Both the position numbers and the translations under genes were made by a program. Positions 1 through 64,000 of a DNA stretch of 64,000 nt are shown in pieces (the first letter of the stretch is position 1; every line of letters begins with the position of its first letter). The notes under the pieces are model-generated. The model saw nothing but the letters and a program-made list of their open reading frames with translations. It made no database searches and was not told where the DNA came from. This DNA comes from Siphonodentalium dalli (Eukaryota; Mollusca; Scaphopoda; Gadilida; Siphonodentaliidae), in contig CP136061.1 of NCBI GenBank assembly GCA_032622095.1, positions 253,717,582 to 253,781,581 on the forward strand, in the 5' to 3' direction.

Positions 1-121
1 TGTGTGTATCTATGCGCGTGTGTGTATAACTCGGTCACGCTTTTGGCACGTTTATAACTTATCACACATCCGTCCAAGAACGGCCCTGACGAACGCCGCC
101 AGTGGCGGGCTAACCTGCTAG
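1..121 (+). mobile_element. Helitron 3' end (cut by window edge)
   Basis: The segment ends with a hairpin (CCGCC at 96-100, loop AGT, GGCGG at 104-108), a short spacer and CTAG at 118-121. That is the classic Helitron 3' terminus. The next element starts at the following base, so this is the first member of a head-to-tail series. The 5' part lies outside the window. No Rep/helicase coding is visible. Confidence 0.75.
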
Positions 122-1011
122 TCTCCTATATATTTTGAGAACTCCGTATATAAATATATAAATATATGTGTCCTTTATAGACTCGAAAACGACTGGACCG
201 ATTGGGCTCAAACTTCCCATCTAAGGGTAAAATACAACGGGAATCGTCGTCGCGGCGTTTTGGAGAAGCTCAGAGCACTCGTTCTCCGCCCTCAGTCACA
301 AAAAAACGGCACGGGTAATCACGAGATAATTTAATGAGCGTTTATATATGATGCGTCGCTATAAAAGAGCGTTTGTTTACAATTCAACGCAACGTCATCG
401 CTCGAAATTTAGCATCGAAAAAATTTAATTTCTTACATCTAAAACATAATTACGTGTTGGACTGTGTCATTTTAAGAATATATAAGTATTACACGCAGAC
501 ACACGAAGTCTCAGCTTGAAATTAAAAAAATTAGAGTTTTATCGACATAAATCGATTTGAATGCGAAATCCTATGTTAAAATTTAAATATTATTTTCGAT
601 ACACTGTTAAAAATTCTATGGAAGCAAAATGGTCAACTCGGGACGGCTCAACCGATTGAGCTCAAACTTGCTACCTATGGGTACTTTTGTCCCGAAAGTG
701 TCACGGACGGGTCAAATCGTGACCCCGACGTGACATTGACCTTCAAACTGGTCAATTCAAGGTCAAATGGGGTAATTAAAACTGGCGGATTTCTGTACTT
801 TTGTACGGGGAGTGTTTTGGACGGGTCAAATCATGACCAGGACCTGACCTTGACCTACAAAATGGTCAATTCATAGGTCAAATCGGGTAAAACTTGCTGA
901 TTTCGACGAAATTTAGTGCAAATGCAGCACAAGTGGCTCGGAAGCTGTTGCAATTGCATTTTCGAACAAAGTCATGGGACGAATGCCACAAATGGCGGGC
1001 TAACCTGCTAG
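122..1011 (+). mobile_element. Non-autonomous Helitron, copy 1 of tandem
   Basis: It starts with TC (TCTCCTATATATTTTGAG) at 122 directly after CTAG of the preceding copy and ends with CTAG at 1008-1011 behind a weaker hairpin (GCCAcaaaTGGC). Near the 5' end is the phrase ACTCGAAAACGACTGGACCG, typical of invertebrate Helitrons. The interior carries repeated blocks of the type GGGTCAAATCGTGACC and TGACCTTGACCTTCAAA. No open reading frame for RepHel is present, so it depends on an autonomous partner elsewhere. Confidence 0.75.
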
Positions 1012-1874
1012 TCTACTATATATTTTGAGAACTACGTAAATATATGTGTTTATATATTTGTCCTCTATAGACTCGAAAACGGCTGCACCGGTTGGGCTCA
1101 AACTTCCCATCTAAGGGTAAAACCCCACGGGAATGGTCGTCGCGGCGTTTTTGGAGAAGCCCAGAGCACCCGTTCTCCACGCTCAGTCACAAAAACGGCA
1201 CTTCGGAGTTAATAGCGTTGATATTTAAAGAGCGTTCGTATCCGCAGTGTTGTTGATACAGATCTTCCATATTTGGGTTCGTTAACCGGTTAACGCTCTT
1301 TATTCCATTCGGTTTTCGCATACGGCGTTTGTTTACGTTATCTGGAACTCACTTCTATGTGATTCTTACGTACTTAGGGCGCCCGAGGTGATCTTCACCT
1401 AGAAACGGGTACCCACAATATATGTGTGTGTCCTTTATAGACTCGAACCGATTGAGCTCAAATTTGCTACCTACGGGAAGTGTCATATATATGTGTGTGT
1501 CCTTTATAGACTCGAACCGTTTGAGCTCAAACTTGCTACCTACGGGAAGTGTCATGGTCGGGTTAAATTGTGACCCCGACCTGACCTTGACCTTGAAAAT
1601 GATCAATTCAATGTCAAATCGGGTCAAATTGAAAAACAAAAAATTTAATTAATTAAAACAATTTATTAAAAAAGCTAGAAAATTAAAAAGGCACAATTAA
1701 CTCATTGGAAAACAAAAAAAATTGGGTAAAATTGAACAAAAATTTTATTAAAAAATTCAAAAGGCACAATTAACTCATTGAAAAACACAAAATTAAATAA
1801 AAAAAATTATTTTAAAAATCAAAAAAATTGTCATGTTTCTGACGATTGCCGCCAGTGGCGGGCTAACCTGCTAG
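1012..1874 (+). mobile_element. Non-autonomous Helitron, copy 2 of tandem
   Basis: TCTACTATATATTTTGAG at 1012 follows CTAG of copy 1 with no spacer; the 3' end has the CCGCC-agt-GGCGG hairpin and CTAG at 1871-1874, then T. Inside, a 69-bp block starting near 1420 (TCCTTTATAGACTCGAACCG) is duplicated at about 1489. That duplication produces short overlapping ORFs on both strands that are not genes. The 3' third is A-rich low complexity. Confidence 0.75.
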
Positions 1875-1877
1875 TAT

Positions 1878-2216
1878 ATATATATATAAAGAGGAAGTTT
1901 AACATGTCAGCCTTATACAGATATATAAAGAGGAAGTTTTAACATGTTGTCAGCCTTACCTAGATATATAAGTTTTAACATAGTGTCAACCTTAGAAAAA
2001 TTCATGTGACCTTCTCATAAAAAAGTACAACTATGTCTAAGTCACCCAAAGACAATATATAATAAAGAGAGTTCCCAATTATGACCTATATTATGATATA
2101 TTTCGACATATTATTCATGGCTGTTGTGTGAATCTTAGCAATGCCTGCGAATGGTGTTGATTTCAACCTTCTCTGCACCTCGAGCTAAACATTGGCTCAG
2201 GAAACTTGTCACTTGT
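1878..2216 (+). repeat. Family R dispersed repeat, copy 1 (5' part)
   Basis: Contains two to three copies of a block around AGAGGAAGTTTTAACATGTT and GTCAGCCTTACCTAGATATA, then ATTCATGGCTGTTGTGTGA and AATGCCTGCGAATGGTGTTG. The same blocks in the same order occur at 16,545-16,790. The 26-bp minisatellite starts exactly where the other copy has one similar unit. No coding potential seen. Confidence 0.6.
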
Positions 2217-5200
2217 GATATAACAGTGGGCGGGTATCTTATGATATAACAGTGGGCGGGTATCTTATGATATAACAGTGGGCGGGTATCTTATGATATA
2301 ACAGTGGGCGGGTATCTTATGATATAACAGTGGGCGGGTATCTTATGATATAACAGTGGGCGGGTATCTTATGATATAACAGTGGGCGGGTATCTTATGA
2401 TATAACAGTGGGCGGGTATCTTATGATATAACAGTGTGCGGGTATCTTATGATATAACAGTGGGCGGGTATCTTATGATATAACAGTGGGCGGGTATCTT
2501 ATGATATAACAGTGGGCGGGTATCTTATGATATAACAGTGGGCGGGTATCTTATGATATAACAGTGGGCGGGTATCTTATGATATAACAGTGGGCGGGTA
2601 TCTTATGATATAACAGTGGTGGGTATCTTATGATATAACAGTGGGTGGGTATCTTATGATATAACAGTGGGCGGGTATCTTATGGTATTACAGTGGGCGC
2701 GTATCTTATGGTATCACAGTTGGCGGGGTATCTCATGGTATTACAGTGGGCGGGTATCTTATGATATAACAGTGGGCGGGTATCTTATGATATAACAGTG
2801 GGCGGGTATCTTATGATATAACAGTGGGCGGGTATCTTATGATATAACAGTGGGCGGGTATCTTATGATATAACAGTGGGCGGGTATCTTATGATATAAC
2901 AGTGGGCGGGTATCTTATGATATAACAGTGGGCGGGTATCTTATGATATAACAGTGGGCGGGTATCTTATGATATAACAGTGGGCGGGTATCTTATGATA
3001 TAACAGTGGGCGGGTATCTTATGATATAACAGTGGGCGGGTATCTTATTATATAACAGTGGGCGGGTATCTTATGATATAACAGTGTGCGGGTATCTTAT
3101 GATATAACAGTGGGCGGGTATCTTATGATATAACAGTGGGCGGGTATCTTATGATATAACAGTGGGCGGGTATCTTATGATATAACAGTGGGCGGGTATC
3201 TTATGATATAACAGTGGGCGGGTATCTTATGATATAACAGTGGGCGGGTATCTTATGATATAACAGTGGTGGGTATCTTATGATATAACAGTGGGTGGGT
3301 ATCTTATGATATAACAGTGGGCGGTATCTTATGGTATTACAGTGGGCGCGTATCTTATGGTATCACAGTTGGCGGAGTATCTCATGGTATTACAGTAGGC
3401 GGGTATCTTATGATATAACAGTGGGCGGGTATCTTATGATATAACAGTGGGCGGGTATCTTATGATATAACAGTGGGCGGGTATCTTATGATATAACAGT
3501 GGGCGGGTATCTTATGATATAACAGTGGGCGGGTATCTTATGATATAACAGTGGGCGGGTATCTTATGATATAACAGTGGGCGGGTATATTATGATATAA
3601 CATTGGGTGGGTATCTTATTATATAACAGTGGGTGGGTATCTTATGATATAACAGTGGGCGGGTATCTTATGGTATCACAGTGGGCGGGTATCTTATGGT
3701 ATCACAGTGGGCGGGGTATCTCATGGTATAACAGTGGGCGGGTATCTTATGATATAACAGTGGGCGGGTATCTTATGATATAACAGTGGGCGGGGTATCT
3801 TATGATATAACAGTGGGCGGGTATCTTATGATATAACAGTGGGCGGGTATCTTATGATATAACATTGGTCGGGTATCTTATGGTATCACATCGGGCGGGG
3901 TATCTTATGATATAACAGTGGGCGGGTATCTTATGATATAACAGTGGGCGGGTATCTTATTATATAACAGTGGGCGGGTATCTTATTATATAACAGTGGG
4001 CGGGCATCTTATTATATAACAGTGGGTGGGTATCTTATGAACTAACAGTGGGCGGGGTATCTTATTATATAACAGTGGGCGGGTATCTTATGATATAACA
4101 GTGGACGGGTATCTTATGATATAACAGTGGGCGGGGTATCTTATGATATAACAGTGGGCGGGTATCTTATGATATAACAGTGGGTGGGTATCTAATGATA
4201 TAACAGTGGGCGGGGTATCTTATGATATAACAGTGGGCGGGGTATCTTATGATATAACAGTGGGCGGGTTATCTTATGATATAACAGTGGGCGGGGTATC
4301 TTATGATATAACAGTGGGCGGGGTATCTTATGATATAACAGTGGGCGGGTATCTTATGATATAACAGTTGGCGGGTATCTTATGATCTAACAGTGGGCGG
4401 GGTATCTTATGATATAACAGTGGGCGGGGTATCTTATGATATAACAGTGGGCGGGTATCTTATGATATAACAGTGGGCGGGTATCTTATGATATAACAGT
4501 GGGCGGGTATCTTATGATATAACAGTGGGCGGGTATCTTGTGATATAACAGTGGGCGGGTATCTTATGATATAACAGTGGGCGGGTATCTTGTGATATAA
4601 CAGTGGGGGGGTATCTTATGATATAACAGTGGGCGGGTATCTTATGATATAACAGTGGGCGGGTATCTTATGATATAACAGTGGGCGGGTATCTTATGAT
4701 ATAACAGTTGGCGGGTATCTTACGATATAACAGTGGGCGGGTATCTTATGATTTAACAGTGGGCGGGTATCTTATGATATAACAGTGGGCGGGTATCTTA
4801 TGATATAACAGTGGGCGGGTATCTTATGATATAACAGTGGGCGGGTATCTTATGATATAACAGTGGGCGGGTATCTTATGATATAACAGTGGGCGGGTAT
4901 CTTATGATATAACAGTGGGCGGGTATCTTATGATATAACAGTGGGCGGGTATCTTATGATATAACAGTGGGCGGGTATCTTATGATATAACAGTGGGCGG
5001 GTATCTTATGATATAACAGTGGGCGGGTATCTTATGATATCACAGTGGGCGGGTATCTTATGATATCACATCGGGCGGGGTATCGTTAGTTTGTCAATTA
5101 TGGTATCACACTGGACGGGGCAGCTTATGTTATCACAATTGGTGGGGCATCTTATGATATCACAGTGGTCGTGGCATCTTATGGTGTCACAGTGGACGGG

Positions 5201-5240
5201 GCATCTTTTGGTAACACAATGGACGGGGCATCGACGCACC
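2217..5240 (+). repeat. 26-bp minisatellite, about 110 units
   Basis: Unit GATATAACAGTGGGCGGGTA + TCTTAT, repeated with few changes from 2217 to about 5085, then degenerate units to about 5235. Variants include GGTATCACAG units, GGCGGGG insertions and GTGTGCG. A block of 25 units is duplicated: variant units at 2431, 2611 and 2691 recur at 3081, 3261 and 3340, an offset of 650 (649 after a 1-base deletion). Each unit carries GGGCGGG. A stop in every frame rules out a repeat protein; there are no unique spacers, so it is not a CRISPR array. Confidence 0.95.
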
Positions 5241-7188
5241 TTTTTGACAACATTGTCTTCTATTTAAAAATGTTTTTTCTCAAAATATTTAACCACCATC
5301 AACGTTAACAATTATAACCCCATTTACCAGGGAGGGGGTCGCGGAACAAATTTACATATATAGGGCGAAAAAATGTTTTTGCCCCTCTCGGGGACCCACC
5401 ACCACTCTACCTGCAATTTTTTTCTTTTTGTTTCTGCCCAATTTTGAGACCCACCCCCAAAATCTTACAAAAAACATAAAATTTATCAAATTTATCAAAT
5501 TGGACCCAAGGAAAGTCACACTCACAGCAGCTCGCAGTCTAAATACATGTATGTATGTCACGTTGGTGTGCAGATTGACATACCAATATTAGTGAAGAAT
5601 TTATAGTATTATTAACATATTATCAGAGTATGTAATAATGTTGAATTGAATAAATTAAATATTGTAAAGTTCCTTGCTTGTTCAAGTTGTTGTCAACCAT
5701 CCCTGTTTTACATCTGATGATCTGTGGGTTCACTAAGAGTCTTTACACACAATCCTGATTCCTCCCAGGTAATGATGTCGCAGGCAATATAGCATCCGAG
5801 TAAATTGGGAGGTTTGCCACAAACATAGCAGATTTAATCTGATCCGAGTAATAAAGTCGGGTGAGCGGCTATTTTCGCAGTTCAGGTATGGCAGTCTGTA
5901 TTTCCATAGGATAGTCTATATACAAGACTATTTCGATTAATAAAAAGTTTATCTTGATAACAAATAATATCCATTATGTGGATTAAGAACAGAAGATGGT
6001 AATCATTTCATAATTATGCTTATATGCAAGCATTGTCGACAGATTGTGTCTGAGCATATAATTATGTTATAACTCACTGTATAACAGTAAACAAATTTGT
6101 CAAAAGTTATTGCAAAATTCATCACAGAATTCATCAATATAAACTCAGCTTTATATTTTGTTCAAACCCTTAAATGGATATGCATGTGTATATATAGCTA
6201 TAACATGCACTTTGACATCCAATTGAAAGGCTATCTTGGATATGCATATTATAAATGTTTGTTCTTGTGTTTTAATTTTTTTTATATGATTTGTTTATAT
6301 ATATAATATATCTTTCATCCGTCGAAATCTGGTACATTAATTTTGACATACATCAGCATTCATACACCCCTAAATGGTAGTTAGTACAGTAATAGTACTG
6401 GTTAATATGTTTTAAATAGCCTAGTGGGTCATATTGTTGATATTAACAGATTACATGGGCACAACAACTGAGTGATTTTAAGTGGAGGAAAACATTGCAT
6501 TTTTGATCATTTACACATTTTGTCCGGGTCCAAATGACCCACCCACCCCCGCCCTATATATGGATTTGTTGTGTGCGACCCCCCCCCCCCTGCATTTACT
6601 ATAATGTATTCGCAAGACAAACTGCGTTGTGTCAGGTACTAAAAAACAGCTGTAAATTAGAATCTTCAAATGTGCAGTTCCCCTGTGTGGGCCTGGGATA
6701 TAATAGGCCCACCGCCCAACTGCGAGGGTAAGAATCCCCTATATATAATGTGGCACCCAGTTTGCCGTGGGGTGCATCCCGTGATGTGTGGTGTAGGAGT
6801 CCTGGGGATATTAGGGCGGCCGTATCACGTGAGGTATCGATCTGCGGATACGGCTTCGCTAATGCTCCTCTTTGGTCCTACATCACTTCAGATTCAATTT
6901 TTTGTTGTATTATTCGTCTGATGTTTGAAGTACTGTTTTCTGTTTTGTTCACGTATTTTGTTTGTTATCCCCTGTATCTTCCTATGCTGTTTGTCCTGCT
7001 GATTGTTGAATGTTTAATCCAGTATTGTTCACGCCTGTATCACTCACTGTGGGGAGGTACCGGAATGCTGTTACATGCAGTGGCTAAACGGGCCACCACT
7101 TCAGCTATGTACCAGCCTTTGGCCCGACCAGAATTCGAAGGATAATCCGCGGTGGCGGCTGGGCTAGTTGTAGATTGTTTGCTTGTAT
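5241..7188. other. Noncoding; possible LINE 5' leader at the right end
   Basis: 5241-6530 is AT-rich with no gene or repeat that I recognise. From about 6700 to 7188 the sequence is more GC-balanced (GGCGGCCGTATCACGTGAGG at 6813) and leads straight into the LINE ORF1 remnant, so it may be that element's 5' untranslated region. A 131-codon frame at 6750-7145 contains a hydrophobic stretch but resembles no family I know. There is a C11 tract at about 6580. Confidence 0.35.
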
Positions 7189-8122
7189 ATGGCAAATCTA
7201 AACAAACAAAAAGTTAAGACTGAACACCCGCCAAGTTACACTGATGTGATTGATAAAACGCTACAAAGCGAAGCGGACAATTAGAATCAGTCAAACCGAT
7301 CAGGACTGGGCAACGCAGTGGCTCTCTCGTGGTCGAATGTTCAAGAAAATTTAAAGCTGACGCTCTTGTGCAATTTACATCTATTGCACAAACACCAGTG
7401 TTGATTATTTATCACAAGACATTGAACAGTGGCAGAGCCATGTTGGGAACTCGCGATATAGCTGATTCTTCGGAGTCAGAGATATTAGCTGAGTTAGTAC
7501 CACACGAAGTTACTGAAGTCCGTGGATTTACAAAGCCAGCTAATGGACAAAAAGTTCACTAGAGTAGTTATCTTCTTACCTTCAATCGGTGAGGACATCC
7601 ACCGACATTGAAGGCTGTTGTATGAAGATGGATTTAAGCACATATGTTCCAAATCCATTGCGATGTTTTAAATATCAGCGGTATGGCCATGGCGAGGAGC
7701 ATTGTAAAAGTAAAGAAACCTTATGTGCACGATGTTCTATTTCTGGTCATGATCATAAGGATTGTACGAATCTTAAGAAATGTTCAAACTATCATGGTTC
7801 ACATGCTGCAATGGATCGTTCTTGTTCCAATTGGGACTATGAATCCAAGATCCAGCGATGTAAAGCTGAGAAGTGTCTGTCATATATAGGTGCTAAGAAA
7901 ATCCTTTCCACGGGTCACATACTCAGAAATCGTGTCTACAAAAAAGTGTGTTGGTGCACTCAGACACAAAGTCAAACCAAACACGTGAGTATAGCACTAC
8001 ATGTAGCAACACAAGTTGAGGAGACTGATATTATTCCTGTTCCAGAACGTGTAGCACAGGTAGTGAATCGATACAGCTTCTGTCGTTGGGACATTTCTTC
8101 CAAAACACTATATGCAAGTTGA
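7189..8122 (+). pseudogene. LINE ORF1 (Gag-like, zinc-knuckle) remnant
   Basis: First protein of a non-LTR retrotransposon, an RNA-binding nucleocapsid-like chaperone in this class of element. The frame opens with ATG at 7189 (MANLNKQKVKTEHPPSYTDV), hits TAG at 7282, resumes in another frame at 7329-7561 (RRM/pre-C2HC-like part: VLIIYHKTLNSGRAML, EVTEVRGFTKPANGQ) and shifts again to 7589-8122. The last piece carries three CCHC knuckles. The middle one is intact (CARCSISGHDHKDC); in the first and third the second Cys is Tyr (CFKYQRYGHGEEHC, CSNYHGSHAAMDRSC). After the knuckles comes NWDYESKIQRCKAEKCLSYI, as in Jockey/I-type ORF1. At least one stop and two frameshifts make it dead. I could not find the matching ORF2 downstream. 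Confidence 0.8.
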
Positions 8123-8735
8123 TCATATTGTTCCAAAACAAAAATCTCCAAACTCTGTCAAGTCTTTTGACACTCAGAAGCAGAGGTTGAGCTTTGGGTT
8201 TTCAAAGGTTAATACGATGCTTCGAGAGAATGTGTCATCTTTGGATGTGGACCCCATGCGTATTGGTTAGAGGCTGTCTTTTGTGCAAGGATTCGCTTAC
8301 TGATTCAGCCGCCCGATTATCAACTTGTCGAATTGATTAAGACTGACGCCAGATGCATCATATATCATAAATATGTTATCAATCATCCAGGAGGCGACTC
8401 GCCAGCTACTTCAAATATTTCGATATGCGAAAGTCTTGATAAATTAGTTATATTTGCTGAAACCATTTTATGCAGGTTTTAAATGTTTGCTGTTTTCAAA
8501 GCAGTAGTGCTATCTGTTGTTATATCCTGTTTTATGTGTTTGCACAATGGTCAGTTTCTTAATGGTTCTTAATCGTTTGGGTTGATGTCCGCCGTGAGCA
8601 ATATCCGTTGAAGACCCGTCATAATTGAGATAGATAAATTAAAACAGGGTAACCCAACAGATTAAACGTATAGTGAATGACTTTCAATAACGCATCGTCA
8701 GGGCGTGGCAAAATACGCCCGTGGCAATTCGACAA
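8123..8735. other. Noncoding tail after LINE ORF1
   Basis: Possibly decayed 3' part of ORF1 and the start of a lost ORF2; nothing is readable as protein. At 8650-8700 a block (CAACAGATTAAACGTATAGT) recurs in diverged form at 8908-8960 (CAACAGACTAAACGTTTAGT), bracketing the next repeat. Confidence 0.3.
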
Positions 8736-8957
8736 AGGGTCATAACTCTGGTAAAAATTTGGCATGTGGATTCCAAATCCGAACCCCGGGCCAGTAAGCT
8801 CCCATACCAAATTTCATTCAATTAAGTTCGGACCCATCAAAGTTATCATATATGGAGACGCAGACTGGGAGAAAATACCAAAGAATAGGATGCTCGTTTC
8901 TTGCGCAATCCAACAGACTAAACGTTTAGTGAATGATTTCAACAAGAGCGTCGCTAT
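8736..8957 (+). repeat. GGGTCATAACTCTGG-type repeat, single unit
   Basis: Shares the phrases GGTCATAACTCTGGTAAAAA, ATACCAAATTTCATTCAATT and AAAGTTATCAT with the tandem array at 23,186-24,065. The short ORFs here on both strands are products of the repeat, not genes. Confidence 0.55.
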
Positions 8958-9378
8958 TATGGCAAGCCGTTTTCACATTTTTGATTTATTTAGACTTAAG
9001 TCCAAATAATTTGACTTAAGTCCAAATAACTGGACTTAAGTCCAAATCATTTGAACTTAAGTCCAATTATTTTGGACTTAAGTCCAAATATTTTGACTAA
9101 TTGGACTTAAGTCCAAATTATTTGGACTTAAGTCCAATTAGTGAATTGATTTGGACTTAAGTCCAATTCATTTGGACTTAAAGTCCAATTAATCTGGTTT
9201 TAAACGATAGTCCCCTTCTTTGTAATGGTATATTCTTGCAAGTCTTGATTGACAGTCAAACCCCATTTCAAACTTCATTTGGACTTAAGTCCAATTCCTC
9301 ACCGAATTCACAATTATGTGATATTTGGACTTAAGTCCAATTCGCTATTTGGACTTAAGTCCAAATAAATCGAGAATG
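8958..9378 (+). mobile_element. TA-target element A, palindrome-rich, right end truncated
   Basis: Left terminus TGGCAAGCCGTTTTCACATT at 8960, preceded by TA. The body holds about ten copies of TTGGACTTAAGTCCAA or near-copies. The block CGATAGTCCCCTTCTTTGTA and the one before the right end (CCGAATTCACAATTATGTG) are shared with element B. The right end stops inside the terminal repeat (AAATAAATCGAGAATG). No transposase frame. Confidence 0.7.
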
Positions 9379-9927
9379 GTGTTATTTTATTTCGGTATCA
9401 AAGGATACCGAATTAAAATGGTTAATTACCCGAGGAATAACAAATCTGTGGTCGAAATTTACCACGCTCGCTGCATATTTTCCCGGAAGTGGAGAGTGGG
9501 CGTGTCAGTCGGAAGTACATTAGCGAATCATGTATTGTATATAAACTGAACGATTGGATGAAAAAAAAGTGATTAAATAAATTAGAAAAGAACTTTATTA
9601 CTTTGATCACATTAATTCGCACTAAGTTATATGCCTTATATGCCTTATATGCGGCCTTATATGCCTTTCGGTCTGGAGTTTCGGCTGAACTCATTCAGTT
9701 ACATTGAAACTGGATTAGTGATGCCTATAAAATCTATTTGGAATTTACTCTAAAGCACAGATTATCAGTTACCCAAAAAATGGTTGAGAACATGTAGAAT
9801 GTTAATATAGATCTCTTACTGGTATCCTTGATATGTCACTGATTGGGTTAAAAAGAAACTCTTTGACTGAACCACATAAATTCAAAGTTAATATGAATTT
9901 TAAATGTAGACTTCTTTTACATGTCAG
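9379..9927. other. No recognisable gene
   Basis: Short frames only. A small stutter GCCTTATATGCCTTATATGC lies at about 9630-9665. The stretch runs into the SGNH-like ORF with no obvious promoter. Confidence 0.3.
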
Positions 9928-10479
9928 ATGGGCATCAGGTCGGTTTTGATACTGGGGGACTCCATAGTTAAATACATAGAAGGTATCGATTACACAGAAG
10001 TATGCAGTATAAGGGGAGTCACAATAGGAAAGCTAAATTGGCATCTGAATTCAAAAAAGGATTATCTGGCAAAATTTGATCTTATACTAATTCATGTGCG
10101 CACTAACAATGTTGCAGAACATATGTCTGTAAAGGATTTTGAAGGAGCATATAGCAATATGTTGGCAGCGCTTTTCAAAATCAAGAAATTCAGAGTTGTT
10201 ATATCTTCCATTTTGCCAAGACCAAAAGACTTTGAAGAGTCAAATAGGCTGGTTATAGATTGTAATGCCAAATTGAGAAATATAGCATTAGAGGATGAAA
10301 GAGTGGTAGAATATGTTAGTTCATATAAACCATTTATGAAAGATGGAATGCCTAAACATAGTTTTTTTGCTAGAAGCGATGGTGGATTACATTTAAACTT
10401 TGAAGGTACAAGGCAATTGAAGAACTTTTTTATACAAGTGCTCAAACAATATAAATTGAGAGATAATAATACGTTATGA
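9928..10479 (+). CDS. SGNH/GDSL esterase-like protein, probably transposon-derived
   Basis: A 183-residue open frame with the blocks of the SGNH hydrolase family. Block I is VLILGDSIVKYI with nucleophile Ser12. Block II is RGVTIGKL (Gly30 or Gly34). Block III is LILIHVRTNNV, where the usual GTNN/GTND glycine is Arg58 but Asn60/61 remain. Block V is SDGGLHLNFEGTRQL with Asp151 and His155, one residue further apart than the usual DxxH. SGNH enzymes hydrolyse ester or acyl bonds, and such domains also occur in CR1-type LINE ORF1 proteins and in other invertebrate mobile elements. The ATG at 9928 is just upstream of block I, so an N-terminal part may be missing. No other retroelement domain adjoins it. 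The frame is intact, but the Arg at block III and the spaced Asp-His pair make activity doubtful. Confidence 0.65.
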   Translation: MGIRSVLILGDSIVKYIEGIDYTEVCSIRGVTIGKLNWHLNSKKDYLAKFDLILIHVRTNNVAEHMSVKDFEGAYSNMLAALFKIKKFRVVISSILPRPKDFEESNRLVIDCNAKLRNIALEDERVVEYVSSYKPFMKDGMPKHSFFARSDGGLHLNFEGTRQLKNFFIQVLKQYKLRDNNTL

Positions 10480-11033
10480 AAATGATGGAGTAATGATTAG
10501 ATGGAGTGATGTCAACAGGCTTAGAATGAGCTTTTTTTGTGAATGACTGAATTTTCAAGGGTTAGTTCAGCAATCACTCCCAACTACCCTGGGCCGGAAA
10601 CCGCTGGTGAGTCCCGGGGAGTTGTGGACTTTTTCCCTCATTCTGAGATGCTGACAACTTTTTCTAATCAAGACCTACATCTAATATGTTCATTAAGGCT
10701 CTTTACGGTAAAGAACATAAAGAGATATTCATGTAAGCTACTTCATTAGTGTGCGCTCTTTTTTGGCACCTACGGTTTGGTGGCCTTTTAGGCCAAGAAT
10801 TTGTCAATATTCAACTATGCATGTTTATACAGTAGTATATGTATTCATTTAACGCATGATATGTATCTGTCCTATTTATTTTGTTTCGCTTACATGTGTT
10901 TGTCCATGTATTTGTCAAATGTGAGAATTGTGTTGTATGCATGATTGTGTTATTTTAGTTATCAATATTTACATAAAATATATTTCGGCCAACAAAGGAG
11001 TGTTAGTTTTAAATTGGTGCCACTCGGGTAATT
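10480..11033. other. No recognisable gene
   Basis: May include the 3' untranslated region of the SGNH ORF or of its parent element. A 68-codon frame at 10,543-10,749 is not recognised. GGTGGCCTTTTAGGCC at about 10,780 is a short imperfect inverted repeat. Confidence 0.3.
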
Positions 11034-11049
11034 TGAAAACGGCTTGCCA
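11034..11049 (-). mobile_element. Stub of a TA-element right end
   Basis: GAAAACGGCTTGCCA matches the right terminus of element B and abuts the left terminus of B across a shared TA. The two make the perfect 20-bp palindrome GGCTTGCCATATGGCAAGCC (11,041-11,060). Confidence 0.6.
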
Positions 11050-11051
11050 TA

Positions 11052-13417
11052 TGGCAAGCCTTTTTCACATTTTTGATTTATTTAGACTTAAGTCCAAATA
11101 TTTGGACTTAAGTCCAAATAATTGGACTTAAGTCAAAATGATTTGGACTTAAGTCCAATTAGTGAATTCATTTGGACTTAAGTCCAATTCATTTGGACTT
11201 AAGTCCAATTTATCTGGTTTAAAACGATAGTCCCCTTCTCTGTAATGGTAGGCCTATATTCCTGCAAGTCTTGATTGACAGTCAAACTCCATACAATTGC
11301 GTCCCTTTTGCCACGTGGCTTGTTTTCGGCATCATTGAAAAAGGTACGAACCCGAATTGGCATCTTAATAAATGCTAACTGCATGCATGAACGAAGTAGC
11401 ATTAATTCACGATTTGATTCAATTGTAATTTGACAACGTAACAACAACATATACGCTACAACTCGCAGTTTCGTTTATTGTGTTTACAAGAATTTCTCCC
11501 CATCAAGTGTCTTTTTTTTATCAGCCACTATTAGTTGAGAGAATATTTTATGGGTTTATTTCGTTATGACAGAAGGCAGAACACACGCTATATTGGAGCC
11601 TGCATATGCAACAGAACCTGTTCAATTAACAAACGAAGAACGTGCAACAGAACTTGTTCAATTAACAAACGGAGAAAATTGAATGCTGAAACCTGAAATT
11701 AGGGTTCAGGTCCCTATCTGTATAGTAGAGACTAAACCTAATTATGAAAGTTTTGTATTCATACGACTGCGAAATAGTCCGCTTTATATTATAATTATAT
11801 TTCTAAATTGTGCAGGAAAAATAGATCATAGCATGGTGTGATTTCTAATAAAATCTTATGATTCGCGTAAAGTTCTAAATAAAAAAACTACGAACATATA
11901 TATATAGCAGTCATGTGAATTTGGTTGTTTATGAATGAAAGTCTAAACTTGAAGTTGAGCAGTAGCCAGTAGCACTATAGCTAGTTGGCACTAGCACCGA
12001 TATCGATTATCGGTAGTGCAAATTCACCAGCTCACGGAATGAATAATATCGTATATTTTATAGTAACAAACTTCCAGTTGCTTAATCAAGTTACAGACTT
12101 CACAAACTGAACATTAAACAATTCTATTTGAGTGCTTGTTGTGGCGCATCATTTGATCTTTTAGAAAGAGGTCGCCGCCGGTTGCACGAAATACGTTGTG
12201 TATGTTGACGTTTCTAAGGACGCTGTCGCTAACAACGGAAACCAGCTGGGTGCATTCTAATGGTTCTGTATAACGTTGTTACCATCCAGTGACGTCACTC
12301 ACGAACTGCTGGAGGTCAAGTTGTGCTCGTATAACGCCATTTGAGTAACCTAAATCGGTCAAGGGGCTGAGAAATGGCATGAGTTCCCTATTTGAACCCA
12401 TCTGGACAGTGACCATTTTTGGATCGGGTGCCTTGGTGGCCACCCTATAATTAACACCCTTTGTTTCACATAAATATAAATATTTTTCGAATAAGGAATG
12501 GAAGTCACATTCGTGCCATGATTGGGGAGGGGAGGGGATGGTCACCGAAACTGATAGTGATACAAATATGTTTAGCGCTAGTTTCCACCAAATTCATACG
12601 TACGTTCTTCGTCAATGATACGATGAATCAAAGTAATTGGTTCTCAGTCTTAAATAGATAGGCTACGTACGCCCCTGTAAGTAGGGAAAGGACCATGCAT
12701 GCCCATTTGTCAAAAGTAAATACATTTATGGCATGTCCAGATAGGTCATCTAGTTCCTACTTAGCATTTGACTTAAGTCCAAATAATTTAACTTAAGTCC
12801 AATTATTTGGACTTAAGTCCAATTCCTCGCCGAATTCACAATTATGTGGTATTTGGACATAAGTCCAATTGGCTATTCTGATTTAAGTCCAATTATTTGG
12901 ACTTAAGTCCAATTCCTCACGGAATTCACAATTATGTGGCATTTGGACTTAAATTGTATTTGGACTTAAGTGAAAATAAGTGGACTTAAGTCCAATTCCT
13001 CGCCGAATTCACAATTATGTGGTATTTCGACTTAAGTCCAATTCGCTATTTGGACTTAAGTACAATTATTCATTCAATTCTGACATGACTGAATTACATG
13101 GCCATTATCCCACAACTCCGCCCTATGAGCAAAACCAGACCTGCTTAATATATGATGGGGGGGGTTTCTTATACAGTTGAATTGGACTTAAGTCCAAATG
13201 AATTGTACGTAAGTCCGAATACCACATAATTGTGAATTCGGCGATGAATTGGCCTTAAGTCCAAATAGATGAAAATATCAGTATTTACACTTAAGTGTCA
13301 TTCATTTTGACTTAAGTCCAATTCCTCGCCGAATTCACAATTATGTGGTATTTGGACTTAAGTCCAATTATTTTGACTTAAGTCCAAATAAATCGAAAAT
13401 GTGAAAACGGCTTGCCA
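11052..13417 (+). mobile_element. TA-target element B, palindrome-rich, both ends present
   Basis: Left terminus TGGCAAGCC-TTTTTCACATT and right terminus AATGTGAAAACGGCTTGCCA are inverted copies; TA flanks both (11,050-11,051 and 13,418-13,419), as in Tc1/mariner-like insertions. TTGGACTTAAGTCCAA and near-copies cluster at 11,085-11,210 and 12,770-13,395. The units on the right often come with CCGAATTCACAATTATGTGG. The interior 11,300-12,760 is non-repetitive and has no recognisable transposase, so it is non-autonomous or has captured foreign sequence. Confidence 0.75.
11566..11682 (+). CDS. Small ORF with an in-frame 12-residue duplication
   Basis: A 38-residue frame from ATG 11,566 to TGA 11,680, inside element B. 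It contains ATEPVQLTNEER followed at once by ATELVQLTNGEN, from a 36-bp tandem duplication. The duplication keeps frame, but a 36-bp repeat does so automatically. I recognise no family. It could be a captured exon or chance. Confidence 0.15.
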   Translation: MTEGRTHAILEPAYATEPVQLTNEERATELVQLTNGEN

Positions 13418-13419
13418 TA

Positions 13420-13760
13420 TTTTACAGGTAACTCACAGCTGTGTAATTTTTTCCCACCGACAATTACATCGTGATCTTTACTTTAGATATCATATCATGG
13501 ATTTACTATATGGCTTTTTAGAAAGACAGCCACCAGCAAATAACTGTCTATATCTGAGAATATTCACTCCATACCTGTTACCAATGACAATGTGGCCATA
13601 TATCCATGTTCAAATCCCAGCTGACCACGATATCTAAATACTGTCCACTTTTTAGTTGATTGCTCCCTCTTGAGTTGAGCAAACTGAGTAACACATTTGT
13701 GTGAATCGTGGTTACATATATGTTGCTATATTGTTGTTCATAATGTTTTACTATTATAAG
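13420..13760 (+). repeat. Family R repeat, copy 2 (fragment)
   Basis: Matches family R in the region GACAGCCACCAGCAAATAAC, CCATATATCCATGTTCAAAT, TTTTTAGTTGATTGCTCC and TTGCTATATTGTTGTTCATA, as seen at 16,890-17,135 and 51,270-51,500. Noncoding. Confidence 0.6.
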
Positions 13761-13844
13761 TTAATGTAGTGCATTGACGGTAACATGGTGTGACAATGCC
13801 GGCTTGGTGTTTATGTTCTACCGAGTCGCGAAATGACGTCACTG

Positions 13845-13957
13845 ATATTCTTTGTTATTCCATATAAGCCTCTGTCGTGGTGCCTGTAAGACACTGGGCA
13901 TAAAGGATTTCTTCCAATAAGATCATTATTACGACTATCGGGTGTCTTCCAATAAGA
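13845..13957 (+). repeat. Precursor-like copy of the 35-bp satellite unit
   Basis: GGATTTCTTCCAATAAGATC-ATTATTACGACTATCGGG, then a partial second unit (TGTCTTCCAATAAG). This is the unit tandemly repeated at 61.6-64.0 kb. Just before it, TGTCGTGGTGCCTGTAAGAC-ACTGGGCAT is one of several copies of a block that recurs at 14,765, 14,830 and 21,345. Confidence 0.6.
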
Positions 13958-14870
13958 AAACGGGATCCAAGTGGAAATGGAATTTAAATTTCATCCAATT
14001 CAAATGGAGCCTTTGTTGGTTCAGATAAAAATTCGGAGTTAGATACCCCCCCCCCCCCATATTAAATATAATATATCAACATCACTATCAGTACAGCAAC
14101 AACTTCGGTGGTACTGGCATCAACTATTAGCATCCAAAACATAACATATCCGATAATAGCATGAGCTAAAAATCATGCGTTTCACAACATACCTTAGCAA
14201 TTGATTTGAAATGAAAATAATTATTTCTAGCGGTCTAGCAAGTCAATCAGACATAGCATATATCTTTACAATCCAATCGAGTCAAGACTTGGCATGCTAG
14301 TCCCACGTGGTGCTTATGTTTGGGTTGTTATTGGAATAAAGGTACACACCTGTTCATTATCTACATGAAAACCACTAGTACTTAGCCAAATACTTGTAAC
14401 ATTACAGAGTGTGGATGATCCCTGATCGTAAAAGTTAAGGGGCAAACTAAGGAAGAAACTGAGTGGGGTGAAGTTATATGCTGGGAAGAAGAATGTACAG
14501 TTAGTGCATAGTACGTTCATGCATGCCATTGTCTGGATTCGGCACGTCTTGCTTCAAGCGTCAACTGAAAATTAGTACCGAAATTCGATACATAAAGAGA
14601 GAAAATAATAAGCATAGTTGTTTTGTGCATTATATCTAAACAGACCGATCTCTGAGCATTAGAAAACAACTTAATCAATCATCATACATCAATACACTAT
14701 AGCGGGACGAAATTAGCCTCATGCCTGGAATGATAATCCGAAAGTCACAGATATTCTGTTATTTCATATAATCCTGTGTCGTGGTGTATGCAAGACACTG
14801 GGCATCATTTAGCTATGTTATTCAATATAATCCAATATTGCGGTGTATGTAAGACACTGGACATCGGTTA
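13958..14870. other. Receptor 3' flank, noncoding
   Basis: Holds a C13 tract at about 14,047. From about 14,560 it is homologous to 21,130-21,400 (ACCGAAATTCGATACATAAA, CATCAATACACTATAGCGGG), showing that the receptor duplication included downstream DNA. Confidence 0.4.
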
Positions 14871-15070
14871 GTTTTGTTGAGGATGTGGTCCACTCATTGG
14901 TTGGTCACTTCTTGTTTACTAAACAAACAGTCATCGAGTGTGGACATCTTCATTTCAGAACACGGCATATCATAGTTCGGCTCTAAATTGCTTACCACTT
15001 ATAGCAAATGTAAGCAGTTATTAGCCCTGTGTGGTGTCACAAGAACAGCAGCAACAGAGGTCCCAGAGCG
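14871..15070 (-). pseudogene. Decayed receptor C-terminal fragment (TM7 region)
   Basis: Read on the minus strand, it translates to HRANNCLHLL then a stop, matching the RANNCLNVFTYV of the adjacent receptor. The DNA parallels the start of the neighbouring coding region (GCAGTTATTAGCCCTGT, TTGCTTACCACTTATA). It is a second, older copy of the receptor tail lying directly downstream of the first; indels and stops abolish the frame. Confidence 0.65.
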
Positions 15071-15090
15071 TACATTTGCTGCCTTGATTG

Positions 15091-16116
15091 CTATTGTTGT
15101 GGTCCACTTGCTGGTTGGGGTTGGTCTGTTTGTTGTGTTCTAATACTTAGAGACTCTACAGCTGTTGTGTGCCGACAGCTTTGTTTCAGAACGCGACAGA
15201 GTGCGGCTCTGAATTTATTACCACTTATAACATACGTGAACACATTCAAGCAGTTATTAGCCCTGTTCAGTGTAATAAGAACACCAGCAGCAGTGGTCTC
15301 GAAAAAACTTGAATCTGCTTTGCTGATTGCCATTGTTAAGACCAGTGGCGTGGTTGTCACCAGGAGCTGAAAACTCTTTGCTATTAGCATCAACGAAGTC
15401 GACGATATGGCTTTTTTCCCGTGTCTTCCTTGGTCGTAGCTCCCAGTGAAATATTTCAAGGCTCTTTTCGTTTTCCTGATATGGAAAATGAGCAGAGTGT
15501 TGCAGAATGCGATAATGGTGACTGGGAGCAATGAGTACTTGACAACGTCCAACCAATCCCAGACGTTCACTGCAAACCAAATATACCCTGTCGGTCCAGT
15601 AGGGACGCAATGATTTTAAGTACCCATTGATAATTGTAGTCCATATATAATGTGACAATTTGCCAGCAGACTTCCAATTACAACGAACACAATTCCACTA
15701 AAAACTGACTTATTGCTAGAAACGAAGGAGCTATTTATGTGACAACACACGTTTTTGGTTCGATCGACAGTCAGTATAACGAGGATCCAGACGCAGATAT
15801 CGGCAGCAGAATAGATAAGAAATATGTATACTTTACAAGATGCGTCACTCGCGTGAGTGATGTCCCAGTCGGCTATTCTGATGATCGCATTGCGTAGCAG
15901 AGTAGTGTACAGTACAATAAGGTCTGCTATCGCCAATGCCATAAACAACAATGCTGACCGTTTTATTCTTATCGTTGGACGGGTAAATACAATTAATATC
16001 AAAACATTCCCGATAGTTCCAACGCACAGAAGTAGTAATTGAATCATTCCAATAGTCATATCCCTGGTTTCGGTGACTGTATCATTATTTGTTAAATTCT
16101 CAGGGTATTGTTCCAT
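15091..16116 (-). pseudogene. Rhodopsin-type 7TM receptor with a single premature stop
   Basis: A class A G-protein-coupled receptor, a plasma-membrane sensor for an unknown ligand. From ATG at 16,116, the frame runs 166 residues to TAA at 15,616-15,618 and then continues in the same frame to 15,091, 341 positions in all. N-terminal glycosylation sites (NLT, NDT) precede TM1 with GN at 36-37. TM2 has LAIAD at 61-65, Cys94 starts TM3, DRT (118-120) replaces DRY, and TM4 is 139-157. After the stop come the loop-2 Cys (NHCVPTG), TM5, TM6 and TM7 with NCLNVFTY in place of NPxxY, then a Gln/Pro-rich tail. Intronless. The one TAA lies in extracellular loop 2. The simplest reading is a young pseudogene; assembly error or readthrough are alternatives. 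Resembles invertebrate orphan peptide-type receptors; subfamily not assigned. Confidence 0.8.
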
Positions 16117-16520
16117 TTCACAGTGGTTCGCCTATACCTATAACCGTTCGGTTATGTTGCGTCCACATGATGGCATACACCTTTCGAGTGGTGGTAATTA
16201 CTTTGGTGCGAAGCGATATTGAAATTCTCTGAATGAGAAATTCCAATTGTATAATGAAGTGCTATTGTTACATTCGAGAAACTGTGAGAAATCAATCTTT
16301 CAACTCACAGTAATGTCATTCAATTGTGAAATAATAAGTGCTGTTGCATATTCGACCGGATAATTCCGCCGCCATTTGTTTCATGATGTATTAGTCCCTG
16401 ATTGTGTATCTTAAATGTTTGTCTGAATTTCACTGTTTTCTTTCATTTGTCATAAGATGTCCTGTCCGATTTGGCACACTAAAAGCTCCATCTCGACGTT
16501 GTCGACAACCAAACTCAATT
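16117..16520. promoter_or_regulatory. Receptor upstream region, conserved between paralogues
   Basis: 16,185-16,215 (GAGTGGTGGTAATTACTTTG, GTGCGAAGCGATA) is alignable to 48,360-48,395 upstream of the second receptor. The shared stretch starts at the ATG and extends about 120 bp, so it marks the duplicated unit and may hold the promoter. No TATA or other defined element is certain. Confidence 0.35.
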
Positions 16521-16544
16521 ACGATCGGACCCTTTAGACGGGAG

Positions 16545-17603
16545 GGTTTGATGGTCAGCCTTACCTAGATATATATACTGAGGAAGTTTTAACATATTGT
16601 CAGCCTTATATGGATATATAAAGAGGAAGTTTTAACATGTTGTCAGCCTTAAAAAATTCCAACGACCGTCTCTTAAAAGAGCAACTATTTAACTCGCGCA
16701 AAGAGAATAAATAATAAAGAGCGTTTTCGACGTATTATTTATGGCTGGTTGTGTGATTTTGGCGATGCCTGCGAATGATGTTGATTTGATGTATTGTATA
16801 CTATCACAGTAGGCGGACACATAGCCATGATAATACTATATTATTGGAAAGTTAATGTTTCTTTGTTCAACAAATGTCTTAATTGTTTTAATTAACAAAG
16901 ACAGCCACTCACAAATAATTTTCTTAATCTGAGAATGTTCACTGCATACCTGTTGATAAATGAACATTTGGCCATATATCCATATTCAAATCACAGCTAA
17001 TCATTCTTTATAATACTGGCCATTTTCTATTGATTGCTCACTCATTGAGTTGACCAAACTGAATAAATCATTTGTGTGCATTGTGGTGATATATGTGTTG
17101 CTGTATTGTTGTTCATAATGTTGTAATATATCATATGTGGGTATGATGTCATATCATTCAGTTAAAGAGTTATCGCAAAACTATGACAGTAATGAAGCTT
17201 CATCGCATAGACCCAAGACAGTCAGCTAGTTTGGTGATTGGATTATTATGTGAAATTATTAACAATTTTAACAGTTCTTGGTACAAAGAAAGAAAATTCA
17301 GATTCTATATAAAATGAAGATGAGGGTATGTACATTTTTTCGACACATAGATCCAGAAATTTTTATTTTTTTAAATCTCTAGCAAATGTACGCAAAACGT
17401 GAGTCTAGCCTTAGAGATACGGATGTCGTTCGCGGTGTATTGCTGTTAAAATAGTCACATTCGTTAATAACGCCATACACATAAAGAATATTAAAATTGT
17501 CACATTCGTTAGTAACGCCATACACATAAAGAATATTAAAATAGTCACATTCGTTAGTAACGCCATACACATAAAGAATATTAAAATATAGGCAGACTTG
17601 GTT
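16545..17603 (+). repeat. Family R repeat, copy 3 (fullest copy)
   Basis: Order of modules: GTCAGCCTTACCTAGATATA/AGAGGAAGTTTTAACAT blocks; GGCGATGCCTGCGAATGATG; one unit like the 26-bp satellite (TATCACAGTAGGCGGA, 16,802-16,817); one unit like the 49.9-kb satellite (GCCATGATAATACTATATTA, 16,823-16,856); a long middle part; three 45-bp units (17,454-17,588); then ATAGGCAGACTTGGTTC. The LINE is inserted at about 17,604; the copy at 51.9 kb continues past this point without it. Noncoding. Confidence 0.7.
17454..17588 (-). repeat. 45-bp tandem repeat, three units
   Basis: Units begin at 17,454, 17,499 and 17,544 with GTCACATTCGTTAGTAACGC and differ at a few positions. Because 45 is a multiple of three, the minus strand is open through all three and would give a 15-residue repeat (NILYVYGVTNECDYF). 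The copy of family R at 51,840 has one diverged unit, so this is a local expansion. I do not regard the 75-codon minus-strand frame at 17,379-17,606 as a gene. Confidence 0.8.
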
Positions 17604-17859
17604 CATATATATATATATATCTTTATTTCCTCCTCATGGGAGATCATTGATACATATACAATTAAATCACACACAGACAAATATATCAACGAAACATAGC
17701 AATATAAGCACATAGGACATAATGAAATAATAAAAATATAGCAATACTCTAAATCGAGCAATTCTTACTTCAAAGGGTGTCTGACATAGTCACACACGAA
17801 TTCGTACATCCCATCTCTATGTCTCTCCCTCTCTCCGTCTCTCCCCTCTCTATATATAC

Positions 17860-18022
17860 ATATACACTTCTATACGCATATATACATACACACATACATA
17901 CATATACATATACACACATACATACACACACACACACACACACATATATATACATGCATCAACATATAAGCACATATACACATACAAACACACCCGTATA
18001 CACACACGCACCCTCACATATA
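17860..18022. repeat. (CA)n/(TA)n microsatellite in LINE tail
   Basis: Runs of ACACAC and ATATAC with a CACACACACACACACACA core near 17,925-17,943. Frames on both strands translate only to low-complexity Tyr-Thr-His or Val-Cys runs. Confidence 0.85.
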
Positions 18023-18662
18023 TAGCTATCGAATGTATGGGTGCTACTCCGGTCTAGCACAGACTAGGCCAAGATGCCAAGATGATACCATGATAACGTA
18101 TCCAATCGGAGTGCAAGCAAAAACCAAGACATACATAATCAGATTCGGAAATTTACACACAAGTATGTTAAGGATACAATGCAATTAGAACATTGGCACA
18201 GTCGTGATCGATTACATACACATATGAGCTTACGCGAACCTATTATGCATGATCTACATGCACATAGACATAAAATGCGTGTCAATGTAAATGTAAACCA
18301 AGCACTATAGGGTAAATGTATCGCCGAAAACAACCTCAATTTTCAGCGACCATTTAGTCACATGAGTGTGTGGTGTTAGCGAATAACGCCCATCCGAACA
18401 TAGCTGTAACATGCATGTATATTTCCTTTATTTGTATAATGAAATATGTCAACCTTTACGGACATGCTGGGGTTGATAATGTCGCTTAATTCGTCGTATT
18501 CTCAGATAATGTTATTAAGTCAACATAACGTTTCCATAGATCAGCCGACTTTTTAACAAAACAATTAGTTGGGTCCTCTGTATATTCCAGTGGAATCGTC
18601 ATGAAGTCTGATAATCCAGAAAGAAAAAGTCGAGATTTAGATTCTGGACTCAGTTTATCGAA

Positions 18663-20399
18663 TTATAGGTAGAATTCAATATCAAAGTTGTTCAAAATGT
18701 CGAATTCCATAAGATTCCTATCCGATGTTATTGACGTGCATTCACATATGGTATGTTTAACCACGTCGCTGTGTTCGTGATTGCAGAGAGGACATACCTG
18801 TTTCTCACCAGGTAACATGGCCATAAGGCGAGCAACAAGCCTGTACGATGATTTATATTTTGGGAAGCATCGACATTTTCCCCAAAGGTGAGACATGGTT
18901 AATTCTGATTGTATGGCAGCGAATCGAGCAAGTCTACTGTCGCCATTTATAATTGCTGTCCACTCTTCAGAACACCCGATTTTCCATTTGTCTTTCAATA
19001 CATTTTTCCATGTTAGTTTATTCGGGAATTCGTGTAAATCAATATAAGTGATCAGGTAGTCGACCATGTTATATTTCTGGAGTGTTGTAATCATGTCAGC
19101 TATGAAATTATTTTCACTTATCTCTGATCACCCCACGACATATTGATACAAACGGGCTAAGAAAACAGATTTAACAGTTTTGTTTAGCGACAGATTACAT
19201 AGCGAGCCAAAGAATGAGAGTTTGCGTTTATCGATTAAAGACATGAGTGGAGGCAGACCGACTAACCCCAGTGCTATTTCTGTCTTCGTGCGTGTGTGTA
19301 GACCCTGGAAAAATTTAACGCAAAATCGGTGTGTTCTTTCTAGACGACCACGGTTATTCTGGCACAAATTCCAAAGTAATTCAGAACCGTACAATCCCCT
19401 CGGAAGTACCACAGACGAGTAGATAATCGAACAACTCTTTGGAGTTATACCACCCGGGTGAATACCAGCATTTGTGAGCATCATAAATGTACTTCTAGTT
19501 TTTTCGCAAATATTTTCAACAAAGGCACCGTTGAAATCGTATTTATCGAGTGGTATCCCCAAATGAGTTGTTCGCGTATCCTCCTTGATCTGAGATTCCC
19601 CTAGATTCCATGTGCGATTTTGACGAGTATAATTCGATTTTGTCTCATTAAAAACAATTATACAGCATTTATTGGGGTTATATCTGTACCTCCATGTGTT
19701 ACTGTAAGAAACGCATATTTCACAAAGTTTTTGTAATCCATTTTTACTGAGAGACAATAACACCATATCGTCCGCGAGTGTTGGGCTGGTGCAATTTATG
19801 CCCAGCATTTGTAATCCATATCCTGAGATGGCTAGTTGATTGATCAATTCATCTACGTAAATCATATAGTAAAATGGCGATAATATGCTTCCTTGTCTAG
19901 CTCCCTGTAATACTTTAAACCACTGAGAAGAGGTATGTTGGTATCGAACTGAACATGATACATTTGTCAAAAGGTTGTATAATAATATGAAGAAATGTCC
20001 GTGTACCCCGCGTTCGTAAAGTTTGTACAATATACCATTTACCCAGACGGTGTCAAAGGCCTTCCAAACATCGAGAAAACACGAATACAATTTTTGTTTG
20101 CTTTCGGATACGTATGAAATGCATTCTCTCATCAAGTAGGAGGTCATGTTAGCACTTACTCCTTTTTGGAAACCGTGCTGCAATGGGTTAACTTCGAGTA
20201 AGTATGGTGTATATCGCTCTAATCGGGTCTGGATTATTTTGTAAAGCACAGGCATCAATGTGATGGCTCTATAACTATCGTAATCTGTTTTTGGTTTGGA
20301 CCCTCCTTTATATAAAGTAATAATAACACCGCGCTTCATACGTTCAGGGACTGTCTGTTCTGTAATAATATCAGTAAGTAGGTCTGACACCGCCTGCAT
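18663..20399 (-). pseudogene. LINE ORF2 reverse transcriptase, one in-frame stop
   Basis: Copies the LINE RNA into DNA at a nicked target. The frame from 20,399 covers the RT domain: fingers GVIITLYKGGSKPK (24-37) and YDSYRAITLMPVLYKI; palm Asp110/Asp116 in CFLDVWKAFDTVW; QGARQGSILSP (165-175); catalytic TLADD (207-211), with Leu where most elements have Tyr or Phe. TGA at 19,128-19,130 interrupts it (VVG then stop), and the same frame continues to 18,663. The last part holds LTMSHLWGKCRC and a zinc-finger motif CPLCNHEHSDVVKHTICEC (C-x2-C-x9-H-x4-C), as in I/R1/Jockey-type ORF2. The endonuclease and the N-terminus are missing by truncation. Apart from the stop it is well kept, suggesting a fairly recent insertion. 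Confidence 0.85.
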
Positions 20400-20410
20400 T
20401 AATGCAGGGC

Positions 20411-21129
20411 CATCTTCCTGGAGAACAAATACATGGAGTTACACCAAATTAATTTACATATCACAGGAAATAATGGTTGTAACAAGACACGCGCACACAC
20501 AAGATTTAGTTTGAGTAGGATTCAACACAATATTTAGTTGAAGTCCACCGACTAAACGTTGGGTTGATATCTTAACTAAATCGGTCGAGTTGAGAAATTA
20601 CTAAATGTGTGACTAAATATTTAGTTAAAGTCCACCGACTAAATGTTAGTTAAATCTAACTAAATCGTTGGGTTAAAATATTTTGTTGCCAATAACTAAA
20701 TTTACAGTTGGTTTCCCACCCATTTAGTTGAGTATTCAACCTCTATATAGTTGATTCTTAACACAGGGCTGTGTTTAAATGGTCAACTAAGTGGAGTTCA
20801 GTTAGAAAATCAACTATAATGAGGTTAAATTTTACTAAAAAAAAATGATTTACTATAAACTATATGTTTTTGTTAATTTCAATAAGAATGGGTTAATATT
20901 AGATAAAAAGTACAATGTGGTCGGATATACTTTAATCCCAGAATACATTGGTCACCGGGTTGATAGCCGGGGCCACAATGTAGTCACAAACATAATGACC
21001 GACCATACAGTCGTATATAACACAATATATATATTACACAATGTTCTAAAAATAGCAAACATGTATAGTACGTGTTTCAATGACATTGTCTCGATTTGAC
21101 AAGTCTTGATTGAACAATCAGTTCGTATC
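20411..21129. repeat. Cluster of short TTTAGTT-type inverted motifs
   Basis: 20,530-20,840 repeats TATTTAGTTGAAGTCCACCG and CGACTAAATGTTAGTTAAAT with complementary CTAAATATTTAG and AACTAAAT motifs, likely a foldback-type element. 20,850-21,129 shows nothing recognisable. Confidence 0.45.
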
Positions 21130-21399
21130 TCACTGAACACTGATACCGAAATTCGATAGATAAAGAAAAACATAATAACCAATGTTGTCATGTCCATTAC
21201 ATCTGGACAGACAACATGGCCTTGGAACACCACCTCATTATCATCATCATCATATATCAATACACCAGCGGAACAAACATAATCTTGGGTTTGAAATGAC
21301 AATCCAAAAGTCAAAGCTCTTCTATAATATTCCATATATACCTCTCGTATGGTCTATGCATGACACTGTTCATCGTTTTGTTTTGTTGTCGGACTCCGT
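21130..21399. repeat. Receptor 3' flank, second copy
   Basis: Aligns with 14,560-14,870 (ACCGAAATTCGATAGATAAA; CATATATCAATACACCAGCG; TGCATGACACTGTTCATCG). Shows that both receptors derive from one duplicated block that included downstream DNA. Noncoding. Confidence 0.6.
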
Positions 21400-21560
21400 G
21401 ATGTGGATGTGATTCACTCCTTGATTGGTCCGTTTGTTGTTTGATAATACACAGATTTATCGAGTGTGGACATCTTTCAGAACATGCATTAGATCGAACA
21501 AATGTATCCAGTTATTAGCGTTGTCCATATAAACATCTGGGATAGTATATTCTTCACACT
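21400..21560 (-). pseudogene. Decayed receptor tail downstream of second receptor
   Basis: GTGTGGACATCTTTCAGAAC and CAGTTATTAGCGTTGTCC match the relic at 14,871-15,070 and, more weakly, the receptor 3' coding DNA. It is even more decayed, with no readable frame beyond a few residues. Its presence beside both receptors dates the relic before their duplication. Confidence 0.5.
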
Positions 21561-21570
21561 TGGTATCATA

Positions 21571-22128
21571 TTAGTCTGGTTGTCGGACACATGGATGCGG
21601 ATATGACCCAGTCGTTGGTTGCGGCTGCTCTGTTTGTTGTGTGCTAAGACTATGTGACTCTACAGCTATCGTGTGTCGACAGCTGTGTTTCAGAAAACGA
21701 CAGAGTTCGGCTCTGAATATTTTACCACTTATAACATACGTGAAAAAATTCAAGCAGTTATTAGCCCTGTTCAATGTCATAAGAACACCACCAACAGTGG
21801 TCTCAAAAAAGCTTACATCTCCTTTGAGTATTGCCGCTGTTAATACCAGTGGTGTTGTGGTCACAATCAGTTGGAAACTCGTTGCTATTAGCATCAATGA
21901 AGTCGATGATGTGGCTTTGTTTCCTTGTCTCCCTTGGTCGTTGCTCCCAGTGAAATATTTCAAGGCACTTTTCGTTTTCCTGATATGGAAAATGAGTAGA
22001 GTGTTGCAGGATGCGATAATTATGACTGGAGCTAATGAATACTTAACAACATCCAACCAAAGCCACACGTTGTGGACAAACCAGACATACTCTGGCGTCC
22101 CGGTAAGGACGCAAGTCCTTAATTGATT
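21571..22128 (-). pseudogene. Second 7TM receptor, C-terminal half (split gene)
   Basis: Continues the receptor whose N-terminal half is at 47,789-48,286. From 22,128 the minus strand reads (A)AT CAA TTA AGG ACT TGC, giving NQLRTCVLTGTPEYVWF with the loop-2 Cys, then TM5 (LDVVKYSLAPVIIIASCNTL), loop 3 with Lys/Arg, TM6 (LMLIATSFQLIVTTTPLVL), TM7 (RANNCLNFFTYVISG) and a Thr/Gln/Pro tail; 185 residues and a stop. It closely matches the paralogue at 15,091-15,615. The frame is fully open up to the insertion point at 22,129/22,130. As it stands it has no start codon and no TM1-4, so it cannot make a receptor unless the insert is removed from DNA or RNA. Confidence 0.85.
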
Positions 22129-22129
22129 A

Positions 22130-22218
22130 GCGAGTTTGCGATTTCAAACGGGTACGGGTACCGGTACGGGTACTGGTAGCTACCCGTAACGGTACACGTT
22201 TTGAAATCGCAAACTGTT
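22130..22218 (+). repeat. Left terminus of the large insertion, with subterminal palindrome
   Basis: AGTTTGCGATTTCAAA at 22,133 is mirrored by TTTGAAATCGCAAACT ending near 22,217, enclosing GTACCGGTAC-type repeats. The first 13 bases and the GGGTACGGGTACCGGTA block recur inverted at the right terminus. Confidence 0.7.
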
Positions 22219-22854
22219 TTACGGGTAGAATTAAGCATATCGACGGGTAGTGTATGGTGAGCCAATTGCAGCACAATATATATTATATAGAGAAATTGTT
22301 ATCCGCATTCGCTTTCTTGGCCGACGTTATACTTGCTGTTATGGTTATATGATGGACATCTGCGTGGATAATGGATTGCATTAACCAGGGACGAGGCGAA
22401 AGTGGAAGGGGTTGGCGTCTTTCTTTGACTCATTTTGGTAACATTTTCAATAATTAGCTTTCATAAGTAATTTCCCAGACCGTTCGAGTGTCGTCTAGAA
22501 CAGATGGAATTTTCTGACTGAGAAAATATGTTATGATAGCACAAATATACAATTACGCTAATTTAATAATCCAACCATTATTCGGTGTAAAATGTGTTGG
22601 TTTAGACCCAGGGTCCAAGAATGTCCTACATGCATGCACTTTTAGTCAGATATAAGACCGAAATTGCCCCTTATATTAGTTGGGGAATATTTAGTCATAT
22701 AACTGGTAATGGGTTGGAATCTTTCGAAGGGTCGGGCAAGGGAATATTCATCCCAAGAACTTGGATATTTGTCTGGGTCTAAACCCGGATGTAGGTAGAA
22801 CAAGAGCTACACTGGGCGTGCAAAACACCCCCTCTCTTGGGCAGGCTTGGGGCA
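22219..22854. other. No recognisable feature
   Basis: Inside the large insertion. AT-rich with no gene and no repeat seen elsewhere in the window. Confidence 0.3.
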
Positions 22855-22998
22855 ATTACTTGTGAATGTAATTAATTACAATTACAATTACTTCAACATT
22901 TTTCAATTACAATTACAATTCCCATTACAACTATTTCACAATGTAATTAATTACAATTACTTTGAAATGTAATTCAATTACAATTACAATTACATTCC
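22855..22998. repeat. AATTAC simple-repeat cluster
   Basis: Many AATTACAATTACAATT hexamer runs interrupted by short spacers; both AATTAC and GTAATT occur, so the block can fold on itself. Confidence 0.8.
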
Positions 22999-23185
22999 AA
23001 TACAGAATTGAAATAGGAACACTATTTATCTATATGATAAATACTTTATTTGATAACAAAACAAAAATTTAACACAAGCAAAATAAAATACACGAAGAAG
23101 CACACTAATGACGCACACTTTGCAAAGAGCAGCCAATGTACCGAGTTCAGGATAGGAGTCTTGGGTCGGCGGAAACTGATAAAAA

Positions 23186-24065
23186 GGGGCATAACTCTGG
23201 TAAAAATTGGCGGACGGAACTCAAATTTGAACTTGACCTGTGTTTTGGTGGGAGAAAGTAATATACCAAATTATCATTGAATCCGATAAGCTCTAGTAAA
23301 GTTATCATCCGGACAACAAATTTCAGGGATTTTCTAAGTCAAATTACGTCAAATAAGGGGCATAACTCCGGTGAAAATTGGTGGACGGAACCCAAATTCG
23401 AACTTGAGCTGTCTTTTCTCCTAATAAACTCACATACCAAATTTGATTGAAATCGGTTCACTCTAACTAAAGTTATCATCCGGACAACAAATTTCAGAGA
23501 TTATCTAAGTCAAATTACGTCAAAAAAAGGGCCATAACTCTCGCAAAAATTATCAGATTAAAACGAAATTCGGACTTTAGCTGTATTTCGATATATGTAA
23601 TCCACAAAAAAACGGGTTTTGCGTATAAACATTCCAAAATCGAGTTATCAACCGGAAACCAAAAACCATAAGAAAAACATAATTTTCTGAGTCGAAAAAG
23701 GGGCATAACTCTGCCAAAAATGAGTTCGAACTTGACCTGTGTTTTGGTGGGAGAAAGTAATATACCAAATTTGGATTCATTCCGATAAACTATACTAAAG
23801 TTATCATCCGGACAACAAATTTCAAGGATTTTCTAAGTAAAAAAACGTCAAATAAGGGGAATAACTCCGGTGAAAATTGGCGGGCGGAACCCAAATTCGA
23901 ACTTGAACTTACTTTTCGGCTAATAAACTCACATACCAAATTTTATTGAATTTGGTTCACTCTAACTAAAGTTATCATCCGGAAACCAGGTTAACGGACG
24001 GACGCCCGGACGCCCGGACGGACAGACCAATACTATAATGCGGCCGTTTTTTCAAACGGGCGTAT
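23186..24065 (+). repeat. GGGGCATAACTC repeat, five tandem units
   Basis: Units start at about 23,186, 23,357, 23,529, 23,700 and 23,856, each with GGGGCATAACTCTGGTAAAA or a variant, then CCAAATTTGATTGAAATCGG and AAAGTTATCATCCGGACAAC. The array ends with ACGGACGGACGCCCGGACGC and a short GC-rich inverted end (GCGGCCGTTTTTTCAAACGG). From memory, this is a widespread type in molluscan genomes. Noncoding. Confidence 0.75.
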
Positions 24066-24420
24066 AAAAATCAAACTTGTTAAATATAAAGGGTGTTTAA
24101 TGGTACACTATTCATTATATGGTTCGAATAAAGAGCGTTTGCTTCACGTCTATGCGAAACAAAGAAAACAGCTAAAAGTCGCTCTGATGACGGTAAGATT
24201 GTGCCGAGTATGAGGTGTGTATATCAGTATTTTGTGTCACTATCGGCCACTACAATATACAACAGTCTTGGGGTTCAAATGCGCCATGTCCGTTCAAAAG
24301 TCAAATATCTATATTAAAATGAGAAATCAGTCACCACCACACAAGGTACAATAACTGAACGGTTGTATTCAATCGTGTAACACATTCACGGTGTACTTAT
24401 GCCCATGCACAAAGGGTCGA
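24066..24420. other. No recognisable gene
   Basis: Only notable item is AATAAAGAGCGTTT at 24,127, a word that recurs through the window. Confidence 0.3.
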
Positions 24421-24960
24421 TAGGGGACGTGGCGAGAGGGTGGGGTGTATCACCCCAACTTTTGTCAACAGTTGGATATTGCATATACCTAACACACCAA
24501 AACATACGTTGAAATTATTCTGTCATTCAGTTTGATTTTCCAAAAATGTATTAGTGGGGATTTTTGTTATAGTTTTAGACCAACATTTGCAAATATTCCT
24601 ACTTTTGGTAGAAAAACATTCGGGCTATATGGTCAACAGCAGCTTGGAAATATCCAACAAATGTAAAGCTTGAGGAAAGTCAATAATTTATCAATTTTCA
24701 TGTTCAGATTTCAAAACGTTCTCACACCAGACCGAACCATGGTCGACCCGGTATGCCCTGGTCTAACCACATTCAGTGGCTCGTCAATACTGATAATTAA
24801 TTTGTGAAAAACAAACCAGGGCGTGAATTTGCCTGGTGTTAGACCACTAGATGTTATGAATTTGCAATTTCCAGGTTCATATCTACAAAACTGTTCTCGT
24901 ACTGCATGGTCGGCAATGTGGACCCCCCCCCCCATCACAGGACTTCTGCAACAAGACTAC
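24421..24960 (+). mobile_element. Fragment of the hAT-like G-rich element family
   Basis: GGGGACGTGGCGAGAGGGTG resembles the terminus of the complete element at 62,305 (CAGGGATGTGGCTAGAGGGG). Interior phrases CGAACCATGGTCGACCCGGT and TTAGACCACTAGATGTTATG match 62,800-63,050. A C13 tract is at 24,921. The right end is not clear. Confidence 0.5.
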
Positions 24961-25624
24961 TGATCCATTTAGAACAGTCCACAATAATATTCAGGACAGT
25001 GAAGGATCGGTTGGGGGGAATCAGAGCCCAACGGCGTGCACAATTTGAATTACGCACAAACCTCTGTTTGGTGCACACTAAATCTCGAGTAGCTAAATTT
25101 GGGTGGTTAGAATATTCCAACGACTTTTATAGCATTATAAGCTACTTAAATATGCTATTTTTGCTACTTGACAAGTAGTTACAAGACGGATCGGGGATAG
25201 TTAAGCGATGTCTATTCGTGATTGGCTCTATAACTGCACGTGACAACCTATTCAAATGGCGGCTTCCCAGTCGAGTCGAGAAAAGGCACAATTACTGTTT
25301 CTGTCAATCCAGCTAGACTAAAATTTGAAAGGCGTAAAATGTATAACTTCTGTGTGACAAGTCATGGTTATTTATAATCTTAGGTACATGCAGGACATCC
25401 GGTAACGAATTTACGAATTATTGATACGACATTTAGACGTCACCAAATTTCCAATTCATTCATTCGCAATTTATTTTTGAAATTTGAATCTGTGACAAGG
25501 AGAGGTAATATTTGCGCTCATGTCGCTTTTGTTTCTATATTGACGTATATCTATATGTTCTGTGTTCACATTGTAGCCTACTGGTAACTGTAATCATATA
25601 AACATAATTCCACTAGTTCATTAA
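24961..25624. other. No recognisable gene
   Basis: Short frames only; nothing repeated elsewhere that I can see. Confidence 0.25.
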
Positions 25625-25629
25625 GTAGT

Positions 25630-26797
25630 CAGGTCTGGCAAATGTGAGAATACAGCTACAATAGCTGTATTCAGCTAACCTAGATGTATTCAGCTATATA
25701 TTATACTCTCAAAGCGGCTGTTTTTCGATAATATACTAGAAGCGCTAATTTGCGCATCAAAATTAGGCTACCCTATTCTCCGGTCACCCTCAACCAAATC
25801 AAAATCGTCGCTTGTGTTCTGACAAAGTGTTGCCTTTTGTCGGCACGACGATGGTGATTATGTGTGAAAACTTACTATGGCGTCGATGTCGGTCATAACG
25901 GTTAATAACTCTCTTAAAAGTATGCAATGCGGAATACCTTGAAAAATACAATATTTATCACCGAAGATGGAACATCTTAATCATTCCCGGAAGTATCAAT
26001 ATGTCGATGCTGGTAAAACTCAGTTTGGTTGGTGCGTTAAAACAGGTAAAAAGGGGAACATCTCTAGCCAGAGTTTAACCGAGCGAGTTCCACTCACTGC
26101 TTGAGCTGATTCTCTCCAAAAATACGGAAACGCATACATGTATGTCGAATCGCGAAAATACAAATACCAATGTTATGTTTAGTAAGTTTTCACACATTAT
26201 ATATTTTCCCGCCAAAACAGATTGAATAGTTCTGACTCGCTAACGACCAGGACTTCATGTTTGAAATACTTCAGAAATTATATAAGTCGCATTTTCATTT
26301 CAGTTGTCCCTATGTTGTGCCATACATTTGCAATATGCCGCACAATATCTGTATATATACCGTTATGAATAGTTACCAGTATCGCTCACAAACCGCTAGT
26401 GGTATGTACCGGTAATTCTAAATGCTCGATATAGGTACACCATTCTAACGCCCCCTACCGGTTTAGCATCGGGAAGAAGTAAACGAGTGTTTGGGATGAA
26501 TTTGATCTTTATTTTATAAGTTAGTTAATGAATGCATTTGCAGAAAAAAGTCCCCAGAATATTTACTGACATCGACCACCGTAGTAAGTTTTCACACAAA
26601 ATCAGAATTGCCATGTCGACAAAAGGCAACACTTTGTCAGAACACAAGCGACGATTTTGATTTGGTTGAGGGTGACCGGAGAATATGGTAGCCTAATTTT
26701 GATGCACAGCCGCTTTGAGAGTATAATTTATAGCTGAATACATCTAGGTTAGCTGAATACAGCTATTGTAGCTGTATTCTCACATTTGCCAGACCTG
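25630..26797. mobile_element. 1,168-bp hAT-like element with long inverted ends
   Basis: Starts CAGGTCTGGCAAATGTGAGA and ends with its complement (…GCCAGACCTG); the first 90 or so bases of the arms are nearly identical, and similarity continues for over 200 bp with one small indel. GTAGT is present directly outside both ends (25,625-25,629 and 26,798-26,802). The loop holds three copies of AAGTTTTCACACA. No transposase. CAG…CTG ends recall hAT elements; the duplication is 5 bp rather than the usual 8. Confidence 0.8.
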
Positions 26798-26939
26798 GTA
26801 GTTGTATAAAAAATCCGCGACAATAGGTGAAATCAGCTATAGGGCCTACTGATTCCAGTCTGTATAATATTTATGTCCCAATGTTTCCCAAAATCATGCC
26901 AAATGGCCTCACCAGGCCAGATAGCATCCCTATGTTGAT

Positions 26940-27575
26940 CCAATGTAAAGACTAAAGTAAACGGTTGTCTCAAATTTTGTTTCAACGTTGAATTTGAAAT
27001 AACGTTGGCGATTGGTCCAGATTGCTCGTTGAAGTGAACATAGAAATATTAGAATATACATTTGAGACAACATTGAAAAACTAACTTTGAACATTGGAAT
27101 AATATTGGGAAGCTAACGTTGAATTTTTTGACATTCGTTCAACGTTAAAATAATATTGGAATAAAAAAAGTATTTTTTTTGTTATGTTCGCTCGATATGA
27201 TCAACAACATTGAATTGAAAATGGGATAATTTTGGAAAACTAATGTTGAATATTGGGACGATCACTCGATTTTGAAATAGCATTGGAATCCTAATGTTGA
27301 TTTTGTTTTATGTTCGCTCAGCGTTGAAATAACGCTGGAAGCCTAATGTTTAATTTCTGGACATTAATTTAGCGTTGAATCGACATTGAGATTACGTTTG
27401 AAAGCTAATGTTCACTTTTGTCAAGTTTTGTGATGTTCGATCAACATTGAAATAATGTTAGAAATCTAACAGTTTAAATTTGGACAATCGTTCAACAATG
27501 AATCAATGTTGAAATAAAGTTGGAAACCTAATGTTGAATATCTAGATGTTATCTAATGTTGAATTAAAGGTACTC
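26940..27575 (+). repeat. Degenerate 53-62 bp tandem repeat (AACGTTGAAATAA type)
   Basis: About ten diverged units of the form AAACCTAATGTTGAATATTT … TTCGTTCAACGTTGAAATAA … TTGG. A short remnant with the same words lies at 28,140-28,200. Old array, noncoding. Confidence 0.65.
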
Positions 27576-27783
27576 AATCCGATTCGACGGTCCCCATATC
27601 ATCAGATTCCAACAACAACACCATTTTTTTAAATGCCATTTCAGTTATCAGAAAAGATTAATTGCCCAAAACAATGCTTTAGAACCACAGTCATCTATAA
27701 AATTGCCCAAAACCTGTTATTTATCAAAGTTTTTTTCAACAAAATTTTATTGGTTGTCAAATATCTGACACAAAAAGCCACTC

Positions 27784-27911
27784 GATTCAGCCCTCTAAAT
27801 TCAGATTGTTTGGCTTCGGCAATCCGCTACGGCAACAGTATGCCGTGCCCCAGTTTGCTTCAGCAAATTGCTTCAGCAATGCTGATTGCCGTAGCCAATT
27901 ATGAAGGCTGC
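27784..27911 (+). repeat. Dispersed 125-bp repeat, copy 1
   Basis: CAGATTGTTTGGCTTCGGCA … TGATTGCCGTAGCCAATTAT-GAAGGCTGC. Second copy at 30,709-30,832 in the same orientation. Contains short internal inverted pieces (GGCTTCGGCAAT / ATTGCCGTAGCC). Confidence 0.75.
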
Positions 27912-28960
27912 TCGATTTGAGAGTTATCGATCTTCATCCGCTATCTTGTCAGATAAGTTCTTCTCGCTGACAGTTTACTGGGCCACTTATAATTAAAATA
28001 CTAGATTTAAAATATCGATATCTGATTACTCCTACTGTACCTTGATGGGTGGGTTCCTCGACTCAAGTTAAATATTTTGTACCCCCGAAGCCAATGATAT
28101 TGTAATTCGTGAGCGTTAATTCGGATTGAGTACCTTTAATGTGGGAAACCTAACACTGAATGTTGATACATGCTGTACGTTGAATCTAAGTTGAAATATC
28201 AATTATCATGCCCTGACCGAGACGTTGCATGCAATTTTTTTATATGCACGATTTACTTTGCATTATACACAAAACTATAGTCCATTGTAATTGTTATAAA
28301 CCACTATCTGGTAGTTTGATGAAACTTTTAATTTCCGATTCGATTCCTTTATTTAGGAACCACCGGAGGTCCATCATACATTCCTACTTTTATATTGTTT
28401 GTATATATTTGGCTATTCATAACACTGAAATTAATCGCTATGTTCATTCTAATGAACTCACAAATATTATAACCATAACATTGCTGAGAACTGTGATGCT
28501 AATGGTATTCAATACATTGTGCTCATTATACCCCCTGCAACAATGTTGGGGTGGTATAGTGAAATCAGCTCGTCCATCGTTCGTGTGTGGACACAAATTT
28601 GTCCGGAGTTTTTTTCAGACAGTCGTTATTTTTATCAATTTCCGTGAAACTTGGCAGAGACATCAACCACCATGGGAACCTGAGCACCTGCGATTATGGC
28701 GTCTGTCAGACTTTTTTGGTGGAGTTATCTCCCTTTTTCGACTTTAAACATATGGGGTACCGTTTGTGAGTCGTGTGGTCAAAAATTGCACAACATTCTC
28801 AATCTGTCAATTAAGCCATGTTCCGAATTCTGTTGCATGAGATTATCTAAATTGTACCCTCAGACTATCACTATTATAAGGCACCATCACTATAATTTTT
28901 TTTGAGGTAAAATACCACCTATCTATGATTTCAGTTGTTTTTTATTTCTCTGTTGGCCAG
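27912..28960. other. No recognisable gene
   Basis: Includes the longest open frame of the large insert (172 codons, 28,229-28,747), which I do not recognise. Its second half (GTGTGGACACAAATTTGTCC, TTTCCGTGAAACTTGGCAGA) looks like a dispersed noncoding repeat of the kind that carries TTTTGATGAAACTTGGCA-type phrases. Confidence 0.35.
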
Positions 28961-29282
28961 AGGCGGACTGGCCGATCGGGAGGCCGGAAAAATTCTGATT
29001 CCATGTGATTTTCTATCAAGCGAGAATCCGAGGGTTTTTTTTACGGTTTGGGGGGGGGGGGGGGGGTATATCATATGTGGTTGGGCCGCCCAACCACAAC
29101 TTGGGCCGCAAATGAAACCGATGTGGGCCGCCACATGTGTTGTTTAACCAGCCGTGTATCCAATAAGATGGTACTCTTCTCACATAAATTCATGAGGGCA
29201 GAGGCGGACTGCATGGCCGATCGGGAGACCGGGAAAATTCCGGACGTGGGCCGCCACATGTGTTGTTTAACCAGCCGAATTG
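28961..29282 (+). repeat. Two-copy tandem block with G17 tract
   Basis: AGGCGGACTGGCCGATCGGG at 28,961 recurs at 29,200, and TGGGCCGCCACATGTGTTGT occurs at 29,122 and 29,247. A long G tract sits at about 29,050. Confidence 0.65.
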
Positions 29283-29389
29283 ACATTAAATGAACTTGTC
29301 GGCATCATATAACACCACGTAAAGACCCCATTAATCTCGAGATTTTAACAGTAACTCCCAGCTGTAAATCCCAAAAAAATTCTTACGCA

Positions 29390-29770
29390 CCCCTTCCCCA
29401 ATTGAAATTTACAAGAAAATAGGAATGCTTCAGTTGATGCCAGTCTAGTTTATCGGATTCGAGATTTTCTTGTATAGTTTTCAAAATGTTCTCACCCCGG
29501 GCCGAACAACCATGAACAGCCCGGTGTGTCCTGGTCTCTTGTCCGTAGCCGTGTGCATTTGTCTGGAGTTAGACCGCTAGATGTTAGATTTTATGCAATT
29601 TTTCAGGTAAAAATATCTGAATGGTCTCATACCGGGAATATATAGAACCATGGTTTATGAATATATATGATATTAGACCAGAGGTGCAAATGGAATTATG
29701 CAAAAACATGTATTTGGTCTGCATCTGATTCAAGGGGGGATTTAACTCTCAACCACCCACCCTACCTGTA
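29390..29770 (+). mobile_element. hAT-like G-rich family fragment
   Basis: CACCCCGGGCCGAACAACCA, TGCATTTGTCTGGAGTTAGA and AGGTGCAAATGGAATTATGC match 62,940-63,175 in the complete element. Ends not determined. Confidence 0.55.
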
Positions 29771-32700
29771 TGTATGCTGTTTGATACTGGTATAATAATA
29801 TATAGATTCCTATTGATTTCTAAGCTGCCTGGGTGGAGGCAATGAGGCTGTAGATTTGATTTTTCAACCAGTAACAGTCCACATTTTCCTACTTCGGGTT
29901 AAACTGTTCGACCGAAATCGCCACAAATGTTAACAGGTCTATTTTGCTGATATTTAGTATGAAGGGTTCTTTGGTGTCTGGTATTGAAATTTATTCAGAT
30001 GTGGTCACCAGGTTAAATAGGGTGGGACCAGGGACATAACTGTATGTCTCTATAGTCATTCTTAAATTGTCTTCTCAAGAGAGGTTGGACTATTTTGCTT
30101 ACATATAGTATGGATGATCCTTTAGTGACTGATATTCAGATTTGTTAACATCAGGTCAACCTGTTAAGAAATGACGGGGGCTATGGGGAGTTAACAATTT
30201 TGTGTTTAAAAAATCATTGAAATACCAAATTCATTAAAACATCTTCCTTGGAACTACCTAACTGATTAATCTGACATACATGTATGGTGTTTTGGGTCCA
30301 TGGATAAATGGGCTTCAAACATGTCTAAATGGTTTTATAAAAAGGTGCTTGTGAGATTGGAAATTTCCAAAAATTGAGAAAGTTTGAGATGTCGGTTGTG
30401 AAATTCCAACCCAAGACTTGGGAGTCTGGTGCCCGGTCGGGAGGGGACTTGTTGAGCTGGAGGAGGGGGGTGATCAGTAGTGAACAGTGGGCAATTTCAT
30501 GGTGGATATTCACCTTGAAATTACCCACTGTACACTACTGAAGCCTCTCTATGCTTATGAAAAGTTCTGACTATTGTGGTCTCCAGAGTCCCAGTCTTTG
30601 CAGTCTGGTGAGCGACCCCACAGTCTTTGACTGTCTTGTTGGTTAACCCATTGCTTGTTCACACCAGATAAAATTGTTAACCAAATTTTTTATATGCCAG
30701 TTGCAGCCCTCTTAATTCAGATTGTTTGGCTTCGGCAATCTGCTACAGCAACAGTATGCCGTGGCCCAGTTTGCTTCAGCAAAATGCTTCGGCAATGCTG
30801 ATTGCCGTAGCCAATTATGAAGGCTGCAGTTGTATTATGTTATTTGTCTGTCAGTCCATTTGTTCATCCATGCTAACATTTGGCAACTATGGGGTAATTA
30901 TGGTATTTTGTCCAGCCCGTCATGGTTTTTTTATTTTTAAACTTAGCTCTACTAGGGCCCTGCGAATCTGAGTTTACAGTCAAATCAAATTTTGAATTCA
31001 ATTGGGGATGAGGTTCGCGAATCAAATCTCAATTCGAATATATACAGCTACATGTATGCGCAAAATAATTGACCCCTTTAACGTGGATGTAGGCCGGTAG
31101 TTACCGTTCGTACCACCAGTAAACCACAATCAAGTGGTATTACGTCGAATAATAGCGACTGACATGTGGTGTCCATCGGTAGTCTTACCACGGTAATGAT
31201 TTTTAACTGCGATAACCCAGTAAATAAATGCCAAATACATTTTTTGTGACTGCAATAACGGTAAATTCAATCTAGAAATTTTTAAACTCATCCACATTTG
31301 ACCTACTAGTATGCCATGTTCAATCGCAAAGTATTTAGTTCACAAATACCATATCAGGGTATCTTTATTTTCATGTTAACTAAACACCTAGTAATTCAGT
31401 ACATGTACATTGTTTATTCAGCATAAATGTATATGTATGAGGTTGGTCACTGCAACATTGCAATTGCATCAACAGTGCAGCTACGATTGTCCGTGTCTTT
31501 GAATATGTCAGTGGCTTGAAAGACATCTGACATTCAATTTGGCAGGTGTAGAAAAGTCATACCCACTCGCTTTTTGAAGCCTATTTTTCTGAGTTGTATT
31601 GCTATCTGTTGTTAGGAGTATACCACCATGTGTGGCCAGGCTATAATCACAGAATAAAGGGTGCAGGTCTTATATTTCGGCGAGAATCCAATTCTAGATT
31701 CTCGTAAATATTCTCGCAAATTACCCTGGATTCTCATGAAAAAGTATGTATAGATTCTCACAAAATCAGATGAAATATATGCCCTGGGGTGATTGTGTTA
31801 AATTTGACACATACTAGTACCAGTACCTGTCCATTCTGTTTTTATTGATTTAAATGCCCGCAGCCTTATGAAACAAAAAGTTCTGGCCATAGAGGTGGCC
31901 TTGTATGCCAGAGACTGGTCTTGTCAGCCAGAGAGGCAGCACATCGAATGGTAGGTGTACTACCATGTGGAATTAGCTCAGTTAAATTAACCCACCCATA
32001 AATACCAAATGTTGGTTCATCCGTCCATATGTTCGCTTTTGGTTGATAACATTAGATAGTCTAAACTGAAGGGAATGAAATTTGGTATGTGGGTTGTGTC
32101 CACAAATTTTAACGCAGGTAAGTCCCTTTTTGTTCAAATTCGCAATAAATTTTCATCTCTCTAGCCCAAAAATACAAGTCAAGTTTAAATATTTGGGTTT
32201 TGACCACCAATTTTCACCAGGGATATGCCATCTGTTGGAATTGCCACGACCAAGTCTAAATCGCCTGAGATAACTTGAGCAACACTTTTGAAAAAATGTT
32301 CAACTATCACATAACATTGCACAGTGAGTTTATGTGGTCAGCCATTCAAAATGTATCCACATGGCACATATTACTAATTAGCCCCTTCTAGATTTCAGTC
32401 AATGCTCAAAGGGGCTCGAGAAACAAATGATGAATAAATTTGCCAATAATATAAAAGTCCATATAACCATTAGTACATCTCATATAAAAGTAATAATACC
32501 CTGTATCTCCTACGATATGTGCCCGATTGGGTTAACATTTTGAACATACATGTATGTGGTAAATCCAGTACATGGAGTGAGTAAATTATCCAATTTGATT
32601 TTCTAACTTTCTTCTAAATGTCGCTTCATTTGAATTTTTGCCATTATCAAAAACAAGTCTGGAAAATGTTTGTCATTGCTCCCTATGGGAGACTCGCATA

Positions 32701-33190
32701 TATAAGATAATGCATTGGCACAGGGTTTTTTGTAAAATTTCAAGAAGCTCCATTCATGGAAGGGTTGTACAGTAAAGTAATTGAGACAATTTCGTTTTTT
32801 GATGATCGGTTGTCCGTATCATTTCTACAACAAAATTATCACCTTATATTTACTTGGCTACACAATTTTAATGTGTGATCGCCACAGAACATTTTTTTTA
32901 AGAGTACATATATATATGTCCATATTTTGCTGTGGGTGTAGAGTATTCTCGGATAGAATAAATATACCCAAAGCAAAAACTAAGCGAGGGGCACCTAATG
33001 GTTGAGTCTGGGATATTTGGCACTTAGAACGTGGCTAGATGGTTTGGTGGGGAGGGTCGACATCTTGGTACTTCCAACTGAAGCCCCCCCCCCCCCCCCC
33101 CCAACCCCTTGAACGACACAAACTAAGTTTGCGTAATTCAATTTGCAAAACCCCATGGGGCTTGATTTTTCTGAACTTTTCCATCACAGA
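29771..33190. other. Long noncoding stretch
   Basis: No gene. Contains the second copy of the 125-bp repeat (30,709-30,832) and, at about 33,086-33,105, a C run of about 20. The rest is unremarkable. Confidence 0.3.
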
Positions 33191-33196
33191 CTACTA

Positions 33197-33386
33197 CAGT
33201 AATGCCCTAATTAATGGACTCCATAACCACAGCAGGATTTAGTCGGAAATATGGCTTGTTGTCATTCATTGGAAAGCTCTCAGAGAGCTTTCTGGTGAAT
33301 GGCAACAAGCCACATTTCCGACTAAATCCTGAAAGTTACCAATAATTCTGCTGTGGTTACGGAGTCGATTAATTAGGGCATTACTG
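33197..33386. mobile_element. 190-bp foldback MITE, TA target
   Basis: CAGTAATGCCCTAATTAATG at 33,197 pairs with ATTAATTAGGGCATTACTG at the right end; TA flanks both sides. The arms extend almost to the centre (GAAAGCTCTCAGAGAGCTTT at about 33,274). Mariner-type MITE by ends and target. A right half-copy is at 37,224-37,328. Confidence 0.85.
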
Positions 33387-34900
33387 TAAATGGTAGCATA
33401 CTCTAAATGGATCAGTAGTCTTGTGGCCACTATCCATGCAGGGGATGAAAAGGATGGTTCGGCCCAGTATGCGAATTTATTTAGATCTGAACCTGAAAAT
33501 TACAACACCTAATTGTCTGTGATATTGATGAATGCCAGGAAAATTCGCACCCCAATTTATTGTGTTTTAAAAAATTAATTAACAGCTTTAACTGGCCACT
33601 GAGAACATCACAAGACAAATAGGTCGGACGGCCCGGTGGTTCTGAATATGAAAATTGTTCATTCTTAGCATCTAGACTGGGCTCAAGATGTTCAAATTGG
33701 GGGAAATTTCCAACCTGATACCCATCCAAATGTTGGAAAATTGCCAACTAATCAGGGGGGGGGGGGTCGGAAAAAAAATTCAGGCACGTATAGCATTTTT
33801 TCCCTTTCGATCATTTTTTGTATCCACCCACCCACCCCCACCGCCAATTTATTTTCTGTTTTCGGCAGTTTTTTCCGACCATTTTTTTACACCCCCCCCC
33901 TTTTAACACTAAAACAGAGATTTGCGGGGGGAAATTCACTGTAAACAGCTGTATATGAATTTCTGTGCATACTATTTATCATGGATGTTAACATGGACAT
34001 GTAAATAGGAATGAGTCATTTTGAGGTCATTCGGCCAAAAAAACATGGCTGCCAGCGGCCATCTTGGATTTCAAAATTTGCAACAAAATACAACACAATA
34101 ACTGCCTGCAGTCAGTTTACAGTTAGAATTACATTATTTCTCTCAACTCATTGCCAAAACACTAAAAAACAAGCAGGAAATTTTATTTTTAGTTGCGGAA
34201 AAAATTGCTTGTTGGTGGCTTTGACCACCCACCCACCCCGGCATACGTGCCGGAATTTTTTTTTCCACCCCCCCCCCCCTGAACTAATGGCCATTTGAGT
34301 CCAAAGTTTTGCAAATGAAAGGAATATATGCAAATGTTCTAAAATAAACAAATATGTCACTAATAAATTGAACATTGGAAAATCAAACCTAATTTTGGTA
34401 TAATTTCCAACTAAATGTTGTGTGAGGTTTGGCTATAGGGGGGGGGGGGTAAGACCCCTGCATAACCAGCCCATGTCATCACGCCCCTGTCTGGCACCCC
34501 ATGACAAAGGTGTGGTCTTGCATTCACTGATGATAAGAAATCATCAATATTAGATTTTGTTGGAAAACAGGATGGGACCACAACCCCTAGCTTGTCCATG
34601 AGGGTTGGCCCCATCCCCATCGGGGAGATCTGCAGTAGTCTGCCCGGTAGATATAATCGGGAGATATCCTGGTGCCACCCATATTGGAAAAGATATATTT
34701 TTAAAGTAGAAAAGATACAGAAATCAAGGGGACAATAAGAATGTGCTCTCATAACCACAAAACTACACGAAAGTCATCACAATCAACTCAAATACTATAT
34801 ACCGGTACATATATAATTTCATTATCTCTATATAATATATATTTTCGGTTTCTAAAATCCCTTAAAGTGATGTGAAACACTCCGGTAGGGTGGTCAAATA
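33387..34900. other. Noncoding, rich in C/G tracts
   Basis: G or C runs at about 33,757, 33,892, 34,267 and 34,439. Some phrases (AATTGCCAACTAATCAGGGG, CATTTGAGTCCAAA) suggest more fragments of the hAT-like G-rich family, but I cannot set boundaries. Confidence 0.3.
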
Positions 34901-37223
34901 GAAGTGGAGAATAATCTTGTTCAAAGTAGTTATTTTTACAAATCTTATATCTAAATTGACAACAAACACTGTCATTCTTATATACTAATTCAATGCAGTG
35001 ACTGCCGATGGCGAAATCATTTTCGTTAGTTTACCGCCGATAGATGCGTCCCGATTCTAGTAGTAAATATTTACAATTTAGCCCAGTTCAGACGATGTTT
35101 TCAATGGAGTGGTACGGTAGATTTGCTTGAGATTTTCGATGTTAGTAGAATGTTACATTCCTCCAGTTGGAGTAGCACCTGCATACTAACTTATCAGTTT
35201 CACGCACCCGAACAAGTACATAATATGTCTTTAAAAACACTGGACATGCGATGTCCTTGCGCTCCTGTTGCGCAAATTATAATATAAAAAGTGTTTTCTA
35301 TTTCAGACAAAGCTCAAACATACCGGTAACATCTGACCAGACAAAACATAGAAACCACTAAACTAATTACCAGTCAAACAAGATAACCCTTCAAAATATA
35401 AGATAACACGGCCAACCACAGCAACATACACCATGGATAAATACACTGTCAAAAGCACAGCATTTTTTTTTAACGGTAAAATCTGGCATATACCCATAGT
35501 TATATATAAACAGGCTACGGGCATCTGACCACAGGTCATTTGCATAAAAAAATTATATAATTCTTTCATTCCATCAAGGTACAAGTATCTTCAAAGGATT
35601 AAGTTGAAGTTTTGGGGCTGAGTAAGATTCTAAGAGAGAAGGTGGAATATTGACTTGAGAGCATAAAATATAACAAGAAAATGACAATCATAGCCCAAAT
35701 TGCGAAAAGTTGCCAAAGTGTAAGTATAGCTACATAGGCCTAAAACAAATTTTTTTTGTTTCCGGTAACATATGGTAGAAAAGTAGGGCAGGTGGAATTC
35801 AATTGTTTCATTGTTTTTTGGAAACGACCACAATAAGATCATATGTGGATTGTGGAATATATTCATTCTGAAAAATATACCCATGGCAGCACAAAGTATA
35901 TAACGGGACACAATTGGGCTGAATGGGCATATCGCACATGTATTGGGAGGAATAAATGAAACCTATTATTTTTAATCAAAAATGATTGCGACATCAACCT
36001 CAGATTGAACCAGGCCTATCAGTATGGCACCACTGTAATTAAAACACTGACTGTCTAGAGTAAATAATATAGATGATAACTGATCGGCACATGTATTAAG
36101 TACTTCGATCTGAGATATTTTGCACCAATATCATAAGGATCTTCTGGGCATTATCTCTAGTTGGGAGCGAATGATAGCTTCCGAAATTTGTTAAAGAATA
36201 TGGTCGCCAGTGGCCAACTTGGATTTTACTCTTTTCATGACTAAATTCATTGGCACACCCAACAAGCCACATCCCTCATCATTCATTAACTACAACACAC
36301 ATAATTATTCTCCTCATAGTCATACTTGAAACCATTTTAATTCAGCCCTTTCTATACTAAATATTCACTAGCTACTAGTAGTAGTTTCCTCATATTATGT
36401 TTCAACAAAATTTCAACAATTTGGAGTTTTTTAAATTACAAAGAAGTAGATGAGTTGGGTGCCAAATGGTACATGCTTACCTCCCCAGTCAAGAATCAAA
36501 TTATATGGCATGAATTTGTGTCAAGATGGCAAACACATACCCTCATTCAATCAGGTTTGAGTATTTTCAATTTATAGTGAGAAATAGTAGGAAGTGAAAA
36601 TGAAAAAATAGAGTAGTTTCTATGGTGTTGAATTGAAGGGGGAATTTGAAGAGTGCGAAATGTTTGAATGTTTGACTTTTGTTATTTCCAGGAGAAAGGA
36701 CACATGTGCTATATCCCTAGTTGTTCCAAAATTGAAGCTGCATGCATTTTAAAGAATGTGATCAAAGGATTGTAGACTTGTTTTTGAGTTTTCATACAGT
36801 AAGTATACATTTATACTTTACCATTGGGACAGGCACACCACCGGTAGCTTTACCTCTTTTTATACTAAATACTCATTGATGAATAGTTCCCTTAGAAAAT
36901 ATACAGATAATAAGGTCAATAAACAACATCTGGTTTGTTGGAACTTATTATCTGAACATTTCCTTCTATTAAATAACTATTTTGGCACTGATATTATCTG
37001 TTATTATGTGATGATTATTCATGAACACCCCTCCAGATTAATAACAAGGAATTCCAATGTTATTATGTATACTTTCATAACTGATTAGGGAAAAGACATT
37101 AGTATAGAAAGGGTTAATGCTCTGCAAATAATACTGAGTAACAACTAACAACTGACTTTCATGTCAAATCCCAAAATCATCAACAAATTCTTGGTCTACT
37201 AGCAATGGAGCAAATATATGCCT
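34901..37223. other. Noncoding, nothing recognised
   Basis: AT-rich sequence with no gene, tandem repeat or inverted repeat that I could support. Confidence 0.3.
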
Positions 37224-37328
37224 GAGAGCTTTCCGATGAATGGCAACAAGCCATATTTCTGACTAAATCCTGAAAAGTTACCCATGATTCTGCTGTGTTT
37301 AAGGAGTCGATTAATTAGAGCATTACTG
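37224..37328. mobile_element. Right half of the TA-target foldback MITE
   Basis: GAGAGCTTTCCGATGAATGG through TTAATTAGAGCATTACTG, then TA. Matches the right arm of the element at 33,197; the left arm is absent. Confidence 0.8.
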
Positions 37329-39095
37329 TACCACTGCAGCTCCCGTCATGAAAGGTTTAAGTTCCCTTATATTCAGAGTGTGTGTGTTCACATTGTACTG
37401 TCAGAATAGCTATTGAATTTATGTCGACAACAGATATCTGTGTAGCTATCACTTTGTCCGAATAATGATGTTCAACAATATAATTAGTAACTACAAAACA
37501 TAATTATTGATGTATTATTCTACCCATATTATAAGTTACAGATGCTTAGTGGTCGGATATGTTGTCATGTTTTTGATTCAATGTTTATTATTTTATGCCC
37601 TGGAAACTATATACAACTTATTCTCGAAGAATATATCATCATTAAAATTGAAAAACATTTTTGGATATATAGGCAATGATCCAGGTTTCATGTTTGGGCA
37701 CCATTTAGGTACTGTCCCGATGGCCACAGTCCTATGGCCAGAAATGGTGATGGCTTGTGCTTGGGGGAGGGGGGTGAATCTGTGTATGTTCAAAAGCCTT
37801 AAAAGTATATTGTGCTATTATGTTGGTAGATTGTCATATTTTAGATAGCAAATTCTTAACCCAAAACCCAATGCACATATGACCAAAGTTATTCCCTCCA
37901 GCCAACATTTAGCCATAATTTCTTGCAGCGTCATTTTGACACACAAAGAAATAACACCATTTGATTTGCAATGTCATTGATGCGCATTGTAAGTCATTGC
38001 GTAATTATGATAAGTGGTACTCTCAATTAACAAGACCCAAACAATTCTGTCACAGATTTAAAGTATCTTTTATTTTTCTTTTCAGTATGTCATAATATTA
38101 TACTCAAGTTGTATCATCAAATTGTTCATTTTCCCAAAATTTGATTTATTATCAATGGCTTTCAATATATCAATTAACAATGATACTTACAAAAAATTAA
38201 AAAAATAACTTCACAGTTAAGTTGGTAATATTAAGGAGTATATATATAGACTCAAATTTCCGATAAATAATGTCTCTAAATTTCATTTTTATTTGATTAA
38301 TTTATTTAATTTAATTCACGCTGATGTAAATTGGTTCACACTGGCAGGGCAGAACATAAAATAATTGCTAATGGCAATGTTTAATGAGTTATTTACTATG
38401 TTTTATGTCAAAAGTTCTTGATCATTTCACATATGTGTGTGGCACATTACTTCTATTATATTAGTATGTGAATGCTCAAACAATTGTGCTTTAAAACCAA
38501 ACAGATATCAATATAATTATTGATTAATAATTATTCAATTGTTAAAATCTAGCTCCTTTGTTCTACCTCGACTTTGGGCATATTTATCCACTATTTGCAA
38601 ATATCTTCTCGTGGCTAAGAGATATCTCCTCGTGATTAAGACACGACAAGATGCAATTTAAAAAAAAAAAGATCAGTAAATTCATCGATTCATATCCCAC
38701 GTCAGTGACTTGTAATAACCCATACTGCCCAGATTGCACATGTTAACGATGGCACTATAACTCTTAAATTCTGAATGCAAGCACAGTTCGTTTTAGATTT
38801 GTTGATCCTGATTTGCTACTTAGTATATGCGTGACACTTCAAACCCGTATGCACCGTGCAGTGACTCCACCCCCTTCCATCACATTCAACAATATACTGT
38901 TTTAGCGTTCTATTTGGATCTCGTCTAACTGGCCTGGCGGGTTTCTTCAAAAATGAGGGTAACCTTGGTTTACATAAATCTCTATTTAAGAAACCCGCGG
39001 GACCACATGCCACACTCCCTCGGGTCCGTCAAATTAAGAAGAACATACACATACCGTATGTCTGCTATATAATAAGTATCACATTTAATCGTTGA
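37329..39095. other. Noncoding, nothing recognised
   Basis: AT-rich. GAGATATCTCCTCGTGATTA at 38,620 includes a small palindrome. No gene. Confidence 0.3.
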
Positions 39096-39258
39096 CATAA
39101 CCGGAGTTGACACAATACATATTATGATGGGGTCAGCAGGAAGACGGCCACGGACGAGGTTATGCCAACACCAGACTGAGTGCACCCCATTTGGGAGTCA
39201 GCATGATGTGGATCGTCATATACCGGTATCCATATCTTGCTGACCCTCAACTGGGCAA
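39096..39258 (+). repeat. Dispersed 155-bp repeat, copy 1
   Basis: ATAACCGGAGTTGACACAAT … GATGGGGTCAGCAGGAAGAC … GAGTGCACCCCATTTGGGAG … CCTCAACTGGGCAA. Copy 2 at 41,354-41,508, same orientation, about 93% similar by eye. Family unknown; possibly a SINE, but I see no clear tRNA promoter boxes. Confidence 0.75.
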
Positions 39259-39308
39259 GTAACTGATCTTATGCACTTGATGATTCAATCCTATTTATGA
39301 TTATTTTT

Positions 39309-39702
39309 CTATATCCTGTATTCTTGTATTTTGAAGACCTCTGTCTGTTTGTATGTATGTCATTTATACAAATCTACGATTCTCGACCGATCGGGACGAA
39401 ACTTGGTACGTGTGTGTATTTTGACCAGGCGGTCGTCGTTGTCGTATTGGCGAGCCCGTGCGGCGCCCGCTTCGCGCATGCGCAGACGAGATCTCGGAAA
39501 CGGGTGGAGCTATCGACTTGAAATTTGCTATGTGAATGTATCTTGCCGAGCCTGTGCGACGCCAGCTTCACGCAGACCAGATCTCGGAAACGGGTGGAGC
39601 TATCGACTTGAAATTTGGTTACCAGATCTCGTAAACGGGTGGACCTATCGACTTGAAATTTGGTTTTTGAATAGCCTGGGCAACGTCGGGCTCATCGGCT
39701 AG
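39309..39702 (+). mobile_element. Short non-autonomous Helitron
   Basis: Starts TCTATATCCTG at 39,309; GAAGACCTCTGTCTGTTTGT and CGACCGATCGGGACGAAACT are typical 5' Helitron phrases. Ends with an imperfect hairpin (CCTGG-gcaacg-TCGGG) and CTAG at 39,699-39,702. Three copies of ACGGGTGGAGCTATCGACTT sit inside. The exact 5' base is uncertain. Confidence 0.65.
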
Positions 39703-40324
39703 TCTATTATATATTTTGGGAAATCTGTCTGTCTGTCTGTGTGTTCGCGATGGACTCGAAAACGACCAAACCAATTTCGATGAAACTTGGTATGTGGGGG
39801 TACTTTCGGCCGGGGAGTGGCATGGGCCTATTAATTTGCCCGTGCGAAATGACCTTGACCTTGAAATCGGGTCATTTCAAGGTCAATCGCCCGAGTATCA
39901 CGGGATTTCGATGAAAATTAGTGTCTGGGGATACTTTAGTATGGGGAGTGTCGTAAGCCTATTCGTTTGCCCGTGCGACATGACCTTGAAATCGGGTCAA
40001 TTCAAGGTCAAATCGCGAATATTGATGGGATTTCGACGAAATTTTATACATAGGGTTACCTTTGTCCACTGTGTTTTGGACGGGTCAAATTGTGACCCTG
40101 ACCTTGAGCTTCAAAATGATCAATTCAATGTCAAATCGGGTAAAACCGGATGGATTTCGACGGGTACTCTTGTGGGGTACTTTTGTCCGGCCAGTGTTTT
40201 GGACGGGTCAAATCGTGACCCCACCTGACCTTGACCTTCAAAATGGACAATTCAAGGTCAAATCGCGCAATTCGCCAAAAAGCAGAGGGGAAACAGCCTG
40301 GACGAAGTCGGGTCCACCTGCTAG
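39703..40324 (+). mobile_element. Non-autonomous Helitron joined head-to-tail to the previous one
   Basis: TCTATTATATATTTTGGG at 39,703 follows CTAG directly; the element ends with CTAG at 40,321-40,324 after CCTGGACGAAGTCGGG. Interior repeats GACGGGTCAAATCGTGACCC and CCTTGACCTTCAAAATGGAC are shared with the Helitrons at 122-1874. Confidence 0.75.
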
Positions 40325-41353
40325 TGTTATATATAGCTACAATGGCACTGTTTATTGTTACATCCAATATGCTTTTTTCGCATTTAATTAGATCTTTCAG
40401 CGTTTTCCCAAATAAAATTAATGTACAAAAGCATGACAAATTCTGAATATTACGGTTCGGTTATACTTAATTTTGGGAACCCAGGCTCCGGCAACCCAAA
40501 CTTATTATAACGGGTCGGCATAAGGCCTAGAACCGTGTGTGATACCGGGGGGTATATCATGAATCCGCTTAACAGAGGGTATACTCTTCAATCCATCACT
40601 GGAAATTTCCATCTTTCCTCCATCATTCCATGAACTTCTGTGAAAATTATATCTCATGTCCAAGCTGAGCTACATTAGGCCAAAAAAGAGATACTATGTT
40701 TCCGTACATCGACCGAACCTAAAAATAACCTGCCGACCCTAAACTTTTTATTGATATTTTGAGAAAAAGTCAAAATTTAATGCTCATAAATATTGATGAT
40801 CTTTAGTGTGCAAAACACATGTTTTCTAACATATCCCTGTGAAAAGTGACCACGAAGTGACAGCTGTCTCAAAAGCCCCAGGTGTGTGTTGGGTTGTGGA
40901 TTAATGGGCATACATTTTGCAATTTTAATTTCCTGAGAGTTGATCTCCTGCCTGCTTTATGTCTTGTTTTGGGAGTTCTGGAACACTATCAACAGACATG
41001 GTGGGTGTGTATCTGTATATATACATGTATATAGGTTATCACCACATATGTTAGGGGTATAGCTACTGTTTTAACAAACCAGGCATGCTCGGTGGGCGTA
41101 CTGGCTACCCCCAGAAAAAGGGATGTAGTTGTCACAATACAAGTACGGTATAATGGCGGTATTATTGGTAAAATTCTTATAAAAAAGTTAGTGACATGAA
41201 TTTTGTACCAAGTTTATAGCAAAATTTATAAAAAAAAATGTGGTATGTGAATAATAAAAAACTTACTTAAGCATGAAGTAAGTTTAATCTTAATGTATAT
41301 TTCCACTGTTAATCAAGTAATACTTTCCCCACAGCATGGGTTAGCATTTTATG
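40325..41353. other. Noncoding, nothing recognised
   Basis: No gene or repeat supported. Confidence 0.3.
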
Positions 41354-41508
41354 TAACCGGAGTTGACAAAATACATATTATGATGGGGTCAGCAGGAAGA
41401 CAGCCACGTACGAGGTTATGCCTACACCAGGCTGAGTGCACCCCATTTGGGAGTCAGCATGATGTGGATCGTCATATATCCATATCTTGATGACCCTCAA
41501 CTGGGCAA
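41354..41508 (+). repeat. Dispersed 155-bp repeat, copy 2
   Basis: Same unit as 39,096-39,258, with small differences (GACAAAATACATATTATG; AGACAGCCACGTACG). Confidence 0.75.
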
Positions 41509-41662
41509 CATCAGTCGAGGTATTTCTGCAGTTGGATAAAAAATATCGAAATAAAATAAAAATTCCTTACCGACCTACCTACCCTAATTTTTTCGCTGGC
41601 CTTAACACTTTTATTAATCTATATCATCTATTTTGGCCCTTTATTTGCAGGTACAGTGCAGG

Positions 41663-42243
41663 AACATGTTTGGAACTACATTGGAACTACAGAGAATAAT
41701 TCATAATATGATCCCGATCTGAGCTTCAGGTAGTGTACATGTAGTACGATGTTCGTACTAAGAATTAAAAGTTCAGCATCATACCCACAGGTTGCATCTA
41801 TGTACATGTACCTGTGTATGTACAGCAGGAAATTCTCTAACGTGGTGACCAGGATGAAATTCATACAATGTTCCGCTTCCAGTAAGAAACCGCATCTTTT
41901 ATTGATCGGAGAGTCGCGCAGCATATCCCATGTTTACGCCTGGAGCCATCAAAATAACGGAAACATGTTTGGAACTACAGAGAAGAAATTCAGCGCAAAC
42001 GCCTAATATGATCCTGAGCTTGAGTTTGATGTTCGTACTAAGAATAAAATGTTCAGCATCGTACCCACAGGTTGCATCTACTAGTATGTACCTGTGTATA
42101 TACGGAAGGAAATTTTCTAATGTGCTGACCAGGATTAAAATCATACAATGTTCTGCTTCCATTAAGAAACCGCATCTTTGATTGGTCAGACAGTCGTGCA
42201 ACATATCCCATGTTTACGTCTGGAGCCATTAGCATAACGGAAA
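41663..42243 (+). repeat. Tandem duplication of a block of about 290 bp
   Basis: AACATGTTTGGAACTACA at 41,663 and 41,962; CATACCCACAGGTTGCATCT at 41,780 and CGTACCCACAGGTTGCATCT at 42,060; AGAAACCGCATCTTT and ATATCCCATGTTTACG in both. Frames on both strands are shadows of the duplication. Confidence 0.8.
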
Positions 42244-42397
42244 CCAAGACCGCTTCATCGTCTCTCGATGGCCGTTTCATGTCATATGTTGGAGAGAGGT
42301 TTAGGAGATTTTGACATTTTCTGCTGATCATTATGCGGAATAAGTGCCAAATTAATGTGAATGACCAGGACTGTTGGCAGAACAAATACATGTACGC

Positions 42398-42536
42398 CAT
42401 TGTGGTGGATTGATGGTAACATGTCATGACATTGACCACTTTTAGCTTGTGTTCAACCTTGTCGCTTTGTGAATCGGTTGAACATAAACCTGAAGTTGTC
42501 AATGTCACGCCATGTTACCATCAATACACCACAACT
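42398..42536. repeat. Hairpin element, arms about 40 bp
   Basis: TTGTGGTGGATTGATGGTAA-CATG and GACATTGACC pair with TGTCAATGTCACGCCATGTT-ACCATCAATACACCACAA. Looks like a small foldback MITE. A GGTTGAACATAAAC / GTGTTCAACC pair lies near the centre. Confidence 0.7.
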
Positions 42537-45037
42537 AAACTTATATTAATACAGGAAAGTTTTCAAAATAACATGTAATCACATATTGAATGCATACAAT
42601 GTGTTCAATTTATCTCAGATTTAGAAACCTGAACAATACGTTGAAAATGTTTGGATCTTTAATCTACAGTTAAAGGTGACATATGCAACCGGTTTGGCTA
42701 AATAATAAATTTAATTGGTTGCCACTTCGGTCAGATGCGATATTTTAGAAATGCTCCTATCTAGTGATGTTTGGCGTAACATTTCAATGTTTTGAGATAT
42801 GTTTCGCATTTTGAGCGAAAACTTCATGACCTAGCTATCTCCCCATATTTTGTCACATCACCGATTGAGGATAAAGCCTTCGCTGTTGATTTCTACCAAC
42901 ACATAGCATATTTCTGCAAAATGAAAAGTCAAGTGATACATGTATTCATTCTTTTACAAAGTATATCTTATAATTCTAATTGAATACAGAGCCAATGATA
43001 CGATTTGACCAGAAAAGGAAGAGTTTACGGACTGTCTCAAAATTGTTTTCAAAATCTGATATGATCAAATAGACAATTTTGGGGCTATCCCCTATGGGGC
43101 TATGGGCCTATTGTGTGACACGGATATTCCGCATGTGAAATAGTATTCCTTGAACTCATAAAATATGGGTTGGATTCTCATCTAACTGAAAAGTGTGGTA
43201 GATACACAAACACAACCTACACTTTTCCACTTTTTGGGATCAGATGTGGGGGCCCAGATCACTCTAAAACTGTTGCATGTCACCTTGAAGATTTTTTTTC
43301 TATTATTTCATATATTAATTTCAGTATCATCGAGATGTGTGAAGCGTGTGTATTACATAAATACAACAGTTCTAACTAAATTACACTCTTGAACAAGCTA
43401 TATAAGCATTAAAGATTCATGAAGAAAATATCTGGTATTTCCATTATCCCCAAGAATCTTTACATCAATGTCAGTCAATCACAACATTTAACAGTAAAGT
43501 GATGAAGCCAATCAGTATATTGACGATTTTCATCGGCTCCAGAGTTTCTCGACACATAGCTAAAATAGCATAATAAGTTTCCTGTCATATCTGGTCACAA
43601 TGCTTATTTCAGTGTTCACAAATTTGTGATTACAACTAATTTAACACTAATGTGTGTCCATTTGAAGAGTCCAGAAATTATCAATAATAGCCATCAAGGA
43701 GAATAGAATTAAGTTTTTCCAAGAATTTCAACAGTTAGCACCCGTTTTTCTTATTCGCCAAAATTCAAGTAATAGGAGATAACATTCTGTCAATCGTAAA
43801 ACTGCGCTTTGATGTTATACAACAGGAATTGCATGCATAAACTATTTATAGTGGTGGTTATGTGACTTATAGTTACATGTGTATATTCATTAGGACTGTT
43901 ATGTGTAGCTTATTCCAGCCTGAGAGCCTAATTTTAATGAGAACTGATTATACACATGTGTATCCAGGTGATATACACATGTAAAACTTGATCGTTCTTT
44001 TGTATTGACAAGACGCAACAGGTGTATCCTCATGTCATGGCTGATTGTCATCTGTATCAGTTGATAGCACATGCATGTCATGAACATCTGATTAGAATCA
44101 GGGACATTTTCATTGACTTTATAAGCTCTTTGTAACTATACCAGAAATAAAAAATTCTGAATGCAAAACATTATGGGCGCAGTGCATGTTCAGCTGAAGT
44201 TAGATTGAGATAAAAATAATATTATTCATCCTGACCTGAGGTGTGGGGATGGAAAGATCTCACCCCGAGAGGCAAGATATTTCAGCCGATTGTCCGGACC
44301 CAATAGCTGGTCCCGAAGATGAGATTTTTCTATGCCCACATCCCAGGTCATGGATTATTTTTCTCCCAAACCCAAGAGCCACATACTCAATGTTTTGTCT
44401 TATACCCAATTTTGGCACATTTCAGTAGTTTCATAACGGTACATCAGGGGAGAAATCTGATGTCACATTTATGATTTTATTTGATGATTTTGGTATATAC
44501 TGGAAAAGCAAAGCACGATACCCACACAAGCTTGGTTAATTGGTTTGAGTGAAATATACATGGCTAGTGAAAACGACATGGCTATGTCATCATTGTCCCT
44601 AGCATGTCATGAATTAAAACACATCTAGTCATATATTTAGACTGCCAGTCATTGTTAAATTTTCGGAATGACGTGTGGTACCATGTCATTGACCAATATG
44701 GTACTAAAGGTGTCCTCTACCTGGACCAATTACCTCGTTTGCAGCTGTTGTCCACAATTCTGGGATCTCCAAGAGATCTCGCTCTACTATCAGATGTCAG
44801 ATCACTGACAACAATTGAGTCGCTTGCTGGTTAGGTCGGCCCCATTTATGTGGAAACAGTTTTCTTTTGATAATGGTGATTGGTGATGATGTTCAATTGC
44901 CCTTGTACATTTACTTGTTGGCGAATCTGTACCCTGCGTAATTCATCCCAAGAGAATAGCGACACAAGGGGAGAGAGGTACGACTGTTGTCACTCCTGGG
45001 CAGCGCATCGGTGAGTTGGTTGAATGGTTAAATATAG
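42537..45037. other. Noncoding, nothing recognised
   Basis: No gene. At 44,680-44,702 GTGGTACCATG and CCAATATGGTAC form a short pair. Short frames here match nothing I know. Confidence 0.3.
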
Positions 45038-45193
45038 AATATCCATACAGTTTTATGAGATACAAGGTTTGTTTTCGCGAGTATGATTCAGCAAATGCCA
45101 AATGGGGAACCAAGCTTTAGCAAGGTCCCCATTTGGTGAATTATATATACGAGTGAAAATAAGCCTTGTATCTCGTTAAACTATATGGGTATT
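45038..45193. mobile_element. 156-bp hairpin MITE
   Basis: AATATCCATACAGTTTTATG-AGATACAAGG pairs with CCTTGTATCTCGTTAAACTA-TATGGGTATT; the centre CCAAATGGGGAACC…GGTCCCCATTTGG continues the stem. Target duplication not clear. Confidence 0.75.
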
Positions 45194-45929
45194 ATTTTTA
45201 TCCATTGCCAAATTTTAAATATCATAATGAAATTATGTCAGCCTCTGTGCAATTGTTGGCAAAAAAGTATGTTTTTCTTGTAAACATTAAGGCAATTTGG
45301 TAAATAATATTTTTTTCACTGCATATAACAACTAGAGTGGTGTGTTTTACCTCAAGTGGACTACACAAAATTATAAAATGATCTTTTGGCTAATGGCTAT
45401 GCGAGGTGCGAGGGCTGTTGTGACTCTACTCAACTGAAATGGTATGAAATAGACTATAATACTATTTCGGATGCCACGCACCTGGTGTTTCGATGCTCTT
45501 AATGAATGAACAGGGAGAGTGGCTCCGCCCAGTGGTGACAAGGGATACTAATCCATGCCCGCAATGTTCTCTGGGTTGAAGACTGATATCATGTCCGAAT
45601 GGTGCTTACGTCTTTTTTATTGTCGGTTAAAGTTATAAAACAATATTTTGAACATGTACATGTATGTTCTTTGGAATTGTTTATAGAGTCTTGTGTAGTC
45701 CACAACCCCATATAAACGACACAACCATTAGTTCATGCACTCCCATTAGTATTGCAAAGCCAACAGAGTGAACTTTTCTGTTTATATATAAATATCTTTG
45801 AACAAATACATATCTCTAAAATAGATCAAAATGTCCCAATACGACATTTTTTGGAATAGAATAAAGACCCAGTATCTGGGATAAACAGCAGCTGCAATAT
45901 AACTCCGGATAAAGTTACATCTATTAAGT
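45194..45929. other. Noncoding, nothing recognised
   Basis: No gene or repeat supported. Confidence 0.3.
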
Positions 45930-46485
45930 GGATAATAAATGCTCTTTATTGCTGATTAGTAGTGCATCTTTAAATATTTGATGCCCACAGCATCAATCAC
46001 ATGATATTAACCATGCATTATTTTACTTTTGTGCAATTTTCCCCACTTCTTCTGAACTGATAAAAAACGCTCTTTATTTGTCACATTATTTTTTTTGCCC
46101 ACCCCCCCCCCCCCCACTTCATTTGAGGGACAAAGGCGCTTATACCCGCAATTTTCCGACATATTTTCTAATGTGATAAGGAACGCTCTTTATTGCGTCC
46201 TTAAGACGTCAACAGCATCGATGAAATGACACTGCCACAGTGTGATATAGTTGTCAATAATTTGATGCCCACATCACCTATCCCATGACATTAACAATGC
46301 ATTATTTTACATTTGTGCAATTTTCCACACATATCTTTTGAACTGATAAGAAGCGCTCTTTATTGGTTATATATTTTTTGGAAATCCCCCACCCCTTAGT
46401 CATCTGGGGGTCAAAGGCATTGTTACCCGCAATATTTCTACATATTTTCTAATGTGATAAGGAACGCTCTTTATTGCTCGTTTTG
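45930..46485. repeat. Two-copy block carrying AACGCTCTTTATT words
   Basis: ATTTGATGCCCACAGCATCA … ACATGATATTAACCATGCAT … at 45,975 recurs at 46,260. Each copy ends with TCTAATGTGATAAGGAACGC-TCTTTATTGC (46,170 and 46,448) and has another GCTCTTTATT about 105-115 bp earlier. A C14 tract lies at 46,101. Confidence 0.7.
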
Positions 46486-46889
46486 CTTCTTTAAGAGTGA
46501 TTTCAACAGAATCTACGAAATGACACTCCATTTCAGTTTATTGCTGTTTTTAAAATTTGACGACCCAGATTGCAACCATTTTGGGTACATTATCAATTAT
46601 TTAGATAAAATAAGTTTCAGTGTCTGATAAGATTCCCTTGGTCAAATTTTCACGAAATTTACATTGTTTTTTTTGTGTGTAGGCTAATGTACTTATTCCT
46701 GGTAAGAGGCCTTGTGTTGCAATTTATTTTAAGCTAAAAGCACAAATGCTCTGAACTATATATATTTGTTTATTTTGAATAAATATTGAAATTATTTTCT
46801 CCATTGTCATATTTTGTGGTCCACATGTCATTAATATCTTTAGAGGCAATATTATCCCCTAAAAGTTGATTAAATAGCTACTTTGAGTG

Positions 46890-47275
46890 ATTAGATTGGA
46901 CCCCTTTGAATACCTATTAAAATAGCTAGAACAACCACTCGAGGTAGAATAATTTCCCACCAATAGTAGTTATCAGATTAACTACCCGCAGGTAGCAAAA
47001 ATTCCCACTCGCAGGTAGTAAATTTAAATACTGGGTAGTTCATATTCATCCCACTACCTAAAGTAGTTAAAATTTAGCCTACCTTTGGGTAGTTAAAATA
47101 GCCACAAGAGGTAGTTATTTCAACCACTGAAGGTAGTTATTTTAACTACCAAAGGTATTTAATTTTTTAGCTACCCGCCAGGTAGTAAAATTAACCACCC
47201 AAGGTAGCGGGATGAATACGAACTACCAAAAGTAGTAAAAATTAACTACTTTTGTGGTTAATTTAGCAACTTTTT
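46890..47275. repeat. Cluster of ACTACC/GGTAGT inverted motifs
   Basis: About 20 short motifs such as GGTAGTTATTTTAACTACC, ACTACCCGCAGGTAG and CTACCTAAAGTAGTTAAAAT in both orientations within 380 bp. CATATTCATCCCACTACCTA and AGGTAGCGGGATGAATACGA show that the block is also inverted as a whole. Confidence 0.75.
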
Positions 47276-47280
47276 ATTTA

Positions 47281-47367
47281 GTGTGTGTGGTTTAAGGGGG
47301 TGTATAGTTGGGAATTTGAAGGTGGACACACCTTCTCAACGCGGAGACCCCCTATAATTACGTCCCT
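47281..47367 (+). mobile_element. Right end of a hAT-like G-rich family copy
   Basis: GGTGGACACACCTTCTCAAC-GCGGAGACCCCCTATAATTA-CGTCCCTG matches the right end of the complete element at 63,350-63,398. Its left end was not located with confidence. Confidence 0.55.
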
Positions 47368-47738
47368 GTGTCGAGACTGCGTATAGCACCGCCAACTCAC
47401 TCTCTTAATCATAACATGTCATTACTTGAGTGAAGACAGTTGTCAGTAAACAAATCGGCGTTCCATAGTTATCTTAGTGTTAGAAGCCGCCTCGATACTT
47501 TGAACATAAAACATGGCTTAAATGACAAATGTATCAATGAGATTTGGCAATGAAATCGTGCAATAAATAGATTAATGCATAGCTGACTGTTATTTCGTGG
47601 AACTAATGTACTTTTGAGTGAGAAAACTTTAGCGAAAGACTACCAGTCAATGAGATACATCTACCCGTTCCAAATCCCTATCGCTTTATGTGCTGCATTC
47701 AAAGTACGCAAATGACCGTGACGATTTTCACCGATCTA

Positions 47739-47787
47739 CCTGGATCTACCGGTACCCGTACCCGTCCGACGGGTATCGCAAACTCGC
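47739..47787 (-). repeat. Right terminus of the large insertion
   Basis: Reads inward on the minus strand as GCGAGTTTGCGATACCCGTC then GGACGGGTACGGGTACCGGT. Matches the left terminus at 22,130 in inverse orientation. TA at 47,788-47,789 separates it from receptor codon 166. Confidence 0.75.
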
Positions 47788-47788
47788 T

Positions 47789-48286
47789 ACTATCATTACC
47801 AGTAGATAATTTCATTCCATATATATAATGAGAATTGGCCAACATACTACCAATCACAACGAACACAATTCCACTGAATACTGACTTCTTGCTGGAAAAG
47901 AAGGAACTCTTTATGTGACAACACACGTGCATGGTTCGATCGACAATCAGTATAACGAGGATCCAGACACAGACATCTGCTGAAGAATAGATCAGAAATA
48001 GGAATGCCCTACAAGAAGATTCACTCACGTTAGCGATGTGCCAATCGCATATTCTTCTGATCGCATCGGGCAGCAACGTAATGAACAGCGGAACAAGGTC
48101 TGCTATCGCCAATGCCATAAACAACAACGAGGACCGTTTTACTCTCATCGTCGGACGAGAAAATACATTTAATATTATAACATTCCCGATAGTTCCAACG
48201 CAAAGAAGTAGTAATTGAATTATTCCAATAGTCACATTCCAGGTTTCGTTGAAAGTTAAATTATCATGGTATTGTTGGCTTTCCAT
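47789..48286 (-). pseudogene. Second 7TM receptor, N-terminal half (split gene)
   Basis: Start ATG at 48,286, chosen because it aligns with the start of the paralogue (MESQQYHDNLTFNETW against MEQYPENLTNNDTVTE). Glycosylation sites NLT and NET/NVT, TM1 with GN at 34-35, TM2 with LAIAD (59-63), Cys92 before TM3, DRT (116-118), TM4 138-156, and YIYGMKLSTGNDS leading into loop 2. The reading frame runs into the inserted element after codon 166 and stops 30 residues later at 47,699. The other half is at 21,571-22,128 on the same strand and in the same frame. Both halves look free of other damage, so the insertion may be recent or this may be a polymorphic allele. Ligand and subfamily unknown. Confidence 0.85.
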
Positions 48287-48440
48287 TTAACTGTTTTGTG
48301 CATATATTCCTGTCTAACTACCGTTCTACTCTGTTGTATCCAAAGACTGACATATACATTTCCTGTGGTTGTAATTACGTTCGTGCGATACGCCAGTTTT
48401 CATTAACATATAGAAAGCATAAATAATTTCCTGAATGAAC
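48287..48440. promoter_or_regulatory. Upstream region of second receptor
   Basis: TCCTGTGGTTGTAATTACGT-TCGTGCGATACGCC aligns to the region upstream of the first receptor. Possible promoter; no defined element. Confidence 0.35.
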
Positions 48441-49617
48441 GTGCATTTATCGCAAGGTGCCCATACACATACAGTTTAGCGCCATAACGAATTAAGCATT
48501 GACAAATTATTGTGTCAGTAAACTGTAAGCCGACGGAATTGTCGCGGGATTTACAAAATCCGAGTCGTGGACTAATCCGATAAATTAATGAATGACTGAA
48601 GGTCTTAGATCAATCCGTAGCAACTTGCCAACGTGCGTTACAAACTCGCTCATCACCAAAAACGACGATACACAACACGCTACAGCTGCATGGTATTGAC
48701 AGATATTTAAAAGCGCCGAGTCAGATGCTAGCCATTAAGTGAAATTCATCTGACTTGGAACGTTGTTTATCTATCTTTCATTTCCATACTTTGCAGGTAA
48801 GTTTTATCTATAGCGTTAGTTGTAAGCCACTAGCATTTTACATTCTTAACTTACAAAAGTGCAAAGTTCATATGATTACGACGTTAAAATGTTGTGTATT
48901 CGACTTTGATATGAACACCGAATTAGTATGCATGCCATTTGTTGCTGAGTTATAGCAATGCTATCCATCTTGGAAGTTTGACAATGCAATAACGGGCATT
49001 AAACGATTGGCAGTATAATTATGTGATCGGCACACATGTAACGGCGGTAAAGCTACACATGTGATGCGTTATGTTCCCGTTATGCAAAACTTTTAATACA
49101 CATGCATGTTTGCGTTATACATAAATCCCGGCGGTATAAACTATATACTTAAAGGCCGGACGGTTTGAGATATAAATGAGTTGTGATTAGAAGCACACAA
49201 GACAGTATAGTTGATGCATGTAACGCGACTGATACAGTAAAGTTGAAACGCGTCCTGCATGTACACATGTGTGAATGATTCAGTAAAGATAAATCGCACA
49301 TTCGAATGAATTCTTCCCATCCTGTCAGACAGTACAGTCGACAGGTACAATTAGACCGGGATGAAATGAAAAATGAGCCAGTCTTCGGAAACAGTAAGTT
49401 TACAGACTTGGTAGACCTTGTCTAAGTAGAGTGACGACAAAACCTTATTGAAATAAATCATTGAAGGCGCCTTGTATACATGTATAACATAAATTAATAG
49501 TTATTGGATGTGGATGCGTCATAAACGCGTGTGCAGCAGATATAATCATGGTCCGTCTATGGACGGTTCTATTACAATGGTTTACAGTCTCAATAAGTAC
49601 ATTTGTTCTCTGATTTG
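48441..49617. other. Noncoding, nothing recognised
   Basis: No gene or repeat supported. Confidence 0.3.
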
Positions 49618-49944
49618 AATATATATATATATATATATCCTTTATTTTCCTCCGTTACACGAAGAGCTTACCAAACATTAAACATCATAATACAAATATT
49701 TACACAAGTGGGATGAACAGGTGAAGAAGACATATACAAATGAATACATATTCAGAAAGAAATCAAGGTCAGAGCGACAGACATACAATGTATATATACG
49801 CAGACAGCTATGTCGATTGGCAGGTATGCGGACACATGCAGGCGAACAGATATACATACATACACTGACGAGCGGACGGATGTACAGACATGTACGCAGT
49901 CATAGACACACACGCGCGCACACACATATATATATACATCATAT
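49618..49944 (-). mobile_element. Short LINE 3' end with microsatellite
   Basis: (AT)n at 49,618-49,637 followed by CCTTTATTTTCCTCCG is, on the minus strand, GGAGGAAAATAAAGG(AT)n, the same style of 3' end as the LINE at 17,604. The rest is tail sequence with CA/TA repeats. No coding part. Confidence 0.5.
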
Positions 49945-50510
49945 ACACGATCATACCATATTATCGGAAATGTAATGCGCAGTTCATATAGCCACGATCA
50001 TAACATAGTATCGGAAAGTTAATGTAGCCACGATCATACCATGTTATCGGACAGTTAATGTACAGTTCATTTAGCCACGATCATACCATATTATCTGAAA
50101 TTTAATGTAGCCACGATCATACCATATTATCGGAAATTTAATGCGCAGTTCATATAGCCACGATCATACCATTGTATCGGAAAGTTAATGTAGCCACGAT
50201 CATACCATATAGTTAATGTACAGTTCATTTAGCCACCATCATACCATATAATCTGAAAGTTAATGTGTAGTTCATATTGTCACGACCATACCATAGTATC
50301 GGACAGTTAATGCGCAGTTCATATAGCCACGATCATACCATATAATCGGAAAGTTAATGTGTAGTTCATATTGCCACGATCATACCATAGTATCGGACAG
50401 TTAATGAGCAGCTCATATAGCCACAATCTTACCATATGATCGGAAAGGTAATGTGTAGTTCATACAGCCACGATCATACCATATTATTGGAAAGTTAATG
50501 TTTCTTGTAA
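49945..50510 (+). repeat. Minisatellite with alternating units of about 36 and 47 bp
   Basis: About 12 units of GCCACGATCATACCATATTA-TCGGAAAGTTAATG, some followed by CGCAGTTCATATA. Family R copy 3 has one such unit at 16,823-16,856, ending in the same GGAAAGTTAATGTTTCTT that closes this array at 50,497. Confidence 0.85.
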
Positions 50511-50880
50511 TACGACCTTGCATAAACCTACATACAAGGCTCGTCATGATTGGTCAGTAGCCTGTATTCCCATGGAAACACGACCGTCGTTTTGTGGTAC
50601 AATTCTAGATATTCTGAATTGTACCACAAAAAATGTGGTACAATCAGAACAATGCTGCCAACGCCTCAAACTTTCATAAGTCAAACCACACGGGCATTGA
50701 TTAATTAATGTCATGCTATCGACTGAAGAAAGATACATATAATGATTACCTACTGTACTATACTGAATTTTATTTAAGATAGAACAAAAATAAGTCTTAA
50801 CTGAAATTTTGTTGCCAAACAGTCAAAGAAAAGGGGTCGCCGTTCAACAGTGACGTCATGTTTGACGTTACAGTTATAAG
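50511..50880. repeat. Noncoding with a 15-bp stem hairpin
   Basis: TTTGTGGTACAATTC and GAATTGTACCACAAA (about 50,591-50,630) form a perfect stem with a 10-base loop; GTGGTACAATC follows once more. Confidence 0.6.
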
Positions 50881-50895
50881 AGAAGAACTGTTTGG

Positions 50896-50970
50896 TTGAA
50901 AATCATACCACGCAGAGCTAGAAAATCATACCACGCAGAGCTAGAAAATCATACCACGCAGAGCTAGAAA
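50896..50970 (+). repeat. 23-bp tandem repeat, three units
   Basis: AAAATCATACCACGCAGAGC-TAG repeated three times without change. Confidence 0.85.
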
Positions 50971-51037
50971 CTGGGCTTTTATTTAGCAGTTGAACGTATG
51001 TCACTTTAATTTCAACCAAAACATAAAGTCGAATTAC

Positions 51038-51235
51038 AAACGAAATAAATACACTGCGCATCGGCGTGTATAGTAGAATTTGACCACAGTAACTGATTGT
51101 ATAACTCCGCTTCGCGTCGTCCTACAAATTGTAGGACGACGCGAAGCGGAGTTATACAATCAGTTTAGGATACAATCAGTTTCTTTGTTGTCAAATTATA
51201 CTATACACGCCGATGTGCAGTGTTTTTATTTCTTA
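51038..51235. mobile_element. Foldback element with near-perfect 75-bp palindrome
   Basis: Core arms of 37 bp (AACTGATTGTATAACTCCGC…CCTACAA) around a single A, about 51,091-51,165, with no mismatch that I can find. Outer arms (CACTGCGCATCGGCGTGTAT and ATACACGCCGATGTGCAGTG) extend the inverted repeat to about 195 bp. An extra CAATCAGTTTAGGATA copy on the right shifts the outer pairing. It interrupts family R copy 4. Confidence 0.85.
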
Positions 51236-51244
51236 ATTGATTCA

Positions 51245-51915
51245 GAAAATTTAATAATTATTTTCATTTACAAAGACTGCCACTCACACGTAATTTTCTA
51301 TTTTAGAGATGTCCACTCCTTTCATGTTTGTCAATGACAATTTGGCAATATATCAATATGTTCAAATCCCAGCTGACCACCCTATCTAATACTGACCTCT
51401 TTTTAGTTGATTGCGCCCTCCTTCATTTGAGAACAATAAATAAAACATTTGTATGCATTGTGGTGATATATTTGTTGCTGTATTGTTAATGTTATTGTAA
51501 TATAAGGGGGTATGATGTTATATCATGCAATTAAAACGGTATCGTAAAATTGTGACAGAAATGAAGCTTCCTCTCATAGACCCAAGACAATAACCTATGT
51601 TGGTAATTGGATAGCTGTGTGAAATTATTAACAATTTTAGCAGTTCTTGGTACAAAAAAGAAACGTCAGATTCCACATAAAATGAAGATGAGGGTATGTG
51701 GAATTCATCAATTTTCAGCAGATAGATGCAGAGAAATTACTTTTTGAAAACCTCTTGCAAACTAAATTGTTTCTGGATGTATGCAACACCAACGTCTGAC
51801 ATTAAAGGTACGATTGGCGTTTGCGGTGGGTATTGCTGTTAAATTTGTCATATGTGTTAATATGGCCAAACACAAAAGAATATTAAAATACAGACATACT
51901 TGGTTCTTATACCAA
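51245..51915 (+). repeat. Family R repeat, copy 4 (3' part)
   Basis: ACAAAGACTGCCACTCACAC to CAGACATACTTGGTTC, collinear with 16,905-17,603. It has a single diverged 45-bp unit (51,845-51,890) where copy 3 has three, and it runs on past the point where copy 3 carries the LINE. Confidence 0.7.
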
Positions 51916-53568
51916 TCAAGATCGTACAATGTTTTATGTAAGCAAAAGATAAATTATGTTTCATAAAGTCTGTATATAAACAAACGAACGGAACCAGCCG
52001 AAGTCCGACGAAGATCAAAGCATGACGGCAGCAGTCGCATGCAAATCACATCAAGTCTCATTTTAATCCATCCATACTATACCCGTTGTCAGTTCAAAAT
52101 CTAGTTATGTGCGTAAAACCTGTACCTAATATAATTGGTTTTTTTTAGGCAGAGAGATTAAATACAGTTTGTATTCTCTACTAAGATACATGTATATATA
52201 CATGTATATATCAGGATTGTAGTAACGATTGTACTGTAAATTGGATGTAGTAAATTGCGCGTGCATGTTCTAAATAGCACAATAGATTACTTCACACACA
52301 TAAATAGGATGTCACTACCAAATGTAGTGTAACTCATATGTAGTAAATTGAGCGAGCATGTTCTAAATACGGAGATGACACAATAGTATGCCACCTCAAT
52401 AGCATACACAAAACAGATAGCCTGTTTATCGTTATATCATTTCTTTCTTGTTTTTCGACATTTGTGTCGCTTCCTGGCGATTGCCGTTTGAGTTCCTTAT
52501 CAATCATGCATGTGAAGGAGAAATGTTATATAGCGCAGTTCGCTCCCTACCAACTTAACGGGGGTTTAAGCACAAACTCGAGACAGGGTTATCTCCCATC
52601 GATCCGCTGAGATACCATAGCCACAAGGACATTCGGTAAGGACTTCTCACATAATCATAGTTCTTATGTTTTAGGATTAAAATTGTCTATGTCTGGCTCA
52701 GTTCATATTTTTGTTACCAATTCCGAAAGAATTACCGTTATTGCCAACTTTTTGTGGTCAAAATAAGATAACAGGTGACTTTATATAGTTTCGACGATAC
52801 ATAAAAATAGATGTATCGGTCCGCAAAGTACCATACTGCCGGCAGTGATATATCGCAGTGATAACGAAGAGCGCGCTGCATGACGTTTGGTTTAATTGGT
52901 TTAGGCGTTATGTTGTGTTGTTGTGTGAACACGTGATTGCGACAATAGCCGATTATTTCCGGAAGTCTACGGATAACTTTGCGATTCTCTGTTGTGAAAC
53001 AAACCAACTTTGCTTTTCACGAAAACATAACATAATCCGCCTGCATTTTCTCTCACACAAATAGTGTTTTGTGGACAATATCGCATTCATACAAACATTA
53101 TACTATACTATTAGTATATTCTTTAGAAAATGTTCATAATTTGGTTACTATTATTTCTAAATTATACCCTACAGCCAACGCTATCCGTTGCTTTAACGTT
53201 CAGTAATGGATATATCCATGTCGCCAGTAGACTGACAAGTGCCTTTTGTGCTGTATTTTATTTAGAATACGAGGCATGATTGTGGGATAAAATTGGGGCC
53301 ACTTAGTAATCACGCTTTTGTCGCGGGTCGGTCAGCGATAACACATTAGTCCCGCGATAAAACAAGTGAGATCTCGCTTTTCCCGAGATCATGCGTATTC
53401 TGCCGCCTTTGTCGCAGTCCATATTTGGATATATACTGTTGTGGTATGTTGATACTTACAGGGAACAAAGAGACAACTTTCGTTGGTGTATTCGCGGAAC
53501 GGGAGACGAAGTTGCCAAAAGAGACAGATGGGATGGCAGCAAAGATGGAAGCATAAATGACGAGGGCA
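51916..53568. other. Noncoding, nothing firm
   Basis: ACATGTATATATACATGT near 52,190 is a short palindrome. AGTAAATTG-GCG-GCATGTTCTAAATA occurs twice (52,248 and 52,340). A minus-strand open stretch at 53,465-53,570 is followed by GTAAGTATC, a good splice-donor match, but I recognise no protein. Confidence 0.3.
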
Positions 53569-54432
53569 CACCCTAAATCTAGTTGGATGAACGTTGTATA
53601 CAACTCGTTGGTGCGAATTTGTTGTGTACTTATTATCCAACAGTTTAGTACGATGTACACAACTGGTTGCGTGAATTGTCATATGTGGTATTACTTTCAT
53701 ACAACTTTGGATAAAACCGCCACGTGACCGGGGTGTCATCCAATAGCAGCGCGTTTCCGGTGCGGGCGAGCATGCGAGTTTTTGGCTCCAAATATTTCAA
53801 AACTAGATGGACGACTGCGTGAAAAAACTCCTGAGCGACTGGAAAATGGGGCAAGACGTCGTGGATAGCTTTGCCGGTATAGTATACCGTTGTTATTATT
53901 ATTCTTTGTACGATACACTGATTATGTCGGCTTTATGTATTGAGTGTATATTTATTTATATATGCCAATTTTTGAAGTTTACAAATTTACACAACTACGG
54001 CACTAATTTGACTAAAGTAGTACACTCATACACTCAACACATAAAGCCTACATAATCAGTGTATCGCACAAAGAATAATTATAGCAAAGGTATACTATAC
54101 CGGCAAAGCTATCCACGACGTCTTGCCCCATTTTACTTTCCAATCAACGTTGGGTAAACTTTCCAATCAACAAATGTCATCCAACTCTACCCAACAGTTC
54201 AATAAACGTAGATAGGTGCTGTGGGCAATTAACGTTGGTTGAGTGTTGTGTGAAATTTCATCCAACACGTTGTATAATTAACATACAACCGTTGTTAGTA
54301 AATATATATGCAACGTTGTGTAAAAGTGTATTCAATATTGTCATGCAACTTTTCACACAACGTAGATAGGTGCTGTGGGCATACAACGGTTGATTGACTG
54401 TTGGATAACCTCTTATCCAACTAGTTTAGGGT
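53569..54432. mobile_element. 864-bp nested foldback element
   Basis: Ends CACCCTAAATCTAGTTGGAT and ATCCAACTAGTTTAGGGTG. Inside, a second inverted repeat pairs 53,841-53,955 with 54,017-54,137 (GGGGCAAGACGTCGTGGATA / TATCCACGACGTCTTGCCCC). Motifs such as GTTGTATACAAC and CAACGTTG recur in the outer parts. No transposase. Confidence 0.75.
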
Positions 54433-54549
54433 GCATATAGAATACCGTTGCTTCGTGTATTTTGTTGCGACAGCGTTCGCGACCCATTGACTGAACTTTG
54501 GCATGGTTGATGTCCGGGCCACCAGCCCTGATACATGTTTATATGAAAA

Positions 54550-57185
54550 CAGCCACTCCCCTGATCGGCGGCCAAGCCTCACTAAAATTGGCTCACCCCA
54601 AACTACAACTACAGCTACTTATATGATATACAATATAATATATAAATATGACATTATAGCCGCAGTATACGTTAAGTATACATCTATTGGATAAATTATT
54701 TTCTATGTAAATCTATTTTTGTAACTGCATGTATGTGTTCTCCGGGAAGATTGCCTAACTCTGTATTTGTTTTGAGTATGATTTGTTTGTTGGATCGGTC
54801 GGTATAATAACTTAGCAATAACTTGTTCCCTAATTCAGTTAGCAACATGCTAATAAATTATGTTTAAACAAATATGGTACAATGTATCAGCGTCGTTCTG
54901 GTATGCATGCGACACATATACGCATACGTAAGACTTCATTAGCGAACAACATAATAATAGAAACGCGTATAGTCATTTTGACGCACAATATCCCATTGAA
55001 ATTACGCACTGAGTACATTCCAATAACAGAGTCATCGCAATTATGTTTTTCGGCCATCGCAGAGGGTTAATAACCCACCCATTTGCACTACAACTCAACG
55101 AAAATACATCCCATTGTATGATGTAGTAGAGCGAATTGTCGTTCTTCTCATTTCGTTATCAGACATGAGAATATGGCGCCGGACATTTACAGAATGAGTC
55201 AATCAGAGGGTGAATTTAGAGACTATACCACGCACAACGGGCTAGCATCACTAAATTCACCCTCTTGGGACCGCATTCTGCTTAGGACTCATCTGCTATG
55301 GGAGAACTAGACTCAGATCTAAGTTCCCATATGGAGAATATTGTGATGTGCACCCATTGAGTACATCGATTATGCATTGTATCGTCTGTTAATATCATGA
55401 TGTAGAGAAGCTAAAAAACGAAAAAGAGTCTGTGTGAAGTTTCTAAAGAAACTAAAAACCTTGTTAATTTGATCGTAAAATACTTTCTAACCAGAATGGG
55501 GTTCCATTACAGAGGTGAATTTTTAGTGATGTTAGCCCTCTGAGCGGTGTAGCTTCGCTAAATTCACCATATGTGGACCTCATTCTGCAAATTTCTGGCA
55601 CAATATTCTCAGGCCTGGTCGTTACCAGTTACTGTCTGTTGTTTCTGGTAGAGATAGTGATGTTGATACAGGATATCCATTCGGGGAGGGTATCTAACTC
55701 CAATAGTTTCCAACTGCATAAATTATCCTCTATTATGTTTTGGAACTGTGAAATTGCATTAGCACACCGTTATTAGCCTTATTAGCTTCAGTTGGCCTAT
55801 TGGCGATCTTAAAGTAACACAACCGACAGCAGATAAGCCCTCCCAGACAGAGTGATGGACCGGACATAGCATCCTATATACACGTCTGTTATTCCATGTT
55901 AACACATACTAGTGTTCGGTATTCGACGGACTTCGGTATTCGAATATTCGGTTCGAATAACGAGCGAATATTCGAATAGTATTCGAATATTTAGATAAAG
56001 TATAAAATTATATAGATAACACATTTTGGAACCAATTTATTATTTAATAAAATAGCATATTTATCCATGCACATGCTATACGCAAAAAAGAGAGGGGGAA
56101 AAAAGAGTCGTTTGGCTTAATAGCAAGAGTTTATCTGTTTATGAAGTTCAAGTAGTCAATGTCCCATGCATGGTTCCACAAGTTGGTCGTAGTGCCACAA
56201 TAACTAAGAACATGATCTGGATTGAGTTTGCAGGTTGACTTTTTAGTTTTGGCATCCAACGTGAAGTGAGTCCATATATCTTATTTCTTCGAATTTGACG
56301 CCATATTATACACACAAGTGACAACTCGCAAACAAAACAAAACGATGCCTTATAGGTTCGCTTCCTATGACCACATGCAAGCACGGTCTGGTTTACAGCT
56401 AGCCAATAAAAAATTTTCGACATCATGACGCCAATCAAATCAGAACGTTACAGTTACGTCATATTAATTCGTTTATGGTCAGTGGAAAATAGACTATACT
56501 TTTAACAGACCCTCAGACTAATAATAAACCAGGAAACAATTACCCGGAGATTATTCTCGAATATTCGAATAGTCAAATAATTATTCGAATATTCGAATAT
56601 TTATTTTTACGAGCGAATATTCGAACATTCGAATATTCGGACCGAACACTAACACATACCAGTGTATTCTACTTACTATACATGTGAATCATACATTATC
56701 GTATATTTATGTAAATATTATGTTCTAACTTGTGCCTGAATCCCATGTATTTACATTTTAATAGGATGCAAATAAAATATCTTGACATCAAACCAGGCCT
56801 AATGTGCATGGATCCTTATCCACTGAGCCACCGGATAAATGAAACACCCCTATTTATGTAGGGTATTAGGGAGAATTATCCAAATGGGCCCTTTATTTGT
56901 GCAGTCACAATCTCTGAGTTAAGCATACACCCCTCCCATAATAGAGAGCATATAGCAACAGCACTATATGTACCAGCAACGACAAGATTGGTAAGGGCAT
57001 CAAATATTAGCATCAATAACAATAAATAACTGATAACAACATGAGCCAAGCGACAATTCGCGTCACAGTATTCTCGGATATGTTCATACAACAACCTGCG
57101 GCATTCAATTACAGGCAGTTTGTGCCTACAGTCGTGGGCATTATGATCAACTTCTGACCTGATGTCTAAGTTTCATTACATCATA
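54550..57185 (+). repeat. Duplicated block, unit 1
   Basis: Alignable to 58,183-61,608: CCTGATCGGCGGCCAAGCCT, GCAGAGGGTTAATAACCCAC, ACAACGGGCTAGCATCACTA, CATTCGGGGAGGGTATCTAA and CTTATCCACTGAGCCACC all have counterparts in order. No gene is evident in either copy. Unit 1 has about 300 extra bases at 54,740-55,045 and a transposon at 55,910. Confidence 0.75.
55910..56651. mobile_element. 742-bp hAT element, non-autonomous
   Basis: Ends TAGTGTTCGGTATTCG and CGGACCGAACACTA; 8-bp target duplication ACACATAC at 55,902-55,909 and 56,652-56,659. Subterminal regions are full of CGAATATTCGAATA palindromes, as in many hAT elements. No transposase. Absent from the corresponding place in unit 2 (about 61,130). 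Confidence 0.9.
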
Positions 57186-58182
57186 TCTATATTTGCGAAT
57201 GTCTGTCTGTCTGTCTGTCTGTGTCCTATAGAAATTCACAGGGGACCATCTAGATGGCACCAAAAGGGTCTAGTAGGGGTAACTTTTTACGAGAAAGATA
57301 ATGGTGAGGGTTAGGATTTTATAAAGTGACGCCGTTGTTGTCAGGGGAAGAAAAGGGGGAGGGGCAGAAAAAAAATTGTCGCCGATTGCCACTTATATAT
57401 AATCATCCCCATGATATAAGGAATATGATGGTGTGGTTTAAATATGTCAATAGTCGGAATAGTGGACCTTCGGGATAGTGAACCTTCGGAATAGAGACAT
57501 GCCCCCCAATATTCATATTATATGCCCAGAGTTCAAAGGTATGGACCCATAAAATTCTAAATTTGGCCCTTAAAATATTGAACTCCAAATTGGAGACCAC
57601 ACAGAACATCACTTAAGTCAACTGTACCTGTGTCATGTCCCAATGCGGGAGGGTCCATATATACCACAACATTCATATTATATGCCAAGAATTCAACGGT
57701 ACGGGCCCACGTAATGACATTAAATCTCAAGAAAACCCGCGAAAACAAAACAAAATCACATTTAATGTTCTAAGTTAAGTTATTTCCTTCTGTATCTGTA
57801 TCGGTATGCGCGCAGGATCAGTTCGGATGTGAGCGCACACTCCATAAAAAGAATCTTTGTGAAAATGAACCCTCTCAAATTAGTCTCAATACTTTAGAAT
57901 ATAGAATTAACCTAAATATAACAAAAACCTTCGGAATAGAGAACTTTTGGAATAGCGGACCTTCGGGATAGCGAACCTTCATAATAGAAACATGTCCCCA
58001 CAATTACACCGGTGACGTAAACACATGTGCTAATCTTTGTCGTACTATCGTAAATATCGGTACGATTTATATTCAAGTACGATATAACCATAATAATACA
58101 ATCGCCCAGTGGATTATCGATCGACCACACAATATGAGAAATTCTACACCAGTGTACACCCACTGTGTGGTGGTAATGACAG
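57186..58182. repeat. Possible Helitron 5' fragment and CTTCGGGATAG repeats
   Basis: TCTATATTTGCGAATGTCTG-TCTGTCTGTC at 57,186 resembles a Helitron start, but no CTAG end is found. GGACCTTCGGGATAGTGAAC-CTTCGGAATAGAGACATG at 57,464 recurs at 57,958, and TTCATATTATATGCC recurs at 57,511 and 57,672, so a block is partly duplicated. Confidence 0.4.
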
Positions 58183-61100
58183 CAGCCACTCCCTGATCGG
58201 CGGCCAAGCCTCAATCAAATTGGCCCACCCTAACTACAACTACAGCTAATTATATGATATTCAATTTATTCTCTAAATCTATATAACCTTATAGCCAGCC
58301 ACATTGTACTTTAAGTATACATATTGGATACATTATCTTCTAAATGCACATATTCATTGAAATTGTGTCTTTGTTTTTCTAAAAGTGCGGCCACCGCAGA
58401 GGGTTAATAACCCACCCATTTGCACTACAACTCAACGAAAATATAACCCATTGTATGATGTGGTAGAGCGAATTGTCATTCTTCTCATGTCGTTATCAGA
58501 CATGAGACTATGGTGTCGGACATTTGTAGAATGAGGCCACCAGAGGGTGGTTAGTGACGCTACCACGCACATCGGGTTAGCATCACTAAATTCAGCCTCT
58601 TGTGATCGGATTCTGCTCAGGCCTCATCTGCTATGGGAGACCTAGACTCAGATTTAAATTCCCATCTGGTGAATATTGTGATGTGCACCAATTGGGCATA
58701 TCGATTATGTATTGTGTAGTCTGCCAATGTGGGGATGTAGAGAAGCTCCAAAAATGAAAAAGAATCTGTGTGAAGAAGTTTCTAAAGAAACTAAAATACT
58801 TGTTATTCACAAAGATTCTGTCTAGAGAATGTGAGTTCTTATCAGAATAAGGTCACACTGGGTGAATGTAGTGGAACTAGCCCGCGTTGTGCGGTGTAGC
58901 GTCGGTGAATTTGGTTGTGCTAGCCCGCTGTGTGGGGTAGCGTCATTAAATTCACTCTCCGAGGGCCTCATGATGTAAATGTCCGGCACCATACTCTCAT
59001 GCCTGGGGCCTATAATATAGAATACAATTTTTGTAATATCAGCGTTAATTTGTGATTTACTAATTTTGTAATAAATATTTTGTGTTCTATAGTATTCGTC
59101 TGTATTTCTATCAGTGTATTTCTTTCATTGTAGATTGAAACTCAACATATGCCCAAAACTCTTGATAGGCAAAATACATTGACATGTAATGATTGATATG
59201 ATCTTTTTTGGCGAACCATCTATATACCGGGATTCACTTGACCGGAAAATCTTTGCATTTGGTGGAGAAAAAGGGGCCTGAAAGTTACATCTTTGCATGT
59301 TTTCATAGTACTCGAACGCTACAGCTTTGTAATGTGTAAAACATCGCAATACGGAATGATAAAGTACTGGCTAAGCGGGTTCTATAGTACAGCGAAAATA
59401 CCATTTTTGTAAAAAATCATTATTAGATTACAACTCCATAGGCTACATTATTGATTGTTCACACAGTGATCACAACGATTCACCGTGCAGATAATGGTGA
59501 GTGCTATTAGCTGGGTACATGTTCTTTATAATGCGGTTACGGAATCTCAATTGTTAACCTATTGAGATAGTTTACGCTCAATGTAGTTGAAAGGAGATAG
59601 CCATGTCAATGGCCTAGAATTTAATTATGAATGGAATTAAAGAGTTACAGTAAATTGTCGGGCTTGGGCTCAAAACGTATATATAAACGATCTTTGTGCG
59701 AAGATACACGGATACGCGGTGAATCGGGGGTGGTGGCATTTCGTGTTGAAACAGTTACTTATAATTTCAGGCTAAGTTGCGTTAAGAATCATTAGATCCC
59801 AAATAATTACCATGACATTGTGTAACCTATTTGAACCGCATGGCATTTGTGTGCTCAAGAAATTTGCTTTCACCTTGTGATCTAAACAATTTAAGTTGGC
59901 CAATAGTGCCACACAGAATGTTCCATGGGTGAATTATTAAAAAAAAATTGGGGTCCCCTGATCCTTAACTTACCCATGTAGTATAGCGTGTTGCTTATAA
60001 ACCAAATGTCATATGTTTATCTAAATGCAGCCGCTTAGATGGGTATAATTGGAAGGTACCGAGAATAAGGTATAGTTTAAGTAGATTGTGCTATATATAT
60101 GTTTTAAAATCGAAGTTGGATGTCCTCAGAGACCCTGGACGAGGGAGTGATGGTCCACATTGGAAATTCCAAATGAACACCTATCCTTGACACAGGTCGA
60201 AAATACCAAGTCAGAGAACAGCCATCGCACTCCCATCATGGGTTGATTTTTTCCATTTGCAAGGAACCTCAAACTTTTCAACTATTGAGGTTTAGATGTT
60301 GCAACTTCTAATATTTCAGCCGCTGCCCCTGCCCAAAGATAGCTAGACAAATCAGGTTCGACCCTTGATAATATTGCAATATGAAGTTGATGTGGCCATT
60401 TGAAGGACAACCGCTATGTGTGTTTGCCGACCTTTTTCGACAAACCGTTAAGAAACATGTAACATAAAACATATGAAAATGGTAAGTATTCCACAAGATA
60501 CCGAAGGAATTACTTTTCACCGTGCGCAATTGTGGTCAAAATAACCCAAGTATATATCGGAAACTAGTCACACATAATGTACCTGTATTCATCAAATAAA
60601 TCACTCACCAACTGACAAAAAAAGACATATCATTCGCATATATCATTAGAGTAATTTCCCTTGACAAAATCACAAATGTTTTGATGTGCGTTTAAGGAAC
60701 GGTGGTCGATAGTACTCGATTTGCCGTCTTTTTGTGATTTACAAGAAATCTCGTTCGCTGATATATTACAGTGGTCTATAGTACTCGACACCTTATGTGC
60801 GGCTCAAATAAGCCTGCTATTACAAAAATTGTATTATATAGTATAGGCCCCAGGTCGTTATCAGTTACTTTCTGTTGTTACATGACTATTTGTCAGTTCT
60901 GCCTTAGTCGCTTCTGGTAGAGATAGTGATGCTGGTATAGGATTTCCATTCGGGGAGGGGTATCTAACTCCCGATAGTTTCTAACTGCATAAATTATCCT
61001 CTGTTACTTTTTTTGTCATGGGATTGCGTCAGCACACCGTTATTAGCTTGCGTTGACAGCAGATAAGCCCTCCCTGACTCATAGTGATGGACCCGACATA

Positions 61101-61608
61101 TCATCCTATATACACATATATTATTCCATAATACCACATAACAATGCATAAATATTATGTAACAACTTGTGCCTCAATCCCATGCATTTAATGGGATGCA
61201 ACTGAAATATGTTTACACGCAGTTGGCCCAATGTACCTGGTACCTTATTAACTGAGGCATTGAGTAAAGGAAATACCCCTATTTATGTATGGTGTTGTGG
61301 ATTATTATCCAAATGGAGGCTTTATTGGTGCAGTCAGAATCTCTGTGTTAAGCATACACCGTACCCAAATGGAGATCACACAGCAACATCACTATCTGTA
61401 CCGGAGTGGTACAGTCATAAAATATTAGCATCCATAAAAGAAAATACTTGATAACAGCATGAGCCAAATGACCATTCGATTCACAATATACTCTGATATT
61501 TTCATACACCAGCCTGCGGAATCCAGCTGCGGAAAGTTTATGACTACAATAGTGGACACTATGGCCGACTTTTGACCTGATTTTTAATTTTCATTGCAAC
61601 ATTATATA
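58183..61608 (+). repeat. Duplicated block, unit 2
   Basis: Second copy of the block at 54,550-57,185, interrupted by a transposon at 59,007-60,849. GGTGTAGCGTCGGTGAATTT and GGGGTAGCGTCATTAAATTC near 58,900 show an internal duplication of the GCGTCA-TAAATTCAC motif. No gene seen. Confidence 0.75.
59007..60849. mobile_element. 1,843-bp inverted-repeat transposon in unit 2
   Basis: GGCCTATAATATAGAATACA-ATTTTTGTAATA at the left matches the complement of the right end (ATTGTATTATATAGTATAGGCC) with few differences. Flanks are CCTGG (59,002-59,006) and CCAGG (60,850-60,854). Unit 1 has GGCCTGGTCGTT at the corresponding place (55,611) and no insertion. Interior is noncoding. Confidence 0.8.
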
Positions 61609-62304
61609 TGTATAAAGCAGAATTCGTCTTACAATAATATCAACATAACAAATAATCATAATACGATATCGATTGGTTCACAAAGATAATTATTACTACT
61701 CTCGGATTTCGTCAAATACGATAATTATTACATAATAGGATATCGATTGATTCACAAAGATAATTATTACTACTGTCGGGTTTCTTCAAATAAGATAATT
61801 ATTACATAACAGGACATCGATTGATTCACAAAGATAATTATTACTACTGTCGGATTTCCTCCAATAAGATAATTATTACGGCTGTCGGATTTCCTCCAAT
61901 AAGATAATTATTACGGCTGTCGGATTTCCTCCAATAAGATAATTATTACGACTGACGATTTCTTCCAATAAGATAATTATTACGACTGTCGGATTATTCT
62001 AATAAGATAATTACTACGACTGTAGGATTTCCTCCAATCAGATAATTATTACGACAGACGGACTTCTTCCAATAAGATAATTATAACGACTGTCAGATTT
62101 CTTCCAATAAGATAATTATTACGGCAGACGGATTTCTTCCAATAAGATAATTATAACGACTGTCGGATTTCTTCAAATAAGATAATTATTACATAATAGG
62201 ATATCGATAGATTCACAAATTTAATTATTACGACTATCGGATTTCTTCCAATAAGATAATTATAACGACTGTCAGATTTCTTCCAATAAGATAATTATTA
62301 CGGC
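61609..62304 (+). repeat. 35-bp minisatellite, left part
   Basis: Unit CGACTGTCGGATTTCTTCCA-ATAAGATAATTATTA (35 bp). The first units are mixed with AGGATATCGATTGATTCACA-AAGATAATTATTA variants. Broken at 62,304 by a transposon. Confidence 0.9.
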
Positions 62305-63398
62305 CAGGGATGTGGCTAGAGGGGGGTGTGGGGGGTGTCTCACCCCCAGCAGAGAGCTATATTTTCAATAGTTGGAAATTTCATACCTGCCACAACGAAA
62401 TTTCACACCAACAATAGGTTGAAAATGTTCTTGTAGTTTGATTATAAAACAATTTATTGGGGGGAATTTATTGTTTTTCGACCAATATTTGCATATGTTC
62501 CTATTTTTGGTCAAAATTTTTGACAGAAATGGACATCAGTTGGAAATATTCCAACCTTAGGGGGGTGACAGGTTGGAAATTTCCAACACTTGGAAAGCTT
62601 GTGTCCTGGTCCCTCCCCCGTGGCCAGTCAAAAACTTCTAGTTAATTTAAGAAAACAATATTGTCATACAATTGGTCAACATTGTCATTGGAATTGTCAT
62701 CAGTTGGAAATTTACAACAGTAGGAAGGCTTGAGGCTAGTCTAGATGTTAGGATTTTGCGATTTTCTTGTTCAGATTTCAAAATTTTCGCACACCGCGCC
62801 GAACCATGGTCGGCCCGGTGTGTCATTGCCCCATCCACATGGCCAATACAAAACTGCTAATTAGTTCAGTAAAACAATATTTTACTACATTTGGTCAAAC
62901 TTGTAGACATAAATGGTCATCAGTTGAAGAATTTTCCAACCTGAATTTTCTCACACCGGGCCAAACAACCATGGTCGGCCCGGTGTTTCCTGGTATGTTG
63001 TCGGCAGCTGTGTGCATTTGTCTGGAATTAGATCACTAGTTGTTTTTTTGGGGCAATTTTCAGGTTAAAATATCTTAATGTTCTCATACTGGGAAAATAG
63101 AAGCATGGCTTATGAATATATAGGAAATAGGCCTGAGCATGAGGTACAAGGGGGGGGTGCAAATGGAATTATGCAAAAAGTTGTGTTAGTGCGATTCCGA
63201 GTCAAGGGGGGGGGTGTAAATGGAATTATGCAAAAAAGTTGTGTTGGTGTGATTCCGACCCCAATGGGGGGGGGGGTGCAAATGGAATTATGCAAAAAGT
63301 TATGTTGGTGTGATTCCGACTCAAGCGGGGGGGGTGCAGTTGGAAATTCCTAAGGTGGACACCCCCCCCCCCGCGGAGACCCTCTAGCCACATCCCTG
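62305..63398. mobile_element. 1,094-bp hAT-like element inside the minisatellite
   Basis: Ends CAGGGATGTGGCTAGAGGG and CCCTCTAGCCACATCCCTG; perfect 8-bp duplication ATTACGGC at 62,297-62,304 and 63,399-63,406. Rich in G or C tracts; AAATGGAATTATGCAAAAAG is repeated three times near the right end. No transposase. Fragments of the same family lie at 24.4, 29.4 and 47.3 kb. Confidence 0.9.
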
Positions 63399-64000
63399 AT
63401 TACGGCTGTCGGATTTCCTCCAATAAGATAATTATTACGACTGACGGATTTCTTCAAATAAGATAATTATTACAACTTTCGGATTTCCTCCAATAAGATA
63501 ATTATTACGACTGTCGGATTGCCTCCAATAAGATCATTATTACGACTATCGGATTTCCTCTAAAATGATAATTATTACGGCTGTCGGATTTCTTCCAATA
63601 AGTTAATTATTACGACTGACGGATTTCTTCCAATAATATAATTATAACGACTGTCGGATTTCTTCCAATAAGTTAATTATTACGACTGATAGATTTCTTC
63701 CAATAAGATAATTATAACGACTGTCTGATTTCTTCCAATAAGATAATTATTTCGACTGTCGGATTTCCTCCAATAAGATAATTATTATGACTGTCGGATT
63801 TCCTCCAATAAGATAATTATTTCGACTGTCGGATTTCCTCCAATAGATAATTATTATGACTGTCGGATTTCCTCCAATAGATAATTATTATGACTGTCAG
63901 ATATCCTCCAATAGATAATTATTATGACTGTCGGATTTTCTCCAATAAGATAATTATTACGACTATCGGATTTCTTCCAATAAGATAATTATTACGACTG
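63399..64000 (+). repeat. 35-bp minisatellite, right part (runs off the window)
   Basis: Continues the same 35-bp unit, with variants of 34 bp late in the array (CAATAGATAATTATTATGAC). About 17 units are visible. Confidence 0.9.

Follow-up and report, generated by a model that had tools for sequence, protein, structure and literature searches.

Two halves of one seven-transmembrane (7TM) receptor gene are separated by 25.7 kb in the window (the whole stretch of 64,000 nucleotides that was analysed), which raises the question of what split the gene and whether this was one event or several. The first-pass annotation proposed one very large TA-flanked element. The results very probably reflect serial nested insertion instead, where the receptor was split by an outer transposon of ordinary size that was later filled by a 317-bp repeat and a giant transposon. 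The features of the locus, with the basis of each call, are as follows.

15,091–16,131, minus strand: tandem receptor paralogue outside the nest, for comparison, carrying a single in-frame TAA at about the corresponding position (ORF list, alignment)
21,571–22,128, minus strand: C-terminal half of the receptor, through the stop (ORF list, joined frame, Pfam)
22,126–22,128, plus strand: left target-repeat copy, ATT, within the C-half ORF (flank listing, unoccupied sites)
22,129–25,073, plus strand: left part of the outer transposon, equal to positions 1–2750 of copy L016 and broken by the 317-bp repeat (three pieces, 94.7–97.1% identity)
22,129–22,142, plus strand: left outer terminal inverted repeat, AGCGAGTTTGCGAT (end search, flank listing)
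22,133–22,215, plus strand: left-terminal hairpin of the outer element, with a second, inverted copy of the terminus (fold z −9.3)
22,842–23,158, plus strand: 317-bp repeat nested in the outer element (alignment against L016)
25,074–47,285, plus strand: giant DNA transposon, 22,212 bp, nested in the outer element (sister-copy alignment, end search)
25,074–25,099, plus strand: giant terminal repeat CACACTAAATCTCGAGTAGCTAAATT, with the TG duplication at 25,072–25,073 (junction comparison, end search)
25,619–26,798, plus strand: foldback repeat of about 1.18 kb inside the giant, present in giant copy gA and not in gB (copy comparison)
47,260–47,285, minus strand: giant terminal repeat CACACTAAATAAAAAGTTGCTAAATT, with the TG duplication at 47,286–47,287 (junction comparison, end search)
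47,286–47,788, plus strand: right part of the outer transposon, equal to L016 2748–3251 (98.6% identity)
47,775–47,788, minus strand: right outer terminal inverted repeat, AGCGAGTTTGCGAT (end search, flank listing)
47,789–47,791, plus strand: right target-repeat copy, ACT, within the N-half ORF, its middle base unlike that of the left copy (flank listing)
47,789–48,286, minus strand: N-terminal half of the rhodopsin-type 7TM receptor, start codon at 48,286 (ORF list, joined frame, Pfam)

The receptor and its insertion site

The half-ORFs flank 25.7 kb with inverted ends, and excision of this segment with one TA gives an open 351-codon frame. The joined protein matched Pfam 7tm_1 (PF00001) at 46.8 bits (gathering cut-off 30.5) over model positions 1–256 of 260, a full-length match that assigns it to the rhodopsin-type receptors, while separately the N half scored 26.5 bits and the C half had no match. 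The annotated reading of same-strand, correctly ordered halves of one receptor was thereby confirmed.

The insertion point, judged by eye, lies in the loop after the fourth helix. All 12 compared paralogues run on across the junction, and each lacks, at or near it, 3 bp or more of the single-TA join (the alignment puts the gap of L012 some 12 bases downstream, and L007 is short of 9 further bases). Because of this shortfall the pre-insertion receptor is taken, on alignment grounds, as having 350 codons; the open joined frame described earlier stands, its length of 351 codons does not. The best nucleotide match of the N half among these paralogues is L001 (86.1%), and that of the C half is L011 by score (84.5%) or L006 by identity (85.9%); gene conversion within the array would be a candidate cause of this lack of a common nearest paralogue.

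The receptor belongs to a tandem array, many copies of which are broken according to a tally by hand. Those array members that are full-length align with almost the entire query in a single frame, some with stops, and there is no sign in them of an intron at the insertion site. The joined ORF has no other lesion, and its dN/dS against eight open paralogues is 0.34–0.55. Since a transcript would need to span 25.7 kb, the gene is presumably now null. As transposon damage the break itself is unremarkable, in an array where broken copies abound, and the by-products of the analysis described below matter more.

Composition and probable history of the nest

As annotated, inverted ends with TA outside each were found, GCGAGTTTGCGAT at 22,130–22,142 (plus) and 47,775–47,787 (minus), with no further perfect GCGAGTTTGCGAT match within the window. 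The proposed search for other copies with the same ends was productive: genome-wide there were 1,363+1,362 matches against 14+20 for controls, i.e., about 2,700 ends. Among the first 100 of 2,725 places listed, neighbours faced each other in 31 pairs, with a median distance of 2.9 kb and a maximum of 8.8 kb; 1 pair faced away and 3 were in line. Copy L016 is colinear with the outer element over its positions 1–714, 708–1582, 1685–2750, and 2748–3251 at 94.7–98.6% identity, leaving over two insertions within an element of about 3.25 kb. Inverted ends, a short target repeat, and dispersed similar copies place the outer family among non-autonomous terminal-inverted-repeat (TIR) DNA transposons. 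The right end of the element is without the hairpin of the left one (fold z −0.29).

Four longer pairs of this family were examined: L056 and L057 are ordinary members carrying insertions, and in L054 and L055 the match to the family is confined to the ends. The ORFs of L054 look retroelement-like by eye. A transposase was not found in ORFs of at least 130 codons in five longer copies or at least 80 codons in L014, all judged by eye except that a single ORF of L054 was run against Pfam, without a match.

The smaller of the two insertions, the 317-bp repeat, has TCTTGGG on both sides (22,835–22,841 and 23,159–23,165) and at least 40 matches including itself (best 40 of 775 candidates scored). 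The larger one, the giant, has ends CACACTAAAT/ATTTAGTGTG with imperfect terminal repeats of 26 bp and a duplicated TG. Its insertion site is intact as TTTGGTGTGGTTTAAG in eight of nine close sister copies (L016, L018–L022, L025, and L026). The corresponding sequence of the window is TTTGGTG-[22,212 bp]-TGTGGTTTAAG, and the ninth copy, L014, carries four additional bases at this point. The notion of one very large TA-flanked element was thus abandoned, the bulk of the 25.7 kb being the 22.2-kb transposon and the 317-bp repeat inside an outer element of about 3.25 kb.

The terminal pattern of the giant gave 136+129 matches genome-wide against 0+0 for controls, with about 105 left ends. Within 60 kb, the first 100 of 265 listed ends formed 22 facing pairs, 17.5–43.5 kb apart (median 23.2 kb), and 4 facing away. 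Four other giants (gA–gD) are colinear, with gaps, with that of the window, and 0.6–3.6% of aligned bases differ (pieces below 250 bp or mostly overlapping were dropped). A fifth (gE) and the read part of a sixth (gF, 20 of 33.9 kb) are colinear as well. The 2-bp repeat matches in 11 of 11 inspected copies (7 TA, 3 CA, and 1 TG). With inverted ends, target duplication, and dispersed similar copies this young family also fits the non-autonomous TIR DNA transposons. The longer gE (27.9 kb) was considered as an autonomous version and dismissed, as it consists of the 22-kb unit and added insertions, one of which carries an ORF for a reverse transcriptase (RVT_1, E 9e-16).

A convincing coding signal was not found in the giant by ORF counts, indel lengths, substitution phase, or Pfam. 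No transposase was detected by Pfam among 106 ORFs of at least 55 codons in the window's copy or among 9 longer ORFs of four other giants, a scan that would miss short exons or families not in Pfam. The 106 ORFs are somewhat many (40 Markov sequences gave 90 ± 8). The longest ORF, at 185 codons, is also somewhat long (no more than 168 in the Markov set) and sits within direct repeats of about 125 bp. Indels divisible by 3 numbered 3/38, 16/75, 33/115, and 24/89 in gA–gD, about or below a third. The best Pfam E value was 3e-4, for Rad60-SLD in a single ORF. Two stretches near 41.7 and 42.4 kb appear lopsided in substitution phase (8/9 and 6/7), and a 204-codon ORF of gB near them is without a Pfam match. 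Of 70 Transposase_21 matches, the 32 on C1, on C2, and on C3 as far as it was listed were compared (not five further C3 matches, nor C4–C9), and none of these has a listed giant end within 100 kb.

By the proposed history the outer element would have inserted in the receptor ORF first and the giant later into it, each family being mobilised in trans by an enzyme encoded elsewhere; both this order and the trans-mobilisation are what we infer. The outer transposon, the 317-bp repeat, and the giant all come from dispersed multicopy families. The annotation's single insertion followed by growth keeps its core, in that an in-frame split of the receptor by one DNA transposon was followed by growth of the insertion, and loses its single element. 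Side by side with this stand the failure to find a transposase for either family, the imperfect outer repeat (ATT/ACT), and the differing nearest paralogues of the halves, all of which count against serial nesting.

If the 25.7-kb composite had been built elsewhere and jumped into the receptor in one event, the outer ends and ANT copies would look identical, and the outer family does have longer members (listed pairs reach 8.8 kb); however, with up to 3 mismatches allowed, the 2.2 Gb contain the giant-in-outer junction a single time, and the four longer pairs are either ordinary members with insertions or family-like only at their ends, making such a jump very improbable. Because that junction is unique, the composite is also ruled out as a multiplying or mobile unit. 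Splicing of the nest as an intron from a working receptor would suit the absence of other lesions and the dN/dS values, but an intact ORF is equally expected under recent insertion and the full-length array members show no sign of an intron there, so that this explanation deserves even less credence.

The least credible is the origin of the halves from two different receptor genes or through misassembly, a case which the first-pass annotation had itself raised. The halves rank paralogues differently, and an assembler might in theory pass from one giant to another, given some 105 left ends in the genome; against this, the two parts of the outer element are complementary, TG stands on both sides of the giant at a site unbroken elsewhere, and the halves together form a complete, open ORF. 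Paralogues reading through the outer junction, and the inner junction corresponding to the unbroken sister site, argue at the sequence level against that case.

The target repeat of the outer family

The annotated TA duplication, and with it the hint of Tc1/mariner, is contradicted by unoccupied sites: at six of seven insertion sites with relatives, the receptor included, these fall 3 bp short of the single-TA join, and at the seventh (L056) two relatives stand at +0 and +2. The A and T adjoining GCGAG and CTCGC look like parts of the element; all 100 flanks listed carry A at this position (they belong to the first 100 among 1,915 matches, come from C1 alone, and by the search pattern have no G at the fifth base outwards). 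The repeated unit, as read from these comparisons, is 3 bp, ANT.

Among 28 flank pairs (plus then minus neighbours within 10 kb) the outer positions of ANT agree in all (0 of 56 comparisons differ), which is not independent proof of duplication as the preferred target likewise has A and T, while the middle base differs in 10 (Fisher P 5e-6 for centre versus outer positions; P 6e-7 for at least 10 of 28 at a 5% discordance rate, which is an assumption). Exact 3-bp duplication as the sole explanation was rejected on these counts, which also do not fit simple gap-fill duplication. Equal centres in 18 pairs against 11.6 in shuffles (P 0.008) speak against full independence of the sides.

Seven discordant copies were searched for relatives; apart from edge matches, every match that was scored was to L020, and a search repeated without L020 gave relatives for L056, L057, and L027 and none for L021, L022, and L055 among the matches listed (14 of 41 L020 matches and 16 of 40 of the repeated search were fetched). 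Unoccupied relatives indicate that one base of the repeat can be foreign to the target. The two L056 relatives have both target copies, with either no end base or a single one on each side. This resembles the footprints of cut-and-paste excision, at two loci only. Tyrosine-recombinase circle integration was also considered; it explains the foreign base, but these relatives keep both target copies.

A doubtful picture is that the outer family inserts with a donor-derived single-stranded A-n-T flank and that, beside it, a 22-kb transposon with no detectable gene has spread to about 100 copies. The carried flank would pair with target A-N-T via the outer A and T, and the middle base on either side could thus stem from the previous home. 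If true, each outer-family insertion would hold a one-base record of its donor, and the behaviour is testable with cloned ends.

Comparison with known systems

No paper was found under phrases for giant or large non-autonomous DNA transposons, and the terminus GCGAGTTTGCGAT had no occurrence in the literature among the matches listed. Both families share inverted termini, short target duplications, many dispersed copies, and the lack of a found transposase with MITE-like non-autonomous TIR transposons. Such elements usually measure at most a few kb, whereas the giant family is of 22 kb, and the outer family differs in its 3-bp repeat, often discordant at the middle base. From Tc1/mariner the outer family is set apart by the absence of an exact TA duplication.

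The CMCT clade (CACTA/EnSpm-Mirage-Chapaev-Transib) is described, in the part of the source consulted, by CA..TG termini and 2 to 5 bp duplications (PMC12730594), with which the CACAC...GTGTG ends and 2-bp duplication of the giant agree; a clade-type transposase is absent among the giant ORFs scanned, and an autonomous relative may exist elsewhere. For large eukaryotic transposons the consulted part of another source emphasises excess coding capacity, with red alga CACTA families of 16–20 kb and 4-5 ORFs, and material between two LTRs rarely above 10 kb (PMC6431247). The giant shares with these mobility and a size above 20 kb, and differs in having no detected transposase or convincing coding signal. 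A young family with a 22-kb unit and no found transposase stretches the presumed cargo limit of a trans-acting enzyme.

The piggyBac elements use a TTAA target and excise seamlessly, while the outer family targets ANT and the two L056 relatives keep both target copies. Nevertheless, a piggyBac-like carried single-stranded flank that pairs with the target would explain the near-constant A..T and the free middle base.

The split receptor and its tandem array

The positions of the two receptor half-ORFs, the inverted 13-base ends of the segment inserted between them and the open reading frame of the joined halves, all described in the first-pass annotation, were confirmed in this single genome assembly. 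According to Pfam the two halves together encode a complete rhodopsin-type receptor, which also scores above the Srw chemoreceptor threshold and has opioid receptors as its best solved relatives (E about 3e-8). It belongs to a tandem receptor array at 253.47-253.81 Mb of contig C1, for which a hand count from the homologue search gave 24 members. Besides the split receptor these comprise 10 full-length members free of stops, 5 full-length ones carrying stops and 8 fragments or pieces. Since all relatives found in the assembly were at most 75% identical to the split receptor in protein (none exceeded this value), a close intact copy was not found there.

A second array receptor (15,091-16,131, minus strand) carries a single TAA near the loop where the split receptor is broken, and a reverse-transcriptase ORF lies between these two receptors (19,128-20,438, minus strand; Pfam RVT_1, E 6e-26). 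Elsewhere the window contains a 26-bp tandem repeat (2,212-5,084; about 110 copies, 95% matches) and two 35-bp tandem repeats with similar units, at 61,683-62,302 and at 63,399-64,000, the latter reaching the window end.

Composition of the inserted segment

The 25.7 kb had been regarded as possibly one very large element, which is contradicted by L016, a copy of the roughly 3.25-kb outer element found elsewhere in the genome. This copy matches both ends of the segment in four ordered pieces with 94.7-98.6% identity and leaves two insertions inside the outer element unmatched:

22,842-23,158: 317-bp repeat
25,074-47,285: giant transposon of 22,212 bp, the bulk insertion

The 317-bp repeat has at least 40 matches, including itself. 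In the 2.23 Gb genome searched, outer-element ends gave 1,363+1,362 matches (at most 1 mismatch) versus 14+20 for the reversed pattern, as counted by the search tool; the first 100 places listed contained 31 facing pairs, which had a median length of 2,909 bp and reached 8,775 bp at most, and 16 facing-pair copies were retrieved for comparison. A long hairpin occupies the left end of the outer element (22,133-22,215), while the right end has no such folding.

Across the giant's site the window reads TTTGGTG, then CACACTAAAT...ATTTAGTGTG, then TGTGG, and 20 outer copies were checked at this place. TTTGGTGTGGTTTAAG is unbroken in eight close sisters (L016, L018-L022, L025, L026); L027 (84%) and seven members of a more distant subfamily also align across the site with small differences, and L017, L028, L054 and L055 gave no alignment there. 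In L014 four extra bases stand where the eight sisters run straight through; they may have been left behind by an excision or be due to chance. Because the giant lies inside the outer element, its insertion must have followed or accompanied that of the latter.

The degenerate 26-base terminal pattern of the giant gave 136+129 matches (controls 0+0), and its left-end 33-mer, with as many as 3 mismatches allowed, gave 105 against none in the controls. Among the first 100 ends listed there were 22 facing pairs with a median spacing of 23.2 kb (range 17.5-43.5 kb); the remaining ends had no partner under the strict terminal pattern. Apart from gaps, four copies retrieved whole are colinear with the window giant; their substitution distances from it are 0.6% (gA; 21,970 of 22,212 bases aligned), 2.0% (gB; 18,328), 3.6% (gC; 14,564) and 3.5% (gD; 10,654). 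A matching 2-bp repeat flanks all 11 giant copies inspected (7 TA, 3 CA, 1 TG). The sequence flanking the outer copy L019 matches window 41,279-41,477 at 98.5%, which places this copy inside another giant; nesting between outer elements and giants is thus in both directions. On contig C2 of the assembly (G000) two 23.29-kb giants in the same orientation lie 231 bp apart (60,791,343-60,814,631 and 60,814,863-60,838,148), and among the ends listed ten are clustered without a facing partner at 42.3-45.7 Mb; in nine of these TCAA follows CACACTAAAT.

No transposase was found in Pfam among 106 ORFs of the window giant or among nine longer ORFs of gB, gC, gD and a further copy, gE; the sole match of these nine was a reverse transcriptase in a gE insertion. 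Since ORF number and longest ORF in the window giant somewhat exceed Markov expectation while indels between giant copies do not preserve frame, the giant is described as having no convincing coding signal rather than as proven non-coding.

Target repeat of the outer element

The TA duplication proposed in the first-pass annotation did not hold. Target relatives exist for seven outer-element insertions, and at six of them they are 3 bp shorter than the single-TA join, in which the flanks are rejoined after removing the element plus one TA: L020 (14/14), L057 (10/10), L019 (8/8 alignments, all to giants), L027 (4/4), L017 (4/5, mostly one same stretch of giant copies) and the receptor, whose paralogues are at least 3 bp shorter at or near the junction in 12/12, the gap being placed about 12 bases downstream in paralogue L012 and 9 further bases being absent from L007. 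Because unoccupied relatives are 3 bp shorter, the target unit is best read from these alignments as a 3-bp ANT. In the 100 flanks listed, collected with a pattern that leaves the bases beside the ends free except for G barred at the fifth, A adjoins the terminal GCGAG in 100, T precedes that A in 94, the fourth base is A in 94 and the fifth is T or C in 92.

One pair has TAT at both sides, which supports true target duplication, but in 10 of the 28 pairs the two sides disagree at the ANT middle base. The target of L020 is ATT with a right copy AAT, that of L057 is ATT with a left copy ACT, and L027 has relatives with AAT and sides AGT and ATT. The sides of the split receptor on the coding strand are AGT and AAT; since its paralogues show both AAT (10) and AGT (2) at the junction, either side could hold the foreign middle base. 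L072 and L073, relatives of the flanks of the outer copy L056, contain both target copies with the element absent; each element side has left either one end base or none in them, and they look like excision footprints.

Order and proposed mechanism of insertion

The outer element and the giant were shown to be inserted, with short target repeats, at sites seen elsewhere without them. Both may have been mobilised by enzymes acting in trans, and a donor base might be carried over via sticky-end joining, the least sure step of this scheme. In the joined ORF no lesion besides the insertion was found, and dN/dS of the split receptor against eight open paralogues is 0.34-0.55, compared with 0.49-0.75 among open paralogues themselves (four comparisons). 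The intact remaining ORF and these ratios fit a recent break of the receptor, without setting its date, and the split gene would be a null.
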